64,000 nt of DNA from positions 248,001-312,000 of the forward strand of contig NZ_CP098518.1 of the NCBI RefSeq assembly GCF_023703795.1, in the 5' to 3' direction. Made by a program: the position numbers and the translations under genes. Under the pieces are notes generated by a model that made no database searches, was not told the DNA's origin, and was given only the letters and a program-made list of their open reading frames with translations. The DNA comes from Haloplanus sp. HW8-1. GTDB taxonomy: Archaea; Halobacteriota; Halobacteria; Halobacteriales; Haloferacaceae. Positions 1 to 64,000 of the stretch are shown piece by piece; position 1 is the stretch's first letter; each line of letters begins with the position of its first letter.

Positions 1-1
1 G

Positions 2-652
2 GTCGACGCGGGCGAGAACGGCTACGTCCAGTACGGCTCGCTCCAGACGCTCGACGAGGAGACGTACAACGTCACGCTCAAGCGCGGCGACGCCGACGTC
101 TACGCCACCATCGATTGGATCGAGGGGAACCTTGGCTCCCGGCTGACCCGCTCGGACATCGAGACGGAACTCAACGGCGATAGCTCCGAGACGCAGATCG
201 TCGGAGCCTTCTTCGGCCACGACGACCAGCATTTCGACGTGAACGCGCGGGTCTGGCACCAGGCCGAACACACCACGGCCGACCTCGTCACCCGCGGCGT
301 CCTCGACGACACTGCTCGATCGGTGTACGAGGGCGTTCAAGACGTGGGTCGCGAGGCGTGGGACACCAGCTCCTACCAGCGCGAGAACACGCTCATGCTG
401 AGCGACGACAGCGAGGCCGACGCTTCGCCGAAGCTCATCATCAACAACCACGACACCGAGGCCTCCCACTCGGCGACGGTCGGCCAGGTCGACCGCGAGG
501 ATCTGTTCTATCTCACCTCGCGGACGATCCCCGAACAGGACGCCCGAAACATGCTCGTCGAAGGCTTCTTCGTGCCCGTCCTCGAGGAGATCGAGGTCGA
601 GGAACTCCGCGAAGCGCTCGAATCGCGGGTCGCGGCCCGGCTCCGCGAGTAG
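2..652 (+). CDS. sufD: SufB/SufD-family Fe-S cluster assembly protein, 3' part only
   Basis: The gene enters from the left edge; 216 C-terminal residues are visible and no start codon is in view. The SufB/D core beta-helix tail is recognisable from the run NNHDTEASHSATVG followed by LTSRTIPEQDARNMLVEGFF and a C-terminal helix rich in Glu. SufB and SufD form the SufBC2D scaffold on which [Fe-S] clusters are built in the cytoplasm. The relaxed sequence and short C-terminus fit SufD better than SufB, but the missing N-terminal half prevents a firm choice. A ferritin-like gene and a metal-dependent regulator follow on the same strand, which suits an iron-homeostasis neighbourhood. Confidence 0.88.
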   Translation, partial: VDAGENGYVQYGSLQTLDEETYNVTLKRGDADVYATIDWIEGNLGSRLTRSDIETELNGDSSETQIVGAFFGHDDQHFDVNARVWHQAEHTTADLVTRGVLDDTARSVYEGVQDVGREAWDTSSYQRENTLMLSDDSEADASPKLIINNHDTEASHSATVGQVDREDLFYLTSRTIPEQDARNMLVEGFFVPVLEEIEVEELREALESRVAARLRE

Positions 653-743
653 GCCGCCGCAGGGAACGGCTTAAGTTCCCCTCTCCCCGATTGCCCCGTA
701 TGACCGTCCGACCCAAACGCATACCGAGGTGGCATCCGCTCGC

Positions 744-1238
744 ATGAGCGTCAGCCACCGGGTCGGGTCCGATCATCAACTCGCCCGTCTCCTCCAGATC
801 GGGATCGTCCTCGAGGAGGTCGTCGAGGCGCGGGCCCACCATCACTACCAGTCGCTCGACGCCGACCGGACGCTCGATCCCGAGATCGAAGCGCTCCTGG
901 CCGACGCCGCCGAGGAGTCGGCCACCCACCGCGAGCGACTGGAGGCGGTGATCGCCGACCTCGACGCGGAGTCCATCCCCTTCGAGGACATCGAGACGCT
1001 CGTCGAGGCACAGTACGCCCAGACGAAGCCCGACGACTTCGACGGCGTTCTCTACGATCAGCTCTGTAACGAGGAGACGGCGTACAAGTTCTACGACGAC
1101 CTCGTATCGGCGATCGAGGCCAGCGACGCCCGGTTCTCCGTGGACCGGGACCGACTGCTCGACGTGTTGCGGTCGATCCGTGAGGAGGAGGCCGACGGCG
1201 TCGAAGAGGTGACGAAAATCATGGAGAAACGCGATTAG
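744..1238 (+). CDS. ferritin-like / rubrerythrin-type domain protein
   Basis: A 164-residue, almost wholly alpha-helical acidic protein. A first helix carries LLQIGIVLEEVVEARAHHHY, then ESATHRERLEAVI, and later NEETAYKFYDDLVSAIE: Glu, His and ExxH/ExxxY spacings like those that bind a di-iron centre in ferritin-like four-helix bundles. This is a haloarchaeal family usually found beside suf genes. A GTG 15 nt upstream (729) is also in frame; the ATG at 744 is preferred because the first helix begins just after it. It ends 2 nt before the SirR start, so the two are probably co-transcribed and serve iron storage, redox or Suf support. The exact reaction is unknown. Confidence 0.7.
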   Translation: MSVSHRVGSDHQLARLLQIGIVLEEVVEARAHHHYQSLDADRTLDPEIEALLADAAEESATHRERLEAVIADLDAESIPFEDIETLVEAQYAQTKPDDFDGVLYDQLCNEETAYKFYDDLVSAIEASDARFSVDRDRLLDVLRSIREEEADGVEEVTKIMEKRD

Positions 1239-1240
1239 CG

Positions 1241-1675
1241 ATGAACACGGCAGACCAGTACCTCAAGGCGATCTATCTGATCCAGGAGATGGAGGACGGT
1301 CCGGCGGCGACGGGGGCGCTCGCGGACATGCTCGACGTGAGCCCCGCCAGCGCCAACGAGATGATCGGCAAACTCGAGGCCCGAGAACTTGCGGAACACG
1401 AGAAGTACAAGGGCGTCCGCCTTACCGACGAGGGAATCGCCCGGGCCCGTGACGCACTCCAGACGTACTGCATCATCGAGCGGTTCCTCGCGAACGTCCT
1501 CGACGTTGAGGACTTCCAGGGAGAGGCCCGCGAACTCGAAGCCGTCATCGACGATACGGTCGCCGACCGTCTCGACACGATCATCGACCGAAATCCGAAC
1601 TGTCCGGACTGCTTCGACGCCGAGACCGACGCCTGCCGCGAACTCGAAGTCGAGTGTGAACCCCCGGCCGACTGA
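1241..1675 (+). CDS. sirR: DtxR-family metal-dependent transcription regulator (SirR type)
   Basis: 144 residues with an N-terminal winged helix-turn-helix (about residues 1-60; MNTADQYLKAIYLIQEM, then ADMLDVSPASANEMIGKLE as the recognition region) and a C-terminal dimerisation and metal-binding region (about 65-144) with YKGVRLTDEG and a Cys pair in NPNCPDCFDAETDAC. DtxR/SirR/MntR proteins repress iron or manganese uptake when loaded with Fe(II) or Mn(II). It lacks the C-terminal SH3-like domain of longer DtxR members. It starts 2 nt after the ferritin-like gene and is followed by the tRNA gene. It plausibly controls iron homeostasis including the suf operon; the targets are not shown here. 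Confidence 0.87.
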   Translation: MNTADQYLKAIYLIQEMEDGPAATGALADMLDVSPASANEMIGKLEARELAEHEKYKGVRLTDEGIARARDALQTYCIIERFLANVLDVEDFQGEARELEAVIDDTVADRLDTIIDRNPNCPDCFDAETDACRELEVECEPPAD

Positions 1676-1780
1676 CGGCGCGAAAGACGGGATTTATACG
1701 TGACGGCTGCCGAACGTCGAGACGACGTTCCGTGGTGGCGAAGGGAACGGCCCCCGAGTCTCGCGGGACGGCGGATCGGA

Positions 1781-1853
1781 AGTCCCGTGGTGTAGCGGCC
1801 AATCATCTGGGCCTTTGGAGCCCAGGACGGCGGTTCGAATCCGCCCGGGACTA
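1781..1853 (+). tRNA. tRNA-Gln (anticodon UUG)
   Basis: 73 nt fold into a cloverleaf. The acceptor stem AGTCCCG (1781-1787) pairs with CGGGACT (1846-1852), with discriminator A at 1853. The anticodon stem TGGGC/GCCCA encloses the loop CTTTGGA, giving anticodon TTG at 1815-1817. The T arm contains GGTTCGAATCC. There is no encoded CCA and no intron. The 3' end of this gene recurs downstream (see the repeat entries), as expected of a target for tRNA-directed integrative elements. Confidence 0.95.
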
Positions 1854-1955
1854 TTCTGCTGCGACCGGACGTGAGCAGCGAATAGCGGACGGTGGATTCG
1901 ATCCCAGAGGACGCGAGGATTCGTGTCCTCGCGGTTCGAATCCGCCCGGGACTAT
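1830..1955 (+). repeat. 25-nt exact direct repeat of the tRNA-Gln 3' end (putative att core)
   Basis: The last 24 nt of tRNA-Gln plus one flanking T (1830-1854) recur exactly at 1931-1955, 101 bp further on. The second copy is not part of a complete cloverleaf. Such tRNA 3'-end duplications are left by tyrosine-integrase elements that integrate into tRNA genes and rebuild the 3' end. No integrase gene lies in the window, so this would be a scar rather than a live element. Confidence 0.75.
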
Positions 1956-2062
1956 CGTGTGCCGAACAACCCCGTGAGGCGCCGATATCTTCAGCGGTTC
2001 GAACCCCGCCGACTTCGGTCGCTTCGCTCCCTTGTCGTCTGGTTCGAATCCGCGCGCGACGC
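1890..2062 (+). repeat. degenerate tRNA T-arm-like copies
   Basis: Besides the exact second copy at 1931-1955, T-loop-like strings occur near 1893 (GATTCGATCCC), at 1994-2011 (GCGGTTCGAACCCCGCC) and at 2041-2058 (GGTTCGAATCCGCGCGCG). Each has the GTTCGAA/GATTCGA loop flanked by short complementary arms, but none has an anticodon arm. A separate hairpin, GCGAGGA-TTCGTG-TCCTCGC, lies at 1913-1932. The series looks like successive integration or excision scars, or decayed tRNA fragments. Confidence 0.55.
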
Positions 2063-2110
2063 TGACGTTCGAGGTTCGCATTTTTGTACGAGGCGCTCGT
2101 CCGGAGGGGT

Positions 2111-2749
2111 ATGGACGCCGAGCCAGTCGCTCCGGCGGTGCTCGACCGGCTAGAGAAGTGTTCGACGGCCGCGATAGCCGACACGAAACACGAGGGTGTG
2201 GCAACGCTCTCCCCCGAAATCAAGCCGATTCACACCGACTGTGCGTTCGCCGGAACGGTGCGGACGGTCGTGCTCGATCCGTCGGCGCTGTGGGCGCCCG
2301 TCCGGACTCTCGACACGGCGCGCGAAGACGACGTCGTCGTGGCCGCGATCGGCGACAGCGCCGACGAGGCCGTCTGGGGCGAGTTGCTCTCGACGTACGC
2401 GGTCACGAACGGCGTGCGGGGGATGGTCACCGACGGCGCCGTGCGGGACGTCGCCGGGATACGTGACGCCGGCTTCCCCGTCTTCGCGCGGGCGGTCACG
2501 CCGCGCGGACCGAGCGGGGACGAGGAAGTGGCACGGAACGTCGAGGTCACCGTCGGCGGCGTACGGATCGCCCCAGGGGACGTCCTCGTCGGCGACGAAT
2601 CCGGCGTGGTCGCCATCGAGGGCGATGCCGTCGAGGCGGTCGTCTCGGCCGCCGAGGCGGTCGCCGAGACGGAAGGGCAGGTGGCGCGCTTGATCGACGA
2701 CGGGCGGTCCCTCGGAGGGGCCTTCGAGGACGCCGGACTGGGCGGATAG
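2111..2749 (+). CDS. RraA-family protein (HMG/CHA aldolase - oxaloacetate decarboxylase type)
   Basis: 212 residues of the RraA/DlpA fold. The class signature is seen as VWGELLSTYAVTNGVRGMVTDGAVRDVAGI: a conserved Gly-Glu, then DG..RD with the Arg-Asp that bind metal and the 2-oxoacid. Homologues cleave 4-hydroxy-4-methyl-2-oxoglutarate or 4-carboxy-4-hydroxy-2-oxoadipate to pyruvate, or decarboxylate oxaloacetate; some act on sugar-acid intermediates. True RraA regulators of RNase E are unlikely in an archaeon. The ATG at 2111 is chosen over an in-frame TTG at 2084 because conserved sequence begins after it. It stands alone, directly after the tRNA scar zone. Confidence 0.8.
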   Translation: MDAEPVAPAVLDRLEKCSTAAIADTKHEGVATLSPEIKPIHTDCAFAGTVRTVVLDPSALWAPVRTLDTAREDDVVVAAIGDSADEAVWGELLSTYAVTNGVRGMVTDGAVRDVAGIRDAGFPVFARAVTPRGPSGDEEVARNVEVTVGGVRIAPGDVLVGDESGVVAIEGDAVEAVVSAAEAVAETEGQVARLIDDGRSLGGAFEDAGLGG

Positions 2750-3058
2750 CCCCCATCGACGAACGCACCGATAGGATCGTTCCCCGACTCCGTCGTACGG
2801 CCACGTGTTGGACGTCTGATTGATCGGTCCCCGTGACATCACCGACGGGTCGGCGTGACGGGTGCACTCTCCGTCTGGCCGATGGCTGAGTCCGTCGAAT
2901 CCACGGGACCAGCCCGATCACGTCCGCCGTCGTCGTCGGTCCGCTTCGATCGGAATCACCGAGACCATCCCCGGTATGGAGCACGTCGTCTCGGGCCGTG
3001 GCCGACACGATCGACGACGAGTTCGTGGGACTGCGTCCACCGGCGGCGTGACCGTCGC
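2750..3058. other. intergenic region, nothing recognised
   Basis: About 310 bases between the convergent ends of the RraA-family gene and the histidine kinase. No coding frame with family resemblance, RNA or clear repeat was found; it most likely carries the 3' ends and terminators of both transcripts. Confidence 0.5.
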
Positions 3059-5791
3059 TCACTCCCCATCGTCGACGCGGAACTCGAATCGCGCCCCGCC
3101 GTCGTGGCCGTCGGTCACCGAGACCGTCCAGCCGTGGGCGTCGGCGATCTGATCGACGATCGCCAGCCCGAATCCGGTGCCGTCCGTCGCGGTGGTGAAC
3201 CCGCGCTCGAACACGCTGTCCCGTTCCGCCGGGGGAATCCCGGGGCCGTCGTCTTCGACGGCGAAGCCCGCGGAGAAATCGAGAGGTCCGACCCGGACGT
3301 TGACCCCATCCCCACCGTGTTCCACCGCGTTGCGGAACAGGTTCGAGAGCAGTTCGCGCAAGCGATCGGGGTCGGCGTCGATATCCGCGTCGTCGACCGA
3401 GAGGTCGGCCCCGTCGGCGTCGACCTGTTCCCACGCCTCGGTCGCGAGCGCCTCCAAGGAGACGGACTCGGCGTTCAGCACTCGCTGGCCGTGCTCGGCC
3501 ATCGTCAAGAGGTCCTCGATCAGCGTCTCCATCCGGTCGACGGTCGTCTCGATGCTCGTACAGAGGTCCCGAACGGCCGCGGCGTCGACAGTCCCGGATT
3601 CGTCCGTCGTCGCCGATTCGCCGTCGGATTCCGGCGAGACGGTGTTTCCGTCCGCCGATATCGGGGCCGCCTCGGCGTCCATGGCCGCCCGGAACTGTTT
3701 GAGTTCGGCGTCGAGGAGGGCAAGCGGATTCCGGAGGTCGTGCGCGACCGTCTGGCCGTACTGTTTGAGTCGGTCGTTCTGTGCCTTCAGTTCGCGTTCG
3801 TAGGCTTTGAGTTCGGTCACGTCGCGGTTGATCGCGACGAAGCCGGTGATCTCGTCGCCGTCGCCGGTGATCGGGGCGATGGTTTGGTCGACGACGTACT
3901 GTTCCCCGTCCTTGCGTTCGTTGGTCACCTCTCCATGCCAGACCTCACCCTGGAGGATCGTCTCCCAGAGGTCGCGGTAGAACGTCTCGTCGTGTTCGTC
4001 GGAGTTGAGTAGGGCGGGCGTTCGACCGACCGCCTCCGCGGCGGAGTACCCGCTCAGTTCCTCGAACGCGTCGTTGACGTACTCGATGTGGCCGTCGGCG
4101 TCGGTGACGAGGACGCTGTGGCCCGCGTGTTCGACGGCGCTCCGAAACCGTTCGAGATCCCGCTCCTGTCGCTTGCGCTCGGCCGCGTCCCTGACCGTGT
4201 TCACCTGGTAGGGCTCGCCGTCGATGTGTACCCGGGACGTGACGACTTCGACGGGGCACCGTTCGCCGGTGTCGAGACGCTCGATTCGTGTATCGTAGAT
4301 CCGTCGCTCGCCGTCGTCGAACGACTCCCAGTACGCCGGAAACCGATCTCGGTCGAGGGACGGATCGAGCGAACCCATGTGCCGGGATCGGAGGTCCTCC
4401 CGCGTCGTTCCGAACAGTTCGGCGAGCCGTTCGTTGACGTACGTCGCGTATCCGTCGGCGCCGTAGGTCCCGATGCCGATACCGGCCTGATCGATGGCCC
4501 GTTTGAGGAACGCCAGGTTCAGTTCGCGCTCCTTGCGGTCCGTGATGTCGCGGTTGATGGCGACGAAGCCGGTGATCCCGTCGTCGTCGGTGATGGGGGC
4601 GATGGTCTGGTGGATGACGTACCGGGTGCCGTCCTTGCGCTCGTTGACCACCTCGCCCTCCCAGACCTCGCCCGACGAAATCGTCTCCCAGAGATCGGCG
4701 TAGAACGCCTCGTCGTGCTGGCCGGACTGGAGCATCGACGGCCGGCGACCGACGGCCTCCGACGGCGCGTAGCCGGTCGTCGTCTCGAACGCGTCGTTGA
4801 CGTACGTGATCTCCCCGTCCGCATCGGTGAGCAACACCACGTGCCCGGCGTGTTCGACGGCACTCCGGAACTGTCGATTGCGTCGCTCGCGACTGGCGCG
4901 GGTCTCGGCGCGATCGAGGGCGTCGGCGACGTTGCTCCCGACCGTCGTCAGTGTCTCGCGCTCCCTGTCATCGAAGGTCTCCGCGCGATCCGCGTACGCG
5001 TGTAAGACGCCGTGGAGCGTCCCGTCGGCGATCAGTGGGACGGCCACGGCGGCACGACTCCCGGCGATGAGTCCCCCGTCGCCCAGAGGAACGTCGCCGG
5101 CTGTCGCGCGGTCGCTCACCACTGGCTCGCGCGTTCGGACTGCCCGTCCCGTCTCACCGCCACCGGATGCGACCTCGATCTCGACGCCATCGAGACTCCC
5201 CACGTCGTCACCGGCGGCCGCTCGCGGCTCGACGACGCGCCGCTCGGCGTCGTAGGCGCCGATCCAGACGGCGGCGTAGCGGCCGACGTCGTCGAGGATC
5301 TCACAGACGCGCCGTTCGATCTCGGTTCTGGTTTCGGCACCGACGAGTGCCCGGCAGACCGCGCCGACGAGTCGGTCACCGCGTTCGACCGCCGTCGCTC
5401 GACGGATCGCACGATACCGTTCGACCGCGTGTTCGATCCGATTGGCGAGCAACTCGTCTTCCCTCGGTCCCGATCCGTTCGGCACGACGTCGACGCCGTC
5501 GTAGGCGAGCACCTCGCGGACGAGGGACGTCCGGTCGGTGTCGGTGACGAGGAAAAACGGAACTTCGTCGGACATCTCCCGCACCGCCTCCAGGACCGCG
5601 AGGTCGTCCCCCTCGTGGACGACACAGTCGACCGCAGTCGTCGAGAGTCGATCGACCGCCTCATCCACGCCCACGACGGCCTCGATGAGGAGGCCGTCAC
5701 TCAGTGTCTCGAGACGATCCGCTGTCGCCGCCGCGGACTCTCGGTCGTCGCCGACGTAGAGTACGCGGCCCGGCTCGGTCGTCTCGCCCAT
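3059..5791 (-). CDS. multi-sensor histidine kinase (pseudo-receiver, GAF, three PAS, HisKA/HATPase)
   Basis: 910 residues with no membrane segments, so a soluble cytoplasmic sensor. The order is: receiver-like domain (1-125), GAF (about 140-300), PAS1 (306-420), PAS2 (425-540), PAS3 (549-662), then the kinase. The H-box TVAHDLRNPL puts the phospho-acceptor at His684; the N-box is NLFRNAVEHGG, and the G boxes are EDDGPGIP and GTGFGLAI, so the catalytic core is complete. In the receiver-like domain the phospho-acceptor Asp is replaced by Glu60 (VDCVVHE), so it probably cannot be phosphorylated. PAS1 and PAS3 are near-duplicates. A Ser/Thr/Asp-rich insert lies between H-box and ATPase. There is no adjacent response regulator, which is common for haloarchaeal kinases; the signal is unknown. 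Confidence 0.9.
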   Translation of the reverse strand: MGETTEPGRVLYVGDDRESAAATADRLETLSDGLLIEAVVGVDEAVDRLSTTAVDCVVHEGDDLAVLEAVREMSDEVPFFLVTDTDRTSLVREVLAYDGVDVVPNGSGPREDELLANRIEHAVERYRAIRRATAVERGDRLVGAVCRALVGAETRTEIERRVCEILDDVGRYAAVWIGAYDAERRVVEPRAAAGDDVGSLDGVEIEVASGGGETGRAVRTREPVVSDRATAGDVPLGDGGLIAGSRAAVAVPLIADGTLHGVLHAYADRAETFDDRERETLTTVGSNVADALDRAETRASRERRNRQFRSAVEHAGHVVLLTDADGEITYVNDAFETTTGYAPSEAVGRRPSMLQSGQHDEAFYADLWETISSGEVWEGEVVNERKDGTRYVIHQTIAPITDDDGITGFVAINRDITDRKERELNLAFLKRAIDQAGIGIGTYGADGYATYVNERLAELFGTTREDLRSRHMGSLDPSLDRDRFPAYWESFDDGERRIYDTRIERLDTGERCPVEVVTSRVHIDGEPYQVNTVRDAAERKRQERDLERFRSAVEHAGHSVLVTDADGHIEYVNDAFEELSGYSAAEAVGRTPALLNSDEHDETFYRDLWETILQGEVWHGEVTNERKDGEQYVVDQTIAPITGDGDEITGFVAINRDVTELKAYERELKAQNDRLKQYGQTVAHDLRNPLALLDAELKQFRAAMDAEAAPISADGNTVSPESDGESATTDESGTVDAAAVRDLCTSIETTVDRMETLIEDLLTMAEHGQRVLNAESVSLEALATEAWEQVDADGADLSVDDADIDADPDRLRELLSNLFRNAVEHGGDGVNVRVGPLDFSAGFAVEDDGPGIPPAERDSVFERGFTTATDGTGFGLAIVDQIADAHGWTVSVTDGHDGGARFEFRVDDGE

Positions 5792-5812
5792 ACGTTCCGA
5801 TGGGCCGAGCGC

Positions 5813-6153
5813 TCATAAATAATCCTCGCAAGTTCCCGGCACGCAGTACGGACACGAAATCGGACTGAGTTGTGATCGCCCACCGACTCGTCCGTCGACG
5901 GCGTCGCCGAGCGTCCTGCCCGTCACACGCAAGTACTCCTCCAGCAAGGGGGGAAACTGCCCGTCACGGACGTACCGGAGACCGAACTCGTCGGCCTGGG
6001 AGTGATGCCTCGATTTTCGGTTACGACGCCGGCGCCGAGTTCGCGAGCGAGGACGAGCAGATCGAAGGCCTCCTGCGAGTCGAGGACGCCCTGCCGGAGC
6101 GCCCGGCGGTACTTATCGCGCATGTTCGAGAGCACGCGGTCGGCGGTGGTCAT
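5813..6153 (-). pseudogene. remnant of HARP-type protein-only RNase P (RNA ligase partner, PIN-like)
   Basis: The minus strand from 6153 reads [20 protein letters not shown] then [20 protein letters not shown], the C-terminal half of the HARP / 'RNA ligase partner' PIN-like family. Near 6001-6006 the frame breaks: the continuation [22 protein letters not shown], typical of the family end, lies in the next frame (open to a stop at 5813). One missing base explains it. The N-terminal about 100 residues with the first PIN acidic residues are absent upstream, where no similar sequence was seen. HARP is dispensable in archaea having RNA-based RNase P, so loss is tolerable. The family assignment is from memory of its C-terminal signature. 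Confidence 0.7.
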
Positions 6154-6952
6154 GTACTCGTCGGGTCGCCGGCGGTCAGACCCGCCGGCTCGAGCCGGAC
6201 TCTTCCGGCGGGTGGCCCCCGGGACGAATGGCCCGATCCGTGGCTCCGCCCAACGCTACAATATATCAGAAAAAGTACTGTATCGATCAAATTAATTTTT
6301 TTAATCATTCAGTTCGGTCCTCGGAGCTACCGATAGAAACCATGTCGACGACGGTCCGTAACCCTGTCTGCGGTAGCCGGGCCGACTCGGCTGAAACACG
6401 TCGAGATCGGTGGATTCATCCGATCAGTTCCCTACACGTCGGCGACGTCCGTCCCCCCGGTGTTCGTCTCCACCGACCCGTCTCCGGCGAGCGAGACGGT
6501 CGTCGGCCGTCCGTCGAACGACTGCGAGACATACGTCCGAGACCAGTCAGCGGTGGCAAGCCGCCAATATTGCCGTCGTTGGGTCACGGTATCGTGGTGT
6601 GGGACGTGATTCTGGGCCACCCGGACCTCCGACCGCCGATCGATTCCGTTGCATCCGGTCGTGTACCGCCGTTCGGGATCCCCCGACACCATACATTCCG
6701 GATATGAATACTATCTCTAAATATGATGTTTCTGGGCGAGCGTCCGCGTATCGAGCGTTGTCGGCTCGGCGCCCCTCGGTCCGAGACGGCGCACTCGCCA
6801 CGACCACCATCGCCGTGAAGGCGGCCGCGCCGACCACGAATCGCCAGGCTCCCTCGATGGTCGTCCCCTCCTTCCGCCAACCGCCGCGTCCGGACGTCGT
6901 CTCGTTCCCGACACGGCCCCGTGATCGGGCGTGCGATCCGTTCCGGACGCGA
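6154..6952. other. long non-coding stretch between HARP remnant and CoA-transferase
   Basis: About 800 bases with no gene I can name. AT-rich patches at 6255-6310 and 6700-6730 could be promoters or decayed DNA. On the minus strand a frame through 6740-6870 has high third-position GC and encodes a hydrophobic segment (GAWRFVVGAAAFTAMVVV) that could be one membrane helix, but no convincing start is near it. It may be a gene fragment. The lost 5' half of the HARP gene would have been here. Confidence 0.4.
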
Positions 6953-8536
6953 TCACACACGCGACGTCGTCAGTGCATCGAGATCGTACGTCGTTAGTGG
7001 GTCGTCGACGGCGACGTCGAACGCGATGTGCTGGCGGACGTCTCTGTCGACGTCGACGCCCGGTGCGATTTCCGTCAGTACGAGTCCGTCGTCGGTGACG
7101 TCGAAACGGCCCCGTTCCGTGATCACCGTGATCTCCGATCCGGCGCCGAGTGCCGCTTGGCCGTCGAGTGTCACCTCGTCGACCGTCTCGACGAACTTTC
7201 GATTGCGTCCCTCCGACTCGACGGTCAGTTCACCGTCGTCGACGGCCACGTCGAGGCCGCCGGCCGTGAGCGATCCGCAGAATACGAGGCGGTCGGTCCG
7301 GTTGGTGATGTCGATGAAGCCGCCGGGGCCCCGCAACATTCCGGCGAAGTTGCTGTTGTTGACGTTTCCGTCCCCGTCGATCTGTGCCAGACCCAGAAAC
7401 GAGACGTCAAGCCCCCCGCCCTGGTACAGCCGGAAGATGTCCGCCGACTTCAACTGCGACTCGAAGTTGTAATGTGACCCGAACTCCTCCGGGTTCGGCG
7501 TGCCACCGATGTTTCCGTGTTCGGTCGTGAACGTGATCCCGTCGAACCGGTCGCGTTCCTTGGCGACCGCGGGGAGATAGACGGGCATCCCGACGCCGAG
7601 GTTGACCAGATCCCCCGCCTTGGCCTCAGCCAACCCTCGACGGAGGATGATCCGCTTTCTGAGTTCGAGGGCGTCGACGTCCGACCGCTCCTCGGGCTGG
7701 AGCGACCGGTGGATGCGTCCCGTCAGGGCCTCCTCGACGCAGTCGTGGCCGAGAATCTGCCGTTGTGACGGGTCGACGACGACGTGGTCCACGAGAGCGC
7801 CCGGAACCGCGATCGAGCGCCCGTCCCCGTGTGTGGACTCGGCGATCCGTTTCACCTGAGCGATGACCGTCCCGCCGGAGTTGCGGGCGGCCATCGCCAT
7901 GTCCCGTATCCCGAGTTCGTTGGGCTCGTGTTCGATGGAGACGTTTCCGTGGCGGTCGACGGTGGTCCCTTTGAGTATCGCGACGTCGATCGGGACGGTC
8001 CGATAGAAGAGATACTCCTCGCCGTCGACTTCGCGCACCTCCACGAGGTCCTCCGTGGCCCGGTTGTATTTGGCTCCCTTCCGCCGCGGATCGACGTAGG
8101 TTCCGAGCCCGACGTCCGTCAGGAGGCCCGGCGATCCGGCGGCCTGTTGTTCGAGCAACTGAAACGAGATTCCCATCGGGAAGGCGTAGGCCTCGATCGC
8201 ATCCGTAGTGACGAGTTCGCTGATGCCGGGCTGTGTCGCCGTGTTGAAACTCCCGGTGATCAACCGTTCGAGAAGTCCCTCGTGTGCCAAGTGTTCCAGC
8301 CCGGTCCCCTCGTTTCCGGCCCGGATCGGGGTGAACACCGTCAGGTTCTCGGGTGTCCCGTCCGACAGATACGACTCTTCCAGCGCAGCGAGGGTCATCT
8401 CCGGGCACAGCATGTTCCCCAAGCCGGAGATCGTGATCGTGCTGCCCGGGGTGATGCTCGACACAGCCTCCGCGGGGTCCGTGAGTTTTTCGCTGACCGT
8501 GTGAACCATCGACAGCCGTATTTCTGGGGTCGTCAC
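6953..8536 (-). CDS. family I acyl-CoA:carboxylate CoA-transferase (propionate/acetate type)
   Basis: 527 residues, the length of fused alpha+beta family I CoA-transferases (Pct/YdiF). The N-terminal glycine-rich SGLGNMLCPEM and the second-half GDLVNLGVGMPVYLP are the CoA-binding loops; the catalytic glutamate that forms the glutamyl-CoA thioester is Glu339 in FTTEHGNIGG. Such enzymes move CoA between acetyl- or propionyl-CoA and short carboxylates or 3-oxoacids. A second Met at residue 10 is an alternative start. It begins 33 nt after the CaiB/BaiF gene on the same strand, forming an operon of two mechanistically unrelated CoA-transferases. Substrate unknown. Confidence 0.87.
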   Translation of the reverse strand: MTTPEIRLSMVHTVSEKLTDPAEAVSSITPGSTITISGLGNMLCPEMTLAALEESYLSDGTPENLTVFTPIRAGNEGTGLEHLAHEGLLERLITGSFNTATQPGISELVTTDAIEAYAFPMGISFQLLEQQAAGSPGLLTDVGLGTYVDPRRKGAKYNRATEDLVEVREVDGEEYLFYRTVPIDVAILKGTTVDRHGNVSIEHEPNELGIRDMAMAARNSGGTVIAQVKRIAESTHGDGRSIAVPGALVDHVVVDPSQRQILGHDCVEEALTGRIHRSLQPEERSDVDALELRKRIILRRGLAEAKAGDLVNLGVGMPVYLPAVAKERDRFDGITFTTEHGNIGGTPNPEEFGSHYNFESQLKSADIFRLYQGGGLDVSFLGLAQIDGDGNVNNSNFAGMLRGPGGFIDITNRTDRLVFCGSLTAGGLDVAVDDGELTVESEGRNRKFVETVDEVTLDGQAALGAGSEITVITERGRFDVTDDGLVLTEIAPGVDVDRDVRQHIAFDVAVDDPLTTYDLDALTTSRV

Positions 8537-8569
8537 ATAATCCTGGCGGGTGGGTGACTCGTCGAGACG

Positions 8570-9757
8570 CTACTCGATGACGTCGCTCTCGCGGAACGCC
8601 TCGAGGGTGGTCTGTGAGTATCCGAGTTCCCGGAACACCTCGTCGGTGTGTTCCCCGAGTCGGGGCGCCTTCGAGACCGTGGGTGCATCGCCGTCGAAAC
8701 GAATCGGGACGCCCGGAGTGGGAATCTCCTCGTCGTGGCTCCCGTCGCTCTCGACGTGGTTGATCATGCCCCGGGCGTGTAACTGTGGGTCCGACGTGAC
8801 CTCGGCGAGCGTCTGGACGGGGGCACAGGGGATGCCGCGTTCGTTCAGTCGGGTCGCGACGGCGTCTTTCTCCTGGGTCTCGACCCACGCCTGGACGAGT
8901 TCGTCGACCTCGTCGACGTGGTTCGCTCTGTCGACTTTCGTCGCGAACCGGTCGTCCTCGGCCAGCCAAGGTTCGCCCATCTCGTCGGCCAGGCGAGCCC
9001 ACTGCTCGTCCGTGACGCAGATGACGACCACGTATCCGTCCGTGGTCTCGTAGGCGTTGTACGGCGCGAGGGACCCGCCGGCGTGTCGGTTACCGAACCG
9101 TAACGGCTCCTCGGCGCCTTCGAGATGTGCCGTGACCGGGGAGGCCAGCGTCGGGTAGACGCAGTCGAACATCCCCACGTCCACGTACGTTCCTTCACCC
9201 GTCCGGTCGCGCTCGTACAACGCGCCGACCACGCCGGTCGCGAGGTGGATCCCGCCGAGGATATCGGCGATGCCCGGCCCGGCTCTGATCGGCGGCCCGT
9301 CTGGGAACCCGGTCGTCGTCATCACGCCCCCTCTCGCCTGTATCGCCAGGTCCATCGCGGGGTCGTCCCTGTACGGTCCGTACTCGCCGTATCCGGAGCC
9401 GTGCGCGTAGACGAGTTCCGGGTTCACCTCGCTGAGCGCCTCATATCCGAGTCCGAGGCGGTCCATCGTCCCCGGCCCGAAGTTCTCGACGAGGACGTCG
9501 GCTTCGGCGACCAGTTCGCGGAACAGCTCCTTTCCCTCCGCCGATTTCAGGTCTATGACGACGTCCCGCTTGTTCGAATTGTAAAAGTAATACGCCGGCG
9601 GATAGCCGTCGTCGTCCCGACTGCGGATCGTCTCACCCCCCGGGGGTTCGATCTTGACGACGTCGGCGCCGAGCCCGGATAGCACGAATCCGCAGTACGG
9701 GCCCATGAAGATCTGTCCCAGGTCGAGTACTCGAACCCCGTCCAACGGACCGTTCAT
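8570..9757 (-). CDS. CaiB/BaiF family III CoA-transferase
   Basis: 395 residues, typical length. The N-terminus GVRVLDLGQIFMGPYCGFVL, then LGADVVKIEPPGGE and NKRDVVIDLK are family III hallmarks; the nucleophilic aspartate is probably Asp136 in DDPAMDLAIQARGG. Homologues transfer CoA between formate, oxalate, carnitine, succinate, mesaconate or benzylsuccinate and their thioesters; the sequence alone does not fix the acid. First gene of the operon with the family I transferase, so both probably activate or recycle CoA for one pathway. Confidence 0.9.
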   Translation of the reverse strand: MNGPLDGVRVLDLGQIFMGPYCGFVLSGLGADVVKIEPPGGETIRSRDDDGYPPAYYFYNSNKRDVVIDLKSAEGKELFRELVAEADVLVENFGPGTMDRLGLGYEALSEVNPELVYAHGSGYGEYGPYRDDPAMDLAIQARGGVMTTTGFPDGPPIRAGPGIADILGGIHLATGVVGALYERDRTGEGTYVDVGMFDCVYPTLASPVTAHLEGAEEPLRFGNRHAGGSLAPYNAYETTDGYVVVICVTDEQWARLADEMGEPWLAEDDRFATKVDRANHVDEVDELVQAWVETQEKDAVATRLNERGIPCAPVQTLAEVTSDPQLHARGMINHVESDGSHDEEIPTPGVPIRFDGDAPTVSKAPRLGEHTDEVFRELGYSQTTLEAFRESDVIE

Positions 9758-9877
9758 GTCCCCTGATCCGTGAGCATGGTGATAGCTCTTTTGCCGGGGC
9801 CGCGGTCCGAGCGCTCGGGGTTCCGGCGTTCCGGGAGGGGAGATACGATGCGGTGGAGACGGCGCCGATCGGGAGTG

Positions 9878-10906
9878 TCAGTCATCCCGTACCCGCGGAA
9901 GGACCTCGCGTCCCAGCCGCGTGAGCAGATCCCGCTCCTCCTCTCTGTGGAGTGGCATTACGATCCCGTCGACGGCACCGGTCGCCTCGATCGTCCGTAT
10001 CTTCTCGACACAGTCGTCGACCGTCCCGACGATGGCATAGCGGTCGGCGAGGTAGTCGGTCAGGCCGAGTTCCTCGACGAGCCGTTTGTTCGTCGTCTGG
10101 CCCGTCTCCTCGTGTTGGTCGGGGTCGTACCGCTTCACCAACTCCCGCAGGTCGTCCTCGTACTCCCCCGGGACGCTCTTTCCCTCGAAGGTGAACTGCA
10201 GCGAATGGTGGGCCGAGGCCGCGATCCCCATCTTGATCTCGTCGACGGCAGTCGGGTAGCTATCCGCGATGTTCACCTGGGACAACAACCAGATGTCCAC
10301 GTCGTCCGGATCTCGTCCCGCGTTTCGCGCACCCTCCTCTACCGCCGCGACTGCCTCCTCGATCACCTCCGGGAGCAGGCCCAGACCGATGATCACCCGG
10401 TCGGCGATCCCCCCGGCGGTCCGCAGTGTTTTCGGTCCCTCGGCGGCGAACATGATCGAGACGTCGTCTGCCATCCCCGTTTCCGGGAGCCACCGAAGGG
10501 AGACCGAGTTCTCGTCGAACTCGGCCGATTCTCCCCTCCAGAGCGTTCGCAACTTCCCGATGGTCTCTTCGAGTTCGGCCAGTCGTGCGGGACGTTCGCC
10601 GAGCGTGTAGACCGCGCTATCCCCGGTTGCGATCCCCAGGATCGCTCGCCCGCCGGTACACTCCTGTACCGTCGCGATCCCGCTCGCGGTTACGGCGGGA
10701 TGTCGCGTCACGGGGTTGGTAACGACCGGCCCGACCTCCATCGACGAGGTGGCCTGCGCCACGACCCCCAGCGTCGTGTACAGTTCTCGGGCGACACACT
10801 GGGAATCGGCGACGCCGAACAGGTCGAAGCCCATCTCTTCGGCTTGCTGGGCCTTCCCCACCATCGTCTCCACGTCGTGCGGGAGGAACGAAATACCGAA
10901 CTCCAT
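9878..10906 (-). CDS. LLM-class (F420- or flavin-dependent) oxidoreductase
   Basis: 342 residues of the luciferase-like monooxygenase fold. It resembles methylene-tetrahydromethanopterin reductase: MEFGISFLPHDVETMVGKAQ, GFDLFGVADSQ, VGPVVTNPVTRHPAVTASG, and GGRAILGIATGDSAVYTLG. In haloarchaea, which make coenzyme F420, such proteins usually use F420H2. The reaction could be a reduction or an oxygenation and cannot be told from sequence. A TATA-like GATAAATAG centred near 10931 lies 25 nt upstream of the ATG, favouring a leaderless transcript. It stands alone between the CoA-transferase operon and the GH105 gene. Confidence 0.85.
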   Translation of the reverse strand: MEFGISFLPHDVETMVGKAQQAEEMGFDLFGVADSQCVARELYTTLGVVAQATSSMEVGPVVTNPVTRHPAVTASGIATVQECTGGRAILGIATGDSAVYTLGERPARLAELEETIGKLRTLWRGESAEFDENSVSLRWLPETGMADDVSIMFAAEGPKTLRTAGGIADRVIIGLGLLPEVIEEAVAAVEEGARNAGRDPDDVDIWLLSQVNIADSYPTAVDEIKMGIAASAHHSLQFTFEGKSVPGEYEDDLRELVKRYDPDQHEETGQTTNKRLVEELGLTDYLADRYAIVGTVDDCVEKIRTIEATGAVDGIVMPLHREEERDLLTRLGREVLPRVRDD

Positions 10907-11013
10907 ACTGCTCCGAACGTCCGTGTCCGATAAATAGCTTCGCCACGCGGCCGTCTCCTGCCGGTCGAGGACGATCTGCTTGCCTCGCGTCTCCGTCGGT
11001 TCCGGTCGTTACG

Positions 11014-12063
11014 TTACTCGGTGACGGCGTGGTTGTTCTCTAGGTAGTACGTCGCCGTTTTCAGGTACCAGCCCTGCGCGTATCCACTCGGCGAGAAGAC
11101 GTCTTCCGACGTCAACTGTTCGTTCGGGTCGTGGGTGGTCACGTACGTCGCACCGGTGACGACGCCGTCGTCGTCGACCGATGCCCCGATCGCATCGAAC
11201 GCCTTTCTCGCGGCCATCTCGTACTCCTCCGGAACGACCCCGATGTCGATCCCTCGCCGGAGTACGTACGCGTATATCGTCGTCACGGACGTTTCGAGGA
11301 ACGTGGTGTCGTCGTCGAGTACGTTCCACCAGTACCCACACTCGTCTTGCAACGACACGATCGTCGCGAGGTGGTCGTGGAAGAGTTCGAGGAGGTCGTC
11401 TCGCCGGTCGTGGTCGTCGGGAATCGCTTCGAGGATCTCCAGGATTCCGGCAGCGGCCCACCCGTTGCCACGCCCCCAGAAGGAGCCCTCCGGATAGTCG
11501 TTGGGCGTTTCGGTCCAAATGTGTCTGAACAGTCCCGTCGCGTCGTCCTGCAGGTGCTCCGCGTGCGTGAGTACCTGCTTTGCCGCCTCGTCGTGGAGAT
11601 CACCGTCGTCGAGTGCGCTCCCGAGTTGGGCTATCGGTGGGTGCATCAGGTAGAGCGAATCGACCCAGAGCTGTGGGCTGTCCTTGTTGTGCGAGATGCC
11701 ACCGTTCCCGACGCGCGGCGCCTCGAGGACGTACTGGACCTGTCGCTCGGCCGCGTCGAGGTAGCGCTCGTCGCCCGTCCGGTCGTAGAACTCGAGGACG
11801 GACGTCGCGAGCGCACAGGGTGACGTGTAGAAGTTCCGATCACCGTAACTCAACTCGCCGGTTCCGACCTGTGTTTCGATGCTTCTATCGACGAGTCGCT
11901 TCGCGTGTTCCAGATTCTGGGACAGCCCGGTCGCGATCAGTCCCTCGATCGCCATGAACTTCGCCCCTCCAGGGATCGGTTCGCGTTCGAGGGCCATCGA
12001 TCGCGTGTATTCGGAGACGCGCTGGATATTCCTCTCTATGCTTTTCGGCGTGCTAACGGCCAT
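11014..12063 (-). CDS. GH105/GH88-like unsaturated uronyl (rhamnogalacturonyl) hydrolase
   Basis: 349 residues forming an alpha6/alpha6 barrel. The signature FWGRGNGWAAAGI spans about 195-207, and the likely catalytic Asp135 lies in QLWVDSLYLMHP; helix repeats such as DRTGDERYLDAAERQ follow the family pattern. No signal peptide, so it acts in the cytoplasm on imported unsaturated disaccharides from lyase-cut pectin, rhamnogalacturonan or similar algal polymers, releasing a 4,5-unsaturated uronate. The start at 12063 is preferred to an in-frame ATG at 12102 because a TATA element sits at 12084-12096, 27 nt upstream of 12063. No lyase lies in the window. Confidence 0.85.
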   Translation of the reverse strand: MAVSTPKSIERNIQRVSEYTRSMALEREPIPGGAKFMAIEGLIATGLSQNLEHAKRLVDRSIETQVGTGELSYGDRNFYTSPCALATSVLEFYDRTGDERYLDAAERQVQYVLEAPRVGNGGISHNKDSPQLWVDSLYLMHPPIAQLGSALDDGDLHDEAAKQVLTHAEHLQDDATGLFRHIWTETPNDYPEGSFWGRGNGWAAAGILEILEAIPDDHDRRDDLLELFHDHLATIVSLQDECGYWWNVLDDDTTFLETSVTTIYAYVLRRGIDIGVVPEEYEMAARKAFDAIGASVDDDGVVTGATYVTTHDPNEQLTSEDVFSPSGYAQGWYLKTATYYLENNHAVTE

Positions 12064-12083
12064 ACCCCGCTGATCACCAGCGG

Positions 12084-12096
12084 AATATAAATATTT
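12084..12096 (-). promoter_or_regulatory. TATA box of the GH105 gene
   Basis: AATATAAATATTT centred 27 nt upstream of the ATG at 12063, implying a leaderless transcript and deciding that start. Confidence 0.65.
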
Positions 12097-12244
12097 TGTC
12101 ATTCATTCCATATCTATCGGGCCTGCATCTTGGATCGGGGTGGCGGATCGTCGCCGTGTACTGGCCGTTCTCGTGAGGAGGCCCGTCGGTCGGATCCGGC
12201 GACTTCGTCCAAACGTTTATGCGCCGGTCTCGTAACGGTGCCGT

Positions 12245-12697
12245 ATGGGCAAACCTCCGTTCGAGGAGCGGTACTTCGAGGAGTTCGACGTAGGTGACGA
12301 GTTCTCCGTCGAGGACGTCCGGACGATCACCGACTCGGATATCAACACCTTCGCTGGGCTCACGGCGGACGTCCATCCGATCCACATGAGCGATCCCTAC
12401 GTCGAGGATCACCCCGTTCTGGAGGAACGCGTCGCTCACGGGACGCTGGTGTTTGCGATCGTCTCCTCGTGGGCCGCCGGTATCGTCCTGACGCGTCTCT
12501 CCTACGGCTACGAGTCGATTCGGTTCGTCGAGCCGGTGTACGTCGGCGACACGCTGTCGATCCACAGCGAGGTCATCGAGACGTCCGACCACAGCGAGCA
12601 GTACGGGAAGGTCGTCGAGCGATACGAAGCGACGAACCAGCGCGGCGAGACGGTGTTGGTCGCGGAGCACGTTTCGCTCGTCGAACGCCGGGAGTAG
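12245..12697 (+). CDS. MaoC-like (R)-specific enoyl-CoA hydratase
   Basis: 150 residues with a hot-dog fold and hydratase-2 motif: FAGLTADVHPIHMSDPYVED carries the catalytic Asp and His, followed by RVAHGTLVFAI. Such proteins hydrate trans-2-enoyl-CoA, or C4/C5 dicarboxylate thioesters such as mesaconyl-CoA, to (R)-3-hydroxyacyl-CoA. Single-domain length is typical. A TATA-like GTTTATG at 12215-12221 lies 27 nt upstream of the ATG. Divergent from the GH105 gene and convergent with the IclR gene. With the CoA-transferases and acyl-CoA dehydrogenases elsewhere in the window it fits CoA-thioester oxidation. Confidence 0.88.
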   Translation: MGKPPFEERYFEEFDVGDEFSVEDVRTITDSDINTFAGLTADVHPIHMSDPYVEDHPVLEERVAHGTLVFAIVSSWAAGIVLTRLSYGYESIRFVEPVYVGDTLSIHSEVIETSDHSEQYGKVVERYEATNQRGETVLVAEHVSLVERRE

Positions 12698-12734
12698 CGC
12701 GTCGGACGCCGCCGCCCCGCGTGGGGACACCCGC

Positions 12735-13535
12735 TTACTCCGTCGACGACTGCGGGTTGCCTTCGTATCTGAGGCGTAACTCGAGTTCGTTCACCGCCTC
12801 GTCGAGTCTGGCCGGCAGTTCCTCCGTCAGGCGTTCTCCTTTGAGGCGGGAGGCCGGGCCGGCGATGGTAAAGGCTCCGATGGCGCTGTCGTCACCGGGA
12901 GCGAGCGGGACGCTGACCGCGTGGACGCCCTCCGCGCTCTCCTCGTTGTTGAACGCGACGCCGGTATCGCGGATTCGCTCGATCTCCGTAAAGAGCGCGT
13001 CGGCATCGGTGGTCGTGTTCTCCGTCGCCTCCGGCAATCCGTGCCGGTCCACGATCGTCCGTATCTCCTCGTCGGACATCGTCGAGAGGATCGCCTTCCC
13101 GGAGGCGACCTGGTGCATGTACAGCCGCTGACCGACGTTCGCACGGGTCTGGACTCCCGTCTCCCCCCGGAAGGCGTACAACATGACCGCCCGCCCGTGT
13201 TCCTCCGTCGTGAAATGCGTCATCTCTCCAGTCCGGTTGGCGATCGTCTTCAACGTCTCCCAGATCCGATCTGCGGGGAGCACTGCGTTCCGGACGTATC
13301 CCCCAAGCGTCAGGAATCTGAGCCCCAGTCTGTACTGGTTGTCCTCCTTGACGACGAAGTCGTGCTTGCGGAGCGTGTTCAGGTACTTGTACGCCGTGCT
13401 GTTCGCGAGGCCGGTCCGTTCGGCGACCTCGCATACCCGTCCACCGTCGAGTTCCCGCAGGCCCTCGACGACGGTGATCGCCGTTTCGACCGACTTCAGG
13501 GGTTCGGTGCGACCCGGAGTCGAGCGGTCTGTCAT
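12735..13535 (-). CDS. IclR-family transcriptional regulator
   Basis: 266 residues. An N-terminal winged helix-turn-helix (about 10-75; LKSVETAITVVEGLRELDGG, EVAERTGLANSTAYKYLNTL) precedes a GAF-like effector domain (about 85-255) with LYMHQVASGKAILS and GVAFNNEESAEGVHAVSVPL, the usual IclR ligand-pocket segments. IclR proteins sense small organic acids and control nearby catabolic operons. In-frame ATGs also exist at 13550 and 13559; 13535 is chosen because a weak TATA-like CATAATGAT at 13557-13565 sits 26 nt upstream. It probably regulates the hydroxyacid dehydrogenase or the MaoC/GH105 genes beside it. Confidence 0.88.
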   Translation of the reverse strand: MTDRSTPGRTEPLKSVETAITVVEGLRELDGGRVCEVAERTGLANSTAYKYLNTLRKHDFVVKEDNQYRLGLRFLTLGGYVRNAVLPADRIWETLKTIANRTGEMTHFTTEEHGRAVMLYAFRGETGVQTRANVGQRLYMHQVASGKAILSTMSDEEIRTIVDRHGLPEATENTTTDADALFTEIERIRDTGVAFNNEESAEGVHAVSVPLAPGDDSAIGAFTIAGPASRLKGERLTEELPARLDEAVNELELRLRYEGNPQSSTE

Positions 13536-14003
13536 GGTATCTCGTGGCATCTTTATCATTATGAAACTTTCTGTGGTGTCTACCCATTGTGGTTTCCCAT
13601 TGTGACTCGTTCATATCCTCTCGGAAACTCGACCGACCTTATATTGATTATAGTACTTATACCAACACATTGGATAACAAGAATACGATTGTTATTTAGT
13701 GGGTTTGGGCCGGCGCGGGCCGGTGGGTCCCGTCGTCCAATTATTTCGAAAGACGAAATTCCGGTCCCGCTGAGACGAGGCCGTATCGTTGCCCCGAGAA
13801 CCCGGTCCCCCGGGCCGGTGCCGTTCCGAACGCTCGGGACCTCCCGAACGACGGTCAGTGGCGGGTTTCGACCGGACCCTGTCGTCGACAGCTCGACGGC
13901 GAGCGATCACGTCCCGACGGCGATCGGTCTCCCGGAGCAGGGGCGGGACACGACCGAGATTTCGCATACGGAACTACACGGTGCGGGGCGTCCCCCCCCG
14001 GAG
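13536..14003. other. AT-rich intergenic region upstream of the IclR gene
   Basis: About 470 bases. From 13555 to 13700 the DNA is markedly AT-rich with several TTATA strings (TTATATTGATTATAG near 13640), likely the IclR promoter region. At 13743-13759 there is an inverted repeat ATTTCG-AAAGA-CGAAAT, a possible operator. No gene was recognised in the GC-rich remainder. Confidence 0.5.
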
Positions 14004-14975
14004 CTAACGGTCTAGCTCATCCGCGTTGACGGTCGTGTCTGGGAGTCGCCCCTGGTACCTCTCGCGAACGCACTCGGCAGCCCCTGTCGACATGCGTCGC
14101 ATCGCCTCGCTCGTCACGCCACCGATATGCTGAGAGAGGATGACGTTATGGAGGTCGAACAACTCGTTATCGTCGGCCGGCGGTTCGTCCTCGAAGACGT
14201 CGATTCCGGCGCCGAAGATCACGTCGTCCCTCAGTGCGGTTACGAGGGCGCTCTCGTCGACTATCGGGCCCCGCGCCGTGTTGATGAGGATGCCTTCGGG
14301 GCCGAGTGCTTGCAGTTCGTCCGTCGATATCGCGTGATTGGTCTCGTCCGTCAGCGGCGAATGGATACTGATCGCGTCCGACCGCTCGAAGAGCGTGGAC
14401 GTCTCCTCGACTTTCGTTATGACGTCCGGGAGGTCGTCTTCGTCGAGGTACGGATCGTACCCGAGGACGTCGAGGCCGAGCCCGGCGACCAGTTCGGCCA
14501 GTACCTGACCGATGTCTCCACAGCCGAACAGGCCGACCGTCTTGCCAGCGACTTCGTCGGAGATCCATCGCGGGCGGTCCCACTCTCCGTCCCGCGTCGC
14601 CGAATCCATGGCGACGAGTCGGCGGTTGACACCAAGAAGCAGCGTGAGCGCGTGTTCGGCGACCGAACGCGCATTCGCGCCGGGGGTGTTGCACACGACG
14701 ATGTCGTTTTCGCTCGCGGCGTCGATGTCGACGTTGTCGAGCCCGACACCGTGCTTTGCGATGATCTTCAAGTCGCCCGCTGCTTCCAGTACCTCCCGGG
14801 TCAGCTCCGCGTTCCGGAGGATGATCGCGTCGAACCGACCGATGTGTGGCTTCAGATCGTCCGGGGCGAGGCCGAACTCGCTGACGGACGTGAACGATGC
14901 GATGTCGTCGATCGACTCCGGACCGGCCGGATCGATATCCTGCGGAAGGAGGACGTCCCACTCTCGTTCTGTCAT
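14004..14975 (-). CDS. D-2-hydroxyacid dehydrogenase (phosphoglycerate dehydrogenase-like)
   Basis: 323 residues. A catalytic half with DAIILRNAELTREVLEAA and AKHGVGLDNVDIDAAS is followed by the Rossmann domain VGLFGCGDIGQVLAELVAGLG, where the usual GxGxxG reads GCGDIG. The catalytic triad is present: Arg in NTARGPIVDE, Glu in DVFEDEPP, His in LSQHIGGVT. Members reduce 2-oxoacids (hydroxypyruvate, glyoxylate, 3-phosphohydroxypyruvate) with NAD(P)H. It lacks the C-terminal ACT domain of biosynthetic SerA, so a catabolic role is likelier. The ATG at 14975 starts the recognised domain; upstream in-frame sequence has no resemblance to the family. A decayed relative lies at 39577. Confidence 0.9.
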   Translation of the reverse strand: MTEREWDVLLPQDIDPAGPESIDDIASFTSVSEFGLAPDDLKPHIGRFDAIILRNAELTREVLEAAGDLKIIAKHGVGLDNVDIDAASENDIVVCNTPGANARSVAEHALTLLLGVNRRLVAMDSATRDGEWDRPRWISDEVAGKTVGLFGCGDIGQVLAELVAGLGLDVLGYDPYLDEDDLPDVITKVEETSTLFERSDAISIHSPLTDETNHAISTDELQALGPEGILINTARGPIVDESALVTALRDDVIFGAGIDVFEDEPPADDNELFDLHNVILSQHIGGVTSEAMRRMSTGAAECVRERYQGRLPDTTVNADELDR

Positions 14976-15187
14976 AGTACTCGTCTCCGTTCGGCTCTCG
15001 CCGCTCGGCGAGTTAGTGTTTTGGGTTCCGTCGAACGGATCACACACTCGATGGCTCGAAGTCGACACACCGATCCGCCTCCCAAGCCCCGGATCCGGGA
15101 TGGTCCGCGGGACGTGATCGGACACGCGGCAGGGAGGTCGCCGACGTTCTCGGCCCGTCGCGTGATCAGCGACGGCGGAGCGAGCCG

Positions 15188-15373
15188 CTACGGCGGAGAC
15201 GGCCCCGACCGGACGCGATCCGCGATGCCGTAGCCTATCGTCACGATGGCCGTCAGGGCGATGGCCGTGTACACTGCTCTGTACACCAGCGAAACCTTGG
15301 TCGGCTCGGTCACGGTCAGGTAAATGAACGCGAGCGCGACCGCCGCGCCGATGAAGATGGATCGGACTTCCAT
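15188..15373 (-). CDS. small two-helix membrane protein
   Basis: 61 residues with two hydrophobic segments, about 7-22 (FIGAAVALAFIYLTV) and 33-50 (AVYTAIALTAIVTIGYGIA), and a short charged tail. A TATA-like ATTAAAATTT centred near 15402 lies 29 nt upstream of the ATG, supporting a real leaderless gene. Function not recognised; small hydrophobic proteins of this sort are common in haloarchaea. Confidence 0.6.
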   Translation of the reverse strand: MEVRSIFIGAAVALAFIYLTVTEPTKVSLVYRAVYTAIALTAIVTIGYGIADRVRSGPSPP

Positions 15374-15475
15374 AGCGTGCCAATTACTTTCGTACCGATT
15401 AAAATTTTGGGTGGTGTGACGGTCGCCCGCTCCCGACCTCGCGTTCGCTCTTTCGTCCCGTACTTCCGGATATCG

Positions 15476-15892
15476 TCACTCTCGCTCTGTCGGGATGGCC
15501 GTTTCGACCCACGAGACGAACTCGTCGCTCTCCATCTCGTAGACCGTATACCCGTGCGGGGACCGATGGCGTCCGATCGTCCCGAGTCGATCACCGTCGA
15601 CGTACACCTCCCACTCGTCACCGTAGGATACGTTCATACCGACGAACCGAAACCTCACGTCGTAGCGGTTTTCGAGACGGTCGACCACCACGTGCTTCAG
15701 CGTTCCGTCGGAAAAACGCGGCGGCCGGTACGGCCGGAGGTCGTGCTCCTCGAACTCCTCGATCGCCCGCCGCCACCAGGGAGGCAACGCGGAGATGTCG
15801 ACGTCCGCGTACACCTCCTCGTCGGCCTCGCCTGGCTCCCGAGCCCGTAGCTTCTCGATTTCGGCCTGGGTATCCGACGTATCGTCCACCAT
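15476..15892 (-). CDS. conserved haloarchaeal hypothetical protein
   Basis: 138 residues, acidic and soluble, with no signal peptide or membrane segment. A helical N-terminal part (about 1-25) precedes ALPPWWRRAIEEFEEHDLRPY and a beta-rich C-terminal half ending VYEMESDEFVSWVETAI. It reads like the small haloarchaeal proteins of unknown function that have a conserved Trp-rich PPWWR motif. TATA-like AATATGATG near 15921 lies about 30 nt upstream of the start. No function proposed. Confidence 0.72.
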   Translation of the reverse strand: MVDDTSDTQAEIEKLRAREPGEADEEVYADVDISALPPWWRRAIEEFEEHDLRPYRPPRFSDGTLKHVVVDRLENRYDVRFRFVGMNVSYGDEWEVYVDGDRLGTIGRHRSPHGYTVYEMESDEFVSWVETAIPTERE

Positions 15893-16025
15893 GCGTGTCC
15901 GGTCGTCGGTCCCGTCCCCTAATATGATGTCGGTGCCGGACGGACGTCACACCCGTCCTCGAGCAGCGGTCCGTCCTCCGCACCGCAGACGGCCGTCGGT
16001 CCGGAGGTCGCCGCGGTCTCTCCCA

Positions 16026-17312
16026 CTAGGCCGTCGGCGACTGGGGGACCGGCGCCGACGTGCGAGCCACGACGACAGCGACGAGTCCGACCACCCCGGA
16101 CAGGAGGCCGGTCGCGACGATCACCCACCGCAGTGCGGCTTCGGGGGGGAGCACCGACTCCGCCGAGACGAGCGAGATACCCACCACGACCGGTGTGGCC
16201 GTGACGACGATACGCGCGCCCGATTCGGCGAGACTGACCAGCCCCCCCCGCAACTGTTGGGGGGCCAGTCCCGTGATGATGCTCCGATACATCGAGAACG
16301 TGAGGCCGACGCCGATGCCGACCGCGAGCACTGCCGGCACCGCGAGGATCACGGACGGCGAGGCGGCGAAGCCCGCGAGTCCCCCACCCAGAAACACGTT
16401 CGCCGCGAGGAGCGGTATCGTCGGACTGTCGAACCGACTGAGGACGCGGCCGGTCTGTGTGGCCACGATCGCGTACATGACGCTGAACAGGGCGACCACG
16501 AGCCCCGCCTGTCCCGCCGAACCGGCCTGCAGTCGGATCACTACCAGCGAATTGTACGTAAGAAACGTGACGAACGGTAACACGACGGTCGCGCGCGCGA
16601 AGAGGTACGCTGCCACGCGGCGACGGCGCACGAGTCCGAGGAGGTCGGCGACGTACTCCATCGTGGTCCGGGACTCCGATTCGGGAGGCCCGTCGTCGCC
16701 GTCGGTTGGTTCGTCCAACCAGGCCGCGACGACGGCGGCGACGGGAAACGCGAGCCCGTAGATGAGAAAGGGATACCGCCACGAAACGACGACGATAGCC
16801 CCGGCGATCGCCGGAAAGACGGCCTGTGACACGCCGCTGACGCCGAACCGGAACCCCTGGGCCGTCGCCTCCGCGTTCCCGTCGTAGATGTCTCCGAGAC
16901 AGGTGATGATGTTCGGGGTGACACTCGAGAAGCCGATCCCCTGGAGCACTCGCAGGCCGAGGATGACACGAAAGTCGGTCGTGAACGCGATGCCGACGCC
17001 GCCGATTCCGAACAGCAACAGGCCCGCGACGAGCAGGGGCTTGCGACCGAGCCGATCGGAGAGCAGCCCCATGATGGGAATAAACACGATCGACGGGGCG
17101 GCCACCGCCGTGACCAAGAGTCCGATCTCGGCTGCGGAGACGTTCAACGGTCCCGTGAGAGTTTCGAGGATCGGCGAGACGAGCGCCGTCCCGAGAGCTC
17201 CGATAGCGTTCGCCAGGAGCAAGAGACGCATGTCCCGGTCCTGGAGGATGACCGCCTCCTCTCCGAGCAGGTGCTCGATCCGTATCACTGATCGAACACC
17301 GATACTCTCCAC
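16026..17312 (-). CDS. MFS transporter (12-helix)
   Basis: 428 residues with about 12 hydrophobic helices. The MFS loop 2-3 motif is MGLLSDRLGRKPLLVAGLL and a charged central loop (DEPTDGDDGPPESE) divides the halves. No family feature fixes the cargo; proximity to the HpcH aldolase and hydroxyacid dehydrogenase suggests an organic or sugar acid, or a drug-like compound. The GTG at 17312 is the longest plausible start; the first helix begins at MRLLLLANAIGALGTALV, so initiation at an internal Met is possible. Confidence 0.85.
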   Translation of the reverse strand: MESIGVRSVIRIEHLLGEEAVILQDRDMRLLLLANAIGALGTALVSPILETLTGPLNVSAAEIGLLVTAVAAPSIVFIPIMGLLSDRLGRKPLLVAGLLLFGIGGVGIAFTTDFRVILGLRVLQGIGFSSVTPNIITCLGDIYDGNAEATAQGFRFGVSGVSQAVFPAIAGAIVVVSWRYPFLIYGLAFPVAAVVAAWLDEPTDGDDGPPESESRTTMEYVADLLGLVRRRRVAAYLFARATVVLPFVTFLTYNSLVVIRLQAGSAGQAGLVVALFSVMYAIVATQTGRVLSRFDSPTIPLLAANVFLGGGLAGFAASPSVILAVPAVLAVGIGVGLTFSMYRSIITGLAPQQLRGGLVSLAESGARIVVTATPVVVGISLVSAESVLPPEAALRWVIVATGLLSGVVGLVAVVVARTSAPVPQSPTA

Positions 17313-17488
17313 AATAGAGGTACTGGTACCGAGAGACGGCGTACACGATGCGAATCTTTAACACTCAGGTGATGGCCCCTGCGGGCGAACGGAAGGGTCA
17401 CCGAAACGGGGTGCCGACTCACACCGGGCCGACGACCGCGCGGCGTCGCCTGTTCATCGGCGACCGTCCGCGATCCGGTGGCGTCCGA

Positions 17489-18280
17489 TCACTCGCCGTC
17501 CCGGAGTTCGGCGAGGTCGTCCAAGCGGGTCCCCAGGACCTGCTGGGCGGATTCGAACTCCCCGCCCAGTCGGATGATCCGGTAGCCGGCGTCGATCTTT
17601 TCGTTCGCCAACTCGGGATCGTGAGCGATCCCCCCGACCGGCACGGACGCATCCCGGCCGGCAGCCACGATCTGATCGATCGTCTCCTGTACCTCCGGAT
17701 GGTCCCGGTTGCCGGGGTGACCGAGCTGGACCGATAGATCGCCGGGGCCGATGAACACGAACCCGAGTTCCGGCACGGAGAGGATCTCCGAGAGCTCCGA
17801 GACCGCCGTCGTCTTCTCGATCATCACCCCGAGACAGACGTTCTCGTCCTCGCGTCGCACGTAGTCGTCCGCGTTTCCGTAGGCACTCGACCGGCCGCCC
17901 GCGATTCCACGCTCTCCCGGCTCTTCATCGTACACGAACCGCGTCGCTTCGACCGCGCGACGTACCTCCGCTGCGCTGTCGATACGCGGGATCAGGAGGT
18001 TCCTGACGCCCGCGTCGAGCACCTTCCGGATCAGCGCCGGGTCCGGCGCCGGCAGACGGACGAACAGTTCGATGTCGCCCGCCTCGGCGGCCCGTGTGAG
18101 GTCCTCGAAGACCATGGAGTCCCAGGGACTCTCCCCGGTGTGTTCGAAGTCCAGCCAGACGAAGTCCAGTCCGAGGTTTCCGTAGATCTCTATCAGTGCG
18201 GGCGAGAAGGTCGACGCGCGTGCGCCCAGGACGGCCTCGTCGTTCTCGATACGCTCCCTGAATGCGTTGTGTTGCTCCAT
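17489..18280 (-). CDS. HpcH/HpaI-type aldolase (2-keto-3-deoxy acid or diacid aldolase)
   Basis: 263 residues, a TIM barrel of the class II pyruvate aldolases. Segments seen are LDFVWLDFEHTGESPWD (metal and catalytic region), VLDAGVRNLLIPRIDSAAEV, GIAGGRSSAYG and the metal-binding IEKTTAVSELSEI followed by GFVFIGPGDLSVQLGHPG. Members cleave 4-hydroxy-2-oxoheptanedioate, 2-keto-3-deoxyglucarate or 2-keto-3-deoxy-L-rhamnonate to pyruvate plus an aldehyde. With dehydratases and semialdehyde reductases in the window, a sugar-acid substrate is the best inference. TATA-like GTTACAAAAAG near 18307 lies 27 nt upstream. Confidence 0.9.
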   Translation of the reverse strand: MEQHNAFRERIENDEAVLGARASTFSPALIEIYGNLGLDFVWLDFEHTGESPWDSMVFEDLTRAAEAGDIELFVRLPAPDPALIRKVLDAGVRNLLIPRIDSAAEVRRAVEATRFVYDEEPGERGIAGGRSSAYGNADDYVRREDENVCLGVMIEKTTAVSELSEILSVPELGFVFIGPGDLSVQLGHPGNRDHPEVQETIDQIVAAGRDASVPVGGIAHDPELANEKIDAGYRIIRLGGEFESAQQVLGTRLDDLAELRDGE

Positions 18281-18423
18281 CGCCTGTAGAGTGTCTCTTT
18301 CTAGTTACAAAAAGCTACTTCCGGGACCCGGATGGGTCCGGCGATCACGGATCGATTCCCGGAGAGGACCGCCCTCGCACCCACCCCCATCTTTAACCTG
18401 AAGGCTCCTGAATTCCGCCCGAG

Positions 18424-19479
18424 ATGACGACGGACGAAATTCGCGTCGACAGCCAGAAGCTGAAGGAGTTCACTCGATCAGTTTTCTCGCGGGCGGGGCT
18501 CACCGACGACGTGAGTACCGTACTCGCCGACGGACTGGTGACGGCAAACCTGCGGGGCGTCGATTCACACGGGGTCGTCCGCCTCGAACCCTACACCCTG
18601 AAGTTGGAACGGGGCGGGTTCAACGACTCGCCGAACCTCTCCGTCACCGGGACCCGTTCCGGGACGTTTCGCGTGGATGCCGACGACGGCCCGGGTCAGT
18701 ACGCGACGGTGGAAGCGATGGACCGGGCGGTCGAGCGAGCGAAGGAGGTCGGCGCCGCGTTCGCCGTCGTCGAGAACAGCAACCACTTCGGGACGGCCGC
18801 GTACTATACGGAGCGGGCTGCCGAGAGCGACTGCATCGGCTTTGCGATGACCAACGTGGGGCCGAACGTCGCCCCGTTCGGCGGCATCGATCCGTACTTC
18901 GGAACGAACCCGCTCGCGTACTCCATCCCGACGCTGGAGTCGCCGACGATCACGCTCGACATGGCCACGAGCGTGGTCGCGAAGGGAAAGATCATCCTCG
19001 CCGAGGAGGAGGGCGAGTCGATCCCCGAGGAGTGGGTACTCGACGAACGGGGGGCCCCGACGACGGACCCCTCGGAGTTCCACGCACTCCGTCCCGTCGG
19101 CGGGCCGAAGGGATACGGGCTGGGGCTCCTGGTGGACGTCTGTTCCGGCCTTCTCTCCGGGATGGGGAGCAGCCCGAGCGTCGATTCCCTCTACGACGAT
19201 TACGCGAAGCCACAGCGGGTCGGGCACTTCGTCGGCGCGATCGACGTCGGCGCGTTCCGCGACGTTGAGGCGTTCAAGGGTGACGTCGAGACGATGATCT
19301 CGGAGCTGAAATCACAGCGGACGGCCGAGGGAGTCGACGAGGTGCTGTTGCCCGGGGAACCCGAGGCGCGGATTCGCGCCGAACGGGAGCGAGATGGGAT
19401 CCCCCTCGGGGACGGCGTGCGGGAAACGCTCTCGGAGATTGCGGCCACGTACGATCTCGACACGCCCTGGGACGGATAG
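18424..19479 (+). CDS. Ldh-family NAD(P)-dependent dehydrogenase (malate/lactate/ureidoglycolate type)
   Basis: 351 residues of the type-2 malate/L-lactate dehydrogenase fold (not Rossmann). Marks are LRGVDSHGVVRLEPY (catalytic Asp/His region), ENSNHFGTAAYY, FGTNPLAYSIPT, LDMATSVVAKGKI and GGPKGYGLGLLVD. The family oxidises or reduces 2-hydroxyacids such as malate, L-lactate, L-sulpholactate, ureidoglycolate or delta1-piperideine-2-carboxylate. Length is normal. It is divergent from the HpcH aldolase, with a TTTAAC element about 30 nt upstream, and is followed by an alcohol dehydrogenase on the same strand; both may process products of the aldolase. Confidence 0.88.
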   Translation: MTTDEIRVDSQKLKEFTRSVFSRAGLTDDVSTVLADGLVTANLRGVDSHGVVRLEPYTLKLERGGFNDSPNLSVTGTRSGTFRVDADDGPGQYATVEAMDRAVERAKEVGAAFAVVENSNHFGTAAYYTERAAESDCIGFAMTNVGPNVAPFGGIDPYFGTNPLAYSIPTLESPTITLDMATSVVAKGKIILAEEEGESIPEEWVLDERGAPTTDPSEFHALRPVGGPKGYGLGLLVDVCSGLLSGMGSSPSVDSLYDDYAKPQRVGHFVGAIDVGAFRDVEAFKGDVETMISELKSQRTAEGVDEVLLPGEPEARIRAERERDGIPLGDGVRETLSEIAATYDLDTPWDG

Positions 19480-19576
19480 CCGACCGCAGTCCGCGGCTCG
19501 GCGGGGCAGTCGGGTTCTGGCGGCCGGTGTGCGACCTGCCCTCGAATTTATGTGATCGTGGCGCATGGACGACGTC

Positions 19577-20683
19577 ATGGACGCAGTCATCTGTCACGAC
19601 TTCGGCGACGCCACGGTAGACGACGTCCCACGCCCGGAACCCGGGGACGGCGAAGTCCTCGTCCGCGTGTCACGGGTCCAGCTCAGCGTGACCGAATGTC
19701 GGATCTACCACGACATGTACGAATCGGGGTACGAGGACGTTCGAAGCCGGATCACCGACGGCGACGGTCGCCTCTTCGGCCACGAGTTTTCCGGCGTCGT
19801 GACCGCCACCGGGAGCGGCGTCGACGCGTTCGAGGACGGTGACCGCGTCTACGCGCCCGGAAAGAGCCCGTGCGGCGAGTGTGTCTACTGTCGAGCGGAC
19901 GAGGAGACGTACTGTCGGCACCCGCGAACGATCGGGATGCATCGCCCGGGCGCGCTGGCGGAGTACGTGGCTGCGCCGGCGGAGACGCTCTGTACGGTTC
20001 CCGATGCGGTGTCCGACGCCGAGGCGGCCGCCTTACAGCCGCTGGCAGCGGCGCTCGTCTCGGTCCACGATGCCGGTATCGACTCCGGCGACACCGTTGG
20101 CGTCGTCGGCACCGGCGTGATGGGATACCAACTCGGACAACTGGCGCTGAACTACGGGGCCAGCCGTGTCTTCGCCGTCGACGTCGACCCGGCGAAGGTC
20201 GAACTGGCAAAAGAGCAGGGGATGGTCGGAATCGACGCCGGGGAGACTGATCCCGTCGAACGGGTCCACCGGGCGACCGACGGTATCGGTGTCGACGTCG
20301 TGTTCGAGGCGGTCGGCGGCTCACAGCCCCATTTGACCGCCGGTTCGGGCCCCGTGACGCAGGCGTTCGAGATGGTCCGACCCGGGGGGACGTTCGTGCC
20401 GGTCGGCCACCTCACGGACGAGGTGACGGTCGACCCGTCCGCGCTGCGGAAAAAATACCTGACGTGGATCTCGCCGAAGGACAAGGCGGGCGTCATCTCG
20501 CTGAATCCCACCACCGACACCGGAATCTTCGCCACGGAACTGGTCGCGAGCGGTCGCGTGTCCATCTCCGATTATCTCTCCCACGAACTCGACGGCCTGG
20601 AGGACTTCGAGCGTGCGGTTTCGATGACGCTCGATAAGGAATCCTCCGACGCTCTCGGTCCACCTCAGCTGGTTCTCCACTGA
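19577..20683 (+). CDS. medium-chain zinc-type alcohol/sugar dehydrogenase with altered catalytic zinc site
   Basis: 368 residues. A GroES-like N-terminal domain contains GHEFSGVV and the structural-zinc loop CGECVYCRADEETYC with all four Cys; the Rossmann domain has VGVVGTGVMGYQLGQLALNYGA. The segment that is normally CGTDLHIY reads SVTECRIY, so the first catalytic zinc ligand Cys appears to be Ser, although Cys is still nearby. The enzyme resembles threonine/sorbitol/galactitol dehydrogenases. The start at 19577 (MDAVICHDF) is preferred to 19565 because TATA-like ATTTATG lies 28 nt upstream of it. 97 nt behind the Ldh-family gene. Confidence 0.87.
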   Translation: MDAVICHDFGDATVDDVPRPEPGDGEVLVRVSRVQLSVTECRIYHDMYESGYEDVRSRITDGDGRLFGHEFSGVVTATGSGVDAFEDGDRVYAPGKSPCGECVYCRADEETYCRHPRTIGMHRPGALAEYVAAPAETLCTVPDAVSDAEAAALQPLAAALVSVHDAGIDSGDTVGVVGTGVMGYQLGQLALNYGASRVFAVDVDPAKVELAKEQGMVGIDAGETDPVERVHRATDGIGVDVVFEAVGGSQPHLTAGSGPVTQAFEMVRPGGTFVPVGHLTDEVTVDPSALRKKYLTWISPKDKAGVISLNPTTDTGIFATELVASGRVSISDYLSHELDGLEDFERAVSMTLDKESSDALGPPQLVLH

Positions 20684-20838
20684 GTGGGCGTCAGCGGCGG
20701 GGTACGTCGACGCGGGTCGACGGCGGACGCGGCGCCCCCTCGCGACGGTGCCGCCCGAGTGGGCGGCGAACCGACGCGGGAAGTCGGCGCCCGTCCTCGG
20801 CGGAACGGTGCCCCGGCAGGGTGACGGACTCCGCCCGG

Positions 20839-22107
20839 TTACTGTGTTTTGTAGTGGATCTTCTTGTCCGAGAGGACGTTTTTCCCAGTCGCCGCGTCGA
20901 ACAGGTGCAGCGAGTCCAGTTCCATCGCGACCTGGAGGATATCGCCCTCCCTGGCGGTGCTCTCCGGCGGGACCCGGACGGTAAACTCCTCGGTGGCCTG
21001 CGTGATAACCTCACCTTCCGTTCCGGCGCTCGTGATCGGCTCCTCGGACGGGTCGTGATCGGGTTCGATCATCGTGAGGAACTTGTCGGACCCGAGGGGT
21101 TCGACGATCTTCACCCGGGAGTCGAAGACGTGGTGTCCTTGGGTTTCGTCGATGAGTTCGGCGTCGGTGATATCCTCCGGGCGGATGCCGAGGATCGCGT
21201 CCTCCAGCGCCGAGCCACGCTCCGATAGCTTCTGAGTGAACCGATCCGGGAGCCGAAAGTCGAAGTGCTGAGAGCTGACACCGTATCCGTCCCCGGTTTC
21301 CTCGACATTCACCGGGAAGAAGTTCATCGGTGGCTCGCCGATGAACCCCCCCACGAACAGGTTGACGGGGTTGTCATAGAGCGTCTGTGGCGGCCCGACC
21401 TGCTGGATCTCGCCGTCACGCATCACCGCCACGCGGTCACCCAACGTCATCGCCTCCGCCTGGTCGTGGGTCACGTAGATCGTCGTCTTGCCGACCTTCT
21501 GGTGGAGTTCGTTGAGCTCGGTCCGCATCTGCAACCGGAGCTTCGCGTCCAGGTTCGACAGCGGTTCGTCGAGCAGGAACACGTCGGGCTCGCGAACGAT
21601 GGCTCGGCCGAGCGCGACGCGTTGTTGCTGGCCACCGGACAACTGCTTCGGTCGTCGCTCGAGGAGTTCGGTGATGTCGAGCAACTCCGCGGCGTTTTCG
21701 ACCCGCTTCGTAATCTCGTCTGAGGGGTAGTTCCGAACCTCCAGGGGGAAACTCATGTTCTGGCGGACCGTCTTGTGCGGATACAGCGCGTAGTTCTGGA
21801 ACACCATCGCGATGTTCCGCTGACGCGGGTCTTGGCCGGTGACATCCTCGTCGTTGATGATGATCTGGCCCTCCGTCGGCGTCTCCAGCCCGGCGACGGT
21901 CCGGAGCGTGGTCGTCTTCCCACAGCCCGACGGCCCGACGAACACCAGGAACTCGCCGTCCAGAATATCGAGGGAGAGATCGTCGACGGCGACGACCTCC
22001 CCCTCTTCGTCGTCCTGGAAGATCTTCGTGATGTGGTCCAGTTTGACGTTCGTTTTCGATCCCGATGCGCTTTCGTTGGTGTCCGTTTCCCCTTGGTCGA
22101 TCGACAT
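20839..22107 (-). CDS. ABC transporter ATP-binding protein (MalK/UgpC type)
   Basis: 422 residues. The nucleotide-binding domain has Walker A GPSGCGKTTTLRT, Q-loop MVFQNYALYP, signature LSGGQQQRVALGRA, Walker B DVFLLDEP and an H-loop His in VTHDQAEAM. A C-terminal MalK-like OB/TOBE region (about 260-422) includes AILGIRPEDI. Such ATPases power carbohydrate-uptake (CUT1) importers and are sometimes shared among them. It has no permease beside it; the binding protein and two CUT1 permeases at 35684-39329 lack an ATPase and are the natural partners. The start at 22107 is favoured over 22125 because TATA ATTATTATATAC (22125-22136) overlaps the latter. Confidence 0.92.
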   Translation of the reverse strand: MSIDQGETDTNESASGSKTNVKLDHITKIFQDDEEGEVVAVDDLSLDILDGEFLVFVGPSGCGKTTTLRTVAGLETPTEGQIIINDEDVTGQDPRQRNIAMVFQNYALYPHKTVRQNMSFPLEVRNYPSDEITKRVENAAELLDITELLERRPKQLSGGQQQRVALGRAIVREPDVFLLDEPLSNLDAKLRLQMRTELNELHQKVGKTTIYVTHDQAEAMTLGDRVAVMRDGEIQQVGPPQTLYDNPVNLFVGGFIGEPPMNFFPVNVEETGDGYGVSSQHFDFRLPDRFTQKLSERGSALEDAILGIRPEDITDAELIDETQGHHVFDSRVKIVEPLGSDKFLTMIEPDHDPSEEPITSAGTEGEVITQATEEFTVRVPPESTAREGDILQVAMELDSLHLFDAATGKNVLSDKKIHYKTQ

Positions 22108-22124
22108 TCTGTCGGTATCTGACA

Positions 22125-22136
22125 TTATTATATACC
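22125..22136 (-). promoter_or_regulatory. TATA box of the ABC ATPase gene
   Basis: ATTATTATATAC centred about 25 nt upstream of the ATG at 22107, consistent with leaderless transcription from that codon. Confidence 0.6.
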
Positions 22137-22256
22137 TCGTAATCGTCTATCTGTCATGACACAACTCCCTGCGATGGCAATAAAGGTTTTGTCGGTGTTC
22201 CGGATCGGCCGGCCGCGATTCCGTGGCGCCGCGCGGATATCCTCCGCGAGGGAGCG

Positions 22257-23168
22257 CTATTTTTCCGCGCGCGCCTCGTCACCAGCCATCATTTCCAGTA
22301 CCTGCATGACGCCGGAGTTGTCGTCTTTCCCCATGTCGTTTTGAACCATCGACTTGTACAGTTCGTGTGCCAGTTCCGTCTGGGGCATCGGGGCGCCGAA
22401 GGCTTCACCGGCGTCGGTCGCGATCCGGAGGTCCTTGTACTGGTATTCGGCGAAGAATCCCGGGTCGAAATCCCCGTGGATCATGTCGGGCGCGCGTTCG
22501 TCGAGCGCCCAGCAGCCAGCGGCCCCGCCGCTGATCGCGTCGACGACGGCTTCCAGGTCCGCGCCGGCCTGTCCCGCGAACACCAGCGCCTCGCTGACGC
22601 CGACCATCTGTGCGGCGACGACGATCTGGTTCGCGGCCTTCGTCGTCTGCCCCGCCCCGTTCGGACCGCAGTGTGTGATCGTCTCCCCCATGGCTTCGAG
22701 GACCGGCATCTGTTCGGAGAGGACCGCTTCGTCGCCACCGACCATGATCGAGAGGGTCCCGTCGATCGCGCCCCCCTCGCCGCCGGAGATGGGGGCGTCG
22801 AGCATAGCCACGCCCTGGTCGTCGAGTGTTGCTGCGATCTCTTCGGTCACCGTCGGCGAGATCGTCGAGTGATCGATGAGCGTCATGCCCTCGCGTAGCC
22901 CGTCGACGACAGGCGCGTCCTCCTCGTCGCCCCCCAACACGACCCGCTTGACGTCGGGCGAGTCCGGCAGACAAAGCAGGACGACGTCGCTCCCTTCGGC
23001 GACGCCCGCCGGCGATCCGCCGTCTTCCCCTCCGTATTCGACGAGTTCGTCGACCGGAGCGTCGGAACGATTGTATCCGACGACGTCGTATCCCGCGTCG
23101 ATGAGGTTCTTGGCCATCGGCAGGCCCATGATTCCGAGTCCGACGAATCCGACCGTTTTGTCTGACAT
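22257..23168 (-). CDS. NAD(P)-dependent 3-hydroxyacid dehydrogenase (tartronate semialdehyde reductase/HIBADH-like)
   Basis: 303 residues. Rossmann start KTVGFVGLGIMGLPMAKNL, substrate-binding DAPISGGEGGAIDGTLSIMVGG, catalytic Lys region GAGQTTKAANQIV, and a C-terminal helical half with DLEAVVDAISGG and EYQYKDLRIATDAGEAFG. These are the hallmarks of beta-hydroxyacid dehydrogenases such as GarR/GlxR and 3-hydroxyisobutyrate dehydrogenase. With aldolases of the HpcH type, tartronate semialdehyde from glucarate or galactarate breakdown is a plausible substrate. The start at 23168 has a TTTTAAATG element about 27 nt upstream. A close paralogue lies at 28489. Confidence 0.9.
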   Translation of the reverse strand: MSDKTVGFVGLGIMGLPMAKNLIDAGYDVVGYNRSDAPVDELVEYGGEDGGSPAGVAEGSDVVLLCLPDSPDVKRVVLGGDEEDAPVVDGLREGMTLIDHSTISPTVTEEIAATLDDQGVAMLDAPISGGEGGAIDGTLSIMVGGDEAVLSEQMPVLEAMGETITHCGPNGAGQTTKAANQIVVAAQMVGVSEALVFAGQAGADLEAVVDAISGGAAGCWALDERAPDMIHGDFDPGFFAEYQYKDLRIATDAGEAFGAPMPQTELAHELYKSMVQNDMGKDDNSGVMQVLEMMAGDEARAEK

Positions 23169-23667
23169 GCGGACGGACAGTCGGCCTCCGGTTTTAAATG
23201 CATTTGGCTCGGCTACCCCGTCTCGCGGGAACGCCCCGAGTCGTCGTCGGATCATCGCAACAGCAGGACCGCGACGTACGTGTTCACCCCCATTCCCCGC
23301 CTACTCATGCACCTGAACCGTCTGGCATCAGATAATAAGATACTTGTCAATTAGTACCGCCGTTTAGCTGTGATTCTGTGAATCGACAGACACCGTTTTC
23401 ATCGTCGAAATCATGCCAGCCAAACATCGAATGAGGGTGCCATAGAGCGAGTAATACTCCAAAGAGCAGGGTAAACACCGAGTGTCTTCGCCTCGTCGTC
23501 GCCATCATCAACTACGAACGTGGAGACGATCTGGGACGCACGATCATCACGGTGTGTGCAGAGTTCTATGACACCCTCGCGAAACACGTATCAAAAGTGT
23601 CAATCAACAAATATATACCAAAAGTATTAATACGTCAATTTGTGAACATCGGCGACGGAGACTTCAA
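23169..23667. other. AT-rich gene-poor gap with possible gene fragment
   Basis: About 500 bases, clearly richer in A and T from 23330 on than the surroundings. On the minus strand a short open stretch ending at a TGA at 23411 reads LGVYPALWSITRSM with DVWLA at its end. It looks protein-like but has no start and no family I can name, so it may be the tail of a decayed gene. The last 60 bases before 23668 are AT-rich (AAATATATACC near 23610) and probably hold the promoter of the PPC-domain gene. Confidence 0.4.
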
Positions 23668-24117
23668 ATGGAAAATCACCAAGCAGAGGACGGCCACATA
23701 GCGATCCTACTAGAGCCCGGGGACCTGGTTCTCGAATCGATCCAGGAGACGTGTGATGAATACGACATCGACTCCGGGGTCGTCGTTTCGGCGATCGGCA
23801 CAGTACGGAACCTCAACTATCACTACGTCCCGACGGCGGATCTGCCGAAAGAAGAGAAGTGGCGCAACGAGACCTTCGAACTGCTCGGGGCGTGGGAGAT
23901 CGGGACGATAGACGGAATGATCGCGAACGGGGAACCCCATCTGCACCTCGTCGCGTTCAACGGCGAGCAGACTGTCGCCGGACACTTGGAAGAAGGCTGC
24001 GAGGCCCACATCGTCGGTGAGATCGTCATCCGGCCTATCGAAGGGCTGGAACTAGAGCGACGGTCCGACGAGAACGAATACAATATCAGCCAGCTAAAAC
24101 AGCGGTCGGACCGGTAA
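23668..24117 (+). CDS. PPC-domain (DUF296) DNA-binding-type protein
   Basis: 149 residues covering a single PPC/DUF296 domain: LEPGDLVLESIQETCDEYDI, SGVVVSAIGTVRNLNYHYV, FELLGAWEIGTIDG and the metal-ligand-like GEPHLHLVAF followed by AGHLEEGCEAHIVGEIVI. In plants the domain is joined to AT-hook motifs; stand-alone prokaryotic members form trimers and are thought to bind DNA or small ligands. No AT-hook is seen here. It lies in a lower-GC segment with the SDR and amino-acid-oxidase-like genes and may be a local regulator or a metal-binding enzyme; this is inference. Confidence 0.82.
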   Translation: MENHQAEDGHIAILLEPGDLVLESIQETCDEYDIDSGVVVSAIGTVRNLNYHYVPTADLPKEEKWRNETFELLGAWEIGTIDGMIANGEPHLHLVAFNGEQTVAGHLEEGCEAHIVGEIVIRPIEGLELERRSDENEYNISQLKQRSDR

Positions 24118-24392
24118 CTGGTTGACTGCCGTCCCCGCTCGTCACTGCGGTCCGACGGGGATGTCCTCCTCCCCCGTCTCCTCTCGATGTCCTTGGGGTC
24201 GTGGTGTGTTCACTGGGACGTTCCATAACAGTGACTGCACCCAATACTACCCGACCCGCTCGTGCCGGGGTAGCCTCGACACCCTCGGTTCGAGACGGCG
24301 GTTACGCGGCCTCACCTGAACTGCCCGATGGGCCTCTCGTTCGGTTGTCTTGTACCACAATCATAAAGTCGTCTCAGGGGCTCCGAATCCGT

Positions 24393-25121
24393 ATGTCTTC
24401 AGCAATAATCACCGGCTCCTCCCGCGGACTCGGACGTGCGATCGCGCTCCGTTTTGCGGCTGACGGCTACGATATCGCGGTGAATTACCACGAGAACGAT
24501 AAGAAAGCGGAGCGCGTCGCCGACGCGATCCGCGACCGGGGTCGATCCGCCATCACGGTTGGAGCAGACCTCTCGGATCCGTCAAGCGCCGACCGTCTCG
24601 TCGACTCGACAGTCGACGCGTTCGGTGGGGTCGACCACGTCGTGAACAACGCTGGCATCGATCAGCACCTTCACACGGCCGAGCTCGCTCCCGAAGATTT
24701 TGACCGCATCATGGACGTCAATGTCAATTCGGCGTTCAACGTGACGAAGTCGGCCCTCCCGTACCTTCACGATTCCGACGACGATCCGTCTATCACGAAT
24801 ATGTCGTCGATGCTCGCTCATACGGGAGCCGCGATAGAGTGTCACTACGCGGCTTCGAAGGGCGCGGTGCTCTCACTGACTCGAAGCCACGCCGTTGATT
24901 TCGCCCCCGACGTCCGCGTGAACGCAGTTGCACCGGGTCACATCGAGACTGACATGACCGCGGATCGGACTTCCGCGGAGAAACAGCAGGAAATCGAGTC
25001 GATCCCGTTGCGTCAGTACGGCGACCCCACAGATGTAGCCGATGCCGTCGCGTACCTCCGTGACGCGTCGTTCGTCACCGGGGAGACGCTGAACGTAAAC
25101 GGAGGGGAAACGATGCGCTGA
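24393..25121 (+). CDS. short-chain dehydrogenase/reductase (SDR)
   Basis: 242 residues. Cofactor loop TGSSRGLGRAIA (TGxxxGxG), NNAG in DHVVNNAGID, catalytic Ser in NMSSMLAHTG, and Tyr/Lys in CHYAASKGAVL; C-terminal VTGETLNVNGG. A classical SDR resembling 3-oxoacyl-ACP reductases and sugar dehydrogenases, using NADP(H) or NAD(H); the acidic/basic preference cannot be called. The ATG at 24393 has a TCATAAAG element about 27 nt upstream and begins the Rossmann strand, so upstream in-frame sequence is excluded. Codon choice is a little less GC-biased than in the flanks, as in its neighbours from 23.3 to 26.6 kb. Confidence 0.9.
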   Translation: MSSAIITGSSRGLGRAIALRFAADGYDIAVNYHENDKKAERVADAIRDRGRSAITVGADLSDPSSADRLVDSTVDAFGGVDHVVNNAGIDQHLHTAELAPEDFDRIMDVNVNSAFNVTKSALPYLHDSDDDPSITNMSSMLAHTGAAIECHYAASKGAVLSLTRSHAVDFAPDVRVNAVAPGHIETDMTADRTSAEKQQEIESIPLRQYGDPTDVADAVAYLRDASFVTGETLNVNGGETMR

Positions 25122-25346
25122 CACCGATCCCGAACGCTGTGGTATCTCCCGGAGGATCGAACGTCACACCCGAATTCCGCCGGTGCTGCCAGTGGTCTCA
25201 CTGAACTACCGTCGGCACGGCTTGCACCTCTCCTCGGATCTGCCCAACGGCTCAGGTCCCGCTGCGGAGTTCGTCTCCGGCCCCCGTGGTTTCCCCTTTA
25301 ATGCGAGCGACCGAAGCTTTTTGTATTTGTTTAACAACCCAGTGCT

Positions 25347-26510
25347 ATGACAAATGGTACCACTCTCGTGATCGGAGGCGGGGCCATCGGCACGAGCGTC
25401 GCCTACTTCCTGGCCAAGAACGGTTCGGACGTCGTTCTCCTCGAGCAAAACCAGATAGCCTCCGGAGCAACCGGTCGGGCGCTCGGTGGCGTTCGGAACC
25501 TGTTTTCCCATCCGATCACCGTAGAGCTGATGAACCGCAACATCGAGTTCTTCTCAAACTTCTCCGAGAACGTCAGCGACGAGTTCGAGTTCCATCGTTC
25601 CGGCTATCTCTTTCTCCTTCGCAACGAGGAGATTCGGTCGGTCTGGGAGCAACGGATGGACCTCTATCGGCGATTGGGCGTCGACGCCGAGTTCATCACG
25701 CCCTCCGAAGTAGAAGAACGGATCGACTGTATCGACGTGAGCGATTTCGAGGGGGCGCTGCTCGGTAACGATTGCGGGTTCATCGACCCGCATCTCACGA
25801 CCCAAGCGTTCGCCAACGCCGCGAAAGCCGAAGGGGCCGAAGTAAAGACCGGGACGCCGGTGGAGGACGTTCTCGTGTCGAACGGTCGAGTGACGGGGGT
25901 CGAAACGAGTATCGGCCGGTTCGACGCGGACAACGTCGTCAACGCGACGGGTGCGTGGGGGAACGAACTCTCCTCGAAGGTCGGCGTCGAACTCCCGGTT
26001 GATTTCGTCCAGCACGGATACCTCGTCCTCGACACGCTCGGCATCCGTGATTCCCCCCTCATTATCGACGAGTCGCGCGACACGAACTTCCGAGCGGAAG
26101 CAAACGGAGAGACGGTGGTCAGCCTCGAAAAAAAGCCCCTGGAAAACCGCGTCGATACGCCCCGAGTCCGTCAGGAAGACAAGATACGCGCCCTCGAGAG
26201 GGTGAGTGGGCTCATACCGGGCATCTCCGATCTCTCGATCAAGAACCACTGGACCGGAGTACTAGCGACGACGCCGGATGGTCACCCCATCGTCGGTGAA
26301 ACGGACGTCGACGGGCTGTATGTCGCATGCGGATTCTCGGGACACGGCCTGATGATGTCACCTACCGTCGGGATGGCGATCTCGGACGCGATCGTCACCG
26401 GCTCGACCGACGTCATCGATTTCGACCAGCTCGGTCCGGATCGATTCGATGGCCCGGAACGACTCACGCCCGAGGCGAAAACGACGAGCGGCACGCAAAC
26501 GAACGAGTGA
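25347..26510 (+). CDS. FAD-dependent amine/amino-acid oxidoreductase (DadA/sarcosine oxidase type)
   Basis: 387 residues of the DAO fold. The FAD-binding TTLVIGGGAIGTSVAYFLAKNG ends in VVLLEQNQIASGATGRALGG; later come VVNATGAWGNELS and the C-terminal FAD loop TPDGHPIVGETDVDGLYVACGFSGHGLMMSP. Homologues oxidise sarcosine, glycine betaine derivatives, D-amino acids, proline or opine-type compounds. No covalent-FAD motif was identified. It follows the SDR by 225 nt on the same strand, with TTTGTATTTGTTT at 25319-25331 as a probable promoter. It ends in a hydrophilic tail rich in Thr. Confidence 0.87.
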   Translation: MTNGTTLVIGGGAIGTSVAYFLAKNGSDVVLLEQNQIASGATGRALGGVRNLFSHPITVELMNRNIEFFSNFSENVSDEFEFHRSGYLFLLRNEEIRSVWEQRMDLYRRLGVDAEFITPSEVEERIDCIDVSDFEGALLGNDCGFIDPHLTTQAFANAAKAEGAEVKTGTPVEDVLVSNGRVTGVETSIGRFDADNVVNATGAWGNELSSKVGVELPVDFVQHGYLVLDTLGIRDSPLIIDESRDTNFRAEANGETVVSLEKKPLENRVDTPRVRQEDKIRALERVSGLIPGISDLSIKNHWTGVLATTPDGHPIVGETDVDGLYVACGFSGHGLMMSPTVGMAISDAIVTGSTDVIDFDQLGPDRFDGPERLTPEAKTTSGTQTNE

Positions 26511-26673
26511 ACACGGGTATTAGAGAGACGGAACGTTGGACACCCGTCCGCGTAGCCGAGGGCGATCTACCGGCGTACCGTGGCGCCGGAACTCGCTCGT
26601 CGGAGCGACGACCAGTGCTCGCGTCACCGCCGGATACTGACTCGCATCGGGGCTGACGACGCCCGCCGCAGTG

Positions 26674-27861
26674 TCAACAAATCCTTACGCCGACTTGTGA
26701 TTTACTGGAGCTAAACACGTACACCGCGACAACCGACAGCAGCAACGCCGCCAGAAAGCCGAACGAGATCGCCAAGTCGAACGCATCGGCGACCAGCCCC
26801 ATCATCGCCGGCCCGAGGGACGCGACGATCATGTATATGGTTCGCACCAGCCCGAACCCGGCGTTCTGTTCCTCGTCCGGGAGTTCGTCCAGGATCCGTT
26901 GCATCACCGCCGGTCCGAAGCTCATTCCGACGCCGACGAGGCCGACGCCGACCGCGACGGCCGCGAAGACCGGGGCGGCGATGATCAGCCAGAACCCGAA
27001 CGCGCCGGCGAGCATACAGCCGACGATCGCGTTGTCGTGTCCGATCCGGTCCGAGACGGTTCCGACCCCCACCTGTGCGAACCCCTGTACGACGAAGTAC
27101 GCCGAAAAGAGGGCACCGGCCGTCGTCGTCGACTGTCCGCGATGCTCGACGAGGAACGTCGGGAGGAAGGACGCGGTTCCCAGCCAGGCGAGTTCGCTGA
27201 GGACGGCGACGTACAGCGTGACGCCGATCGACGGGCTGGAAAGCAACCTGCGCACGAACTCGGGGCTGAACCGGTCCCGTATCGCCGGCGTCGACGGACT
27301 CCGCTCGATCGGCCGGATCAGCCGGGCGAACAGCAGGGTCGCGGGAATCCCGACGACTGCGACGGCCGCGAGCGCCGGGCGCCACCCGTATCGGACTGCG
27401 ATCCACGTGATCACGATAGGGGTGAGCAGGCCGGCGACCGTCCCGCCGGCGTTGTGTATCCCGATGGCGGTACCGACCCTCTCCTGTGTCCCTTCGAGGA
27501 AGCTTATCGCGACGCTGAAGTGGAGTCCTGCGACGCCCCCGAGCAGGAGCGTCGCGAGTACGAAGACGACGAACGCCGGCACGAACGCGATCGCGAGGCT
27601 GACGACGGCCGTCCCGCCGATCGAGACGACGATGACGAGCCGTTCGCCGTACCGCTCCGCGAGGATACCGCTCGGATACTGAGCGATCCCGTACGTGAGC
27701 CACATCCCGGTCAGGGCGACGCCGATGACCGTGTTCGAGACGTCGAACGTGTCGATGATGTCGGGAACGAGGGGACTGATCGCCAACCGCCCGGCCATCG
27801 TGACGAAGAACGCGAGCGTACACAGCGTGAGTACGGTATCGCTGTACTGCCAGCGTCTCAC
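26674..27861 (-). CDS. MFS transporter (12-helix)
   Basis: About 395 residues and 12 hydrophobic helices. It starts RRWQYSDTVLTLCTLAFFVT and has the helix 2-3 loop PSGILAERYGERLVIVV and a second-half loop VGTVSDRIGHDNAIV, both MFS A-like motifs. The fold resembles nitrate/oxalate-formate or cyanate-type major facilitators, but no substrate is evident. A GTG at 27861 is chosen because it precedes the first helix directly; the frame stays open to 27948 with an Arg-rich sequence that does not look like protein. A related carrier is at 54526. Confidence 0.85.
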   Translation of the reverse strand: MRRWQYSDTVLTLCTLAFFVTMAGRLAISPLVPDIIDTFDVSNTVIGVALTGMWLTYGIAQYPSGILAERYGERLVIVVSIGGTAVVSLAIAFVPAFVVFVLATLLLGGVAGLHFSVAISFLEGTQERVGTAIGIHNAGGTVAGLLTPIVITWIAVRYGWRPALAAVAVVGIPATLLFARLIRPIERSPSTPAIRDRFSPEFVRRLLSSPSIGVTLYVAVLSELAWLGTASFLPTFLVEHRGQSTTTAGALFSAYFVVQGFAQVGVGTVSDRIGHDNAIVGCMLAGAFGFWLIIAAPVFAAVAVGVGLVGVGMSFGPAVMQRILDELPDEEQNAGFGLVRTIYMIVASLGPAMMGLVADAFDLAISFGFLAALLLSVVAVYVFSSSKSQVGVRIC

Positions 27862-28064
27862 TGCCCGATCAGGTCTTCCCCGCCAGCGCAGTGGCGATCG
27901 GTTCCGGCCCCGTCGGGTCCCACAGCCGTCGCTGCTCCGTCGGTCCACCGCGCTGGGCTCGACGCACCGACGTTCGGACGGACGGCCGCATCATGACGAC
28001 GGCTCGCTCCCGGATCGGTCGGCGAACGTCCGTGTCGGGACCGAGAACTCCCGGCGGTCACCCG

Positions 28065-28331
28065 CTACACGGTGGTGCTCTGTCCGCGAACCTGTCGGAG
28101 GATGACGAACAGCGCCGGGAGCATGAATATGAGGAACATCGCCACCACTACTCCGATAATACTGGTCTCGCCCAGTCCACTCTGGAGCGACCCACGCCGT
28201 GCGTAAATCTCCGCCGTCACCGAGGCCCAGAACCCTGTCCAGACGATGGCGATACCGGCGATGACCAACCGGCGTAGGTAGTTTCCCGCGCGCTGTGTTC
28301 CGGTCTCGTCGGCCTGTGTCTCTACCGTCAT
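28065..28331 (-). CDS. small two-helix membrane protein
   Basis: 88 residues. After a polar N-terminus (MTVETQADETGTQRAG) come two hydrophobic segments, about 22-42 (LVIAGIAIVWTGFWASVTAEI) and 58-79 (IIGVVVAMFLIFMLPALFVIL), then a short basic tail. GCATATTAA near 28363 is a plausible TATA element. No family recognised; it lies between a carrier and a dehydrogenase gene and might be an accessory subunit, but that is only position. Confidence 0.65.
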   Translation of the reverse strand: MTVETQADETGTQRAGNYLRRLVIAGIAIVWTGFWASVTAEIYARRGSLQSGLGETSIIGVVVAMFLIFMLPALFVILRQVRGQSTTV

Positions 28332-28488
28332 GATGGCTCTGCCGGAGTTGTAACCTCGTCCGCATATTAACGTTGCGGTGTGAGACCGTGTACCGTGGGG
28401 CGATGGTGGGGCACCGAGACCGCCGATCCCTTCCGGTGAGGACGGACCGGCGGGCCCCTGCGTCGTCCGCCCGACGGCGTACGCGGAC

Positions 28489-29391
28489 TCAGTCGCCGCT
28501 CGCCACGTCGACCCCGCCCACCATGTTCTCCAGGACCTTGATGACGGCCGTGTTCTTCTCCTGGCCGTGGCCGGATTCGACCGTCGATTTGTACAGTTCG
28601 TGGGTGACGGCCGCCGTGGGCACCGGCGCCCCGTACTCCTGTGCCGCCTCGATCGCGTAGGAGAGGTCCTTGTACATGTACGAGGCGTAGAACCCGGGCT
28701 CGTGGTCCCCTTCGACCATGTGGGAGCCGTGGTGGTCCATGACGAATCCCCTGCAGGAGCCGCCGCTGATGGCATCGTAGACGGTCGCGGGGTCCGCTCC
28801 CGCCTGGTGGGCGAACACGAGCCCCTCCGCGAGGACCTCGATCATCCCGCTCACCACCAGCTGGTTGCACGCTTTCGTGATCTGTCCGGTTCCAGGCTCC
28901 CCACAGTGCGTGATAGTCTCACCGAGCGTCTCGAAGACGTCGTCGTGGTCGTCGACCACGTCTTCGTCGCCGCCGATCATGATCGAGAGCGTTCCCTCGA
29001 CCGCACCGCTTTCGCCGCCGCTGACCGGTGCGTCCATGAAGTGGACGTCCTGCTCGGCGAGTCGGTTGGCGACCTCCTCGGCAACTGGGGGCGAAATCGT
29101 CGACATGTCGATCACCGCCTCGCCGTCGTTGAGCCCCGCTGCGACCCCGTCGTCCCCGAGGACGACCTCCTCGACCGTCTCCGAGTCGGGCAGACAGGTG
29201 ATGACGACGTCCGCCTTCGCTGCCGCCTCCCGTGGCGTCCCTGCCCCGTCCCCCCCGTACTCGACGAGTTCGTCGACGGGTTCCCGGGATCGGTTGTGAC
29301 CGACCACTGGATATCCCGCATCGAGGAGGTTCTTGGCCATTGGCAGTCCCATGATTCCGAGTCCGACGTACCCGATCGTCTTCGCGTTCAT
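28489..29391 (-). CDS. NAD(P)-dependent 3-hydroxyacid dehydrogenase, paralogue of the 22257 gene
   Basis: 300 residues. The Rossmann motif GYVGLGIMGLPMAKNLLDAGY, substrate loop DAPVSGGESGAVEGTLSIMIGG, catalytic Lys segment TGQITKACNQLVVSG and C-terminal YMYKDLSYAIEAAQEYGAP match tartronate semialdehyde/3-hydroxyisobutyrate dehydrogenases. Much of the length is identical to the protein at 22257-23168, so the two arose by duplication and then diverged, notably around the active-site helix (SCRGFVMDHH here). TTTTAAAATG at 29419-29428 lies about 33 nt upstream. Divergent from the enoyl-CoA hydratase gene. Confidence 0.9.
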   Translation of the reverse strand: MNAKTIGYVGLGIMGLPMAKNLLDAGYPVVGHNRSREPVDELVEYGGDGAGTPREAAAKADVVITCLPDSETVEEVVLGDDGVAAGLNDGEAVIDMSTISPPVAEEVANRLAEQDVHFMDAPVSGGESGAVEGTLSIMIGGDEDVVDDHDDVFETLGETITHCGEPGTGQITKACNQLVVSGMIEVLAEGLVFAHQAGADPATVYDAISGGSCRGFVMDHHGSHMVEGDHEPGFYASYMYKDLSYAIEAAQEYGAPVPTAAVTHELYKSTVESGHGQEKNTAVIKVLENMVGGVDVASGD

Positions 29392-29571
29392 TGTACGCTC
29401 GTGTGCAGAATCCGCTGCATTTTAAAATGTGTGATGGTCTCTCACAGTATCTCCCTGGTTCCTCGACGTCCCGTCCCGTCCCGTCCCGTTCGTGGCGGGA
29501 ACCGGACGGACGGGCTTTCCCATTCCCCTGCCGGGGAACGTTATTTGTACGTCGGAGTGGTGGTCGAACTC

Positions 29572-30381
29572 ATGTCACACGACGACACGTACCAGTATCT
29601 CGACTACGAGGGCGACGGACCGGTCCGAACGGTCCGGATCGACAACCCGCCGGTGAACCTGCTGACGAGCGATCTGAAGGCGGAACTATTCGACGTGGTC
29701 GAGCGGACCGAGGCCGATCCCGAGGCGCAGTGTCTCCTCTTGCGGGGTCAAGAGCGGGGAACGTTCTCCGGCGGCCGGGATCTGAACGAATCGCGGTCCT
29801 GGATCGAATCCGCGGAGACCGAAGCCGAAATCGAGGCCGCGTGGAACAGGGGACGGGACCTGATCGAGGAGATGATGACGTCGTCGACGGTGATCGTCGC
29901 CGTCGTCGAAGGTGTCGCGGTGGGTGGCGGTGCAGAACTACTCCTCCACTGTGACGTCGTGTTCGCCTCGGCGGACGCCGAGATCGGATTTCCGGAGATC
30001 AAGCGGGGGTTGTTCCCGGGGACCGGAGCGATCGAACTGCTCCCCGAACTCGTCGGCAGGCGAAAGGCGCTGGAGATCCTCCTCACGGGAGAGGTCTACT
30101 CGAGTTCGGAGCTGGCGGATCTGGGTGTCGTGACGCAGGTCTGTGAGCCGTCGGACACGTACGCGGCGGCGACGGCGTTCGCGGAGACGGTCGCTCGGCG
30201 TCCTGCCCCGGCCGTCGCGGCGATAAAACGGACGTTAGAAGCGTACCGAACCGAGTCGAAAGAGCGGGCCAGGAGCCGCGAGTTGGCCCTATTCAAGCAG
30301 GTGTTCACGTCGCCCGAAGCTTCGGAGGGTGTACGGGCGTTCTTCGAGGACCGAGAGCCGGACTTCGGTGCCGGTGAGTGA
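29572..30381 (+). CDS. enoyl-CoA hydratase/isomerase (crotonase) family protein
   Basis: 269 residues. The crotonase fold is marked by VRTVRIDNPPVNLLTSDLK, the oxyanion-hole segment FSGGRDLNES and VEGVAVGGGAELLLHCDVVFAS, plus PEIKRGLFPGTGAIELLPELVGRRKALEILLTG. Of the two classical hydratase glutamates, one is suggested by PEIKRG; the other position is less clear, so hydratase, isomerase or decarboxylase activity is possible. The ATG at 29572 has a TTATTTG element about 29 nt upstream; the long open frame before it is the antisense of the neighbouring gene. It acts on CoA thioesters, as do the MaoC and dehydrogenase genes here. Confidence 0.88.
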   Translation: MSHDDTYQYLDYEGDGPVRTVRIDNPPVNLLTSDLKAELFDVVERTEADPEAQCLLLRGQERGTFSGGRDLNESRSWIESAETEAEIEAAWNRGRDLIEEMMTSSTVIVAVVEGVAVGGGAELLLHCDVVFASADAEIGFPEIKRGLFPGTGAIELLPELVGRRKALEILLTGEVYSSSELADLGVVTQVCEPSDTYAAATAFAETVARRPAPAVAAIKRTLEAYRTESKERARSRELALFKQVFTSPEASEGVRAFFEDREPDFGAGE

Positions 30382-30388
30382 CCGCAAC

Positions 30389-30778
30389 CTACGGGACACC
30401 GACGAACCTGTGTCGGTTGTACAGGTAGACGCCACCGGCGACGGGACCGGCGAAGGGAAAAAACAGAAGTACGGCCAGGTACAGCCCCACCGTCGGTTCC
30501 CACTCCGAGTGTTCCCCGACGTACTTCGCGTCGAGGAAGGTCGATAGCAGGAGAATCCCCCACGCCAGCGCCAACACGAACACGAAGAGATACCGGACGC
30601 CGGACGCCAGGGCTCCCGCTCCGGGGACGGCGCCGATCACCCCGAACGTGACGAAAAAGAGCGCGAGCCCGACGAGGATTCCCTTCCACCAGTGCTCCGA
30701 TTCCTGTCGTTCGAGACTGACGATCGTCCGCACGATCCGTTCGTCCACCTTGGCCAACAGCGCCCGAATGGTTCCCAT
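30389..30778 (-). CDS. integral membrane protein, three helices
   Basis: 129 residues. An amphipathic N-terminus (LLAKVDERIVRTIVSLERQ) precedes hydrophobic segments around 33-50, 60-79 and 99-118 (GLYLAVLLFFPFAGPVAGGVYLY), ending NRHRFVGVP. AATTTATTAAA centred near 30808 lies about 30 nt upstream and supports initiation at 30778. This seems to be a haloarchaeal membrane family of unknown role. It ends 7 nt from the convergent crotonase gene. Confidence 0.7.
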   Translation of the reverse strand: MGTIRALLAKVDERIVRTIVSLERQESEHWWKGILVGLALFFVTFGVIGAVPGAGALASGVRYLFVFVLALAWGILLLSTFLDAKYVGEHSEWEPTVGLYLAVLLFFPFAGPVAGGVYLYNRHRFVGVP

Positions 30779-30888
30779 CGTCGTATGCCACACGTCGGTT
30801 CGAAATTTATTAAAAACCCCGGTGAGTGATCCGTCACGGTTCCGACCGACTGCGATCGGCGCCCCGAGTGCAGCCACCCGGATCGGCG

Positions 30889-32061
30889 TCACCCGTAGGT
30901 TCGGGAACCGGTACGGTTGGCCTCGATGTAGTCCCAGTCGTACTCGACCCCCAGGCCGGGGTCGTCCGGAACGCCGACGGTGCCGTCCGCGTCGATGGTG
31001 TCGAGGAAGTCCTCGTACTCGCCGGCGTACACGGGCGGCTGGGTGTTCCGACAGTCCGGGTGGACCAGCGCCATCTCGTAGTAGTTGGTGTTGCGGATCG
31101 CGGCCATACAGTGGCGTTTCGCGGGACCCGGGGCGTGGACCTCGACGTCGAGTCCGAACCCCTCCGCGACCCGAGCGATCTTCATCGCCCCCGTGATGCC
31201 GCCGTCGTACTCGGGGTCCGTCCGGACGAAGTCCGTCGCCTCGCTTGCCACGAAGTCGGCGTGCTGTTCGAGCCCCCGCACCCGCTCGGTCTGGAGGAGC
31301 GGAGTCTCCAGACGCTCCCTGAGTTTCCGGTGGCCGTGTGCCGAGACGCCGCCGTCGCGATACGGATCCTCGTACCAGAGGAAGTTCTCCTCGTCGCAGG
31401 CTCGCCCGACCTTGAGTGCGTCGGCGAACGTCTCGTACTCGCAGGACGGGTCGAGCATCAGATCTAGGTCGTCTCCGACGCGCTCCCCGACGGCGTGGAC
31501 GGTTTCGATCTCGCGGTCGACGTTTCGGGCGACCGCCGCCCCACCCCAGCCGTGGATCTTGAAGCCACCGTACCCCAACGCCGCACACTCCTCGGCGAAG
31601 TCCGCGAACGCTTCGGGGGAGTCGAGCCCCCCGGCGTCGTCGGCGTGGTACGTCGACGCGTACGCGGGCAGGCGCTCGCGGTAGGTACCCAGGAGTTCGT
31701 GGATCGGCGCCCCCCGGTGTTTGCCCTCGAGATCCCAGAGTGCGATGTCGACCGGTCCGATGCCCATCTGGTCGTAGTTCCGCAGGCCGCGCCTGATCTC
31801 GCTCCAGTGGCGCTCCCGTTCGAGGGGGTTCTCCCCGATCAGATAGTCCGCGAACTGGTTGATCTGGGCGAACGCCGGCGAGTTCCCGCCGACGTACTCG
31901 CCCGTGACGCCCGCGTCGGTCTCGATGCGGAGGCCGAACAGTTGCCGCATCGTCGTCGTCCCGGGGTCGTAGACGAGGTTGAACCCGTTCTCGTCGGTGC
32001 CCACGTCCTCGAGCGGGTATTCGAACTCGACGCTCTCGATCCGCGTGATCGTCGGTGCCAT
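30889..32061 (-). CDS. enolase-superfamily dehydratase, glucarate dehydratase-like
   Basis: 390 residues. An N-terminal capping domain (about 1-130) with GLRNYDQMGIGPVDIALWD is followed by the barrel. Metal ligands are likely Asp in LMLDPSCEYE and Glu in LWYEDPYRD and LQTERVRG; the first-strand acid/base motif reads GFKIHGW (K-x-H rather than the common K-x-K), and the His base is in VEVHAPGPAKRH. Enolase-family enzymes abstract the alpha proton of sugar acids and eliminate water to form 2-keto-3-deoxy acids. The divergence from the two other family members here (32232, 44861) implies a different acid substrate. Confidence 0.86.
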   Translation of the reverse strand: MAPTITRIESVEFEYPLEDVGTDENGFNLVYDPGTTTMRQLFGLRIETDAGVTGEYVGGNSPAFAQINQFADYLIGENPLERERHWSEIRRGLRNYDQMGIGPVDIALWDLEGKHRGAPIHELLGTYRERLPAYASTYHADDAGGLDSPEAFADFAEECAALGYGGFKIHGWGGAAVARNVDREIETVHAVGERVGDDLDLMLDPSCEYETFADALKVGRACDEENFLWYEDPYRDGGVSAHGHRKLRERLETPLLQTERVRGLEQHADFVASEATDFVRTDPEYDGGITGAMKIARVAEGFGLDVEVHAPGPAKRHCMAAIRNTNYYEMALVHPDCRNTQPPVYAGEYEDFLDTIDADGTVGVPDDPGLGVEYDWDYIEANRTGSRTYG

Positions 32062-32200
32062 ACCTACCCGTCTTCCATCGGATTCAAAAACCTACGGAGG
32101 GCGGTGGCAGTGTCCCCGCGCGAACGCGCAGCCTCCGTCGGTTCGCTCCGTCACGATGGCGATCGAGTCCTCGCTTCGGACGGCCCGTCCCCCACGGAAG

Positions 32201-32206
32201 TTATAT
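32201..32206 (+). promoter_or_regulatory. TATA-like element of the 32232 dehydratase gene
   Basis: TTATAT centred 28 nt upstream of the ATG at 32232 and overlapping the alternative ATG at 32205; it decides for the downstream start. Confidence 0.5.
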
Positions 32207-32231
32207 GTCAGCCGACACCGATGACCCGGTC

Positions 32232-33338
32232 ATGCAGATCACGGACGTCGAGAGCGGAGCCGTATCCATTCCGTTGGACAGTCCGGTCGCCTTCGCGACC
32301 CGCGAGGTCGAGGCACGCGACTACGCACTGGTGTACGTCCGGACCGACGAGGGCGTGGAGGGCCTCGGCTACACCCTGGGCTACGGCGGCTCCCACCTTA
32401 TCGCCGACGCGGTCACGGACATCCTGGCACCGATGATCGAAGGCGAGGATCCCCGGGACACGGAGCGACTCTGGCGGGAGATGTACGACGGCACGGTACA
32501 GATCGGCCGCAAGGGACTGCTCGTCAAGGCGATCTCGATTCTGGACATCGCCCTGTGGGATATCCGGGCCAAGCAGGCGGGCCAACCCCTCTATAAGTAC
32601 TTGGGTGGGTACACCGATTCGGTCCCCGCATACGCGAGCGGCGGCTACTACCGCGAGGGGAAGGGGACCGAGGGCCTCCGGACGGAGATGCAGCGGTACG
32701 TCGACCGAGGTCACGACATCGTGAAGATGAAGGTGGGGCGGATCCCGCCGGCGGAGGAGGTCGAACGCATCCGGGCAGTGCGCGAGACGATCGGCCCCGA
32801 CCGGACGTTGCTACTCGACGCCAACGGCGCGTGGTCGACCGAGCGCGAGGCGATCGACGCGTTGCGCCGGTTCGACGAGTACGACCCGTACTTCATCGAG
32901 GAACCCGTCATGCCGGACCTCGTCCCGCTCATGGGGACGGTCAACGACGCCATCGACTACGCCGTCGCTACGGGAGAACTCGAGTTCACACGATACGGAT
33001 TCCGGCACCTCCTCGAAGCGGGCGCGGTCGACGTCATCCAGGCCGACGCGACCGTCGTCGGGGGCGTGACCGAGTGGCTGAACGTCGCCAAGACCGCGGC
33101 CACGTTCGACGTCCCAGTTGCCCCCCACTACAACTGGAACCTCCATACGCATCTCGTCGCGGCCGTCGAGAACGGACTCTGGATGGAGTACTTCCACGCC
33201 GACTCCGCGCCCACGGCCTTCGACGCCATCGTCGAGGACCCGCTCTCCCCGGAGGACGGGATGATTCGGGCACCCGACCGCCCGGGACACGGCGTTTCGC
33301 TCGACCGGTCGAAAGTCGACGACTACAGGATCCGATAG
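32232..33338 (+). CDS. mandelate racemase/muconate lactonizing enzyme-family sugar-acid dehydratase
   Basis: 368 residues. The capping domain has FATREVEARDYALVYVRT and GYTLGYGG; the barrel holds the K-x-K acid/base pair in VKMKVGR, metal ligands Asp in LLLDANGAW, Glu in YFIEEPV and Glu in VATGELE, an Asp in IQADATVVGG and the catalytic His in APHYNWNLH. This is the mandelate-racemase subgroup layout, which includes rhamnonate, galactonate and gluconate dehydratases. It is a close paralogue of the 44861 gene and identical to it in length with the chosen starts. An ATG at 32205 is less likely because of the TATA element over it. Confidence 0.9.
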   Translation: MQITDVESGAVSIPLDSPVAFATREVEARDYALVYVRTDEGVEGLGYTLGYGGSHLIADAVTDILAPMIEGEDPRDTERLWREMYDGTVQIGRKGLLVKAISILDIALWDIRAKQAGQPLYKYLGGYTDSVPAYASGGYYREGKGTEGLRTEMQRYVDRGHDIVKMKVGRIPPAEEVERIRAVRETIGPDRTLLLDANGAWSTEREAIDALRRFDEYDPYFIEEPVMPDLVPLMGTVNDAIDYAVATGELEFTRYGFRHLLEAGAVDVIQADATVVGGVTEWLNVAKTAATFDVPVAPHYNWNLHTHLVAAVENGLWMEYFHADSAPTAFDAIVEDPLSPEDGMIRAPDRPGHGVSLDRSKVDDYRIR

Positions 33339-33465
33339 CAGGGGCGTCCGCCAGTCGCGGGAACCGACGACCTGGGCCTACGTTTGCCCCTCCCCGATCG
33401 CTCAGTCGTACTCACGGGCCTTCACGGGGCAAAATTTCTTGTAGTCGCGACTGGATCCTTAGTAC

Positions 33466-34581
33466 ATGGGCAAACAGACAACTCAGACCGAGACCGTAAC
33501 GTCCCTCGAACATCTCGAAACCGTCGTCGACTCCGATTTCCACCTGTCGGAGCAACAGGACGACTTCCTCTCGTATCTCCCGAGTCCCTTTCACGACATG
33601 CTGTTCCACGAGAGTCGGGACATTCCCATGGGATACCTCAAGGATTTCTATCCGACGGCGGGTCTGTTGACGCCGGTGGCGACCGGGAACGTCGAGATGA
33701 ACAAGGTTCGATCACAGGCGGACATCATCGAAGGCAAGGACCTCCTGAACGTCGACCGGGCCATCGTGACCCCGACGCTGAACCTCTATCTTGGCGGTGT
33801 CCACCACGACGACCTCGCGGCGGCGCTGGCACACGCTTACAACGAGTGGGTGCTCGACGAGATATACAACCCCGACGAGGGGATCTACGGACCGGTGGTC
33901 GTGGCGCCCCAGAAGCCACAGGAGGCGGCCGCTGAGATCGAGGATCGGGCCGGGGAAGACGGGATCGTGAGCGTCTTCATCCCGAGTGGCGGCGTCCACC
34001 CGCCACTCGGGAACGAACAGTACTTCCCGATCTACGCGGCGGCCGAGAACGCCGGGCTTCCCGTCCAACTCCACAGCGCGTCGGGCACGCAGATGTTGAG
34101 CTTCCCGCTCCAGTTCCACGGGTCGAACCGGTATCTCAGCAACCACGCCCCGACCCACGCCATGGTCCACATGACACATCTGACCGACATGATCACGCGG
34201 GGTGTCCCGGTCAGGTTCCCCGACCTGGACATCGTCTTCCAAGAGGCCGGTCTCGGGTGGGTGCCGTACATGACCCGTCGACTCGACAACGAGTACTCCG
34301 AGAAGCGATCCGACGCCCCGATGCTGGAGAAGATGCCGAGCGAGTACGTCGACGACCAGTTCTACTTCACGAGCCAACCGGTCGAGGGAGCGAAGGACCC
34401 GGACTACATCGGTCCGATCGTCGGTCTCATGGGCCCCGACAACCTCATGTTCTCGTCCGACTATCCGCATCTGGACTTCGATCACTCCGACTACCTGTTC
34501 TCCGCGCTGCGGAGCAACTTCGAGTCGTCGGACGTCGCCAACGTGTACGGCCAGACCGCTCTAGAGATCTACGACTTCTAA
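33466..34581 (+). CDS. amidohydrolase-2 (ACMSD-type) metal-dependent hydrolase/decarboxylase
   Basis: 371 residues. The metal-site start is VVDSDFHLSEQQ (D-x-H), with a mid-barrel His in VQLHSASG, a His-rich THAMVHMTHLTDM helix, FPDLDIVFQEAGLGW and the last Asp in FSSDYPHLDFDHS. These match the PF04909 group of zinc-dependent hydrolases and non-oxidative decarboxylases (ACMSD, gamma-resorcylate and related). It starts the cluster with a Rieske ferredoxin 8 nt downstream and a VOC protein after that. Two further copies lie at 49294 and 50803 around another Rieske gene. AAAATTT about 32 nt upstream is a possible TATA element. Confidence 0.88.
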   Translation: MGKQTTQTETVTSLEHLETVVDSDFHLSEQQDDFLSYLPSPFHDMLFHESRDIPMGYLKDFYPTAGLLTPVATGNVEMNKVRSQADIIEGKDLLNVDRAIVTPTLNLYLGGVHHDDLAAALAHAYNEWVLDEIYNPDEGIYGPVVVAPQKPQEAAAEIEDRAGEDGIVSVFIPSGGVHPPLGNEQYFPIYAAAENAGLPVQLHSASGTQMLSFPLQFHGSNRYLSNHAPTHAMVHMTHLTDMITRGVPVRFPDLDIVFQEAGLGWVPYMTRRLDNEYSEKRSDAPMLEKMPSEYVDDQFYFTSQPVEGAKDPDYIGPIVGLMGPDNLMFSSDYPHLDFDHSDYLFSALRSNFESSDVANVYGQTALEIYDF

Positions 34582-34589
34582 TCCGATCT

Positions 34590-34973
34590 ATGACCACCAC
34601 AGACGATTCACCGGAGACGGAGTCCCTCCACTACGTGGCCGACGTCGACGAGATCACGGACGGCGACCGCGTGATCGTCGACGTCGAGGGACGGGAGATC
34701 GCCGTGTTCAACGTCGACGGGGCGTTCCACGCGCTCTCGAACTACTGCATCCACCAGGGTGGACCGGCGTGTGAGGGGTTGATATCGGGTTCGCTGGAGG
34801 TCGACGACGAGATGGAATTGACCTACGACTCCACGAACAAGGTCGTGTCCTGTCCGTGGCACGGATGGGAGTTCGAGATCGAATCCGGGGAGCACCTCGC
34901 GCCCACCGACTACCGGTTACCGACCTACCGGGTCGTCGTTCAGGACGGAGCCGTCTACCTGGATAGCTACTGA
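34590..34973 (+). CDS. Rieske [2Fe-2S] ferredoxin with long inter-ligand loop
   Basis: 127 residues. Cluster ligands are C-x-H in NYCIHQGGPACEG and C-x-x-H in SCPWHGWEFEIESG, separated by 32 residues where dioxygenase ferredoxins have about 15-17; the extra loop (SGSLEVDDEMELTYDS) is acidic. A fourth Cys in GGPACEG is shared with the 50444 protein. No signal peptide or anchor, so a soluble electron carrier or redox subunit. It begins 8 nt after the amidohydrolase stop, so translation is probably coupled. No ring-hydroxylating oxygenase or ferredoxin reductase is nearby. Confidence 0.92.
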   Translation: MTTTDDSPETESLHYVADVDEITDGDRVIVDVEGREIAVFNVDGAFHALSNYCIHQGGPACEGLISGSLEVDDEMELTYDSTNKVVSCPWHGWEFEIESGEHLAPTDYRLPTYRVVVQDGAVYLDSY

Positions 34974-35064
34974 CCGTACGACCGCGTTGACACGGACGTA
35001 CGCCGGGATCGGTCGCCGTTCCTCCTCCCCGAAATATAAATCGCTGGAAGGCCCGGGGAGTATC

Positions 35065-35454
35065 ATGGGTCTCATCCACACGGCGATCCAGGTTTCGGAT
35101 CTCGACGCGACACGAGCGTTCTACGAAGACGCACTGGATTTCGAACATCGGCTGGACTTCGAGTGGCCCGCCGACGACGAGGACGCCGTCTACAACTACT
35201 ACGTCGGCCGTGGCGACGGTGCCGAAATCCAGTTCCGGTACGATCCGGGGCGGACGGATCCGGTCGAGCCGACGGGGATCGACCACCTCGCGCTGGACGT
35301 CGACGACGTCGACGCCGAGTTCGACCGACTCGTCGAGGCGACTGACTGTCCCGTGGTGAGCGAACCAACCACCGTAGACCCGGCGGGCACGCGCGTGGCG
35401 TTCGTCGAGGATCCCGATGGATACGTGGTGGAACTGGTCGAGCAACTCGAGTGA
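35065..35454 (+). CDS. VOC/glyoxalase-family metalloprotein
   Basis: 129 residues, two beta-alpha-beta-beta-beta modules. LIHTAIQVSDLDATRAFYED contains the first-strand His ligand, GIDHLALDVDDVDAEF the second His, and VAFVEDPDGYVVELVE the Glu ligand; GAEIQFRY is likely the other acidic ligand strand. Relatives are glyoxalase I, methylmalonyl-CoA epimerase and extradiol dioxygenases; length fits the single-chain glyoxalase form. AAATATAAAT near 35032-35041 lies 28 nt upstream, so it has its own promoter although it follows the Rieske gene by only 91 nt. Confidence 0.85.
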   Translation: MGLIHTAIQVSDLDATRAFYEDALDFEHRLDFEWPADDEDAVYNYYVGRGDGAEIQFRYDPGRTDPVEPTGIDHLALDVDDVDAEFDRLVEATDCPVVSEPTTVDPAGTRVAFVEDPDGYVVELVEQLE

Positions 35455-35683
35455 GAACCGGAGCGGCCACCGTGCCCGCGCTCGCAACCTCGTCGGAGGA
35501 GCTATCCGGTACTCGCCTCGGCCGACGCGGGTGACTCACGCTCCTCCACCGGGACCGCCGACGGAGTGTATGGGCCGGGACTGCATCCCATGCCGTCGAC
35601 CCCCGTAATATGTCAATAAAAAAACTATTTCTGGATATCATAATGGACAAAACTTTTGTATCATCATTGTTATTCGGTGTCAT

Positions 35684-37342
35684 ATGCGGTCCGATAACAT
35701 ACGGACGGCTGACGGTATCGATCGGCGGAAAATGATGAAGGCCCTCGTCGCGGGGGGGTTCCTCACGATCGCCGGCTGTGGCGGTGGTGGCGGGGATGGC
35801 GGCGACGGCGGTGGCGGGGACGGCGGGGACGGCGGTGGCGGGGACGGCGGTGACGGCGGTGACGGCGGCGACGGCGGGGACGGCGGTGGCGGTGACGGCG
35901 GTGACGGCGGCCCCGAGGGTTACCTCGAGGAGGCCCAGTCGCTTCCCTGGACCGAAAACTGGCAGGAACGCCTCGGGTACGCGAACCCGATGGAGTCCTG
36001 GCCGCCGGAGGACCGTCAGGACGTCCCGCCGGGTGACCAGCCGACCGACTGGGCCGGCCGCGGAGCGGTCGAGACCGCGGTGTATTCGCTGCCGGAAGGC
36101 TGGGAAGACACCAGCGCTGCGGACGTCGACAACATCCAGATCGCCAACTTCGGATCCTTGGAGTTCGACCCGGCGACGGTCGCTCGTCACGAGGTGTTCA
36201 CCCGGGAGACGGGAATCTCCCGTGACTACATCACGTCCGAGGTCAACACCGCGATTCCCCAGCAGCAGTCCTTCCTGAGTTCACAGCAGGGCTCGCCGGT
36301 GGCGTTCAACGTCGAGTTGCAGACGTTCACCTCCTTCGTCCAGAACGGCTGGATCGAGACCCAGCAGCCGCTCTGGGGCGACGGTGGGCCGTTCGAGGCG
36401 TTCCCCGACGTCGTCTCGGAAGTTCTCTCCTCGGATCGGGATCCCGACTCCGACGAGGAGCAGGTGTACTACGCACCGCAGATCATGAACATGCCGGTCT
36501 ACCACGTCAACCGGGCGCTCCTTGAGGAGCAGGGCGTGGACCCCGAGATCGCCAACGGCGAGTGGACTTGGGACGACCTGGACACGGTCATCGACGCCTT
36601 CCAGGACGTCGAGGCGATGGGCTTCGCGTTCCACGGGGCCAACGACGTGTACACCCTGTTCGACTTCATGCTGACGGTGTACCAGCAGGGCGGGCAGTTC
36701 GTCGCCGACGACGGGACGGTCCAGTTCAACACGGACGCCCACTACCGGGCGATGAACCGGCTGGTCGACATGGTCGACCGTCTCCCGCAGTCCATCCTCA
36801 ACTTCGGCCAGGGCGACCTGACCGACGTGTTCCTCTCCGAGAACGCGGCGATCACCTGGCGGTGGAGTTCGTTCGTTCCGGAGGCGCTGAGCAACTTCGG
36901 CGACGACTACTACATGGCGAAGCCGCCGGCGGCCACGGAAGGACCGGACCCCGCCCAGCGGTCGATGTTCAACCCGAACCTGCTGGCCATCAACCCGTTC
37001 GCGTCCGACGCGAAGAAACTGGCCGCGCTGACCCTCGCCGACGTGAACCGCTCCTACGCCGCCTCGTGGTGGGAGTACACGTACGAGGGGAACCTCTCGT
37101 ACGCGACCCAGGTCTACGAGGACGCGCTGCAGATGCAGGAGATGCTGCCCGAGTGGCAACAGCTCTTCAGTGAGCAGATCGCCGAAACGCAGGAGCTGTC
37201 GAACGTCGAGGTGTGGCCGTCGATGAACGCGACCCAGCAGCGGACCGCGGAGGAGATCTCCCTCGCCCTCGCCGGCGAGAAGTCACCGGACCAGGCGGTC
37301 GAGGACCTCCAGTCGTACATCGACGAGGTCCTCCAGCAGTAA
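35684..37342 (+). CDS. ABC transporter solute-binding lipoprotein (CUT1 sugar type)
   Basis: 552 residues. The N-terminus has a twin-arginine signal (DRRKMMKALVAGGFL) and a lipobox TIAGC with lipidation Cys32, as is usual for haloarchaeal binding proteins exported by Tat and anchored to the membrane. Residues 33-76 are a Gly/Asp tract forming a flexible tether. The mature part follows the family 1 extracellular solute-binding pattern (LLEEQGVDPEIANGEWTWDD, VQFNTDAHYRAMNRLVDMVD). It precedes two permeases by 84 nt. AT-rich DNA at 35610-35680 should hold the promoter. Substrate probably a sugar or oligosaccharide. Confidence 0.9.
   Translation: MRSDNIRTADGIDRRKMMKALVAGGFLTIAGCGGGGGDGGDGGGGDGGDGGGGDGGDGGDGGDGGDGGGGDGGDGGPEGYLEEAQSLPWTENWQERLGYANPMESWPPEDRQDVPPGDQPTDWAGRGAVETAVYSLPEGWEDTSAADVDNIQIANFGSLEFDPATVARHEVFTRETGISRDYITSEVNTAIPQQQSFLSSQQGSPVAFNVELQTFTSFVQNGWIETQQPLWGDGGPFEAFPDVVSEVLSSDRDPDSDEEQVYYAPQIMNMPVYHVNRALLEEQGVDPEIANGEWTWDDLDTVIDAFQDVEAMGFAFHGANDVYTLFDFMLTVYQQGGQFVADDGTVQFNTDAHYRAMNRLVDMVDRLPQSILNFGQGDLTDVFLSENAAITWRWSSFVPEALSNFGDDYYMAKPPAATEGPDPAQRSMFNPNLLAINPFASDAKKLAALTLADVNRSYAASWWEYTYEGNLSYATQVYEDALQMQEMLPEWQQLFSEQIAETQELSNVEVWPSMNATQQRTAEEISLALAGEKSPDQAVEDLQSYIDEVLQQ
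35780..35911 (+). repeat. GGC-GGT-GAC type tandem repeat encoding a Gly/Asp linker
   Basis: 132 bases made of imperfect 6- and 9-mers (GGCGAC, GGCGGTGAC and variants) encoding residues 33-76 of the binding protein, Gly and Asp only. Such a tract is prone to slippage in multiples of three, which would change tether length without breaking the frame. Confidence 0.85.
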
Positions 37343-37426
37343 CCCCTCTCGACCGGTATCTTCGTCACCTCCTCTTCCGTTCGACGGAATCGATCACGAA
37401 CACGATATTCACACTACACTCAAACA

Positions 37427-38377
37427 ATGGGTACCCAAACGAAGTCCGTCGGTGATAGACTCCCGATATCCGACGCGTTCCGCGAGAGAGCCTCGGATAT
37501 CGTGAACGATCACATAAGAAAGATCCTCCTGGGGCCGGGACTGCTCACGCTGTTTCTGGTGTTCATATACCCGGTCGTGTATATGTTCTACCAGTCCTTT
37601 TTCACGAACATCACGAGCGGCTTCGACGGCGAGTTCGTCGGGCTCCAGAACTATGCGACGCTGTTCCAGTCGGGGCGGTTCATCGGGAACTTCATCACCA
37701 CGCTCCAGTACTCGTTCGGCTCGGTGATCTTCGCCACCCTCGCCGGACTGGGCATCGCGCTCGCCATCCAGCAAGTCGAGAGCGACCGCCTTCAGGACAT
37801 CTACGTCTCGCTCGTCATGGCCGCGTGGTCGATCCCGCTGGCGACGGCGGGGCTGATGTGGCGCTGGATCCTCCAGGGACAGACGGGCGTGCTGAACACG
37901 ATCCTTCAGGAACTCGGACTGATCACCACGAACATCCCGTGGTTGGCGGACTCGACGCTGGCCCTGGTGGCTGTCACCTTCGTCGACGGGTGGGTCCGGA
38001 TGCCGTTCGCGATGATCATCATCTACGCCGGACTGCAGTCGATTCCACAGCACATGTACGACGCCGTGAAGGTCGACGGCGCGACGACGCTCGAGGCGTT
38101 CCGACACGTGACGCTGCCGTACCTGCGCCCGTCGTTGTTCGTCGCGATCCTGATCAACTGGATGTTCGCGTGGCGGGCCTTCGACATCGTGTTCGGGATG
38201 ACCAACGGGGGCCCGGGAACGGCGACCGAAGTGCTGTCCATCACCCTCTACCGGCAGGGGATGGAACTGTTCAAATTCGGGTACACGAACGCGATCGCGG
38301 TGGTACTCGTCTTGGTGACGATGGTCGTCGGTGCGTTCTACGTCAAAGTGATCCTACAACGGGTCGACGAAGTATGA
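37427..38377 (+). CDS. ABC transporter permease (MalF/UgpA type)
   Basis: 316 residues, six predicted membrane helices; the first is LLTLFLVFIYPVVYMFY. The EAA-type cytoplasmic loop that docks the ATPase reads YDAVKVDGATTLEAFRHVTLPYLRP. The short first periplasmic-side region is like UgpA rather than the long MalF loop. The gene follows the binding-protein gene and precedes the second permease by 64 nt, the normal CUT1 importer order. No ATPase is in this operon; the one at 20839 is the likely motor. Confidence 0.92.
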   Translation: MGTQTKSVGDRLPISDAFRERASDIVNDHIRKILLGPGLLTLFLVFIYPVVYMFYQSFFTNITSGFDGEFVGLQNYATLFQSGRFIGNFITTLQYSFGSVIFATLAGLGIALAIQQVESDRLQDIYVSLVMAAWSIPLATAGLMWRWILQGQTGVLNTILQELGLITTNIPWLADSTLALVAVTFVDGWVRMPFAMIIIYAGLQSIPQHMYDAVKVDGATTLEAFRHVTLPYLRPSLFVAILINWMFAWRAFDIVFGMTNGGPGTATEVLSITLYRQGMELFKFGYTNAIAVVLVLVTMVVGAFYVKVILQRVDEV

Positions 38378-38441
38378 TCGGACACCACATCCCGTCTCCG
38401 GAGCACAGACGCGATACGGTCAGCAAACGGAGTGACTAACG

Positions 38442-39329
38442 ATGGCAACAGAGACTCAACGAGATCAGTGGATCGGCTACGAGACGAAAAAGCAGTTCTG
38501 GGAGGCGGTGAAGAGCCGATACGTCGCCCACGCGTTCATGTTCCTGACGCTCTTTGTCGTCCTCGCACCGCTTACCTGGATGTTCCTCACGTCGCTGAAG
38601 CCCAACGACGCGGTGTTCGCACAGACCTATCTCCCCACGACGCCGTTCCAGGGCGCCGTCGAGGCGTACGGCTCGGCTCTCGTCACGAAGGGCCACTGGA
38701 AGGCCGCGATGAACTCGTTGATCATCGCCATCACTTCGACGACCATCGTGATGGCGCTCGGCACGCCGGCCGGCTACGTCTTCAGCCGGTACCGCTTCCG
38801 GTTCGACGACGCGATGTTCCTGTTGGTCATCGTCACGCGACTCTTCCCCCCGATCGGCCTGATCATCCCGTACTACCAGATCATGGCCTACCTCAACCTA
38901 CTCAACACGCGGACCGGAATCATCATCGCGCAGATCTACCTCTGGCTACCGCTGGTCATCTACACGATGCGGAACTTCTACATCACCATCCCGACGTCCC
39001 TGGACGAGTCGGCCAAGGTCGACGGCTGTACCGACTTCCAGGCGTTCAGACACGTCATCCTTCCCTTGGTGATGCCAGGGGTCGCCGCGAGTGCGATCCT
39101 GACGTTCCTGTTCTCGTGGCGCGAGTTCCTCTTCGCGTTCATCGTGAGCACTGACCTGCAGTCAACGACGCTCCCCGTCGCCGTCTACCAGTACATCGGC
39201 GACATCCAGATCCAGTGGGCCTCCCTCTCCGCCGCCGGGACCATGTCTATCATCCCGGCCGTGCTCGTCGTCTTCGTCTTCCAGAAGTACATCGTGAGCG
39301 GTCTCACCGGCGGGGCGGTGAAGGAATAG
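38442..39329 (+). CDS. ABC transporter permease (MalG/UgpE type)
   Basis: 295 residues with six membrane helices. After a cytoplasmic N-terminus (about 30 residues) comes AFMFLTLFVVLAPLTWMFL; the EAA loop is LDESAKVDGCTDFQAFRHVILPLVMPG. The C-terminus ends in IVSGLTGGAVKE, the classical MalG-type tail (SGLTAGAVKG in MalG), so the protein is complete. Third and last gene of the importer operon. It pairs with the 37427 permease to form the translocation pore. Confidence 0.92.
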   Translation: MATETQRDQWIGYETKKQFWEAVKSRYVAHAFMFLTLFVVLAPLTWMFLTSLKPNDAVFAQTYLPTTPFQGAVEAYGSALVTKGHWKAAMNSLIIAITSTTIVMALGTPAGYVFSRYRFRFDDAMFLLVIVTRLFPPIGLIIPYYQIMAYLNLLNTRTGIIIAQIYLWLPLVIYTMRNFYITIPTSLDESAKVDGCTDFQAFRHVILPLVMPGVAASAILTFLFSWREFLFAFIVSTDLQSTTLPVAVYQYIGDIQIQWASLSAAGTMSIIPAVLVVFVFQKYIVSGLTGGAVKE

Positions 39330-39576
39330 TCCCGCTCCCCTCGTTCCGTTCGTCTTCACGGTATCCACGGGACTCGGTTCGAACGACCGACTGCAGACTG
39401 GCGTCTTCTCCGGAACCGGGTGCTTCGTCCCCGAGTACGTGCGCCGCTCGTTGAGTCCGCACCGCATGGCGTCGATCCGTCGGCTCGCGAGAACTTGGAC
39501 CGGGGAAGTGGTGTCATCGGATCCGTCGACGGGGTATGCAACAGGTATAGTTGAATATGATCTGTTTCGCCACCGT

Positions 39577-39925
39577 ATGTCGGACCAGACCATTGTCTAC
39601 GTAACTCGGAGTATTCCGAACGTCGAAACCGAGGCGCTGGCTGAGGGATGTGACATCGAGGTGTGGGACGGAAAACTCCCACCGGAGAAAGATCACATCG
39701 TCGAGAAATTGTCCGAACTCGAGGCGGACGGGTTCCTGTGTCTCCCGACGACATCGACGCCGAGGTGATGGACGCATCACCGAACCTCGAGGTCGTCAGT
39801 ACGTACTCGGTCGGATTCGATCACATCGACCTCGGCGCCGCTGAGGAGCGGCACATCGCTGTCGATCACCCCCCGGTGTCCTCACCGAGACGACCTTTCA
39901 GATCCGTCTCCGCGCACCTCGTCGG
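39577..39925 (+). pseudogene. remnant of a D-2-hydroxyacid dehydrogenase (glyoxylate reductase-like)
   Basis: Translation from the ATG at 39577 gives TIVYVTRSIPNVETEALAEG and on to ELEADGFLCLPT, the N-terminal part of a glyoxylate/hydroxypyruvate reductase. Near 39742-39750 the frame shifts by one base: DDIDAEVMDASPNLEVVSTY then SVGFDHIDLGAAEE continue in another frame, and around 39872-39878 (a run of six C) a second shift leads to PGVLTETT. After that the NAD-binding domain is missing altogether. So the gene has two frameshifts and has lost more than half its length. An intact relative is at 14004. Confidence 0.75.
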
Positions 39926-39962
39926 TGACTGTGACGGCGGGACGAAGCCACGACGCAAATAC
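39905..39962 (+). repeat. imperfect direct repeat, copy A
   Basis: About 56 bases (starting GATCCGTCTCCG and ending GACGAAGCCACGACGCAA) align without gaps to 44584-44639, with about nine differences by eye. The differences show no three-base periodicity, so the similarity is not that of a shared protein. The two copies bracket about 4.6 kb containing an SDR, RidA, Gfo/Idh oxidoreductase and interrupted aminotransferase. Confidence 0.6.
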
Positions 39963-40028
39963 GGACAACGGACGATCGGAAGACCGTCGAGATCTCACCG
40001 ACGATCGGCCCAGTTTGCACGACAGTTG

Positions 40029-40844
40029 CTACCGGCCCTTGCTGCCCCATCCGAAGGCGAGCCACCCACCGTCGGCCGTGATGACCTGCCCACTGATGTA
40101 ATGACCGCCTGCCGCCAGGAACGTCGTACAGTTTGCCATCTCCTCGATCGTTCCAAACCGGCCCAGTGGAACCCTGTTGTGGATGTGGTCGTCGGTGTAC
40201 CCGTAGTACGGCCAGGTCGTTTCGTCGTATACCGAGTCGTCGTCGCCCCGTGTCTGCTCGTCGAGAGGTGTCTTGATGAATCCGGGAGCCAACGCATTGA
40301 CCCCGATTTCGTGTTCGCCCAACTCGACGGCGAAGCTTCGGGTGAGGTTGTTTACACCGGCTTTCGCCGCATTGTAGTTTCCTCGCCCCTGCACGCCGAA
40401 GTGGCCAAACAAACTCGAGATGTTGATGATCTGTCCCCCGTCGTCTCTGTCGACCATTCGCTGACCGGCCGCCTTACAGCCGAAGAACACGCCCGTAAGA
40501 TCCACTTCGATAACCGTTCGCCATTCGTCCTCGCCCAATTCGAGTAACGGATGATTAGCTTGCACTCCAGCGTTGTTGACCATGATGTCGAGAGAACCGA
40601 ACTTCCGAACCGCTGTATCCACGAGTTCTTCAACGTCCGCGTAGGTCGTCATGTCCGCTTCCACGCCGATGGCCTCACCACCGGCCTCGCGGATATCCCC
40701 CGCGACTCGGTCCGCGCGTTCTTGCTTTCGTGAATTCGTCACCACGTTCGCACCCTCTTCGGCGAATCGGACCGCGATGCCTTCCCCGATGCCACTACTG
40801 GATCCAGTTACGATTGCCGTCTTCCCCTCTAATCGCCCGGACAT
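40029..40844 (-). CDS. short-chain dehydrogenase/reductase (SDR)
   Basis: 271 residues. TGSSSGIGEGIAVRFAEEG (cofactor loop), NNAG in DIMVNNAGVQ, Ser in NISSLFGHFG, catalytic Tyr/Lys in GNYNAAKAGVNN and C-terminal ISGQVITADGGWLAFGW. An insert of about 20 residues (TRGDDDSVYDETTWPYYGYT) before RVPLGRFGTIEEM is longer than in typical SDRs and probably lies over the substrate pocket. This resembles glucose 1-dehydrogenase or gluconate 5-dehydrogenase-type enzymes. ACAATATAATCT centred near 40872 is a good TATA box 28 nt upstream. Its codons look less GC-biased than those of the flanking kilobases. Confidence 0.9.
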   Translation of the reverse strand: MSGRLEGKTAIVTGSSSGIGEGIAVRFAEEGANVVTNSRKQERADRVAGDIREAGGEAIGVEADMTTYADVEELVDTAVRKFGSLDIMVNNAGVQANHPLLELGEDEWRTVIEVDLTGVFFGCKAAGQRMVDRDDGGQIINISSLFGHFGVQGRGNYNAAKAGVNNLTRSFAVELGEHEIGVNALAPGFIKTPLDEQTRGDDDSVYDETTWPYYGYTDDHIHNRVPLGRFGTIEEMANCTTFLAAGGHYISGQVITADGGWLAFGWGSKGR

Positions 40845-41378
40845 GACAGCGATTAAGATGTCTTGTACAATATAATCTATCCTCGCTTACGGGGACGTGT
40901 CATACTGAAGACGTATGGGGTAGGCGTCCCTTCGGTCACGCTGAACCGGAGCCAAGGAACGAACGAGACTCCGTCGTTTCGGCGCCCGTCCCGAACGCCC
41001 GGTGACGTCACCTGCGTCGTGGATCCAATGAAGACACCGAATCAACGACTCCGCCTCCGTCGCAAAACCGTGGACTTCCGGATTCTCCAAAGTGGTGGTG
41101 TGCCCTGCACGACTGTCATAGCCTCTGTACGTCAGTGCACATCCCACCGCCAGTGCGTTCGGTCACGTCCGTGAACAGTTACCACCGTAGTATCTTCCGG
41201 TCGGGAAATCGACGGGAGTGGTGAGCCGCGCGAAACTGCTACTCGATCGATACTGGAGTGCCGTTGGCTGCTGATCTCTGGACGGGCACGCCTCTTGGCC
41301 GTTTCTCCAGTCTCGTGGGCTCTACCCACCGTTACACACCATGAAAAACACTATATTCCACGGAAGTCATGGTGAACG
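40845..41378. other. intergenic region with divergent promoters
   Basis: About 530 bases between the divergent SDR and RidA genes. The SDR TATA box (near 40872) and a CTATATTCC element at 41351-41359, about 24 nt before the RidA start, are visible. The middle 400 bases hold no gene, RNA or repeat that I recognise; they may be decayed coding DNA. Confidence 0.5.
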
Positions 41379-41768
41379 ATGGCGCACATGAAGAACGTGA
41401 TATTCACCCCGGACGCACCGAGTCCCGAGAACGTCCCGTACTCCCAGGGCGTCGAGGCCAACGGCTTCATCTTCTCGGGACAGGGCCCACACGTTCCCGG
41501 GAAGGGGCGTGAGACCGTCGACGGTGGTATCGAAGCACAAACAAGAAGATGTATCGACAACCTTCAGGCCGTACTCGAGGAGAGGGATGCGACACTGGAG
41601 GATGTGGTCAAAGTGACGGTGTACCTCACTGACATCGACAACTACGAAGCGATGAACGAGGTGTACTCCGAGTACTTCCCCGAGGACTTCCCGGCCCGAG
41701 CAACGCTGGAAGTGAGCGACATTCCGTTCGGCGGAATCGCAGTCGACACGATCGCAGTCACCGAGTGA
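41379..41768 (+). CDS. RidA/YjgF-family enamine/imine deaminase
   Basis: 129 residues. The family pattern is PYSQGVEANGFIFSGQGPH, QTRRCIDNLQAVLEERDATLEDVVKVTVYLTD and FPARATLEVSDIPFGGIAVD, with the active-site Arg107 of RidA retained (PARATLEV). RidA hydrolyses reactive 2-aminoacrylate and other enamines released by PLP enzymes; relatives act in ring or amino-acid catabolism. The neighbouring aminotransferase and the amino-acid oxidase at 25347 could generate such imines. An ATG at 41388 is an alternative start, but the TATA-like element near 41355 fits 41379 better. Confidence 0.9.
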   Translation: MAHMKNVIFTPDAPSPENVPYSQGVEANGFIFSGQGPHVPGKGRETVDGGIEAQTRRCIDNLQAVLEERDATLEDVVKVTVYLTDIDNYEAMNEVYSEYFPEDFPARATLEVSDIPFGGIAVDTIAVTE

Positions 41769-41989
41769 CGGTACACTCCAGGCGAACGTAGATCGGGTAT
41801 CCGAACCACCGCCTGCGAGCGACGACGTTCCGAACGATTGTGTCAGTCGTTTACCGTGCTGGTGGATCCCGATTCGAGGGATGACCGAAGCGGCGAACGG
41901 CGGGTGTTCACACTCCTCGATTTTGGGACTCGTTTCGACGTCCCGTTCGAACGCCGATGAGAGGGTGACGTGAAGACCGACCGAGTCCG

Positions 41990-43210
41990 TTACGGAGTCG
42001 CGTTTGTAACTGTACACTCACCTGATCGAATGCAGTCCGGCGATCCGGTGTGCAACGACCGACACAGGCTACGATGAGACGAAACGACGAGAGGGTGTTC
42101 TACCAGGACTTGATTCGAATGTCCTGAAGCGGGCGAGAGAGGGAAATCGAGGCGGCCGCCCGAGTGGTGGGTGACGTACAAGGCGATGATAATTTCGAGT
42201 GACTTGAGCGCTTCCCGACCGGACGATAGGTTCTCGGCGCTTCCCTCGACCAGTTCGACGACGTGTTCTGCGGCGTTCCCGAAGGCGTTGCGGTAGTCCT
42301 CGTCCCAGGTCCATGCGCCGTCGATTCCAGGGAGTGACTCTTCGATGTGCTCACCGTCTTCGAGTCGCCAGTACCGCCACTCCCCGTCGTCGTTGTTGAG
42401 GTAGAGCTTCCCCTTGGATCCCATGAATATGTAACACATCGACGACGACTCCCTCGGGACGGTACAATCGAGCGTCGCGAACGTATTCTCTTTCGTAACG
42501 AGGAACCCACCACCACCGGCGTCGTCGACCGGATCGTCGACGTCTAGAGTATCGACGGCCTCGTTTTCACCATTGACGTATCCCGTGATCATGTCCGCTC
42601 GCGAATTCAGGAGATATACGAGTGTGTCGAGCAGATGGGTCGAGTTCCGCATCAACTCCATCCGAAACTGTGCGTGGACGGAGTGGACGTCCCCCAGTAG
42701 ATCCCGTTCGTTCATGAGGTCGTGAAGTGTCTGAAGCTTCTCTGTGAAACGATGAGAGTGATTGATCACCAGTTCCGTGTCCGTTTCATCACAGGTATCG
42801 ATCATCTGCTTGGCTTCAGTGACGCTCGACGCGATCGGCTTTTCGCACCAGATCACGTCTGGATCCCCCTTGGTCGCGGCATCCACCACGTGTTCATGGT
42901 GGAGTATGGTCGGCGTACAGACGGACACGATATCGAACTCGTTGGTCTCCAGCATCTCGCAGTGGTCTCGATACCGGCTTGACGGCGGAACGTTCCACGC
43001 GTTCCCGAACCGTTCGAGTTTCTCCTCGTCGATGTCCGCGATAGCCGTGATTTCCACGTCGTCGACGGTTGCGTACCCGCCGGCATGACTCGCCGGGACC
43101 GATTTCTCGCCCAATTCGTCGTCATCGTGGACTCCGAAGAGACCCATACCCGCAACGCCACCAGTGCCAATGATGGCTGCTTGATAGACCAGTCGTACCG
43201 CGATTTCCAT
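41990..43210 (-). CDS. Gfo/Idh/MocA-family oxidoreductase with a frameshifted C-terminus
   Basis: 406 residues. A Rossmann domain (YQAAIIGTGGVAGMGL, DVEITAIADIDEEKLERFG, VSVCTPTILHHEHV) carries the signature Glu-Lys-Pro in WCEKPIASSV, followed by the C-terminal sheet with HSHRFTEKL and VHSVHAQFRMELM. Members oxidise or reduce sugars, inositols and sugar acids with NAD(P). After GGRLDFPLS (near 42135) the neighbouring frame would end RPLQDIRIKSW with a stop at 42100-42102, a natural family-like end; the present frame runs about 37 residues further with an unrelated tail. A one-base change is likely. The core is complete, so activity may survive. Confidence 0.82.
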   Translation of the reverse strand: MEIAVRLVYQAAIIGTGGVAGMGLFGVHDDDELGEKSVPASHAGGYATVDDVEITAIADIDEEKLERFGNAWNVPPSSRYRDHCEMLETNEFDIVSVCTPTILHHEHVVDAATKGDPDVIWCEKPIASSVTEAKQMIDTCDETDTELVINHSHRFTEKLQTLHDLMNERDLLGDVHSVHAQFRMELMRNSTHLLDTLVYLLNSRADMITGYVNGENEAVDTLDVDDPVDDAGGGGFLVTKENTFATLDCTVPRESSSMCYIFMGSKGKLYLNNDDGEWRYWRLEDGEHIEESLPGIDGAWTWDEDYRNAFGNAAEHVVELVEGSAENLSSGREALKSLEIIIALYVTHHSGGRLDFPLSPASGHSNQVLVEHPLVVSSHRSLCRSLHTGSPDCIRSGECTVTNATP

Positions 43211-43337
43211 GTCGACGCATTACTCCTTCGATTCATGCGTTATACTGCCCTTCGTACAAGTTCGAGAGTTTCAGTAGGAATCTCCAGAACCGAGGGAGGG
43301 GAAACCATTTTTAAGTATCTCAGTCAAGAATTCGGGC

Positions 43338-44534
43338 ATGTGTGAGGAGGTAACACATCACCCGCCGGCTGAACTTTCCACCCGAGCCACGAACGCGCAG
43401 CCGTCACAGATCAGAGCCATGTTCAACCGAGCCGAACGGCATGGGGGAGACCTCGTCCGCTTGGAAATCGGTGACCCCGACTTTTCGACACCGAAGCACA
43501 TCATCGAGTCTGCCTTCGATGCGACGCTCGAGGGGGAGACCCACTACACGCCGAACGCCGGAACGCTGGAACTTCGGCGGGCAATTGCCGAGAAAATGGA
43601 CGCGGAGAACAACGTCTCGTACGATCCGGAGAGCGAGATACTCGTCGGGAACGGCGCTATGGAAGCGCTGTATCTCGCGCTACTAACGGTCATCGATCCG
43701 GGCGACGAAGTCGTCGTTCCGATACCCGGATGGCCCAACTACCTATCGTAGATTTCCTTGGTCGGTGGTGAGTGCGTACCCGTTACACTCCCGAAGGAAC
43801 AGGGATTTTCTTTCGACGCAACTCGCGTGATGGAGGCGATCTCGGAAGATACCGCCGCAGTAATCATCAACTCGCCCTGTAATCCGACCGGGGGGGTGTA
43901 CGATTCGAGTGAGGTGTGCGCCATGATCGAGGAGGCCGCCGCACACGACGCGTACGTAATCGTCGACGAAATTTACGAGGGATTACTCTACGAGGGCGAT
44001 CCGACATCTGTCGCGGCCCAGACGGAGTATTCTGACCACGTCCTCACGGTCAACGGGTGTTCCAAAAAGTACGCCATGACCGGCTGGCGTGTCGGGTGGT
44101 TGGCTGGCTCGGAAGGAGTCATCGGTCCGGCAACCAAACTCCACGAGAGTACGACGTCCTGTGCGTCAACGATGTCCCAAAACGCGGCGGTCGCCGCCCT
44201 AACCGGGGATCAATCGCCAATCCGGACGATAAAATCCGCCTTCAGGGAGCGGCGGGACTACGTCGTTGAGCGGATTGAGGACCTCCCTGTAGTCACGAGT
44301 CCGACGCCCGAGGGTGCGTTCTACGCGTTCCTCGACGTCAGCGGACTCGATGGATCGAGCATGGAGATTGTGAAGCGTCTCCTGTACGATTACGGCGTCG
44401 TGACAGCACTGGGGATCGGCTTTTCGGAGTACACTGACGACTTCGTCCGGATTTCGTTTGCCAACAACGTCGACCGACTGGAAGTAGGGTTCGACCGTAT
44501 CGACGAGATGGTGCGTGATTCGGGAGGACACTGA
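43338..44534 (+). pseudogene. class I/II aminotransferase interrupted by one in-frame TAG
   Basis: A 398-codon frame of a PLP aminotransferase (aspartate aminotransferase fold). It reads LVRLEIGDPDFSTPKHIIES, YTPNAGTLELRRAIAEKM, GNGAMEALYLALL and PIPGWPNYLS, then TAG at 43749-43751 (codon 138), then ISLVGGECVPVTLPKEQGF in the same frame. Downstream everything is intact: NSPCNPTGGVYD, VIVDEIYEGLLYEG, the PLP lysine (about Lys243) in NGCSKKYAMTGWRVGW, and FVRISFANN. A Gln codon CAG to TAG change at the usual NYxxQ position explains it. The promoter ATTTTTAAGTAT near 43311 is intact. Either a very recent pseudogene, a sequence error or a readthrough case. Confidence 0.85.
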
Positions 44535-44860
44535 ACGGAGGGTTTCATCGAACTCTCCACACGCCGTGACGACGGTGTTTCCCGATTCGTCTCCGTGTAC
44601 GTCGTCGGTGATTGGGACGAGGGGACGAAGACACGACGCAAGGGGAGTCCGGAGTCGGCCGGGCGACGTTTCGTCCGTATCGTGCTGTTCGGGTCCTGTG
44701 GCGACACCTACGGCCCCGTCTCCGTAGTAGTCGAAACGTCCGGTGGTGTCGCCCTGATCCACCACCGTACCGGTCTGGAGGCGGACAACGCGAGATCCAC
44801 CGACGGAGCCGGGCGTGACGTCCCCCGGCGACGGAAGCCGGTGTCGAACGGTCGGCGCCG
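44535..44860. other. intergenic region carrying repeat copy B
   Basis: About 325 bases between the convergent aminotransferase and dehydratase genes. Apart from the repeat at 44584-44639 nothing was recognised. Confidence 0.5.
44584..44639 (+). repeat. imperfect direct repeat, copy B
   Basis: About 56 bases (GATTCGTCTCCG to GACGAAGACACGACGCAA) matching copy A near 39905-39962 at roughly five of every six positions, same orientation. It lies just after the interrupted aminotransferase, at the right edge of the suspected insert. Confidence 0.6.
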
Positions 44861-45967
44861 CTACACTCTGAACTCTTCGAGCGCGTCCTCGTCGAGTTCG
44901 ACGCCGTGGCCCGGCGTATCCGGCAACTCGATCATCCCCTCGTCGTTCGGTCCGAGCGGATCCGCGACCACCTCGTCGAACACCTTCACGTCCATGTCGC
45001 GGTAGAAGTACTCGACGATCATCCCGTTCTCGACGGATCCAACCAGCGACGCGTGGAGGTTCCAGTTGTAGTGTGGGGCGATCGGTACGTCGTAGGCCGA
45101 CGCGTACTTCGCGATCCGCAGCCACTCGGTGATCCCGCCACAGACCGTCGCGTCGGGCTGGAGGATGCCCGCCGCCCCCTGGTCGTACAGGTTGGCGAAG
45201 TCGTGTCGCGTCCCCTCCAGTTCGCCCGTGGCGACTGGGTAGTCGATGGCGTCGTTGACTTGTGCCATCGTTTCGACCCGATCGATCATGACCGGCTCTT
45301 CCATGAAGTAGGGGTCGTACGGTTCGAACGCCTTGCAGGCACGGATCCCCTCGGGTGCCGACGACCACACGCCGTTGGCGTCCAAAAACAGCGTCCGATC
45401 GGGGCCGATCTCCTCGCGGACGGCCTCGACACGCTCGACCTCCTCCGGGATGGACCGACGGCCGACCTTCATCTTCACGGCGTCGTGCCCCTCGTCCAGG
45501 TAGCGGTTGATCTCCTCGCGCAGCCCTTCGTGGCCCTTGTCGTCGCGGTAGTAGCCGCCGCTCGCGTAGGTCGGCACCGCGTCCGCGTGGGCGCCCAATA
45601 GTTTGTAGAGTGGCTGTTCGGCGGCCTTCGCCTTCAGATCCCACAGTGCGATGTCCACGGACGAGATGGCCCGCAGGAACAGTCCAGTCCGGCCGATCTG
45701 GATGTTCCCTTCGTACATCTCCTCCCACAGCCGCTCGGTATCGCGCGGGTCCTCCCCTTCGAGCGCCGGGGCGAGCCGGGATTCGACGGCGTCTGCCACC
45801 AGCTCCGCTGCCTCGTAGCCCAGCGAATAGCCGACTCCTTCGAGGCCGCTTGCGGTTCGAACGTGCGTGATCGCGTGGTCCCGGAAGTGGATCGTCCGGT
45901 TGGAAAACGATACGGGCGTCTTTAGGGGGATTTTGATCGGATACGACTCGATGGACTCGATCTCCAT
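44861..45967 (-). CDS. mandelate racemase/muconate lactonizing enzyme-family sugar-acid dehydratase
   Basis: 368 residues, close paralogue of the 32232 gene. It has VKMKVGRRSIPEEVERVEAV (K-x-K), metal ligands Asp in LFLDANGVWS, Glu in YFMEEPV and Glu in VATGELEGTRHD, then QPDATVCGGITEW and His in APHYNWNLHAS. It probably dehydrates a C5-C6 aldonate such as rhamnonate or fuconate. The ATG at 45967 is preferred to 46021 because TGATATAATT (45991-46000) lies 28 nt upstream. It follows the FAH-hydrolase and SDR genes, giving dehydratase, dehydrogenase and hydrolase of a diketo-hydrolase route. Confidence 0.9.
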   Translation of the reverse strand: MEIESIESYPIKIPLKTPVSFSNRTIHFRDHAITHVRTASGLEGVGYSLGYEAAELVADAVESRLAPALEGEDPRDTERLWEEMYEGNIQIGRTGLFLRAISSVDIALWDLKAKAAEQPLYKLLGAHADAVPTYASGGYYRDDKGHEGLREEINRYLDEGHDAVKMKVGRRSIPEEVERVEAVREEIGPDRTLFLDANGVWSSAPEGIRACKAFEPYDPYFMEEPVMIDRVETMAQVNDAIDYPVATGELEGTRHDFANLYDQGAAGILQPDATVCGGITEWLRIAKYASAYDVPIAPHYNWNLHASLVGSVENGMIVEYFYRDMDVKVFDEVVADPLGPNDEGMIELPDTPGHGVELDEDALEEFRV

Positions 45968-45990
45968 ACCGAAAACGTCGGCAACCCGGA

Positions 45991-46000
45991 TGATATAATT
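45991..46000 (-). promoter_or_regulatory. TATA box of the 44861-45967 dehydratase gene
   Basis: TGATATAATT centred about 28 nt upstream of the ATG at 45967; gives this gene its own leaderless promoter despite the upstream operon. Confidence 0.6.
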
Positions 46001-46060
46001 TTCCCATGGCGACCAGCCCAACGGCGGGGTTTCGTCGTCCTGACGGGAGGGCCCTGCCGT

Positions 46061-46882
46061 CTATCGGGTCACGGGTGCCTCGACCGAGCCGATCGATTCG
46101 ACCGTCGCACGGACCTCGTCCCCGGGATCGATGGGCGCTGCACCGGGCGTTCCCGTGCTGAACAGGTCACCCGGTTCGAGGCTCATGACCTCCGAGTGGA
46201 ACGAGACGATCTCTGCGGGCGGGAACAGCATGTTCCTGATCTCGTTTTCGGCCTCGACCTGCCCGTTCACCTCGGTCGCGACGCGGAGGTCCGCGAGGTC
46301 GAGCGGTTCGTCGGGGATCGCGAGAGCGTCGCCGGGGACGAGGAAACTGTCGAAGCTCTTGGCGCGCGTGAGAAAGCGCGGGTTCCGCTGGAGGATGTCC
46401 TCGGCGGTCATGTCGATGACCGGGAGGTAGCCGGCGACGACCTCCTCGACACGCTCCTCGGCGACGCCGTGACACGCCCGGCCCATGACGACCGCCAGTT
46501 CGGCCTCGGCGGTCACCCGCTCGCTTTGGGCTTTCGGGGGGAGCCGGATCGGTCCGCCCGGCCCGGTGAGCACCGTGTTCGGCTTCATGAAACTGGCCGG
46601 CTCGTCTGGGCGCTGTTCGTCGAGATCCCCCGCGTGTTCCTCGTAGTTGAGGCCGATGCCCCAGAGCTTCCCGAACCGTTCGAGCGGTGCGGCCAGTCGG
46701 AGGTCGTCCGCGGGGACCGGATCGGCCGGCGCGTCGGCCGGGGTGCCGAGCGTCCCTGCCGCCGCGCGCGGGAGCGCCTCGCGGACGCTCCCCAGATCCG
46801 GGTGGGCGGCACCCAGCGGGACGAACCCTTCCTCGTCCCCCAACAGCGGGCGCCCGTCGGTCGTGCGTGCCAGGTACTTCAT
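46061..46882 (-). CDS. fumarylacetoacetate hydrolase-family protein (2,4-diketo-3-deoxy acid hydrolase or acylpyruvase type)
   Basis: 273 residues. The C-terminal FAH domain (about 70-270) has KLWGIGLNYEEHAGD, ASFMKPNTVLTGPGG, VTAEAELAVVMGRAC (Glu metal ligands), GYLPVIDMTAEDILQRNPRF (Asp ligand), ATEVNGQVEAE and GDLFSTGTPGAAP. The class hydrolyses C-C bonds of 2,4-diketo acids; relatives include 2,4-diketo-3-deoxy-L-fuconate/rhamnonate hydrolase and oxaloacetate tautomerase. It starts 28 nt after the SDR gene on the same strand and is followed by the dehydratase gene, matching the last step of the diketo-hydrolase pathway (pyruvate plus lactate or glycolate). Confidence 0.88.
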   Translation of the reverse strand: MKYLARTTDGRPLLGDEEGFVPLGAAHPDLGSVREALPRAAAGTLGTPADAPADPVPADDLRLAAPLERFGKLWGIGLNYEEHAGDLDEQRPDEPASFMKPNTVLTGPGGPIRLPPKAQSERVTAEAELAVVMGRACHGVAEERVEEVVAGYLPVIDMTAEDILQRNPRFLTRAKSFDSFLVPGDALAIPDEPLDLADLRVATEVNGQVEAENEIRNMLFPPAEIVSFHSEVMSLEPGDLFSTGTPGAAPIDPGDEVRATVESIGSVEAPVTR

Positions 46883-46910
46883 CTCCGTTCACCCCGACCG
46901 CCGCAGGTGG

Positions 46911-47705
46911 TCATAGGTTCGCTCCCGTCGAACCGCCGTCGATGGTGATCGCCGTCCCGTTGATGTATCCCGACTTCGGCGACGAGAGGAAGGACACGGT
47001 GTTGCCCAGTTCCATCGGATCGCCGATCCGTTCGAGCGGGTTCGACGCCCAGTCGGCCAGTCCCTCCTCGTAGGAGTCGTAGTCGCCACGGTCGACCGCG
47101 GCCTCTACCAGATCCTGAATGCGGGCCGTCTCGTGAGGCCCGGGCAGCACCGCGTTGGCGCGCACTTCGGGGGCGAACTCCTTCGAGAGGGTCTTCTCTA
47201 GCCCGATCACGCCCATCCGCACCGAGTTCGACAGCACGAGGCTGTCGATCGCCTCCTTGACGCTCCGGGAGGTGATGGTGACGATGGTCCCGCCGTCGCC
47301 CGCCGCGAGGTGTGGCTGGGCCGCCCGCGCGAGGCGGACGACGCTCATCACGAGGAGGTCGTAGGCCTCGTACCAGTCCTCGTCGTCGATGTCGACGAAC
47401 TGGCCGGACGGCGGCCCCCCGGCGCTGGTAACCAGGTGATCGAGTCGGCCGAACTCCTCGACCGCCGTCTCGACGAGTTGCTGGATGTCGTCCTCGTCAG
47501 TCAGATCGCCGGGCTGTGCCACGACGTCGACGCCGTCGGCGGCGACGGATTCGACGTCCTCCTGTGCCGCCGCGAGTCGCTCTTCGTCACGACCGTTGAT
47601 CACGACGTCGACGCCTTCGCGTGCCAGTGCCTTCGCGGATGCCTTGCCGAGCCCGCTGGACGACGCCGTTACGAGTGCCGCGTTGCCGTCTATTTCCAGA
47701 TCCAT
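46911..47705 (-). CDS. SDR-family protein lacking the Tyr-x3-Lys dyad
   Basis: 264 residues. The cofactor loop is TASSSGLGKASAKALAREG and the fold markers SAGG (for NNAG), TITSRSVKEAID and C-terminal INGTAITIDGGSTGANL are clear. Where classical SDRs have Y-x3-K it reads SNSVRMGVIGLEK, i.e. S-x3-R. The same substitution type occurs in a known divergent SDR group whose mechanism is not clear to me. Expected role from context: oxidation of a 2-keto-3-deoxy sugar acid to the 2,4-diketo acid that the FAH protein then cleaves. The ATG at 47705 starts the first strand; in-frame codons before it are not conserved-looking. Confidence 0.85.
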   Translation of the reverse strand: MDLEIDGNAALVTASSSGLGKASAKALAREGVDVVINGRDEERLAAAQEDVESVAADGVDVVAQPGDLTDEDDIQQLVETAVEEFGRLDHLVTSAGGPPSGQFVDIDDEDWYEAYDLLVMSVVRLARAAQPHLAAGDGGTIVTITSRSVKEAIDSLVLSNSVRMGVIGLEKTLSKEFAPEVRANAVLPGPHETARIQDLVEAAVDRGDYDSYEEGLADWASNPLERIGDPMELGNTVSFLSSPKSGYINGTAITIDGGSTGANL

Positions 47706-47869
47706 GTCGAATGCCTCCACACAGGGAGACCAAAAGGTTTCCCACGACGACACCTGATGCCGGTATCCGTCTCGGGCACCCCCCGTCCGACGGTCCCCCC
47801 CTCGACCGCCGGCGGGTCACACTCGCCGACAGCCACGTCGACGACTCTCCGATCGCGGGCACGAAGGCT

Positions 47870-49099
47870 CTAGGCGGCCGATGTGGTGCCCTCCGTCCCG
47901 GGCATCCGAAGCGAGAGGAGCGTGGCGACGGCACCGATGCCGGCAAGCAGGAAGAACGCCTCGTCGAAAAAGCCGGCGTCGGCGATCACCCCGACGACGG
48001 TCGGGAACCCGGCGCCGACGAGCATGTATCCGGACCGTATCGACCCGATTCCGATCCCCTGGATGTCGTCGTCGAGTGCTTCAGTGAGATACGTGAGCGT
48101 AACCGTCGCGTAGCCGAGAATGCTGCTCGCCATGACGGTGACGACGACCAGCGCGGGCAGTCCGTCGACGAAGGGGAGAAGCCCCATCGTCACGGTGATG
48201 ACGGCGAACACGATCGGGAGGGCGCGCCCCGGTCCCAGCGTATCGTAGGCCGTCCCCGAGATCGGTCGCACCACGATACCGAGCGCGAAGAGCCCCCCGA
48301 ACAGCACAGCCGCGGTGGTCGGCGTGATGCTCTTCATCTCGGCGAGATACGTCGGATAGAACGCGGTGAACGACTGCCAGATACAGTATCCGAGCGTCTG
48401 GACGGCTATCACGGTCGCGATCGCGGGGTCGCGCACCGCCTCGGTCACCCGCCGGAGCGTGGTCGCGAGCGTGGCCGTCTCCGCGGTGCCGCTCCCGTCG
48501 CCGGGCACGGCGACGTGAAGGCCGACGCCGGCGAGCAGGAACAGCGGCACCGCGAAGCCGAGCCCGACCTCCCAGGCGAACGTCGCGGCCAGGAGACTCC
48601 CCAGGGGCGGGAGCACGGAACTCCCGAAGTCGCCGGCGCTCTGGACCACCCCGACCGCCGTCCCGCCGCGATCCGGGTAGGTCGTCACGAGGAGCGTGAG
48701 GCGGGAGACGCCGTACAGTGCCGTCGCGAAGCCGAAGAGGGCGGTCCCGACGAACAGCGCGCCGACGGACCCCACCGTCACCACGAGCGCCAGCGTCACC
48801 GCGGAGACGGCGGTACTCGCGACGAGCAGGCGGCCGGAGCCGGCGCGGTCGTCGAGGAGTCCACCGGGGAGTTGGCCGAGCGCGTACGCCACCCACAGCG
48901 TCGTTATCAGGAGTCCGGCGGTCGTCAGATCGAGGCCAAAATCGGTCCGCAGGTACGGCAGGACGGCGGGGTAGACAAGCCGCACGCCGATCGAGAGAAA
49001 CCACCCGCCACCGACGGCGACGAGCGTCGGTCCTCGACCCCCTCGCCACAGTTCCGCGGCGACGCGACGGATCTCTCCGGCCCGCCCACTGGCGCCCAT
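47870..49099 (-). CDS. MFS transporter (12-helix)
   Basis: 409 residues, 12 hydrophobic segments, starting TLVAVGGGWFLSIGVRLVYPAVL. Loop 2-3 reads LGQLPGGLLDDRAGSGRLLVAS, and helix 4-5 has GVSRLTLLVTTYPDRGGTAVGVVQSAGDFGSS, typical of sugar-phosphate/organic anion cation symporter-like MFS. It sits upstream of the SDR, FAH and dehydratase genes on the same strand, so it may import their sugar-acid substrate. An ATG at 49126 is possible, but ATTATAGG near 49129 fits a TATA box for the ATG at 49099. Confidence 0.86.
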   Translation of the reverse strand: MGASGRAGEIRRVAAELWRGGRGPTLVAVGGGWFLSIGVRLVYPAVLPYLRTDFGLDLTTAGLLITTLWVAYALGQLPGGLLDDRAGSGRLLVASTAVSAVTLALVVTVGSVGALFVGTALFGFATALYGVSRLTLLVTTYPDRGGTAVGVVQSAGDFGSSVLPPLGSLLAATFAWEVGLGFAVPLFLLAGVGLHVAVPGDGSGTAETATLATTLRRVTEAVRDPAIATVIAVQTLGYCIWQSFTAFYPTYLAEMKSITPTTAAVLFGGLFALGIVVRPISGTAYDTLGPGRALPIVFAVITVTMGLLPFVDGLPALVVVTVMASSILGYATVTLTYLTEALDDDIQGIGIGSIRSGYMLVGAGFPTVVGVIADAGFFDEAFFLLAGIGAVATLLSLRMPGTEGTTSAA

Positions 49100-49293
49100 T
49101 GGTGGCGCTGTTTCCGGCCGCATCATTATAGGCTTCGGTCACCCGACCCGGTGGACTCGTGGTCACGCCGCGGCCGGACGGCTGTCGGGAGCGCCGGCGT
49201 CCACGACGGCCGTGACCTCCGTCCGGAGCGATCCCCTCGGACACCGGCCGTCGGTAGACGCCGACGTGCCGAGCGTTCGCCCCGACCGGGGCG

Positions 49294-50406
49294 TCACAGG
49301 TCGAAGACCGAACGCGCCGTCCCCCCGTAGATGGCCGCCACCTCGTCGTCGTCGAACTCCGTCCCGAGCGACTGGTACAGCTGTTTCGTGGTGTCGAAAT
49401 CCATGTGGGGCCAGTCGGACGCAAAGAGGAGGTTGTCGCTCCCGTTGAAGAGTCGGGCGACCCGTGCGATGTACTCGGGTTCGGCCGCGCCCTCGATGGG
49501 CTGGCTCGTGAAGTAGAACTGGTCGTCGATGTACTCCTGGGGGGATTTCTCGAGCATCGGCGCGTCCTCCCGCAACATCAGGTAGTGCTGTTCGTACCGT
49601 CGGATGAAGAACGGAATCCACCCCAGCCCCGCCTCCATGATGACGAACTCGAGGTCGGGATATTTGACCGGGATCCCCTTCGTGAGCATCGTCGAGAGGT
49701 GGAACATCTGTTCCGACGGGTGACAGCAGACCTTCGCGTCGAGGTAACGGTCGGTGCCACGCCAGTGTTGCGGGAAACTCCCGATGAGTCCGTTGATGCC
49801 GGGGTGCATCATCACCGGTAGTCCCGCGTCTTCGGCGGCCTCGTATATCGGATCGTACTTCTCCATTCCGAGCGGTGGCGACACGCCGGCACAGGGGAGC
49901 ATGACGCTCGCGATCTTCGGCTCCGATGCGCGCCGGCGGATCTCGGCCGCGGCCAACTCGGGTTTCTGGGGGGCCACGACCGCCGCTCCGTGGAGCGTCG
50001 GGAGTTCGTCGAGGAACTGGTCGAGGATCCAGTCGTTGTAGGCGCTCGCGAGGGCCGCCGCGAGTTCGCCGTGGTGGACGAATCCCAGTTTCAGGTTACA
50101 GCCACCGGGCGTCAGGATCGCTCGATCCCGGTTCAACATCTCGTCGGCGGCGGCGATGTCCGCCACCGTGTTTGAAAACTCCAGTTGCGTCGTCGACCGT
50201 CCCGACTCGATGGCCGGGTTGAGAAACGCCGGCCCCGGGTAGTGGCCGCTGTACTTCCGGATGGTGTCCGCGTCGATACCCATCGACGCGAACGGGTCAT
50301 CGATATACCCGACGAAGTCCTCTTCCTCTTCGAGCAGGTGGGCGTCACAGTCGACGACGGTCCCGTCTACCTCGTTGAGTTCGCTGAAGCGATCGGTGGA
50401 ATGCAT
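49294..50406 (-). CDS. amidohydrolase-2 (ACMSD-type) metal-dependent hydrolase/decarboxylase
   Basis: 370 residues. The metal-site start VVDCDAHLLEEEEDF, mid-barrel His in VMMHPGINGL, FPQHWRGTDRYLDAKVCCHP, then YPDLEFVIMEAGLGWIPFF and the final Asp in FASDWPHMDFDTT. It is closely related to the 33466 protein (shared DDQFYFTSQP, PQKPE, APMLEK). Downstream of the Rieske gene by 37 nt and the 50803 amidohydrolase, so three genes are in one operon. Expected to be cytoplasmic and zinc- or manganese-dependent; reaction unknown, hydrolytic or decarboxylating. Confidence 0.88.
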   Translation of the reverse strand: MHSTDRFSELNEVDGTVVDCDAHLLEEEEDFVGYIDDPFASMGIDADTIRKYSGHYPGPAFLNPAIESGRSTTQLEFSNTVADIAAADEMLNRDRAILTPGGCNLKLGFVHHGELAAALASAYNDWILDQFLDELPTLHGAAVVAPQKPELAAAEIRRRASEPKIASVMLPCAGVSPPLGMEKYDPIYEAAEDAGLPVMMHPGINGLIGSFPQHWRGTDRYLDAKVCCHPSEQMFHLSTMLTKGIPVKYPDLEFVIMEAGLGWIPFFIRRYEQHYLMLREDAPMLEKSPQEYIDDQFYFTSQPIEGAAEPEYIARVARLFNGSDNLLFASDWPHMDFDTTKQLYQSLGTEFDDDEVAAIYGGTARSVFDL

Positions 50407-50443
50407 GGGCGTGTCTCGCTGTCTTCGTGATTTCGTTCGCTGG

Positions 50444-50806
50444 TTACACCGTGAGGACGACGTCGCCGTCCTCGGTCCGGACCGCGTACGATGGCAGGCG
50501 AGCCTCGTCGACGCGACACTCGCCCGACGTGACGTCGAACTCCCAGCCGTGCCAGGGACAGGTCAACACCGTCCCCTCTGCGACCCAGTCGCGGTCGACG
50601 GTGAGCGTCTCGGGGTCGAAGGTCGCTTCGAGCGTCCCGCTGAGTTCGCCCTCACAGATCGGCCCACCCTGGTGTGGACACCAGTTCGCGTACGCGTAGT
50701 ACGCGCCGTCCCGGTTGAATACGGCGACTTCCCGGCCGTCGACCTCGACGAGGAGACGACTCCCCTCCGGAAAGTCCTCCTCGGCGGCGACGACGTGGTC
50801 GGTCAT
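50444..50806 (-). CDS. Rieske [2Fe-2S] ferredoxin with long inter-ligand loop
   Basis: 120 residues. C-x-H in NWCPHQGGPICEG and C-x-x-H in LTCPWHGWEFDVTSG are separated by 37 residues, even longer than in the 34590 protein. Shared features with it include VEVDGREVAVFN-like start, GGPxCEG and SGTLE. The ATG overlaps the TGA of the amidohydrolase gene (ATGA at 50803-50806), so translation is coupled. No oxygenase or reductase gene is adjacent. It may pass electrons to an unlinked enzyme or serve as a redox subunit of the amidohydrolase product pathway. Confidence 0.92.
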   Translation of the reverse strand: MTDHVVAAEEDFPEGSRLLVEVDGREVAVFNRDGAYYAYANWCPHQGGPICEGELSGTLEATFDPETLTVDRDWVAEGTVLTCPWHGWEFDVTSGECRVDEARLPSYAVRTEDGDVVLTV

Positions 50807-51915
50807 CGCGGAACCCCGAACACCTCCCGCGCGTTGCCGGCGAGGATCCGATCCTGTTCTGCCCGCGAGAACGGCGCGAGGTACCGATCGACCAGCGCCG
50901 ATGGGCTGTCGAAGTCGTAGTGGGGATGGTCCGTCGAGAACATGAGCATCTCCGGGCCGACCATCTGCAGGAGTTGGTGCATGTGGCGCCGGTCGTTCGG
51001 TTCGCCGATCGGTTGGGTCCCGATGTAGAACGACTCCCGGAGGTACTCCTCGGGCGTTCGTTCGAGAAGTGGCGCCCAGTCACGCCGCTGCTTGTAGCCG
51101 CGGTTCAGACGGCCGATCATGTACGGTATCCAGCCGATCCCCGCCTCCAGAAACACGAAATTGAGGTCGGGGAACTTCTCCGGGACGCCCTGATAGATCA
51201 TGCTCGTGAGATGCAACATCTGGGAGAACGGATGTGACAGCGTCCGAACGGCCAGCCAGTTCTCGAGGTCCCGAACCAGCGTCGGGAAGTCCCACTGCAC
51301 GGCCGCGCCGGAGAACCCGTGGGTGACGATCGGTAGATCGTTGTCCTGGGCCGCCTGGTACAGGACGTCGTACCGCGGGTTGCCGAGCGGTTTGTCGGGG
51401 CCGCCGCTCTCGATGAACGCCCCGACGATCTGCCGTTCGGAGCCCATTCGGTCCAGTTCTTCGGCCGCTTTGTCGGGCTCCGTCGTCGCGACCGTACAGA
51501 GCCCGTAGAAGTGGTCGTACTCGTCCAGAAACCGGTCGAGGAGGACGTCGTTTGCCGCCTTCATCTCCGCTCGTGCCCGCTCCCTCGGGAGGTGGTCCAC
51601 GAACGAAGGCGCCGTGTTGAGGATCGGGTAATCGACGCCCAGTTCCTCGCAGACCGGCTGCTGGACGTGTGCGTCCGGTTCCGTCACGGGCATCGTATGC
51701 GCACTGTCCTTGCCGGGTGTCTCGCCGACCCAGTGGTGGCCCGGGTAGGCGAACCTGAACCCCTGTGCCGTGTCCGGATCCAACCGCGTCCGATACGGTT
51801 CGGGCAGCCGCTGTGCGACCGCCCGTTGCATGTCCGGGTGAACGTAGTTGACGTGAACGTCCGTGTCGACGATGGTGAGTTCGCTCTCGTCGCCGTCGGG
51901 ATCGGAACTGTGCAT
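50803..51915 (-). CDS. amidohydrolase-2 (ACMSD-type) metal-dependent hydrolase/decarboxylase
   Basis: 370 residues. Metal site IVDTDVHVNYVHP, His in IVTHGFSGAAVQ, LSHPFSQMLHLTSMIYQG, FPDLNFVFLEAGIGWIPYM and the final Asp in FSTDHPHYDFDS. The order of motifs is that of the 33466 and 49294 proteins, but overall it is the most divergent of the three. First gene of the operon and translationally coupled to the Rieske gene. The upstream 60 bases contain AT-rich GATATTAATATTAT and the 18-bp palindrome (51926-51943). The ATG at 51915 begins just before conserved sequence. Confidence 0.9.
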   Translation of the reverse strand: MHSSDPDGDESELTIVDTDVHVNYVHPDMQRAVAQRLPEPYRTRLDPDTAQGFRFAYPGHHWVGETPGKDSAHTMPVTEPDAHVQQPVCEELGVDYPILNTAPSFVDHLPRERARAEMKAANDVLLDRFLDEYDHFYGLCTVATTEPDKAAEELDRMGSERQIVGAFIESGGPDKPLGNPRYDVLYQAAQDNDLPIVTHGFSGAAVQWDFPTLVRDLENWLAVRTLSHPFSQMLHLTSMIYQGVPEKFPDLNFVFLEAGIGWIPYMIGRLNRGYKQRRDWAPLLERTPEEYLRESFYIGTQPIGEPNDRRHMHQLLQMVGPEMLMFSTDHPHYDFDSPSALVDRYLAPFSRAEQDRILAGNAREVFGVPR

Positions 51916-51925
51916 GTTATTCACT

Positions 51926-51943
51926 ACCAGTACTCGTACTGGT
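51926..51943. promoter_or_regulatory. 18-bp palindromic operator candidate
   Basis: ACCAGTACTCGTACTGGT is a perfect inverted repeat with 8-bp arms and a 2-base centre, placed between the AT-rich promoter core (about 51952-51966) and the ATG at 51915, i.e. over the expected transcription start of the amidohydrolase-Rieske operon. That is the classical place for a repressor. No regulator gene is adjacent; the protein that binds it is unknown. Confidence 0.55.
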
Positions 51944-51951
51944 CCCCCACG

Positions 51952-51966
51952 TGATATTAATATTAT
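51952..51966. promoter_or_regulatory. AT-rich core promoter between divergent amidohydrolase and amidase genes
   Basis: GATATTAATATTATC is symmetrical enough to act as a TATA element in either direction. It lies about 43 nt before the leftward amidohydrolase start. For the rightward amidase, a weaker GGTTATGC at 52001-52008 is 27 nt before the ATG at 52033. Confidence 0.5.
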
Positions 51967-52032
51967 CCCGGCGAGCGTGCGACGGACTCGATCGGCGACA
52001 CGGTTATGCCGGCGGGCACGAGCATAGGCGAC

Positions 52033-53484
52033 ATGGTCGACGACGCCTCTTGGGAGCGGGCGCTCCACGGACTGGCCGGCGAACTCGGGATGCCAGTCGA
52101 CGGCGGGGTCGAATCGGGGGCACTCGCGTACGCCCGGGAACTGCACGCCGCAATCGACGACCTTCCGGACGAGGCAGGTGATGCCCCCGATCCGGCGGGG
52201 GCACGGTCCGACGACGAGTACAACGCGTTCCTTGCCGTGTACGACGAACCCCGCACGACGGAGTCGAGCGGCACCCTCGACGGGGTGTCGATCGCTATCA
52301 AGGACAACATCGCCGTCCGGGGGCTCACGATGACGTGTGGATCGACCGACCTCTCGTATGTCCCGTCGTTCGACGCGACGGTGGTCGAACGGCTGCTCGA
52401 CGAGGGCGCACGCGTCGTGGGGAAGGCGAACATGGACGCGTTCGCCTTCGGCCCGGCCGGCGAGTGGAGCGAGTTCGGTCGCGTTCACAATCCGGTGGCG
52501 CCGGGGCGGGTTCCCGGCGGCACCTCGAGCGGGAGCGGTGTCGCCGCCGCCGCCGGCCTCGTCGACGCGGCGCTCGGGACGGATACGGGCGGGAGCGTCC
52601 GCGTCCCCGCGGCGTGCTGTGGCCTCGTCGGCGTAAAGCCCTCACACCACCTGGTCTCCCGGTACGGGGTCGTGGGGAACATGCCGTCGACGGACACGGT
52701 CGGGCCGCTGGCGCCCGACGTCGAGACGGCCACCCGGGTGCTGGACGCCATCGCCGGCCCCGACCCGCGCGATCCGGCCTCGGTGCGTCCCGACGCCGGC
52801 CCGATCGCCCACTCCCTCGGTGCCTTCGACTCGATACGGGTCGGCGTCGTCGAGTCCACGTTCGACCTCGTGGACGATCCGGTCGCGGACGCGATGGCCG
52901 GGGTCGCCGACGCACTCCGTGGCACCGAGGGGATCACCGTGACGCCCGTCCCGGTCGAAATCCCCGAGACGGTCGAATACGCCTACTCGCTCATGTACGG
53001 GGCCGAGTACGCGTGGCTCGTCGAGCAGTCCTTCGCCACGCGCGGTGACGGGCCAAGGGCCGATCCGGAATGGCTGCGGGCGTTCGCGTCGCCCCCGTTC
53101 AACACTCACGTCGCCGAGCGCGTTCTGCCCGGGGCGCTCGTGGATCGGCTGACGGACGGCCGCTCGTACGCCGCTGCCCGCCGCGAGGCCGCCGACTTCA
53201 CCGACCACCTGACCGAGCAGTTCGAGCACGTCGACGTCCTCCTCACCTCCACGCTTCGGACGCTCCCTCCCGAGTACGGCGCGATCCAGTCCGCCGAAGA
53301 CGGGCTGAAGTACTCGCTGTGCAAACCGTTCAGCCTCACCGGCCTCCCCGCCGTCTCGGTCCCTGCGGCGACGGTCGAGGGGCTGCCGGTCGGTGCGCAG
53401 GTGATCGCCCCGATGTTCGAGGACGGACGCGCGCTGCAGTGTGCGCGGGCGATCGAACGCGTCACTGAGGGTGGCGACGCGTAA
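52033..53484 (+). CDS. amidase-signature family hydrolase
   Basis: 483 residues. The Ser-cisSer-Lys triad is visible as Lys90 in SIAIKDNIAVRG, cis-Ser in PGGTSSGSGVAAAA (165/166) and nucleophilic Ser188 in GTDTGGSVRVPAACCG. A helical N-terminal 60 residues precede the core. Family members hydrolyse amides such as maleamate, allophanate, mandelamide or Gln-tRNA intermediates; there are no GatB/GatC genes here, so a catabolic amidase is likelier. An in-frame ATG at 52006 gives 9 more residues; 52033 is preferred from the TATA-like spacing. Divergent from the amidohydrolase operon and 21 nt convergent to the NicX-like gene. Confidence 0.9.
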   Translation: MVDDASWERALHGLAGELGMPVDGGVESGALAYARELHAAIDDLPDEAGDAPDPAGARSDDEYNAFLAVYDEPRTTESSGTLDGVSIAIKDNIAVRGLTMTCGSTDLSYVPSFDATVVERLLDEGARVVGKANMDAFAFGPAGEWSEFGRVHNPVAPGRVPGGTSSGSGVAAAAGLVDAALGTDTGGSVRVPAACCGLVGVKPSHHLVSRYGVVGNMPSTDTVGPLAPDVETATRVLDAIAGPDPRDPASVRPDAGPIAHSLGAFDSIRVGVVESTFDLVDDPVADAMAGVADALRGTEGITVTPVPVEIPETVEYAYSLMYGAEYAWLVEQSFATRGDGPRADPEWLRAFASPPFNTHVAERVLPGALVDRLTDGRSYAAARREAADFTDHLTEQFEHVDVLLTSTLRTLPPEYGAIQSAEDGLKYSLCKPFSLTGLPAVSVPAATVEGLPVGAQVIAPMFEDGRALQCARAIERVTEGGDA

Positions 53485-53505
53485 CCGACCGGCGGCGGCC
53501 GCGCA

Positions 53506-54492
53506 TTACGGGGGCGAAAAGAACGTGAACTCGCCGTCCTCGAGGACGACCTCGTCGTCGAGTCGTAACGTCGGGTCCGACATCATCGCGTCGAAGTGTA
53601 CGGGCGCTTGGGTCGTCCCCCCGAGCGTGCTGCTCGTCCCGATGCCCACGTGGACGCTGCCGAAGACGCCGTGCTCGTTCGAGAACCAGCCGTTGAACGA
53701 CGTACACTCGGGGTTCATTCCCACGGCGAGTTGTGCGATGTTGTAGACGGCCGGATCGTCGTGTGCCGCCCAGACCTCGGCGATCCGCTCGGCCTCGTCG
53801 CCGCCCTCGACGGTCGTGACCGCCCCGTCTTCGACCTGCATGCTGACCGGCTCCGACAGGACGCCGATGTCGAGGTTCGGGATCGACCCGTCGAAGACCA
53901 GCCGTCCCTCGGCCTGTCCCTCGACGGGTGAGACGTTCGCCTCGATGTTCACCGCGGCGGTGAACTCGCCGGGCGAATCCGCGATCCCGGGGTGGGCGTT
54001 GCCCGGCCGACCGCTGAGGTCGAAGGTGGCGTCGGTTCCGGACGGGCTCGTGAGGTGGGCCTCGTCGGCCTCCCCGAGTTTGGCCGCCATCTCCTCGCAG
54101 TGGGGTTGCATCGCCTCGTAATCGGCGTAGAGTCCGCCCGTCACGAGCTGTTCCGGGGTGTGTTTGACCAGGCTGATGACCCGCACGCCGTTGGCCAGTG
54201 CCTCCTGTGTCGGTTCAGAATGGGTGATCGAGCGATGGACGGGGGTGATGACGACGTCGGGCTCCTGCATCGCCGCGGCGACGGTCTCGGGCGGTGCGTT
54301 TCCGTCGTACTCGCGGGGGTCCATGAGCGTCATCGATACCTCGGCGTCCAAGTTTCGCGCTGCGGCGGCGACACGTTCGGCCACGGTGGCGGTCCGCCAG
54401 TCGCCGACCACCAGGACGCGTTCTCCGGGCTCGATCGCGGCACACGTCTCCGCGACGACGTTCGCTCCGTTCATCTCCTCGATGGATCGCAT
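53506..54492 (-). CDS. M29 aminopeptidase/NicX-like metalloenzyme
   Basis: 328 residues. The N-terminus (AIEPGERVLVVGDWRTATVAERVAAAAR) and C-terminal metal site region (VFGSVHVGIGTSS, GTTQAPVHFDAMMSDPTLRLD, with a Glu and His pattern in FNGWFSNEHG) resemble aminopeptidase T and 2,5-dihydroxypyridine 5,6-dioxygenase (NicX), which share the fold. Haloarchaeal members are often labelled leucyl aminopeptidase, without proof. Adjacent amidase and ACMSD-type genes would suit an N-heterocycle or aromatic amide route. Promoter CTATATTTAAC centred near 54516 lies 24 nt upstream, with the palindrome TGCAATTGCA between it and the ATG. Confidence 0.75.
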   Translation of the reverse strand: MRSIEEMNGANVVAETCAAIEPGERVLVVGDWRTATVAERVAAAARNLDAEVSMTLMDPREYDGNAPPETVAAAMQEPDVVITPVHRSITHSEPTQEALANGVRVISLVKHTPEQLVTGGLYADYEAMQPHCEEMAAKLGEADEAHLTSPSGTDATFDLSGRPGNAHPGIADSPGEFTAAVNIEANVSPVEGQAEGRLVFDGSIPNLDIGVLSEPVSMQVEDGAVTTVEGGDEAERIAEVWAAHDDPAVYNIAQLAVGMNPECTSFNGWFSNEHGVFGSVHVGIGTSSTLGGTTQAPVHFDAMMSDPTLRLDDEVVLEDGEFTFFSPP

Positions 54493-54495
54493 GGG

Positions 54496-54521
54496 TGCAA
54501 TTGCATCAAACTATATTTAAC
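54496..54521 (-). promoter_or_regulatory. TATA box and small palindrome before the NicX-like gene
   Basis: ACTATATTTAAC (54510-54521) is a strong TATA-like element. TGCAATTGCA (54496-54505), a perfect 10-bp palindrome, lies between it and the start codon, where a repressor could act. Confidence 0.5.
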
Positions 54522-54525
54522 AGTT

Positions 54526-55716
54526 TCACCGCTGCTGGGCGGAGCGAACCAGTATCACGAGCGTCCCGACGGTGAGGACTCCGGCGACAAGACCGTACGC
54601 GACCCCCCACCCGGCCGCGTCGACGACCGTGCCGACGATCAACGGACTCAGCGAACCGAGCGTCATGAAGGTGGACCGAAACAGTCCGAACCCGACGCCT
54701 CGTTCCTCGGAGTCGAGTCGATCCAGCGCCCGGGAGTGGATAGACGGTCCACCGCTCATGGCCGCGCCGATGAGGACCGTCGCGGCGACGACGACGGGGA
54801 ACGAGTCGGTGACGACGATGAGTCCGAAGTTGCTCACTCCGACGAGAAAGACGGCGGCGATCGCCGGATCGCGCCCGATCCGGTCGGATATCGCGCCAGT
54901 CACCGGCTGTGCCACGGCGACGGTCACGAAATAGGCCGAAAAGAGAATCCCCGCCGTACCGACGGTGAGACCGTGATAGGCGACGAGGAACGTCGGAAGG
55001 AACGACAGCGTGGCCTGGACGGAGAACTCGTGGGCGACGGCGACGGCAGTCGTCGTCAGCAACCCGGGTCGAGTCCCGAAGTCGGCGAACGTCCGCAGGT
55101 CCACCAGTTCTCGAAGCGAAGCGCCAGCGTTGACCGGTGGGGTGGAGCCGAGGAGGGTCGACACGAGCGCCGCCGCCGTCGCCACGAGCCCCGCGGCAAA
55201 GAGGAACGCACTCCGCCAGCCGGCGACGGAGAGGAGAACGGCGACGACCATCGGTGCGAGAAAGCCGCCGAGATTCGACCCCGCTTCGTGGAGGCCGATC
55301 GTTCGGCCGATGTCGTCGAACCGGCGCGATAGCAGGGCGGCCGAGACCGGGTAGTACACGCCCGCTCCGATACCCAAGAATCCGATACAGACGGCGACGA
55401 CGATAAACGACGGCGAGACCGCGATCAAGAGACTCGCGAGTAGCGTGGCGCCGAGCGTGCCGACGATGACCCGGCGCTCGCCGAACCGATCGCCGAACAC
55501 GCCGCCGGGGAGCTGAACGAGCGAATAGGTGAGCCACATGCCGCTTATCGCTGCGCCGACGAGGCTCGTGGAGACGGCGAATACGTCGATGAACTCGGGG
55601 ACGAGTGGACTGACGGCGATCTGGGTAAACCGCACCGAAAAGAACGCGGCCATCAGGACGCCGAGCGTCGTATGTCGAGTCCGCCACCGATTTCGCATCC
55701 TACGCAGTCCGGACAT
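54526..55716 (-). CDS. MFS transporter (12-helix)
   Basis: 396 residues, 12 hydrophobic helices; MSGLRRMRNRWRTRHTTLGV leads into VLMAAFFSVRFTQIAVSPLV. MFS loops are GGVFGDRFGERRVIVGTL and TGAISDRIGRDPAIAAVF. It shares the N-terminal pattern (RxxISPLVPxxIDxF) and much else with the 26674 carrier, so the two are paralogues. Substrate unknown; it lies next to the NicX-like and acyl-CoA dehydrogenase genes and may import their starting compound. The 33 nt before the NicX-like gene contain that gene's promoter, so the two are not one operon. Confidence 0.86.
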   Translation of the reverse strand: MSGLRRMRNRWRTRHTTLGVLMAAFFSVRFTQIAVSPLVPEFIDVFAVSTSLVGAAISGMWLTYSLVQLPGGVFGDRFGERRVIVGTLGATLLASLLIAVSPSFIVVAVCIGFLGIGAGVYYPVSAALLSRRFDDIGRTIGLHEAGSNLGGFLAPMVVAVLLSVAGWRSAFLFAAGLVATAAALVSTLLGSTPPVNAGASLRELVDLRTFADFGTRPGLLTTTAVAVAHEFSVQATLSFLPTFLVAYHGLTVGTAGILFSAYFVTVAVAQPVTGAISDRIGRDPAIAAVFLVGVSNFGLIVVTDSFPVVVAATVLIGAAMSGGPSIHSRALDRLDSEERGVGFGLFRSTFMTLGSLSPLIVGTVVDAAGWGVAYGLVAGVLTVGTLVILVRSAQQR

Positions 55717-55876
55717 CTATCGAATCGATGTAGCCGTGACCGAGCGATCGAAGTGGTCGAACATCGCTATCGTTACCCCTCTATTCCGTGGGACCGGGTC
55801 GGTTGCCGAACTTCGGCCCGACTGCCACTTAACGCTGCTGTCCGCCTCCACCGTCGGGTCCAGGGACGGCCCCCGA

Positions 55877-55886
55877 GGTATATAAC
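55877..55886 (+). promoter_or_regulatory. TATA box of the acyl-CoA dehydrogenase gene at 55912
   Basis: GGTATATAAC centred about 30 nt upstream of the ATG at 55912; decides that start over the long open frame before it. Confidence 0.65.
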
Positions 55887-55911
55887 TCCGCGCGCCCACC
55901 CCCACGTACCG

Positions 55912-57051
55912 ATGCTCTCGTATACGGACGAGCAGCGAATGCTGTTCGACACGGCGCGCGGGATGGCCGAAGACGAGTTCGCCGCCGACGCGTTCACGTG
56001 GCAGGGGGAACGCCCCGTCGAGAACGTGGAACTGCTGATGGATCGGGGCTTTTTCGGGATCAACTTCGATCCGGAGTACGGCGGCGGCGGAATGACCGAG
56101 TTGGAGGCGCTCCTGTTGATCGAAGCGATCGGTCGCGTTTGTCCCGACACCGCCCGCACGATTCACACCCAGCATTTCGTGGCGCCCCACAGCATCCACC
56201 GACTCGGCACCCACGAAGCGAAAGAGAAGTACCTCCGGCCGCTTCTGGAGGACGGCGAGTTCGTCTGCTTTGCCGTCTCCGAACCGCAGGCTGGCTCCGA
56301 TGTGAACGCGATGGACACCTCGGTCTCCGAGGAGGACGGTGGGCTCGTACTGAACGGCGAAAAGATGTGGGTGAGCGGCGGTGGCGAGGCCGAGGCGGCG
56401 GTCGTCTGGGCGCGGTTCCCGGAGGGGTTGGGGTCGGTCGTCGTCGACATGGACGCGCCGGGCGTCGACGTCTTCCGGGAGGACGTCAACATGAGCGACC
56501 ACAGGCAGGCACAGATCCGGTTCGACGACGTCGAGATTCCGGAGATCGACGTCCTCTCCCGCGGCAAACGGGAGTTCGTCGAACAGGTCAAGGCGCTCAA
56601 CTGGGAGCGGATCAGCGCCGGAGCGATGTCGAACGCCAAGGCCCTGTGCGCGCTCGATCGGTCGCTCGAGTACGCCCAGCACCGCGTCCAGTTCGACCAG
56701 CCCATCGCCGACTTCCAGGGGATCGAATGGAAGTTGGCCGACATGGCGACGAAGATCGAAACCTCGCGGGCGCTGACGCATGTCACCACCGCCCGAGGGC
56801 TCGAACGCGAGGACGGCGTTCCGGACAGACTCCACTCGTCGATGGTCAAACTGCAGGCCGCACGGATGGTCGACGACGTCGTCGACCAGGCATTACAGAT
56901 CCACGGGGCCAACGGCTACGAACGGGGCCATCCGATCGAACAGCTCTACCGGATCGGACGGCGCTGGCGGATCGCCGGTGGGACCGACGAGATACAGAAA
57001 AACGGCATCGCCTCCGTCCTCAAGGACGACGGACTGGACGCGCTGTACTGA
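55912..57051 (+). CDS. acyl-CoA dehydrogenase with isovaleryl-type catalytic base
   Basis: 379 residues. FAD and substrate segments are CFAVSEPQAGSDVNAMDTS and KMWVSGGGEA, and QFDQPIADFQGIEWKLADM and QIHGANGYERGHPIEQLYR mark the C-terminal domain. The usual catalytic Glu position before GT is Gly here (RIAGGTDEIQKN); a Glu at residue 232 (NWERISAG) lies where isovaleryl-CoA dehydrogenase keeps its base (LERLVLAGG there), so this is probably the base, which favours branched or bulky acyl-CoAs. A relative at 62324 has Asp at this site. First of a plus-strand run with an SDR, a cupin and a CMD-family protein. Confidence 0.9.
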   Translation: MLSYTDEQRMLFDTARGMAEDEFAADAFTWQGERPVENVELLMDRGFFGINFDPEYGGGGMTELEALLLIEAIGRVCPDTARTIHTQHFVAPHSIHRLGTHEAKEKYLRPLLEDGEFVCFAVSEPQAGSDVNAMDTSVSEEDGGLVLNGEKMWVSGGGEAEAAVVWARFPEGLGSVVVDMDAPGVDVFREDVNMSDHRQAQIRFDDVEIPEIDVLSRGKREFVEQVKALNWERISAGAMSNAKALCALDRSLEYAQHRVQFDQPIADFQGIEWKLADMATKIETSRALTHVTTARGLEREDGVPDRLHSSMVKLQAARMVDDVVDQALQIHGANGYERGHPIEQLYRIGRRWRIAGGTDEIQKNGIASVLKDDGLDALY

Positions 57052-57216
57052 ACGTCCGGTTCGCCGGCGGACGCTCCGGATGGTCGACCGGTTCGGGAAA
57101 CGAGTCGACGCTGTCTGCGGTGTGGACGTCGAGACATACTCCTCTCACCGGCGTGACTGCCATCGACAGTCTCTTACCCGCGAGCGACGATGCAACGTGC
57201 AACGTTGACAACCGAC

Positions 57217-58056
57217 ATGAGCTCCGAAGAGATCGAGGAGACGGTCGAGCGTGTGCGGGAAGCGAGCAAACGAGGCGATTTGGACGGGAAGGTCGCGATC
57301 GTCACCGGGGCCGGCACCCGTGGCGGCGAGGGCGTCGGGAACGGTGCGGCGACGGCGATCCTCCTCGCCAGACAGGGGGCGACGGTGACGCTGGTCGACA
57401 AGGAACCCGAGTACATGGAGATCACCGAACGCGTCATCGAGGAGGAGGGTGGCGACTACCTCTCCCTGGAGGGTGACGTCACCGATCCGGACGACTGTCG
57501 ACGGATCGTCGAGGAGACGGTGTCCCGGTTCGGTTCGCTCCACGTCCTCCACAACAACGTCGGCGGTGGCGCGCCCCGGGAGAGCGTCGAGAAGGCGAGT
57601 TCCGACACGTGGGAGGCGTCGCTCTCGATAAACCTGATGAGCGCCGTCTCGATGTCGAAATACGCCGTTCCTCACATCAGGGACAGTGGCGGTGGATCGA
57701 TCATCAACGTCTCCTCGACGACTGCCTTGCGCCCGAAACGTGACGGCTCCTCGGCCCCGTACACGACGACGAAATCGGCCATGATGGGGCTCACCCGGGC
57801 GATGGCCCGGGACCACGGTGACGATCGGATCCGGGTGAACTGTCTCCTTCCGGGACTGATCTGGACGCCCGGCATCGCGCGCCACCTCGCCGACGAGCGG
57901 GAGAAACGCAAGGAGGCCACCCCCTACGCTCTCGAGGGTAGTCCGTGGGACGTCGGCTGGACGGCGGTCTTTCTCGCCAGCGATCGGTCGCGGTTCATCA
58001 CGGGGGCGGCGATCCCCGTGGACGGGGGGCTCCTCCTCACGGCGGCCGACCACTGA
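57217..58056 (+). CDS. short-chain dehydrogenase/reductase (SDR)
   Basis: 279 residues. Cofactor loop TGAGTRGGEGVGNGAATAI is longer than the standard TGxxxGxG; NNVGGGAPRE replaces NNAG; Ser in NVSSTTALRPKRDG and Tyr/Lys in APYTTTKSAMMG are present, and FITGAAIPVDGG closes the fold. The altered loops resemble SDRs acting on ring or hydroxyacyl compounds. An ATG at 57190 is in frame 27 nt upstream and cannot be excluded. It follows the acyl-CoA dehydrogenase by 165 nt on the same strand, so a 3-hydroxyacyl-CoA oxidation is one possible role. Confidence 0.87.
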   Translation: MSSEEIEETVERVREASKRGDLDGKVAIVTGAGTRGGEGVGNGAATAILLARQGATVTLVDKEPEYMEITERVIEEEGGDYLSLEGDVTDPDDCRRIVEETVSRFGSLHVLHNNVGGGAPRESVEKASSDTWEASLSINLMSAVSMSKYAVPHIRDSGGGSIINVSSTTALRPKRDGSSAPYTTTKSAMMGLTRAMARDHGDDRIRVNCLLPGLIWTPGIARHLADEREKRKEATPYALEGSPWDVGWTAVFLASDRSRFITGAAIPVDGGLLLTAADH

Positions 58057-58163
58057 TCCGGGTGCGAGCGCCGCTCGTTTTCCGCCGGACCGTCTCGCCG
58101 CCCCCCGGAGTCCCTCCGTGGGGCCACCTCCACTTTTTTCAACGATCGCTCCGACCGGGGACC

Positions 58164-58553
58164 ATGGTCAGACATTACCACTCGGAGCGAGTCCCTGCCG
58201 TCTACAACGAAGAGGACATCCCGAAACACGACCGCAGTGGTGGCGCGACGCAGTGGTATTTCAGGGGGTTCGAGACGCTGATGGGGATCACGAACATCCC
58301 CCCGGGATCGGCGGAGGAGATTCACTCCCACCCCTGGGAACAGATCGTGTTCATGCTCGACGGGTCGTGCCGGTTTCACGTCGACGGGGAGACGAAACAC
58401 CTCGAAGCGGGAGACGTACTGGTGGTCCCTCCCGAGGTCGAACACGGCATCGAGGAACAAGACGAGTCCGGCAAACTGCTGTTCACCGGTCCGCTCCGAG
58501 AGGACATGGCACGGCTCACGGAGTATCAAGAGGAGTTCGTGAGCTACGACTGA
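58164..58553 (+). CDS. cupin-domain protein
   Basis: 129 residues, one cupin barrel. Motif 1 is seen as SAEEIHSHPWEQIVFMLDG (two His and Glu metal ligands) and motif 2 as LEAGDVLVVPPEVEHGIEE (His ligand). N-terminal YHSERVPAVYNEEDIPKHD and RGFETLMGITNIPPG are typical of small cupins near aromatic or polyketide-like catabolic genes. It may be a dioxygenase, isomerase or sensor; the sequence does not say which. TTTTTTCAAC about 28 nt upstream could be a TATA element. Confidence 0.85.
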   Translation: MVRHYHSERVPAVYNEEDIPKHDRSGGATQWYFRGFETLMGITNIPPGSAEEIHSHPWEQIVFMLDGSCRFHVDGETKHLEAGDVLVVPPEVEHGIEEQDESGKLLFTGPLREDMARLTEYQEEFVSYD

Positions 58554-58638
58554 CCGCCCCCTGCCGGCGTGGGGACGACGGGGTCGTTCCCGGGGACACG
58601 CACTAAGGATTATTACGGGTCCATCCGTCTTCGGTCCC

Positions 58639-59193
58639 ATGCAGGGCGAGACCGACAGACTGCCGTTTATCACGGAGCGGGATCAGCTACCCGCGGACCA
58701 GCACGAACACTACGACCGCATCGCGGACACGCGCGGGCACGTCATCGGGCCGTTCGGCGTGCTGTTGAACAGCCCGCCCGTCGCCGGACTGATCGGGGAT
58801 GTGGGGACGTACGTTCGCTTCGAGAGCGTGCTGTCCGGTGACGAACGGGAACTCATCATCCTCACCGTCGCCCGCGAGTTCGGCTGTCGGTTCGAGTGGG
58901 TGGCCCACGAACCGCTGGCCCGCGAGGCGGGCGTCGACGACGCGGTCATCGAGGCGGTGCTCGACGACGACCCGGTCGACGGGCTGTCGGATCCGGCGGC
59001 GCTCATCGTCGAATACGTCCGGAGCCTCCTCCGTGACAACGCCGTCCCGACGCCGCTGTTCGAACGGGCCAAGGACCACTTCGGAACGAGAGGGATCACC
59101 GACGCGACCGCCACCATCGGGTACTACAGCATGCTCGCGTATATCCTCAACGCGTTCGAGGTGGTGCCGGAGGACGGGTCGTCCCCGTGGTGA
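58639..59193 (+). CDS. carboxymuconolactone decarboxylase/AhpD-like family protein
   Basis: 184 residues. The CMD helix pair is evident in FGVLLNSPPVAGLIGDVGTYVRF, ERELIILTVAREFGCRFEWVAHEPLAREAGV. There is a single Cys in the GCRFEWVAH motif, not the CxxC of AhpD peroxidase, so a peroxidase role is less likely than a decarboxylase or hydrolase-type one. The E-x8-C/x-E-W-x2-H arrangement is that of the many CMD-like proteins found with acyl-CoA and aromatic catabolic genes. GATTATTAC near 58611 is a possible TATA element 28 nt upstream. Confidence 0.87.
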   Translation: MQGETDRLPFITERDQLPADQHEHYDRIADTRGHVIGPFGVLLNSPPVAGLIGDVGTYVRFESVLSGDERELIILTVAREFGCRFEWVAHEPLAREAGVDDAVIEAVLDDDPVDGLSDPAALIVEYVRSLLRDNAVPTPLFERAKDHFGTRGITDATATIGYYSMLAYILNAFEVVPEDGSSPW

Positions 59194-59224
59194 GTGACTC
59201 GATATAAGGGGCGACGCGTCGCCG

Positions 59225-60319
59225 TCAGTCGGGGTAGAGCGCCGCATGAATGATGTCCGGATCGAACGCGTCGCCGGCCAACTGACGCTGGATGGCGGTG
59301 TCGGCTTCGGAGACAGGGAACGTGTGTGTGTTGATTCGCGCCACGTCTTCGGCGTGGGCTTCGACCAGTTCCATCGCGGGTTCGACGTCGAGTGCCTGTC
59401 CCCGCCCGCCGATGATGCTGATCTCGTCGCGCACGATCCGGTCCGTTTCGATCTCGGTGGCTTCGCCGACGATCCCGGGTAAGACGAGGCGCCCGAGCGG
59501 AGCGACGAGGTCGAGTCCGAGTTCGACGGCCCGCGAGTCCGGGGCCGCGACGACGACCACCTCCGGCCCCTCACCGTCGGTTGCCTCGTCGACGACGGCC
59601 TCCGGGTCCTGCTCGTCGATGGTGACCGTGTGGGTCGCGCCGAGGTCCTCGCCGAGCGCCAGTCGGTCGCCGTCGGACGCGAGTCCCAGCAGGACGACCG
59701 GATCCGCACCCGCTTCGGCCGCGACGAGCACCGTCGAGAGCCCCTGGGCTCCCGGACCGATGACGACGACGTCGTCGGTCGGGCCGACCTCCCCTTTGGT
59801 GTGGGCCCACCGGACGCCGTTCCCGATGACGGTCCCGAGACACGCCGCTTCCGGGGGAACCTCCTCGGCGACGGGGTGGAGCTTCGAGTTCCGATGGAGA
59901 TACATGTACTCGCCGTACCCGCCCCAGAGGTGCGGTGGCTGGTCGGCGGTCATCGTCACGCCGTAACAGCGACCCTCGTCGCACATGTGGTAGTTACCAC
60001 GCTGGCAGTTCCGGCACGCGTAACAGGGAATGTACGGCTCCGGAACGACCCGGTCACCGAGCGACACGCCGAAGCGATCGAGCGCGTCGTCGCTCGCCTC
60101 GACCACCCGCCCGACCACCTCGTGGCCGAAGACGACCGGATAGTACGTGCTGTACCCCTTTCCCTGATAGCGGCCGATGTCGGACCCACAGACGGACGTC
60201 ATCTCCACTTCGAGCAGTCCGCCGCCCGTCTCGGACACGTCGGGCACGTCGAAGGACTGCATCTCGAGTGCTTCGGGCGCCGTCAGGACCATCGACTCCG
60301 TTCGGTTCGGTAGCTCCAT
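59225..60319 (-). CDS. medium-chain zinc-dependent alcohol dehydrogenase
   Basis: 364 residues. Catalytic zinc site TSVCGSDIGRYQGKG and FGHEVVGRVV, structural zinc loop CYACRNCQRGNYHMC, and Rossmann motif VVVIGPGAQGLSTVLVAAEAG are all canonical. An insert with MTADQPPHLWGGYGEYMYLHR lies before the cofactor domain. Family resemblance is to sorbitol/threonine/formaldehyde-type dehydrogenases; substrate unknown. Unlike the 19577 protein, its catalytic Cys is retained. Its C-terminus faces the CMD gene with 31 nt between; CAATTTTCC about 33 nt before the ATG is a possible promoter. Confidence 0.9.
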   Translation of the reverse strand: MELPNRTESMVLTAPEALEMQSFDVPDVSETGGGLLEVEMTSVCGSDIGRYQGKGYSTYYPVVFGHEVVGRVVEASDDALDRFGVSLGDRVVPEPYIPCYACRNCQRGNYHMCDEGRCYGVTMTADQPPHLWGGYGEYMYLHRNSKLHPVAEEVPPEAACLGTVIGNGVRWAHTKGEVGPTDDVVVIGPGAQGLSTVLVAAEAGADPVVLLGLASDGDRLALGEDLGATHTVTIDEQDPEAVVDEATDGEGPEVVVVAAPDSRAVELGLDLVAPLGRLVLPGIVGEATEIETDRIVRDEISIIGGRGQALDVEPAMELVEAHAEDVARINTHTFPVSEADTAIQRQLAGDAFDPDIIHAALYPD

Positions 60320-60538
60320 GGCGTGAGGGTGGATTCTACACCCTGTTCAATTTTCCGTAACGAATCTGTCAGGTCGTGTGGTGTTGCGGTCGGGGTCTCG
60401 GGACACACCACGGTAGCCTTACGACAGCGTACAGACGAGGTGACGGGTAGCGAACGCACGGAACGGGTCTCGCTGTCGAACGCCTCTTCGCGGAACGCGA
60501 GTCGCCCCCGACGTCGTCCGCTCCCCCCGTCCGCCGGG

Positions 60539-60877
60539 TCACCGTCGGTCGGGGATCCCGATACCCAAGAGGAGATAGGAGAGCGACTTCCCGTGTGCGT
60601 CCTGACACAGCGTGGTCGTCACGTCGCCGGCCGCCCTGTCCGAGACGACGAAGTTGAACGCGCGCAACTGCGGCAGGTCGTACCGCGTCACGTCCCCCTT
60701 GATCAGCGGACCGAACGCGTCGGCGACTCGCTCCTCGGTGAGCACGGCCGCGAGGACGTCGAACGCCTCGTCGTCGTCGGCGACGACCGCGACGTTCACG
60801 TCCCGTCCCTTGTCGCCGGCGCGGGCCGCTGCGATGTCCCGAACGGTGCGCGTGCCGTCGTGGTCGGCGTCACTCAT
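60539..60877 (-). CDS. AtuA-associated ferredoxin-fold domain protein
   Basis: 112 residues matching the domain that in many bacteria forms the C-terminus of AtuA: AAARAGDKGRDVNVAVVADD, GPLIKGDVTRYDLPQLRAFNFVVSD and DAHGKSLSYLLLGI. Its ATG lies inside the end of the AtuA gene (8-nt overlap, 60870-60877), so the split pair is translated together. Presumably both chains form one complex. AtuA was found in acyclic terpene (citronellol/geraniol) utilisation in pseudomonads, but its reaction is not established. Confidence 0.8.
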   Translation of the reverse strand: MSDADHDGTRTVRDIAAARAGDKGRDVNVAVVADDDEAFDVLAAVLTEERVADAFGPLIKGDVTRYDLPQLRAFNFVVSDRAAGDVTTTLCQDAHGKSLSYLLLGIGIPDRR

Positions 60878-62228
60878 CGACGCTCACCGCCGGTTCGACC
60901 GCGCTCCGGGCCAGCAGCGTCGAGACGATCCCGACGTTCCGGCGGACGTCCATACTGGCGCCGCCGCCGCCCGCGGGGCCGTTCGTATAGAGGCGTTCGA
61001 CCTCGCGTGCGACGGCGCGCGCGTCGCTCTCGGCGTCACACTTCCCGGCCACGCGAAGGCGGACCTCGTACGGATCGTCCGCCCGTTCGCGTCCGGTCGT
61101 GCCGTGAAGCGCGTCCACGCCGACGTAGTCGACCCGAAGCTCCCGGGGATCGACGCCGACCGTGTCGAGGCGGGTCCGGACGACGTCCGCCGCGAGTTCG
61201 GCCCGCTCGAGCGCGTTCTGGCCCGCGTACGACAGTTCACCGACGCCGATCCATCCGTCGTCGTAGCTCACGTTGACTTTCAGCGTCTCGGTGCGAGGGG
61301 CGGCGGTCGCCCCGGAGACGGCGATCCCGGCGACCGGTTCGCCGTCCACCGCCCGGTCGACCGGTTCGAGCGTCACGCCACCGAAATCCGCGACGGCGTC
61401 GGGCGTGACATACCGCGCCGGATCGGCCGTCTCGTACAGCAGTTGCTCCGTGCAAGTGGCCTCGGTGACGCGCCCGCCGGTCTCCGGCAAACTGTGCACG
61501 CTGGCGCTCCCCTCGCGGGCCACCGTCGCGTACGGGAATCCGAGACGACCCAAGTCGGGCACCTCCTTGCGGCCCGGGTCGGCGAAGTACCCGCCGGTGA
61601 GTTGTCCGGCACACTCCAGCAGGTGGCCGATGGCGATGCCCTGTCCGACGGCGACGGGAGACTCGAGCGCGGAGGGTGACCACCCGAACTCGTGAACCAT
61701 CGCCGAAAGGAACAGCGAGGGGTCCGCGATCCGTCCGCCGATGACGATATCCGCCCCCCGCTCTAGGGCCTCGACGACGCCGTCGACACCGAGGTACGCG
61801 TGCGCGCCGACGGCTCTGTCGCGATAGTCGGCCACGGCCTCGTCGCCGAAGGTTTCGTCGTCGAAGGCGTCGAACCCGTCCGTGACGTCGGACCCCGTGA
61901 CGCTCGCGACGGTCAGCGACGCGTCGCAGTCGTCGACGACTGCCCGCGCCGCGGCCGTCGCCCCCGCCGGATCGGCGGCCCCCATGTTGGTGATCACCGT
62001 GACGTCGTGTTCGATGCAGTGTGGGATCACTCGCTCGATCCGCTCTTCGAGGAGTTCGTTGTAGCCGACGCCACCCCCGCGCTGCCGGTACTCGGCGAGC
62101 GCGATGGTCCGTTCGGCGAGACACTCGAAGACGAGATAGTCGAGGTCGGCATCCCGGGCCAGTTCGACCGCGGGTTCGATCCGGTCACCCGCGTACGCCG
62201 CTCCCGCTCCGATTCGGACGCTCTCCAT
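60870..62228 (-). CDS. acyclic terpene utilisation AtuA-family protein (DUF1446)
   Basis: 452 residues. The DUF1446 pattern is clear: VRIGAGAAYAGDRIEPAVEL, YLVFECLAERTIALAEYRQ, ITNMGAADPAGATAAARAV, GADIVIGGRIADPSLFLSAM and GHLLECAGQLTGGYFADPG. The C-terminal small domain is encoded separately by the overlapping next gene. Together with the acyl-CoA dehydrogenase 95 nt upstream it resembles the arrangement of bacterial atu/liu-like clusters for branched acyl-CoA oxidation; archaeal function is untested. CCTATAGC about 24 nt before the ATG could be its TATA element. Confidence 0.88.
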   Translation of the reverse strand: MESVRIGAGAAYAGDRIEPAVELARDADLDYLVFECLAERTIALAEYRQRGGGVGYNELLEERIERVIPHCIEHDVTVITNMGAADPAGATAAARAVVDDCDASLTVASVTGSDVTDGFDAFDDETFGDEAVADYRDRAVGAHAYLGVDGVVEALERGADIVIGGRIADPSLFLSAMVHEFGWSPSALESPVAVGQGIAIGHLLECAGQLTGGYFADPGRKEVPDLGRLGFPYATVAREGSASVHSLPETGGRVTEATCTEQLLYETADPARYVTPDAVADFGGVTLEPVDRAVDGEPVAGIAVSGATAAPRTETLKVNVSYDDGWIGVGELSYAGQNALERAELAADVVRTRLDTVGVDPRELRVDYVGVDALHGTTGRERADDPYEVRLRVAGKCDAESDARAVAREVERLYTNGPAGGGGASMDVRRNVGIVSTLLARSAVEPAVSVDE

Positions 62229-62323
62229 GGCTCGTCACGTCGCCATCCACTCCTATAGCTGTTCCCACGGACACCGGCACGGGGACCCCTACGGGCGCCG
62301 GCGGGACGGCGCCCGCCTCGCGC

Positions 62324-63460
62324 TCAGAAGAGCGCCGACGTCCCCTCGTCGGCGAGGACGTCGGCGATGTTGTTTCGCTGGATCTCGTCGGTTCCGCCGG
62401 CGAGACGCCAGCGCCGGGCCACCCGATAGAGATACTCGATCGGATTCCCGCGCTGGTAGCCCTGGGCGCCGTGAACCTGGAGCGCTTCGCTGGCGACAGT
62501 TTCGACCATGTTCGCGGAGAACAGCGCGAGCATGGCGGCGTGCATCCGCTCGGGTGAGCCGCCCCGTTCCACGGCGTTGCGCGTGACGGTGTACGTGAGC
62601 GCTCGCGAGGCCTCGAGTTGGGTCACGGCATCGGCGAACTTCCACTCGATCCCCTGGAACTCGCCGATCTTCTGCCCGAACTGCTCCCGTTCCTGTGCGT
62701 AGTCGAGGGCCAGGTCGATCGCACAGGCTGCCTGTGCGTTCGCGATCGCCGCACACCCGACGCGGTCCCAGTTGATCGCGTCGATCTGTTCGAGGAATCC
62801 ATCTCTCCCCCGTGCGAGAACGTCTTCCTCCGGAACGAACGCGTCGTGGATCTCGAACCGAGTCTGCTCCTGACCGGCCATGTTCTCGTATCGGTTGACG
62901 ATCTCGATGTCCGCGGTCTCGAAGTCGACGACGACCGAGCCGAGACCGTCGTCGAACTTCGTCCACACGACGGCCGCTGCCGCCTTGGATGCGTTGCCGA
63001 CCCACGTCTTCTCGCCGTCGACGACGACCCCGCCGTCGACGTCCTCGGCGGTGGTCTCTATGGCGGATACGTCCGATCCCGCACCCGGTTCGGAGATGGC
63101 AAACGCAATGAACTCGTTGTCCTCCGTCACCAGTGGCAGATACTTCTCCTTGGCTGCGTCCGTCCCCAGATGGTTGATCGATCGCGGCGCAGTGAAGTGT
63201 TGATTGTGCGTGAGGTAGCCGGTGTCTGGACACACGCGGCCGACCGTCTCCACCAACAACATCGCCTCGAAGTCGGAGAGTCCCCGTCCGCCGTACTCCT
63301 CCGGGAGGTTCACGCCGTAGAGCCCGGCCTCCCGCAAGGTTTCGATGTTATTCCACGGGACATCACCCTCCCACGTGTACGCCTCGTCCGCGAACTCCCG
63401 TTCGGCCAGAGTCCGAACCTCGTCTACGAACTCCCGCTGGTCGGTGGTGAGCAGTTGCAT
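62324..63460 (-). CDS. acyl-CoA dehydrogenase, Asp at the presumed base position
   Basis: 378 residues. It shares most motifs with the 55912 protein: AFAISEPGAGSDVSAIETT, DGEKTWVGNASKA, QFGQKIGEFQGIEWKFADA and QVHGAQGYQRGNPIEYLYR. The Gly replacing the classical C-terminal catalytic Glu is present (RLAGGTDEIQRN), and the IVD-type base position is Asp232 (NWDRVGCA) rather than Glu. That could alter activity or chain preference. GGTATAAAATC near 63489 is a clear TATA box 29 nt upstream of the ATG. It leads the AtuA genes on the minus strand, probably one transcript. Confidence 0.9.
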   Translation of the reverse strand: MQLLTTDQREFVDEVRTLAEREFADEAYTWEGDVPWNNIETLREAGLYGVNLPEEYGGRGLSDFEAMLLVETVGRVCPDTGYLTHNQHFTAPRSINHLGTDAAKEKYLPLVTEDNEFIAFAISEPGAGSDVSAIETTAEDVDGGVVVDGEKTWVGNASKAAAAVVWTKFDDGLGSVVVDFETADIEIVNRYENMAGQEQTRFEIHDAFVPEEDVLARGRDGFLEQIDAINWDRVGCAAIANAQAACAIDLALDYAQEREQFGQKIGEFQGIEWKFADAVTQLEASRALTYTVTRNAVERGGSPERMHAAMLALFSANMVETVASEALQVHGAQGYQRGNPIEYLYRVARRWRLAGGTDEIQRNNIADVLADEGTSALF

Positions 63461-64000
63461 TCGCCTCTCCGGTTCGGGCTCCTCGGTATAAAATCACGCG
63501 GCGCTCGGGGTGACGACGGCTCCCGCTCCCCTCGCGTGCGTTCCCGGACAACGGTGGCGACCAGCGACGTCGACACGGTTTCCACCGCCCGGCTCGCCGG
63601 CTCTCGTCGACCCGCTTGCTCGGCTCCTCGAAGGCCGAACTGTATCGAAAAATTATATGTAGAATATAATTTATATTTGAGACTGAGCGAGAGATAGACG
63701 AAGAGACGATTCAGACCGATATAACGTCGCATGTTTCATCTTTTTCCGGACACGAGTCGACAAAATATGAACGTAATTGGGAAGAGCTATTCGATGTATG
63801 TATCGAATTTCCTGTGCATAGCGTGATCGCCCGAATTCGTCGAGTGTATCGAAACAGCCGTTATCGGACGACTAAACCGCTGTAACTCGAGATCGTTACA
63901 GGGCGGTAGATCCTGGCGTCTCCGATGTCTTATTACAATATATATTATTTTTCTCGAAAATAATAATGATTCTGTCACACATGTATTCTCAGCTAGCGGT
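63461..64000. other. right-edge AT-rich region, no gene recognised
   Basis: About 540 bases. Strong AT-rich tracts at 63645-63680 and 63930-63970 (repeated TATAATTTATAT-like strings) contrast with the GC-rich flanks. They may hold promoters, including one for a gene beyond the edge, or mark the border of a mobile or low-GC segment. Short open frames here show no family resemblance. Confidence 0.5.
63484..63494 (-). promoter_or_regulatory. TATA box of the 62324-63460 acyl-CoA dehydrogenase gene
   Basis: GGTATAAAATC centred about 29 nt upstream of the start codon at 63460; drives the acyl-CoA dehydrogenase-AtuA set. Confidence 0.65.

Follow-up and report, generated by a model that had tools for sequence, protein, structure and literature searches.

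Amidohydrolase-related dinuclear oxygenases (AROs) are represented by the structures PDB 8SM6-8SM9, of which 8SM6 is SfbO (Liu et al. 2024, PMC10811679), and AibH2 is a Mn/Fe monooxygenase with the ligands D25, H27, H211, E265, D337 and H340 and a second-sphere D342 (PMC7782822, PMC10401708). Systems in which an ARO is accompanied by a Rieske protein have already been described (Hibi 2021, PMC7782822; Powell 2023, PMC10401708; Liu 2024, PMC10811679). The 2-aminoisobutyrate monooxygenase AibH1H2-AibG-AibF of Rhodococcus wratislaviensis is one of these, combining a Rieske protein with a PF04909 oxygenase that has the conserved ligands and D342 (PMC7782822, PMC10401708). Among 555 AibH2-like proteins, haloarchaeal ones included, 90% have an adjoining small Rieske gene, and haloarchaeal AROs were already placed in the 2023 tree (Powell 2023, PMC10401708). 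In the literature that was looked through, we found no biochemistry for archaeal members.

The window analysed here, a stretch of 64,000 nucleotides from Haloplanus sp. HW8-1, holds two loci in which a PF04909 protein is paired with a Rieske ferredoxin. Based on sequence comparisons, each pair very probably constitutes an ARO-type monooxygenase system, i.e. a PF04909 terminal oxygenase with its own Rieske ferredoxin. An ARO with a dedicated Rieske partner is a known kind of system, and, since such pairing was published in 2021-2024, the window pairs are counted among it; the suggestion in the earlier note of an undescribed system does not stand for the pair itself, in view of the three publications above.

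Layout of the two loci

The paired genes, named by their predicted identity, are arranged as follows.

33466..34581, plus strand: ARO 1 (P0001), PF04909 protein (E 6e-37), predicted dinuclear (Fe/Fe or Mn/Fe) monooxygenase
34590..34973, plus strand: Rieske ferredoxin 1 (P0002), with 32 residues in its loop and an additional Cys at H+6 (PF00355 E 2e-15)
50803..51915, minus strand: predicted ARO 2a (P0003), second clade of the ARO family in the tree, all ligands present (PF04909 E 1e-30)
50444..50806, minus strand: Rieske ferredoxin 2 (P0004), with 37 residues in its loop, overlapping ARO 2a by ATGA (PF00355 E 2e-18)
49294..50406, minus strand: predicted ARO 2b (P0005), paralogue of ARO 1 (48% identity), all ligands present (PF04909 E 5e-37)

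Over the window genes, Amidohydro_2 matches range from E 1e-30 to 1e-37 (above cut-off) and Rieske matches from 1e-15 to 1e-18. In locus 1, the stop codon TAA of ARO 1 is followed by an 8-nt gap and the Rieske 1 ATG at 34590, while in locus 2 a gap of 37 nt separates Rieske 2 from ARO 2b. The coordinates, the 8-nt spacing, the ATGA overlap and the second amidohydrolase downstream, all reported in the earlier note, were re-confirmed from the sequence, together with the lengths of both CxH-to-CxxH loops and the GGPxCEG motif shared by the two Rieske proteins.

Locus 2 resembles the aib system in having two PF04909 proteins, as in AibH1H2. AibH1 lacks D342, whereas both locus 2 AROs keep the Asp, and a non-catalytic subunit of the AibH1 type is hence not found. 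The gene orders differ as well (H1-H2-G-F in aib, ARO-Rieske-ARO in locus 2), no aib pathway was recognised here, and aib has an adjacent reductase gene, AibF, whereas the surroundings of the haloarchaeal pairs yielded none of this kind. The order of locus 2 recurs, with a reductase added, in an uncharacterised cluster on pRHL2 of Rhodococcus jostii RHA1 (ARO-Rieske-ARO-PDR/VanB reductase-MFS), which differs from the window in its linked reductase, in having no c3 (the small third gene described below) and in the tree-distant position of its AROs.

The pairs are surrounded by putative catabolic genes.

47870..49126, minus strand: MFS transporter, located downstream of ARO 2b and probably taking up the substrate (PF07690 E 4e-34)
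46911..47705, minus strand: SDR dehydrogenase in the locus 2 string (PF13561 E 5e-47)
46061..46882, minus strand: FAH-family hydrolase (PF01557 E 9e-50)
44861..45967, minus strand: enolase-superfamily (MR/MLE) protein, acid-sugar dehydratase-like (PF13378 E 8e-62)
32211..33338, plus strand: enolase-superfamily (MR/MLE) protein resembling acid-sugar dehydratases, encoded immediately upstream of ARO 1 (PF13378 E 9e-65)

This combination of MFS, SDR, FAH-hydrolase and enolase-superfamily neighbours suggests catabolism of a sugar-acid-like compound. No substrate is named, as no equivalog cut-off was reached, neither by the enolase-superfamily protein of locus 2 nor by the FAH hydrolase, whose second-best NCBIfam match, diketo-deoxyrhamnonate hydrolase NF053535, scores 114 bits against a cut-off of 500. 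IclR-type regulators are present in 48 of roughly 100 ARO loci; they are common in haloarchaea generally, too common to be retained as a specific partner, and this candidate was dropped.

Predicted oxygenases and their Rieske partners

All three window AROs have 8SM7 as their top PDB match (P0001, E 6e-48; P0003, E 5e-50; P0005, E 1e-52), and 8SM7, 8SM6, 8SM9, 8SM8 and AibH2 (6M1W_B) rank above every decarboxylase. Each protein carries, in the alignment, all six AibH2 ligands and the equivalent of Asp342. Of 106 haloarchaeal homologues, 103 retain the six ligands and 88 retain D342. Three homologues that adjoin full AROs are without some of the ligands, from which it follows that PF04909 proteins in such loci are not all catalytic. 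With SfbO (8SM6) and 8SM7-8SM9 (PMC10811679) the window proteins share the PF04909 fold, the six ligands, a small Rieske gene in their transcription unit and the lack of a classical oxygenase; the four published 8SM candidates are bacterial, whereas the window AROs belong to two haloarchaeal clades linked to c3. Metal content, oxygenase activity and electron flow of the window AROs are what we infer from these comparisons rather than observe.

The amidohydrolases had previously been regarded as ACMSD-type and as lacking an oxygenase. The former is contradicted by strand 1, which reads D-x-H in all three proteins and not H-x-H as in mononuclear ACMSD and PF04909 decarboxylases, and by the full dinuclear ligand set; the latter does not hold, since the predicted oxygenase is the amidohydrolase-fold protein itself. 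Non-redox decarboxylases or hydrolases of the ACMSD, LigW or gamma-resorcylate type, with the Rieske protein serving regulation or redox-linked decarboxylation, would share PF04909 with AROs, and weaker PDB matches to decarboxylases are indeed present. Such an identity is nevertheless very unlikely given the D-x-H motif, the complete dinuclear site including D342, the higher scores of the four 8SM structures and AibH2, and the near-obligatory linkage to a Rieske gene. The redox-linked decarboxylase was dropped on the ligand set and the PDB ranking, so that of the functions suggested in the earlier note (redox-linked decarboxylation, or a hydrolase docking its own carrier) the dedicated electron carrier is retained and the decarboxylase or hydrolase is not.

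Linkage was surveyed in 292 haloarchaeal genomes, counting AROs that share the strand of the Rieske gene and lie no more than 500 bp away. By this measure an ARO accompanies 115 of the 128 long-loop Rieske genes (69 of 73 genomes), i.e. the ARO-Rieske pairing is far above chance expectation and reaches far past close relatives. This agrees with the joint function proposed previously, the two genes likely forming one functional unit with the Rieske protein as dedicated electron carrier. The long loop is the norm for the family (31-37 residues in 102 of 107 haloarchaeal members), and the extra Cys is present in 91 of the 107. AROs as such were detected in about a quarter of the sampled haloarchaeal genomes, spread over several clades.

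In the model of Rieske 2, a long beta hairpin separates the two cluster loops, and Foldseek matches the model to dioxygenase ferredoxins (E 4e-8). This likeness would suit Rieske proteins that work with a conventional ring-hydroxylating oxygenase from another locus, with the amidohydrolases acting downstream in the same pathway. A search of the whole 3.84-Mb genome (99.9% complete) for the oxygenase alpha subunit (PF00848) gave 0 matches, however, with control genomes including Haloferax volcanii positive, and the partner found next to the Rieske gene at nearly all places surveyed is an ARO. A hidden alpha subunit was consequently dropped, and the conventional oxygenase is nearly refuted for this genome. 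The linked alpha subunit elsewhere in the genome, envisaged earlier as a counter-explanation, is thereby absent, and the statement that the window encodes neither ring-hydroxylating oxygenase nor ferredoxin reductase is upheld: PF14759, typical of dioxygenase-type ferredoxin reductases, is likewise missing genome-wide, and the single PF00970 match, at C1:1387941, lies far outside the window. Pyr_redox_2 gives 33 generic matches in the genome, among which no single donor stands out. Using the RHA1 PDR/VanB reductase (and not AibF) as query, no homologue was found in the window loci or in any surveyed haloarchaeal locus.

The small third gene c3

The search for a third constant partner, proposed in the earlier note, yielded c3, which appears to be a third protein of one haloarchaeal ARO branch and is apparently undescribed.

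15476..15892, minus strand: c3, unnamed family, 138 aa (c3 HMM E 1e-48), sole genomic copy, separated from locus 1 by 17.6 kb

Members of the family are small (105-140 aa) and acidic, without conserved Cys or conserved cofactor motif; W39, W40, W94, R108 and R110 are conserved. Across the 292 genomes, c3 is present in 42 of the 44 whose AROs include members of the two clades seen in the window, in 0 of 27 whose AROs all belong elsewhere and in 2 of 221 without detected ARO; conversely, an ARO is encoded in 42 of the 44 genomes that carry c3 (hypergeometric p 5e-29). The gene is usually less than 200 bp from the pair, with 38 of 50 matches at most 1 kb from an ARO or Rieske gene and 48 at most 18 kb. 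Natronorubrum bangense and halophilic archaeon DL31 are examples of haloarchaea with a single, linked copy. A separate scan of GTDB contigs with a tighter c3 alignment placed both ARO and Rieske within 10 kb at 12 of 15 c3 loci. Outside haloarchaea, c3 was found nowhere in a 247-genome sample of the phylum, and plasmid matches were all haloarchaeal. Pfam, NCBIfam and PDB sequence searches returned nothing credible, 15 members gave no MmoB_DmpM match at E up to 0.5, and fold searches produced no convincing hit (best Foldseek E 0.39, VIA Z no higher than 4.7). Residues ~58-137 weakly resemble a dsRBD (alpha-beta-beta-beta-alpha; VIA Z up to 4.6 over ~65 residues), which we do not read as homology.

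Most likely, c3 is a dedicated accessory component of one ARO branch, i.e. an effector, docking or assembly protein. Copy numbers of c3 and of c3-clade ARO loci are (1,1) in 34 genomes, (2,2) in 2 and (3,3) in 2, which suggests a dedicated partner. That c3 is an obligate third component, acting in effector/coupling or docking, is a tentative proposal to which we give somewhat less than even chances. In this genome, one copy for three AROs, far from the nearest pair, counts against a dedicated component, and the same arrangement, with the lack of a conserved Cys that could bind its own redox cofactor, would fit not a stoichiometric effector but a metallation or folding factor required for loading the ARO metal centre; with the mostly matching copy numbers speaking against it, this role is rather doubtful. 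A little less doubtful, though still unlikely, is that c3 takes no part in the working oxygenase and instead has a regulatory role, or sits on the same mobile catabolic islands and is carried along with one ARO clade. Its orientation to the pair varies (of 42 cases, 20 lie downstream on the same strand, 11 are convergent and 9 divergent), 7 genomes of the same genus lack the ARO/c3 genes, which makes the region patchy, and the dsRBD-like resemblance could be taken in the same sense. Against this, c3 almost never occurs without an ARO and never with other ARO clades only, its link holds over AROs of 42% mean identity with very different neighbours and is kept while transporters and other enzymes vary, and convergent placement is uncommon for a local regulator.

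Proposed mechanism and significance

We propose that the PF04909 protein acts as terminal oxygenase, with a dinuclear Fe/Fe or Mn/Fe centre bound by its (beta/alpha)8-barrel. The adjoining long-loop Rieske [2Fe-2S] ferredoxin would donate electrons singly to the ARO, supplied presumably by a reductase or ferredoxin pool whose genes lie elsewhere, and would thereby enable the ARO to activate O2 for the hydroxylation or oxidative dealkylation of a small molecule. The lone ARO of locus 1 is probably homomeric, and the two around one Rieske gene in locus 2 may form a heteromer like AibH1 and AibH2. In the branch that holds all three window AROs, c3 would most likely serve as a further dedicated component.

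If c3 is an obligate component, this would be a multicomponent oxygenase of new composition, i.e. TIM-barrel dinuclear oxygenase, long-loop Rieske ferredoxin and small cofactor-free protein, analogous but unrelated to systems of the MMOB/TmoD type. With c3 as effector, the composition would parallel toluene 4-monooxygenase-type systems (Rieske ferredoxin and the small effector TmoD/MmoB), although bacterial multicomponent monooxygenases use a four-helix bundle oxygenase instead of the ARO TIM barrel, and c3 does not match MmoB_DmpM.

Among natural monooxygenases, a requirement or preference for manganese in C-H hydroxylation was first demonstrated for AibH2 and SfbO. The AROs characterised so far are few, with no archaeal one in the published work cited here, and the abundance of AROs in several haloarchaeal clades broadens the field. 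ARO genes are labelled 'amidohydrolase' and would pass for decarboxylases, an annotation trap. Should c3 be a component, ascorbate-driven reconstitutions without native partners may miss a protein in some branches of the family.

Two loci with a predicted dinuclear oxygenase

The host, a haloarchaeon with a 3.84 Mb genome (99.9% complete), carries two loci that combine PF04909 proteins with small Rieske proteins:

33466-34581, + strand: P0001, PF04909 protein (locus 1)
34590-34973, + strand: P0002, Rieske protein, 8 nt after P0001 (locus 1)
50803-51915, - strand: P0003, PF04909 protein, ATGA overlap with P0004 (locus 2)
50444-50806, - strand: P0004, Rieske protein (locus 2)
49294-50406, - strand: P0005, second PF04909 protein, after P0004 (locus 2)

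The positions, the 8-nt spacing, the overlap and the CxH-to-CxxH loops of 32 (P0002) and 37 (P0004) residues reproduce those of the earlier note, and Pfam yields strong Amidohydro_2 and Rieske scores, respectively, at both loci. Elsewhere in the window, an aminotransferase reading frame (43338-44534, +) contains an in-frame TAG (43749-43751), which may reflect a pseudogene, sequencing error or readthrough.

In PDB sequence searches, 8SM7 ranks top for P0001, P0003 and P0005 (E 6e-48, 5e-50 and 1e-52, respectively), followed, in sequence and profile searches, by 8SM6, 8SM8, 8SM9 and AibH2. The 8SM6-8SM9 structures stem from Liu et al. 2024, who coined the name amidohydrolase-related dinuclear oxygenases (AROs) and discovered them via PF04909 genes adjoining small Rieske genes (PMC10811679). 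The prototype is AibH1H2, a Mn/Fe monooxygenase (PMC10401708), with the Rieske protein AibG and the reductase AibF (PMC7782822). All three window proteins possess the six AibH2 ligands (D25, H27, H211, E265, D337 and H340) and the second-sphere D342 (PMC7782822, PMC10401708), 7/7 positions; among 106 haloarchaeal homologues, the ligands are retained in 103 and D342 in 88. The previously proposed ACMSD-type assignment does not fit this complete ligand set, nor the strand motif, which is D-x-H as opposed to H-x-H in ACMSD-type proteins. Ligands and PDB ranking together make the amidohydrolase-fold protein the predicted oxygenase, hence the pairs are not 'without an oxygenase', and the pairing, taken as a candidate for an undescribed system, is already published (PMC10811679, PMC7782822, PMC10401708).

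The genome's fourth PF04909 protein (G000:C1:3404183-3405109) has an ordinary H-x-H, neighbors a zinc-type alcohol dehydrogenase and seems not to be an ARO. Three homologues have D-Q-K-G replacing the metal ligands D-H-H-E (L114:5715-7148, L115:7427-8563, L120:7487-8623), each adjoining a Rieske gene and an ARO whose site is complete; judging from sequence, they are probably non-catalytic subunits of a heteromer. A 14-member haloarchaeal ARO clade (L154-L157, L161-L164, L166-L170, L142:1523-2653) carries Thr at the Asp342 position, possibly reflecting different chemistry; the AibH2 D342A mutant displays diminished activity (PMC10401708).

Rieske partner and electron supply

Loops of 31-37 residues are present in 102 of the 107 Rieske copies read, and an extra Cys six residues past the first His in 91. 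In the predicted P0004 structure (mean pLDDT 82.7), the extra length forms a long beta hairpin between both cluster loops, the rest being an ordinary dioxygenase-type ferredoxin fold. The genome's other Rieske domains (loci L002 and L004, contig C1) are N-terminal segments of far longer proteins, that of L004 being fused to an apparent glutamate-synthase-type domain (identified by eye).

The absence of a ring-hydroxylating oxygenase from the window extends genome-wide: profile searches of the whole genome detected no PF00848 alpha subunit. They detected no PF14759 reductase domain either. In Rhodococcus jostii pRHL2, a PDR/VanB reductase lies beside an ARO-Rieske-ARO cluster, whereas its homologue is absent from all haloarchaeal loci read. 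The genome holds seven PF00111 matches, and a soluble 2Fe-2S ferredoxin pool may donate electrons to the Rieske protein.

A third family, c3, linked to AROs

Across 292 genomes of the class, profile searches placed Rieske matches at 128 places (73 genomes) and AROs at 132 (71 genomes). The amidohydrolase-Rieske adjacency noted earlier is widespread: at 115/128 Rieske places, in 69 genomes, a same-strand ARO lies no more than 500 bp away, and in 108 cases it is upstream. The distribution is patchy, as seven same-genus genomes lack the genes. In the tree of 555 AibH2-like proteins by Powell et al., haloarchaea are coloured, and the small Rieske gene co-occurs at 90%, with few other proteins co-occurring (PMC10401708).

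The suggested search for a third constant partner was productive: gene clustering in about 100 fetched loci revealed one specific recurrent family besides ARO and Rieske, here called c3, an acidic protein of 105-140 aa with invariant W39, W40 and W94 and near-invariant Y55, D62, R108 and R110 (window numbering).

15476-15892, - strand: c3, window copy, 17.6 kb from locus 1

Pfam, NCBIfam and PDB searches gave no credible family match, and a literature search covering article text found no description of a c3-like partner. Genome-wide, c3 occurs in 44/292 genomes, 42 of which have an ARO (71/292 overall, p 5e-29); of the 50 matches, 38 have an ARO or Rieske gene no further than 1 kb away and 48 no further than 18 kb. 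In the ARO tree (FastTree, long branches, so that fine detail is to be taken with care), c3 characterizes two haloarchaeal clades, both supported; P0003 falls in one, P0001 and P0005 in the other. Neither a further haloarchaeal clade, of 35 rows, nor a bacterial-like one has c3. With the clade cut at about 270 bits, picked after the tree was seen, 42/44 genomes with c3-clade AROs carry c3, mostly one copy per locus, as compared to 0/27 with only other AROs. A separate GTDB contig scan, sharing some genomes with the set of 292, yielded 15 loci with c3, exclusively from haloarchaea; in 12 of them, ARO and Rieske genes both lie within 10 kb. Plasmid records gave 16 matches, all haloarchaeal and mostly labelled 'hypothetical protein', with examples of consecutive ARO-Rieske-c3. 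Distances correlate for c3-ARO (Mantel r 0.69), as expected under co-inheritance, and for ARO-Rieske (0.87). Three c3 copies have an in-frame stop or are fragmentary (G095:C10:5731-6042, G181:C3:373191-373529, G134:C9:70643-70783), despite ARO and Rieske genes nearby.

Possible roles of c3 and its setting

In the c3 model (pLDDT 82.7, pTM 0.72), a flexible N-terminal part is followed by a helix, which begins at the WW motif, and by a C-terminal alpha-beta-beta-beta-alpha unit that resembles known folds only weakly. Since its members share no conserved Cys or known cofactor motif, c3 is unlikely to carry electrons. Mixed orientation relative to the pair (convergent in 11/42) and a copy number near 1:1 speak for a protein partner rather than a regulator acting locally. 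That this partner is specifically an effector or docking protein is a tentative proposal; c3 may instead be an assembly factor or a regulator.

The genes of locus 2 share one strand, in the order ARO2a-Rieske-ARO2b-MFS-SDR-FAH hydrolase-enolase superfamily, and another enolase-superfamily gene precedes locus 1, a neighborhood resembling acid-sugar catabolism in which the ARO would perhaps hydroxylate or dealkylate the incoming compound. No substrate is named, as none of the equivalog models attained its cut-off on the neighbor genes.

In conclusion, the pair illustrates well an enzyme class that is published but little known, and was misread as a new hydrolase system. The scale and clade structure of AROs in haloarchaea, and the c3 family, are new.

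Follow-up and report, generated by a model that had tools for sequence, protein, structure and literature searches.

The described systems closest to the locus considered here are the archaeal aspartate aminotransferases (PF00155, NF041091), the nonsense-type pseudogenes of prokaryotes and the pyrrolysine recoding of Methanosarcina methyltransferases. The locus lies in the window, a stretch of 64,000 nucleotides from Haloplanus sp. HW8-1, and it resembles the aspartate aminotransferases in that both profiles match the protein obtained when its internal stop is read through, but differs from them in scoring below the NF041091 cut-off and in having an interrupted reading frame. With the Methanosarcina genes it shares a TAG in frame inside a conserved enzyme frame; unlike those cases, no methylamine methyltransferase is involved, PylS_Nterm and PylB were not found in the genome and TAG is a normal terminator. 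With the nonsense-type pseudogenes it shares a single premature stop, a redundant accessory gene and decayed neighbours, and here we found no difference. What we describe is most likely of a kind already well known, an ordinary pseudogene reflecting ordinary gene decay, and not a new reading of the genetic code.

The interrupted gene, an accessory class I/II aminotransferase recognised by frame inspection, Pfam match and alignment, occupies 43338-44534 on the forward strand. Codon 138, a TAG at 43749-43751 on that strand, shares its frame with the ATG at 43338 and with the TGA ending at 44534; when it is counted as a residue, the frame comprises 398 amino acids, and residues 38-376 match Aminotran_1_2 (PF00155; profile positions 2-348 of 361, E 1.2e-66), so that the continuation past the stop reflects homology and is not a chance open frame. 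The first-pass annotation had described a lone in-frame amber codon in an otherwise open aminotransferase frame, which the frame and the profile match bear out, and its expectation of glutamine at this codon proved correct: at alignment position 138, 42 of 43 relatives carry Gln and the remaining one His (a set that includes the near-duplicate rows L003/L089 and L006/L007). It had also stated that the PLP-binding and catalytic residues are kept, and when the protein is aligned with aspartate aminotransferases of solved structure the NPTG, DEIY, SKKYAMTGWR and VRISFA blocks are indeed all present. Its further claim of no other lesion stands as far as a second stop or a frameshift is concerned. 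Of 80 alignment columns with an invariance of at least 97% among the other rows, however, 8 are altered here, including Pro-to-Leu and Gly-to-Ser changes in the conserved C-terminal PG..FG motif. Since the same count in other divergent rows is 5-9, these altered columns alone are no clear evidence of decay.

The nearest solved chains to the read-through protein are aspartate aminotransferases, for example 1j32. Its residues 24-392 match NF041091 with 319.5 bits and, because this is under the cut-off of 550, we do not assign it to that equivalog. Leaderless haloarchaeal promoters carry a TATA-like element at about the spacing seen here, where TTTTTAAG (43308-43315, forward strand) stands approximately 25 nt upstream of the ATG and is, judged by its sequence, a putative promoter.

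In our view the probability is roughly 85% that the aminotransferase gene, a redundant copy acquired horizontally, was put out of action by a recent nonsense mutation within a decaying block. A premature stop within a homologous coding frame, the mark of a recent nonsense pseudogene, is directly observed. The gene would have been gained horizontally as a redundant copy, the small catabolic block around it would be decaying as a whole (we infer the order and recency of these events), and the mutation at codon 138 would recently have inactivated the aminotransferase. Only the first 137 residues would be translated, a stretch that reaches neither the NPTG motif nor the PLP-binding lysine; no working enzyme is therefore predicted, and aminotransferase function has probably been lost. 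GC3 is equal on the two sides of the stop (0.72 before and 0.71 after), which is consistent with recent inactivation. Very recent decay, a sequencing error and a stop that is read through had all been offered as explanations by the first-pass annotation; the first is supported, the second is less likely and the third is unsupported. For annotation, the appropriate label is pseudogene, and the gene is not to be taken as evidence of recoding; beyond this the finding matters little.

The broken genes nearby are context that was absent from the earlier description. The block, at approximately 39.5-44.5 kb, has a lower GC content, and three of its five recognisable genes are broken. The short-chain dehydrogenase (SDR), RidA and Gfo/Idh genes and both parts of the aminotransferase have a GC3 of 0.69-0.76, compared with 0.82-0.90 in ten flanking genes. 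Decay is supported by the broken Gfo/Idh and 2-hydroxyacid dehydrogenase genes of the same block, each of which was broken independently. The Gfo/Idh/MocA oxidoreductase gene (41990-43210, reverse strand), identified by profile match and alignment to relatives, matches those relatives through residue 358, beyond which the conserved end shifts frame after a short CT-rich run, the frameshift lying at about 42136-42142; this C-terminal end, SRPLQDIRIKSW, is found in another frame with a stop at 42100-42102, where a relative has ERPLRDVTITSW. There were no DNA matches of more than 44 bases to the Gfo coding region in 11 genomes of the same genus. At 39520-39960 on the forward strand lies a frameshifted and truncated remnant of a D-2-hydroxyacid dehydrogenase gene, which covers only positions 47-96 of the 134 in PF00389, has its start in another frame and carries several lesions; none of its NAD-binding part was recognised. 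By their profile matches, the genes for a RidA-family protein (41379-41768, forward strand) and an SDR (40029-40844, reverse strand) appear intact. We regard the block as a small example of acquired catabolic genes decaying singly in a haloarchaeon.

Just past the end of the Gfo gene, at 41996-42075, is a degenerate palindromic MITE-like repeat of about 80 bp, recognised from copies elsewhere in the genome and the genus. Further copies occur in its own genome and seven matches in genome G074; one of these seven stands a short way ahead of a frame that we take to resemble a transposase. When plasmid DNA was searched with the block, 65 records matched, all at 60-80% identity and none spanning most of the block, and among the plasmid matches listed 9 of 10 hit the Gfo gene alone.

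Counting against decay, the aminotransferase has no other stop or frameshift, and the SDR and RidA genes of the block appear intact. Because no further stop or frameshift is present, an error of base-calling or assembly, with the gene intact in the organism, would look alike: it would need one substitution within an otherwise open frame, and an isolated frameshift that breaks a homologue in another genome (G052), where no TAG is responsible, could itself be an assembly error. We nevertheless consider an error unlikely, since internal stops are few in other families of this assembly and the neighbouring genes carry lesions of their own. Internal stops were found in 1 of 8 aminotransferase matches (this gene), 1 of 49 ABC_tran matches and 0 of 18 adh_short matches, the assembly consists of 3 contigs totalling 3,839,886 bases and is 99.89% complete, and the several lesions of the nearby 2-hydroxyacid dehydrogenase are not explained by base-call error.

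That the aminotransferase gene was acquired horizontally and is redundant is suggested by its relatives. Even the closest, from Haladaptatus, share no more than about 57-60% identity; in other genera, the two best relatives match with E-values of 6e-141 and 6e-145, whereas the best matches in 11 other genomes of the same genus range from 1e-69 to 1e-130. There are seven other matches to the protein in its own genome, none of them with an internal stop, and the nearest of these paralogues (contig C1, 210346-211482) is intact and 53% identical. An acquired, redundant gene fits both the congeners matching more weakly than other genera and the presence of this paralogue. In the tree, the paralogue groups with the three included congeners (G068, G070 and G072). 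The window gene lies among accessory copies at a position that lacks support, on a long end branch (0.55) and with no close relative. The tree leaves out L129, because of its extension beyond the stop, the near-duplicates L003 and L007, and L084, which the program dropped; its own-genome outgroup rows, L085 and L086, are badly cut and have very long branches. We also considered accelerated evolution of the window gene and saw no clear sign of it: compared with the main clade it has a mean identity of 0.523, which falls inside the range of other divergent rows (0.497-0.615).

A relative on a plasmid of Haloprofundus halobius (NZ_CP083667.1; 6001-7121 of the stretch L210) is likewise split, in this case by a frameshift into two overlapping frames, and the gene therefore looks dispensable elsewhere. 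In Haladaptatus halobius the gene immediately after a similar aminotransferase (55% identical) is a Gfo/Idh gene, which gave no match when compared with the Gfo gene of the window. A TAG shared with the relatives G014 and G016 was considered and rejected, as both are ordinary terminal stops and not internal ones: that of G016 sits at the end of the alignment and the G014 frame closes in TAG after 383 amino acids.

A split of the frame need not by itself abolish the protein, if the two parts, of 137 amino acids and of 258 amino acids from reinitiation at a TTG at 43758, assembled into an enzyme. That TTG, a possible start, lies 6 nt past the TAG, and passages of a study of Haloferax volcanii report a demonstration of termination-reinitiation (PMC6728339). 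The constructs described in those passages contain an intragenic SD motif (PMC6728339), but no SD-like GGAG occurs just upstream of the TTG at 43758, and none of the 43 aligned relatives is split at the same place. We think a two-part enzyme highly improbable; neither a functional split protein nor read-through has positive support.

Read-through of the TAG by a suppressor tRNA, a near-cognate Gln-tRNA or pyrrolysine, yielding the full-length enzyme, would account for a frame that is open on both sides of the stop with conserved residues, but it too is very unlikely, and we would put as little trust in partial read-through, by a near-cognate Gln-tRNA or an unseen suppressor, that still made the aminotransferase at a low level. 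TAG is a normal stop in this organism: of 431 coding-like frames sampled over 464 kb, 124 close with it, 248 with TGA and 59 with TAA. Profile searches of the genome gave no match to PylS_Nterm or PylB, PylS being tested by its N-domain, and two weak matches to PylD of 23.5 and 21.6 bits, under the cut-off of 150.05. Relevant passages of a review of archaeal recoding name no demonstrated cases of read-through other than Sec and Pyl (PMC8211752), and among the papers listed by searches of one open-access library no title dealt with read-through of amber codons in metabolic genes of haloarchaea. Elsewhere in the genome, a two-domain ABC ATPase gene (contig C1, 1362400-1364200) has a lone in-frame TAA in a frame that is otherwise open; because this stop is TAA, lone stops are not specific to amber, which favours mutation over suppression.

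A genome-wide search for TAG between two coding-like frames returned 61 pairs in 21 stretches, the separating stop being TAG in 23, TGA in 30 and TAA in 8. The excess of TAG over its terminal share (124/431) is slight and unconvincing, many pairs looking like adjacent genes or spurious frames, and because the aminotransferase itself is missing from the 61 pairs we regard the test as insensitive and give it no weight beyond stop usage.

Among the tRNAs examined with ARAGORN and in an Rfam alignment, a scan that was not exhaustive, none had a CUA anticodon. With a threshold of E<=0.001 the survey comprised 55 matches, and with E<=10 it comprised 58; ARAGORN was run on 47 stretches and, in a long-intron run, on 85 stretches of the same genome (643,326 bases including overlaps). 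In favour of read-through, a scan of this kind can overlook tRNAs that have long introns, and one tRNA-like match (contig C1, 2581657-2581775, reverse strand; 38.6 bits), which contains a long insertion and whose anticodon stem is mismatched, has no assignable anticodon. Two of the three sub-threshold matches were, according to ARAGORN, a dubious Gly tRNA (L212) and nothing (L213), and the third (contig C3, 4759-4776) lies inside a stretch (C3, 1-20000) that yielded no CUA call. The match at C3, 5973-6039 was uncalled by ARAGORN; the Rfam alignment gives its anticodon as UGU. At 2853-8631 of this 200-kb contig about a dozen tRNA genes are predicted, all on the same strand; Gln(TTG), Trp, Tyr, three Ser and Met are among them, none has a CUA anticodon, and we take the array to resemble those of some large viruses or megaplasmids.
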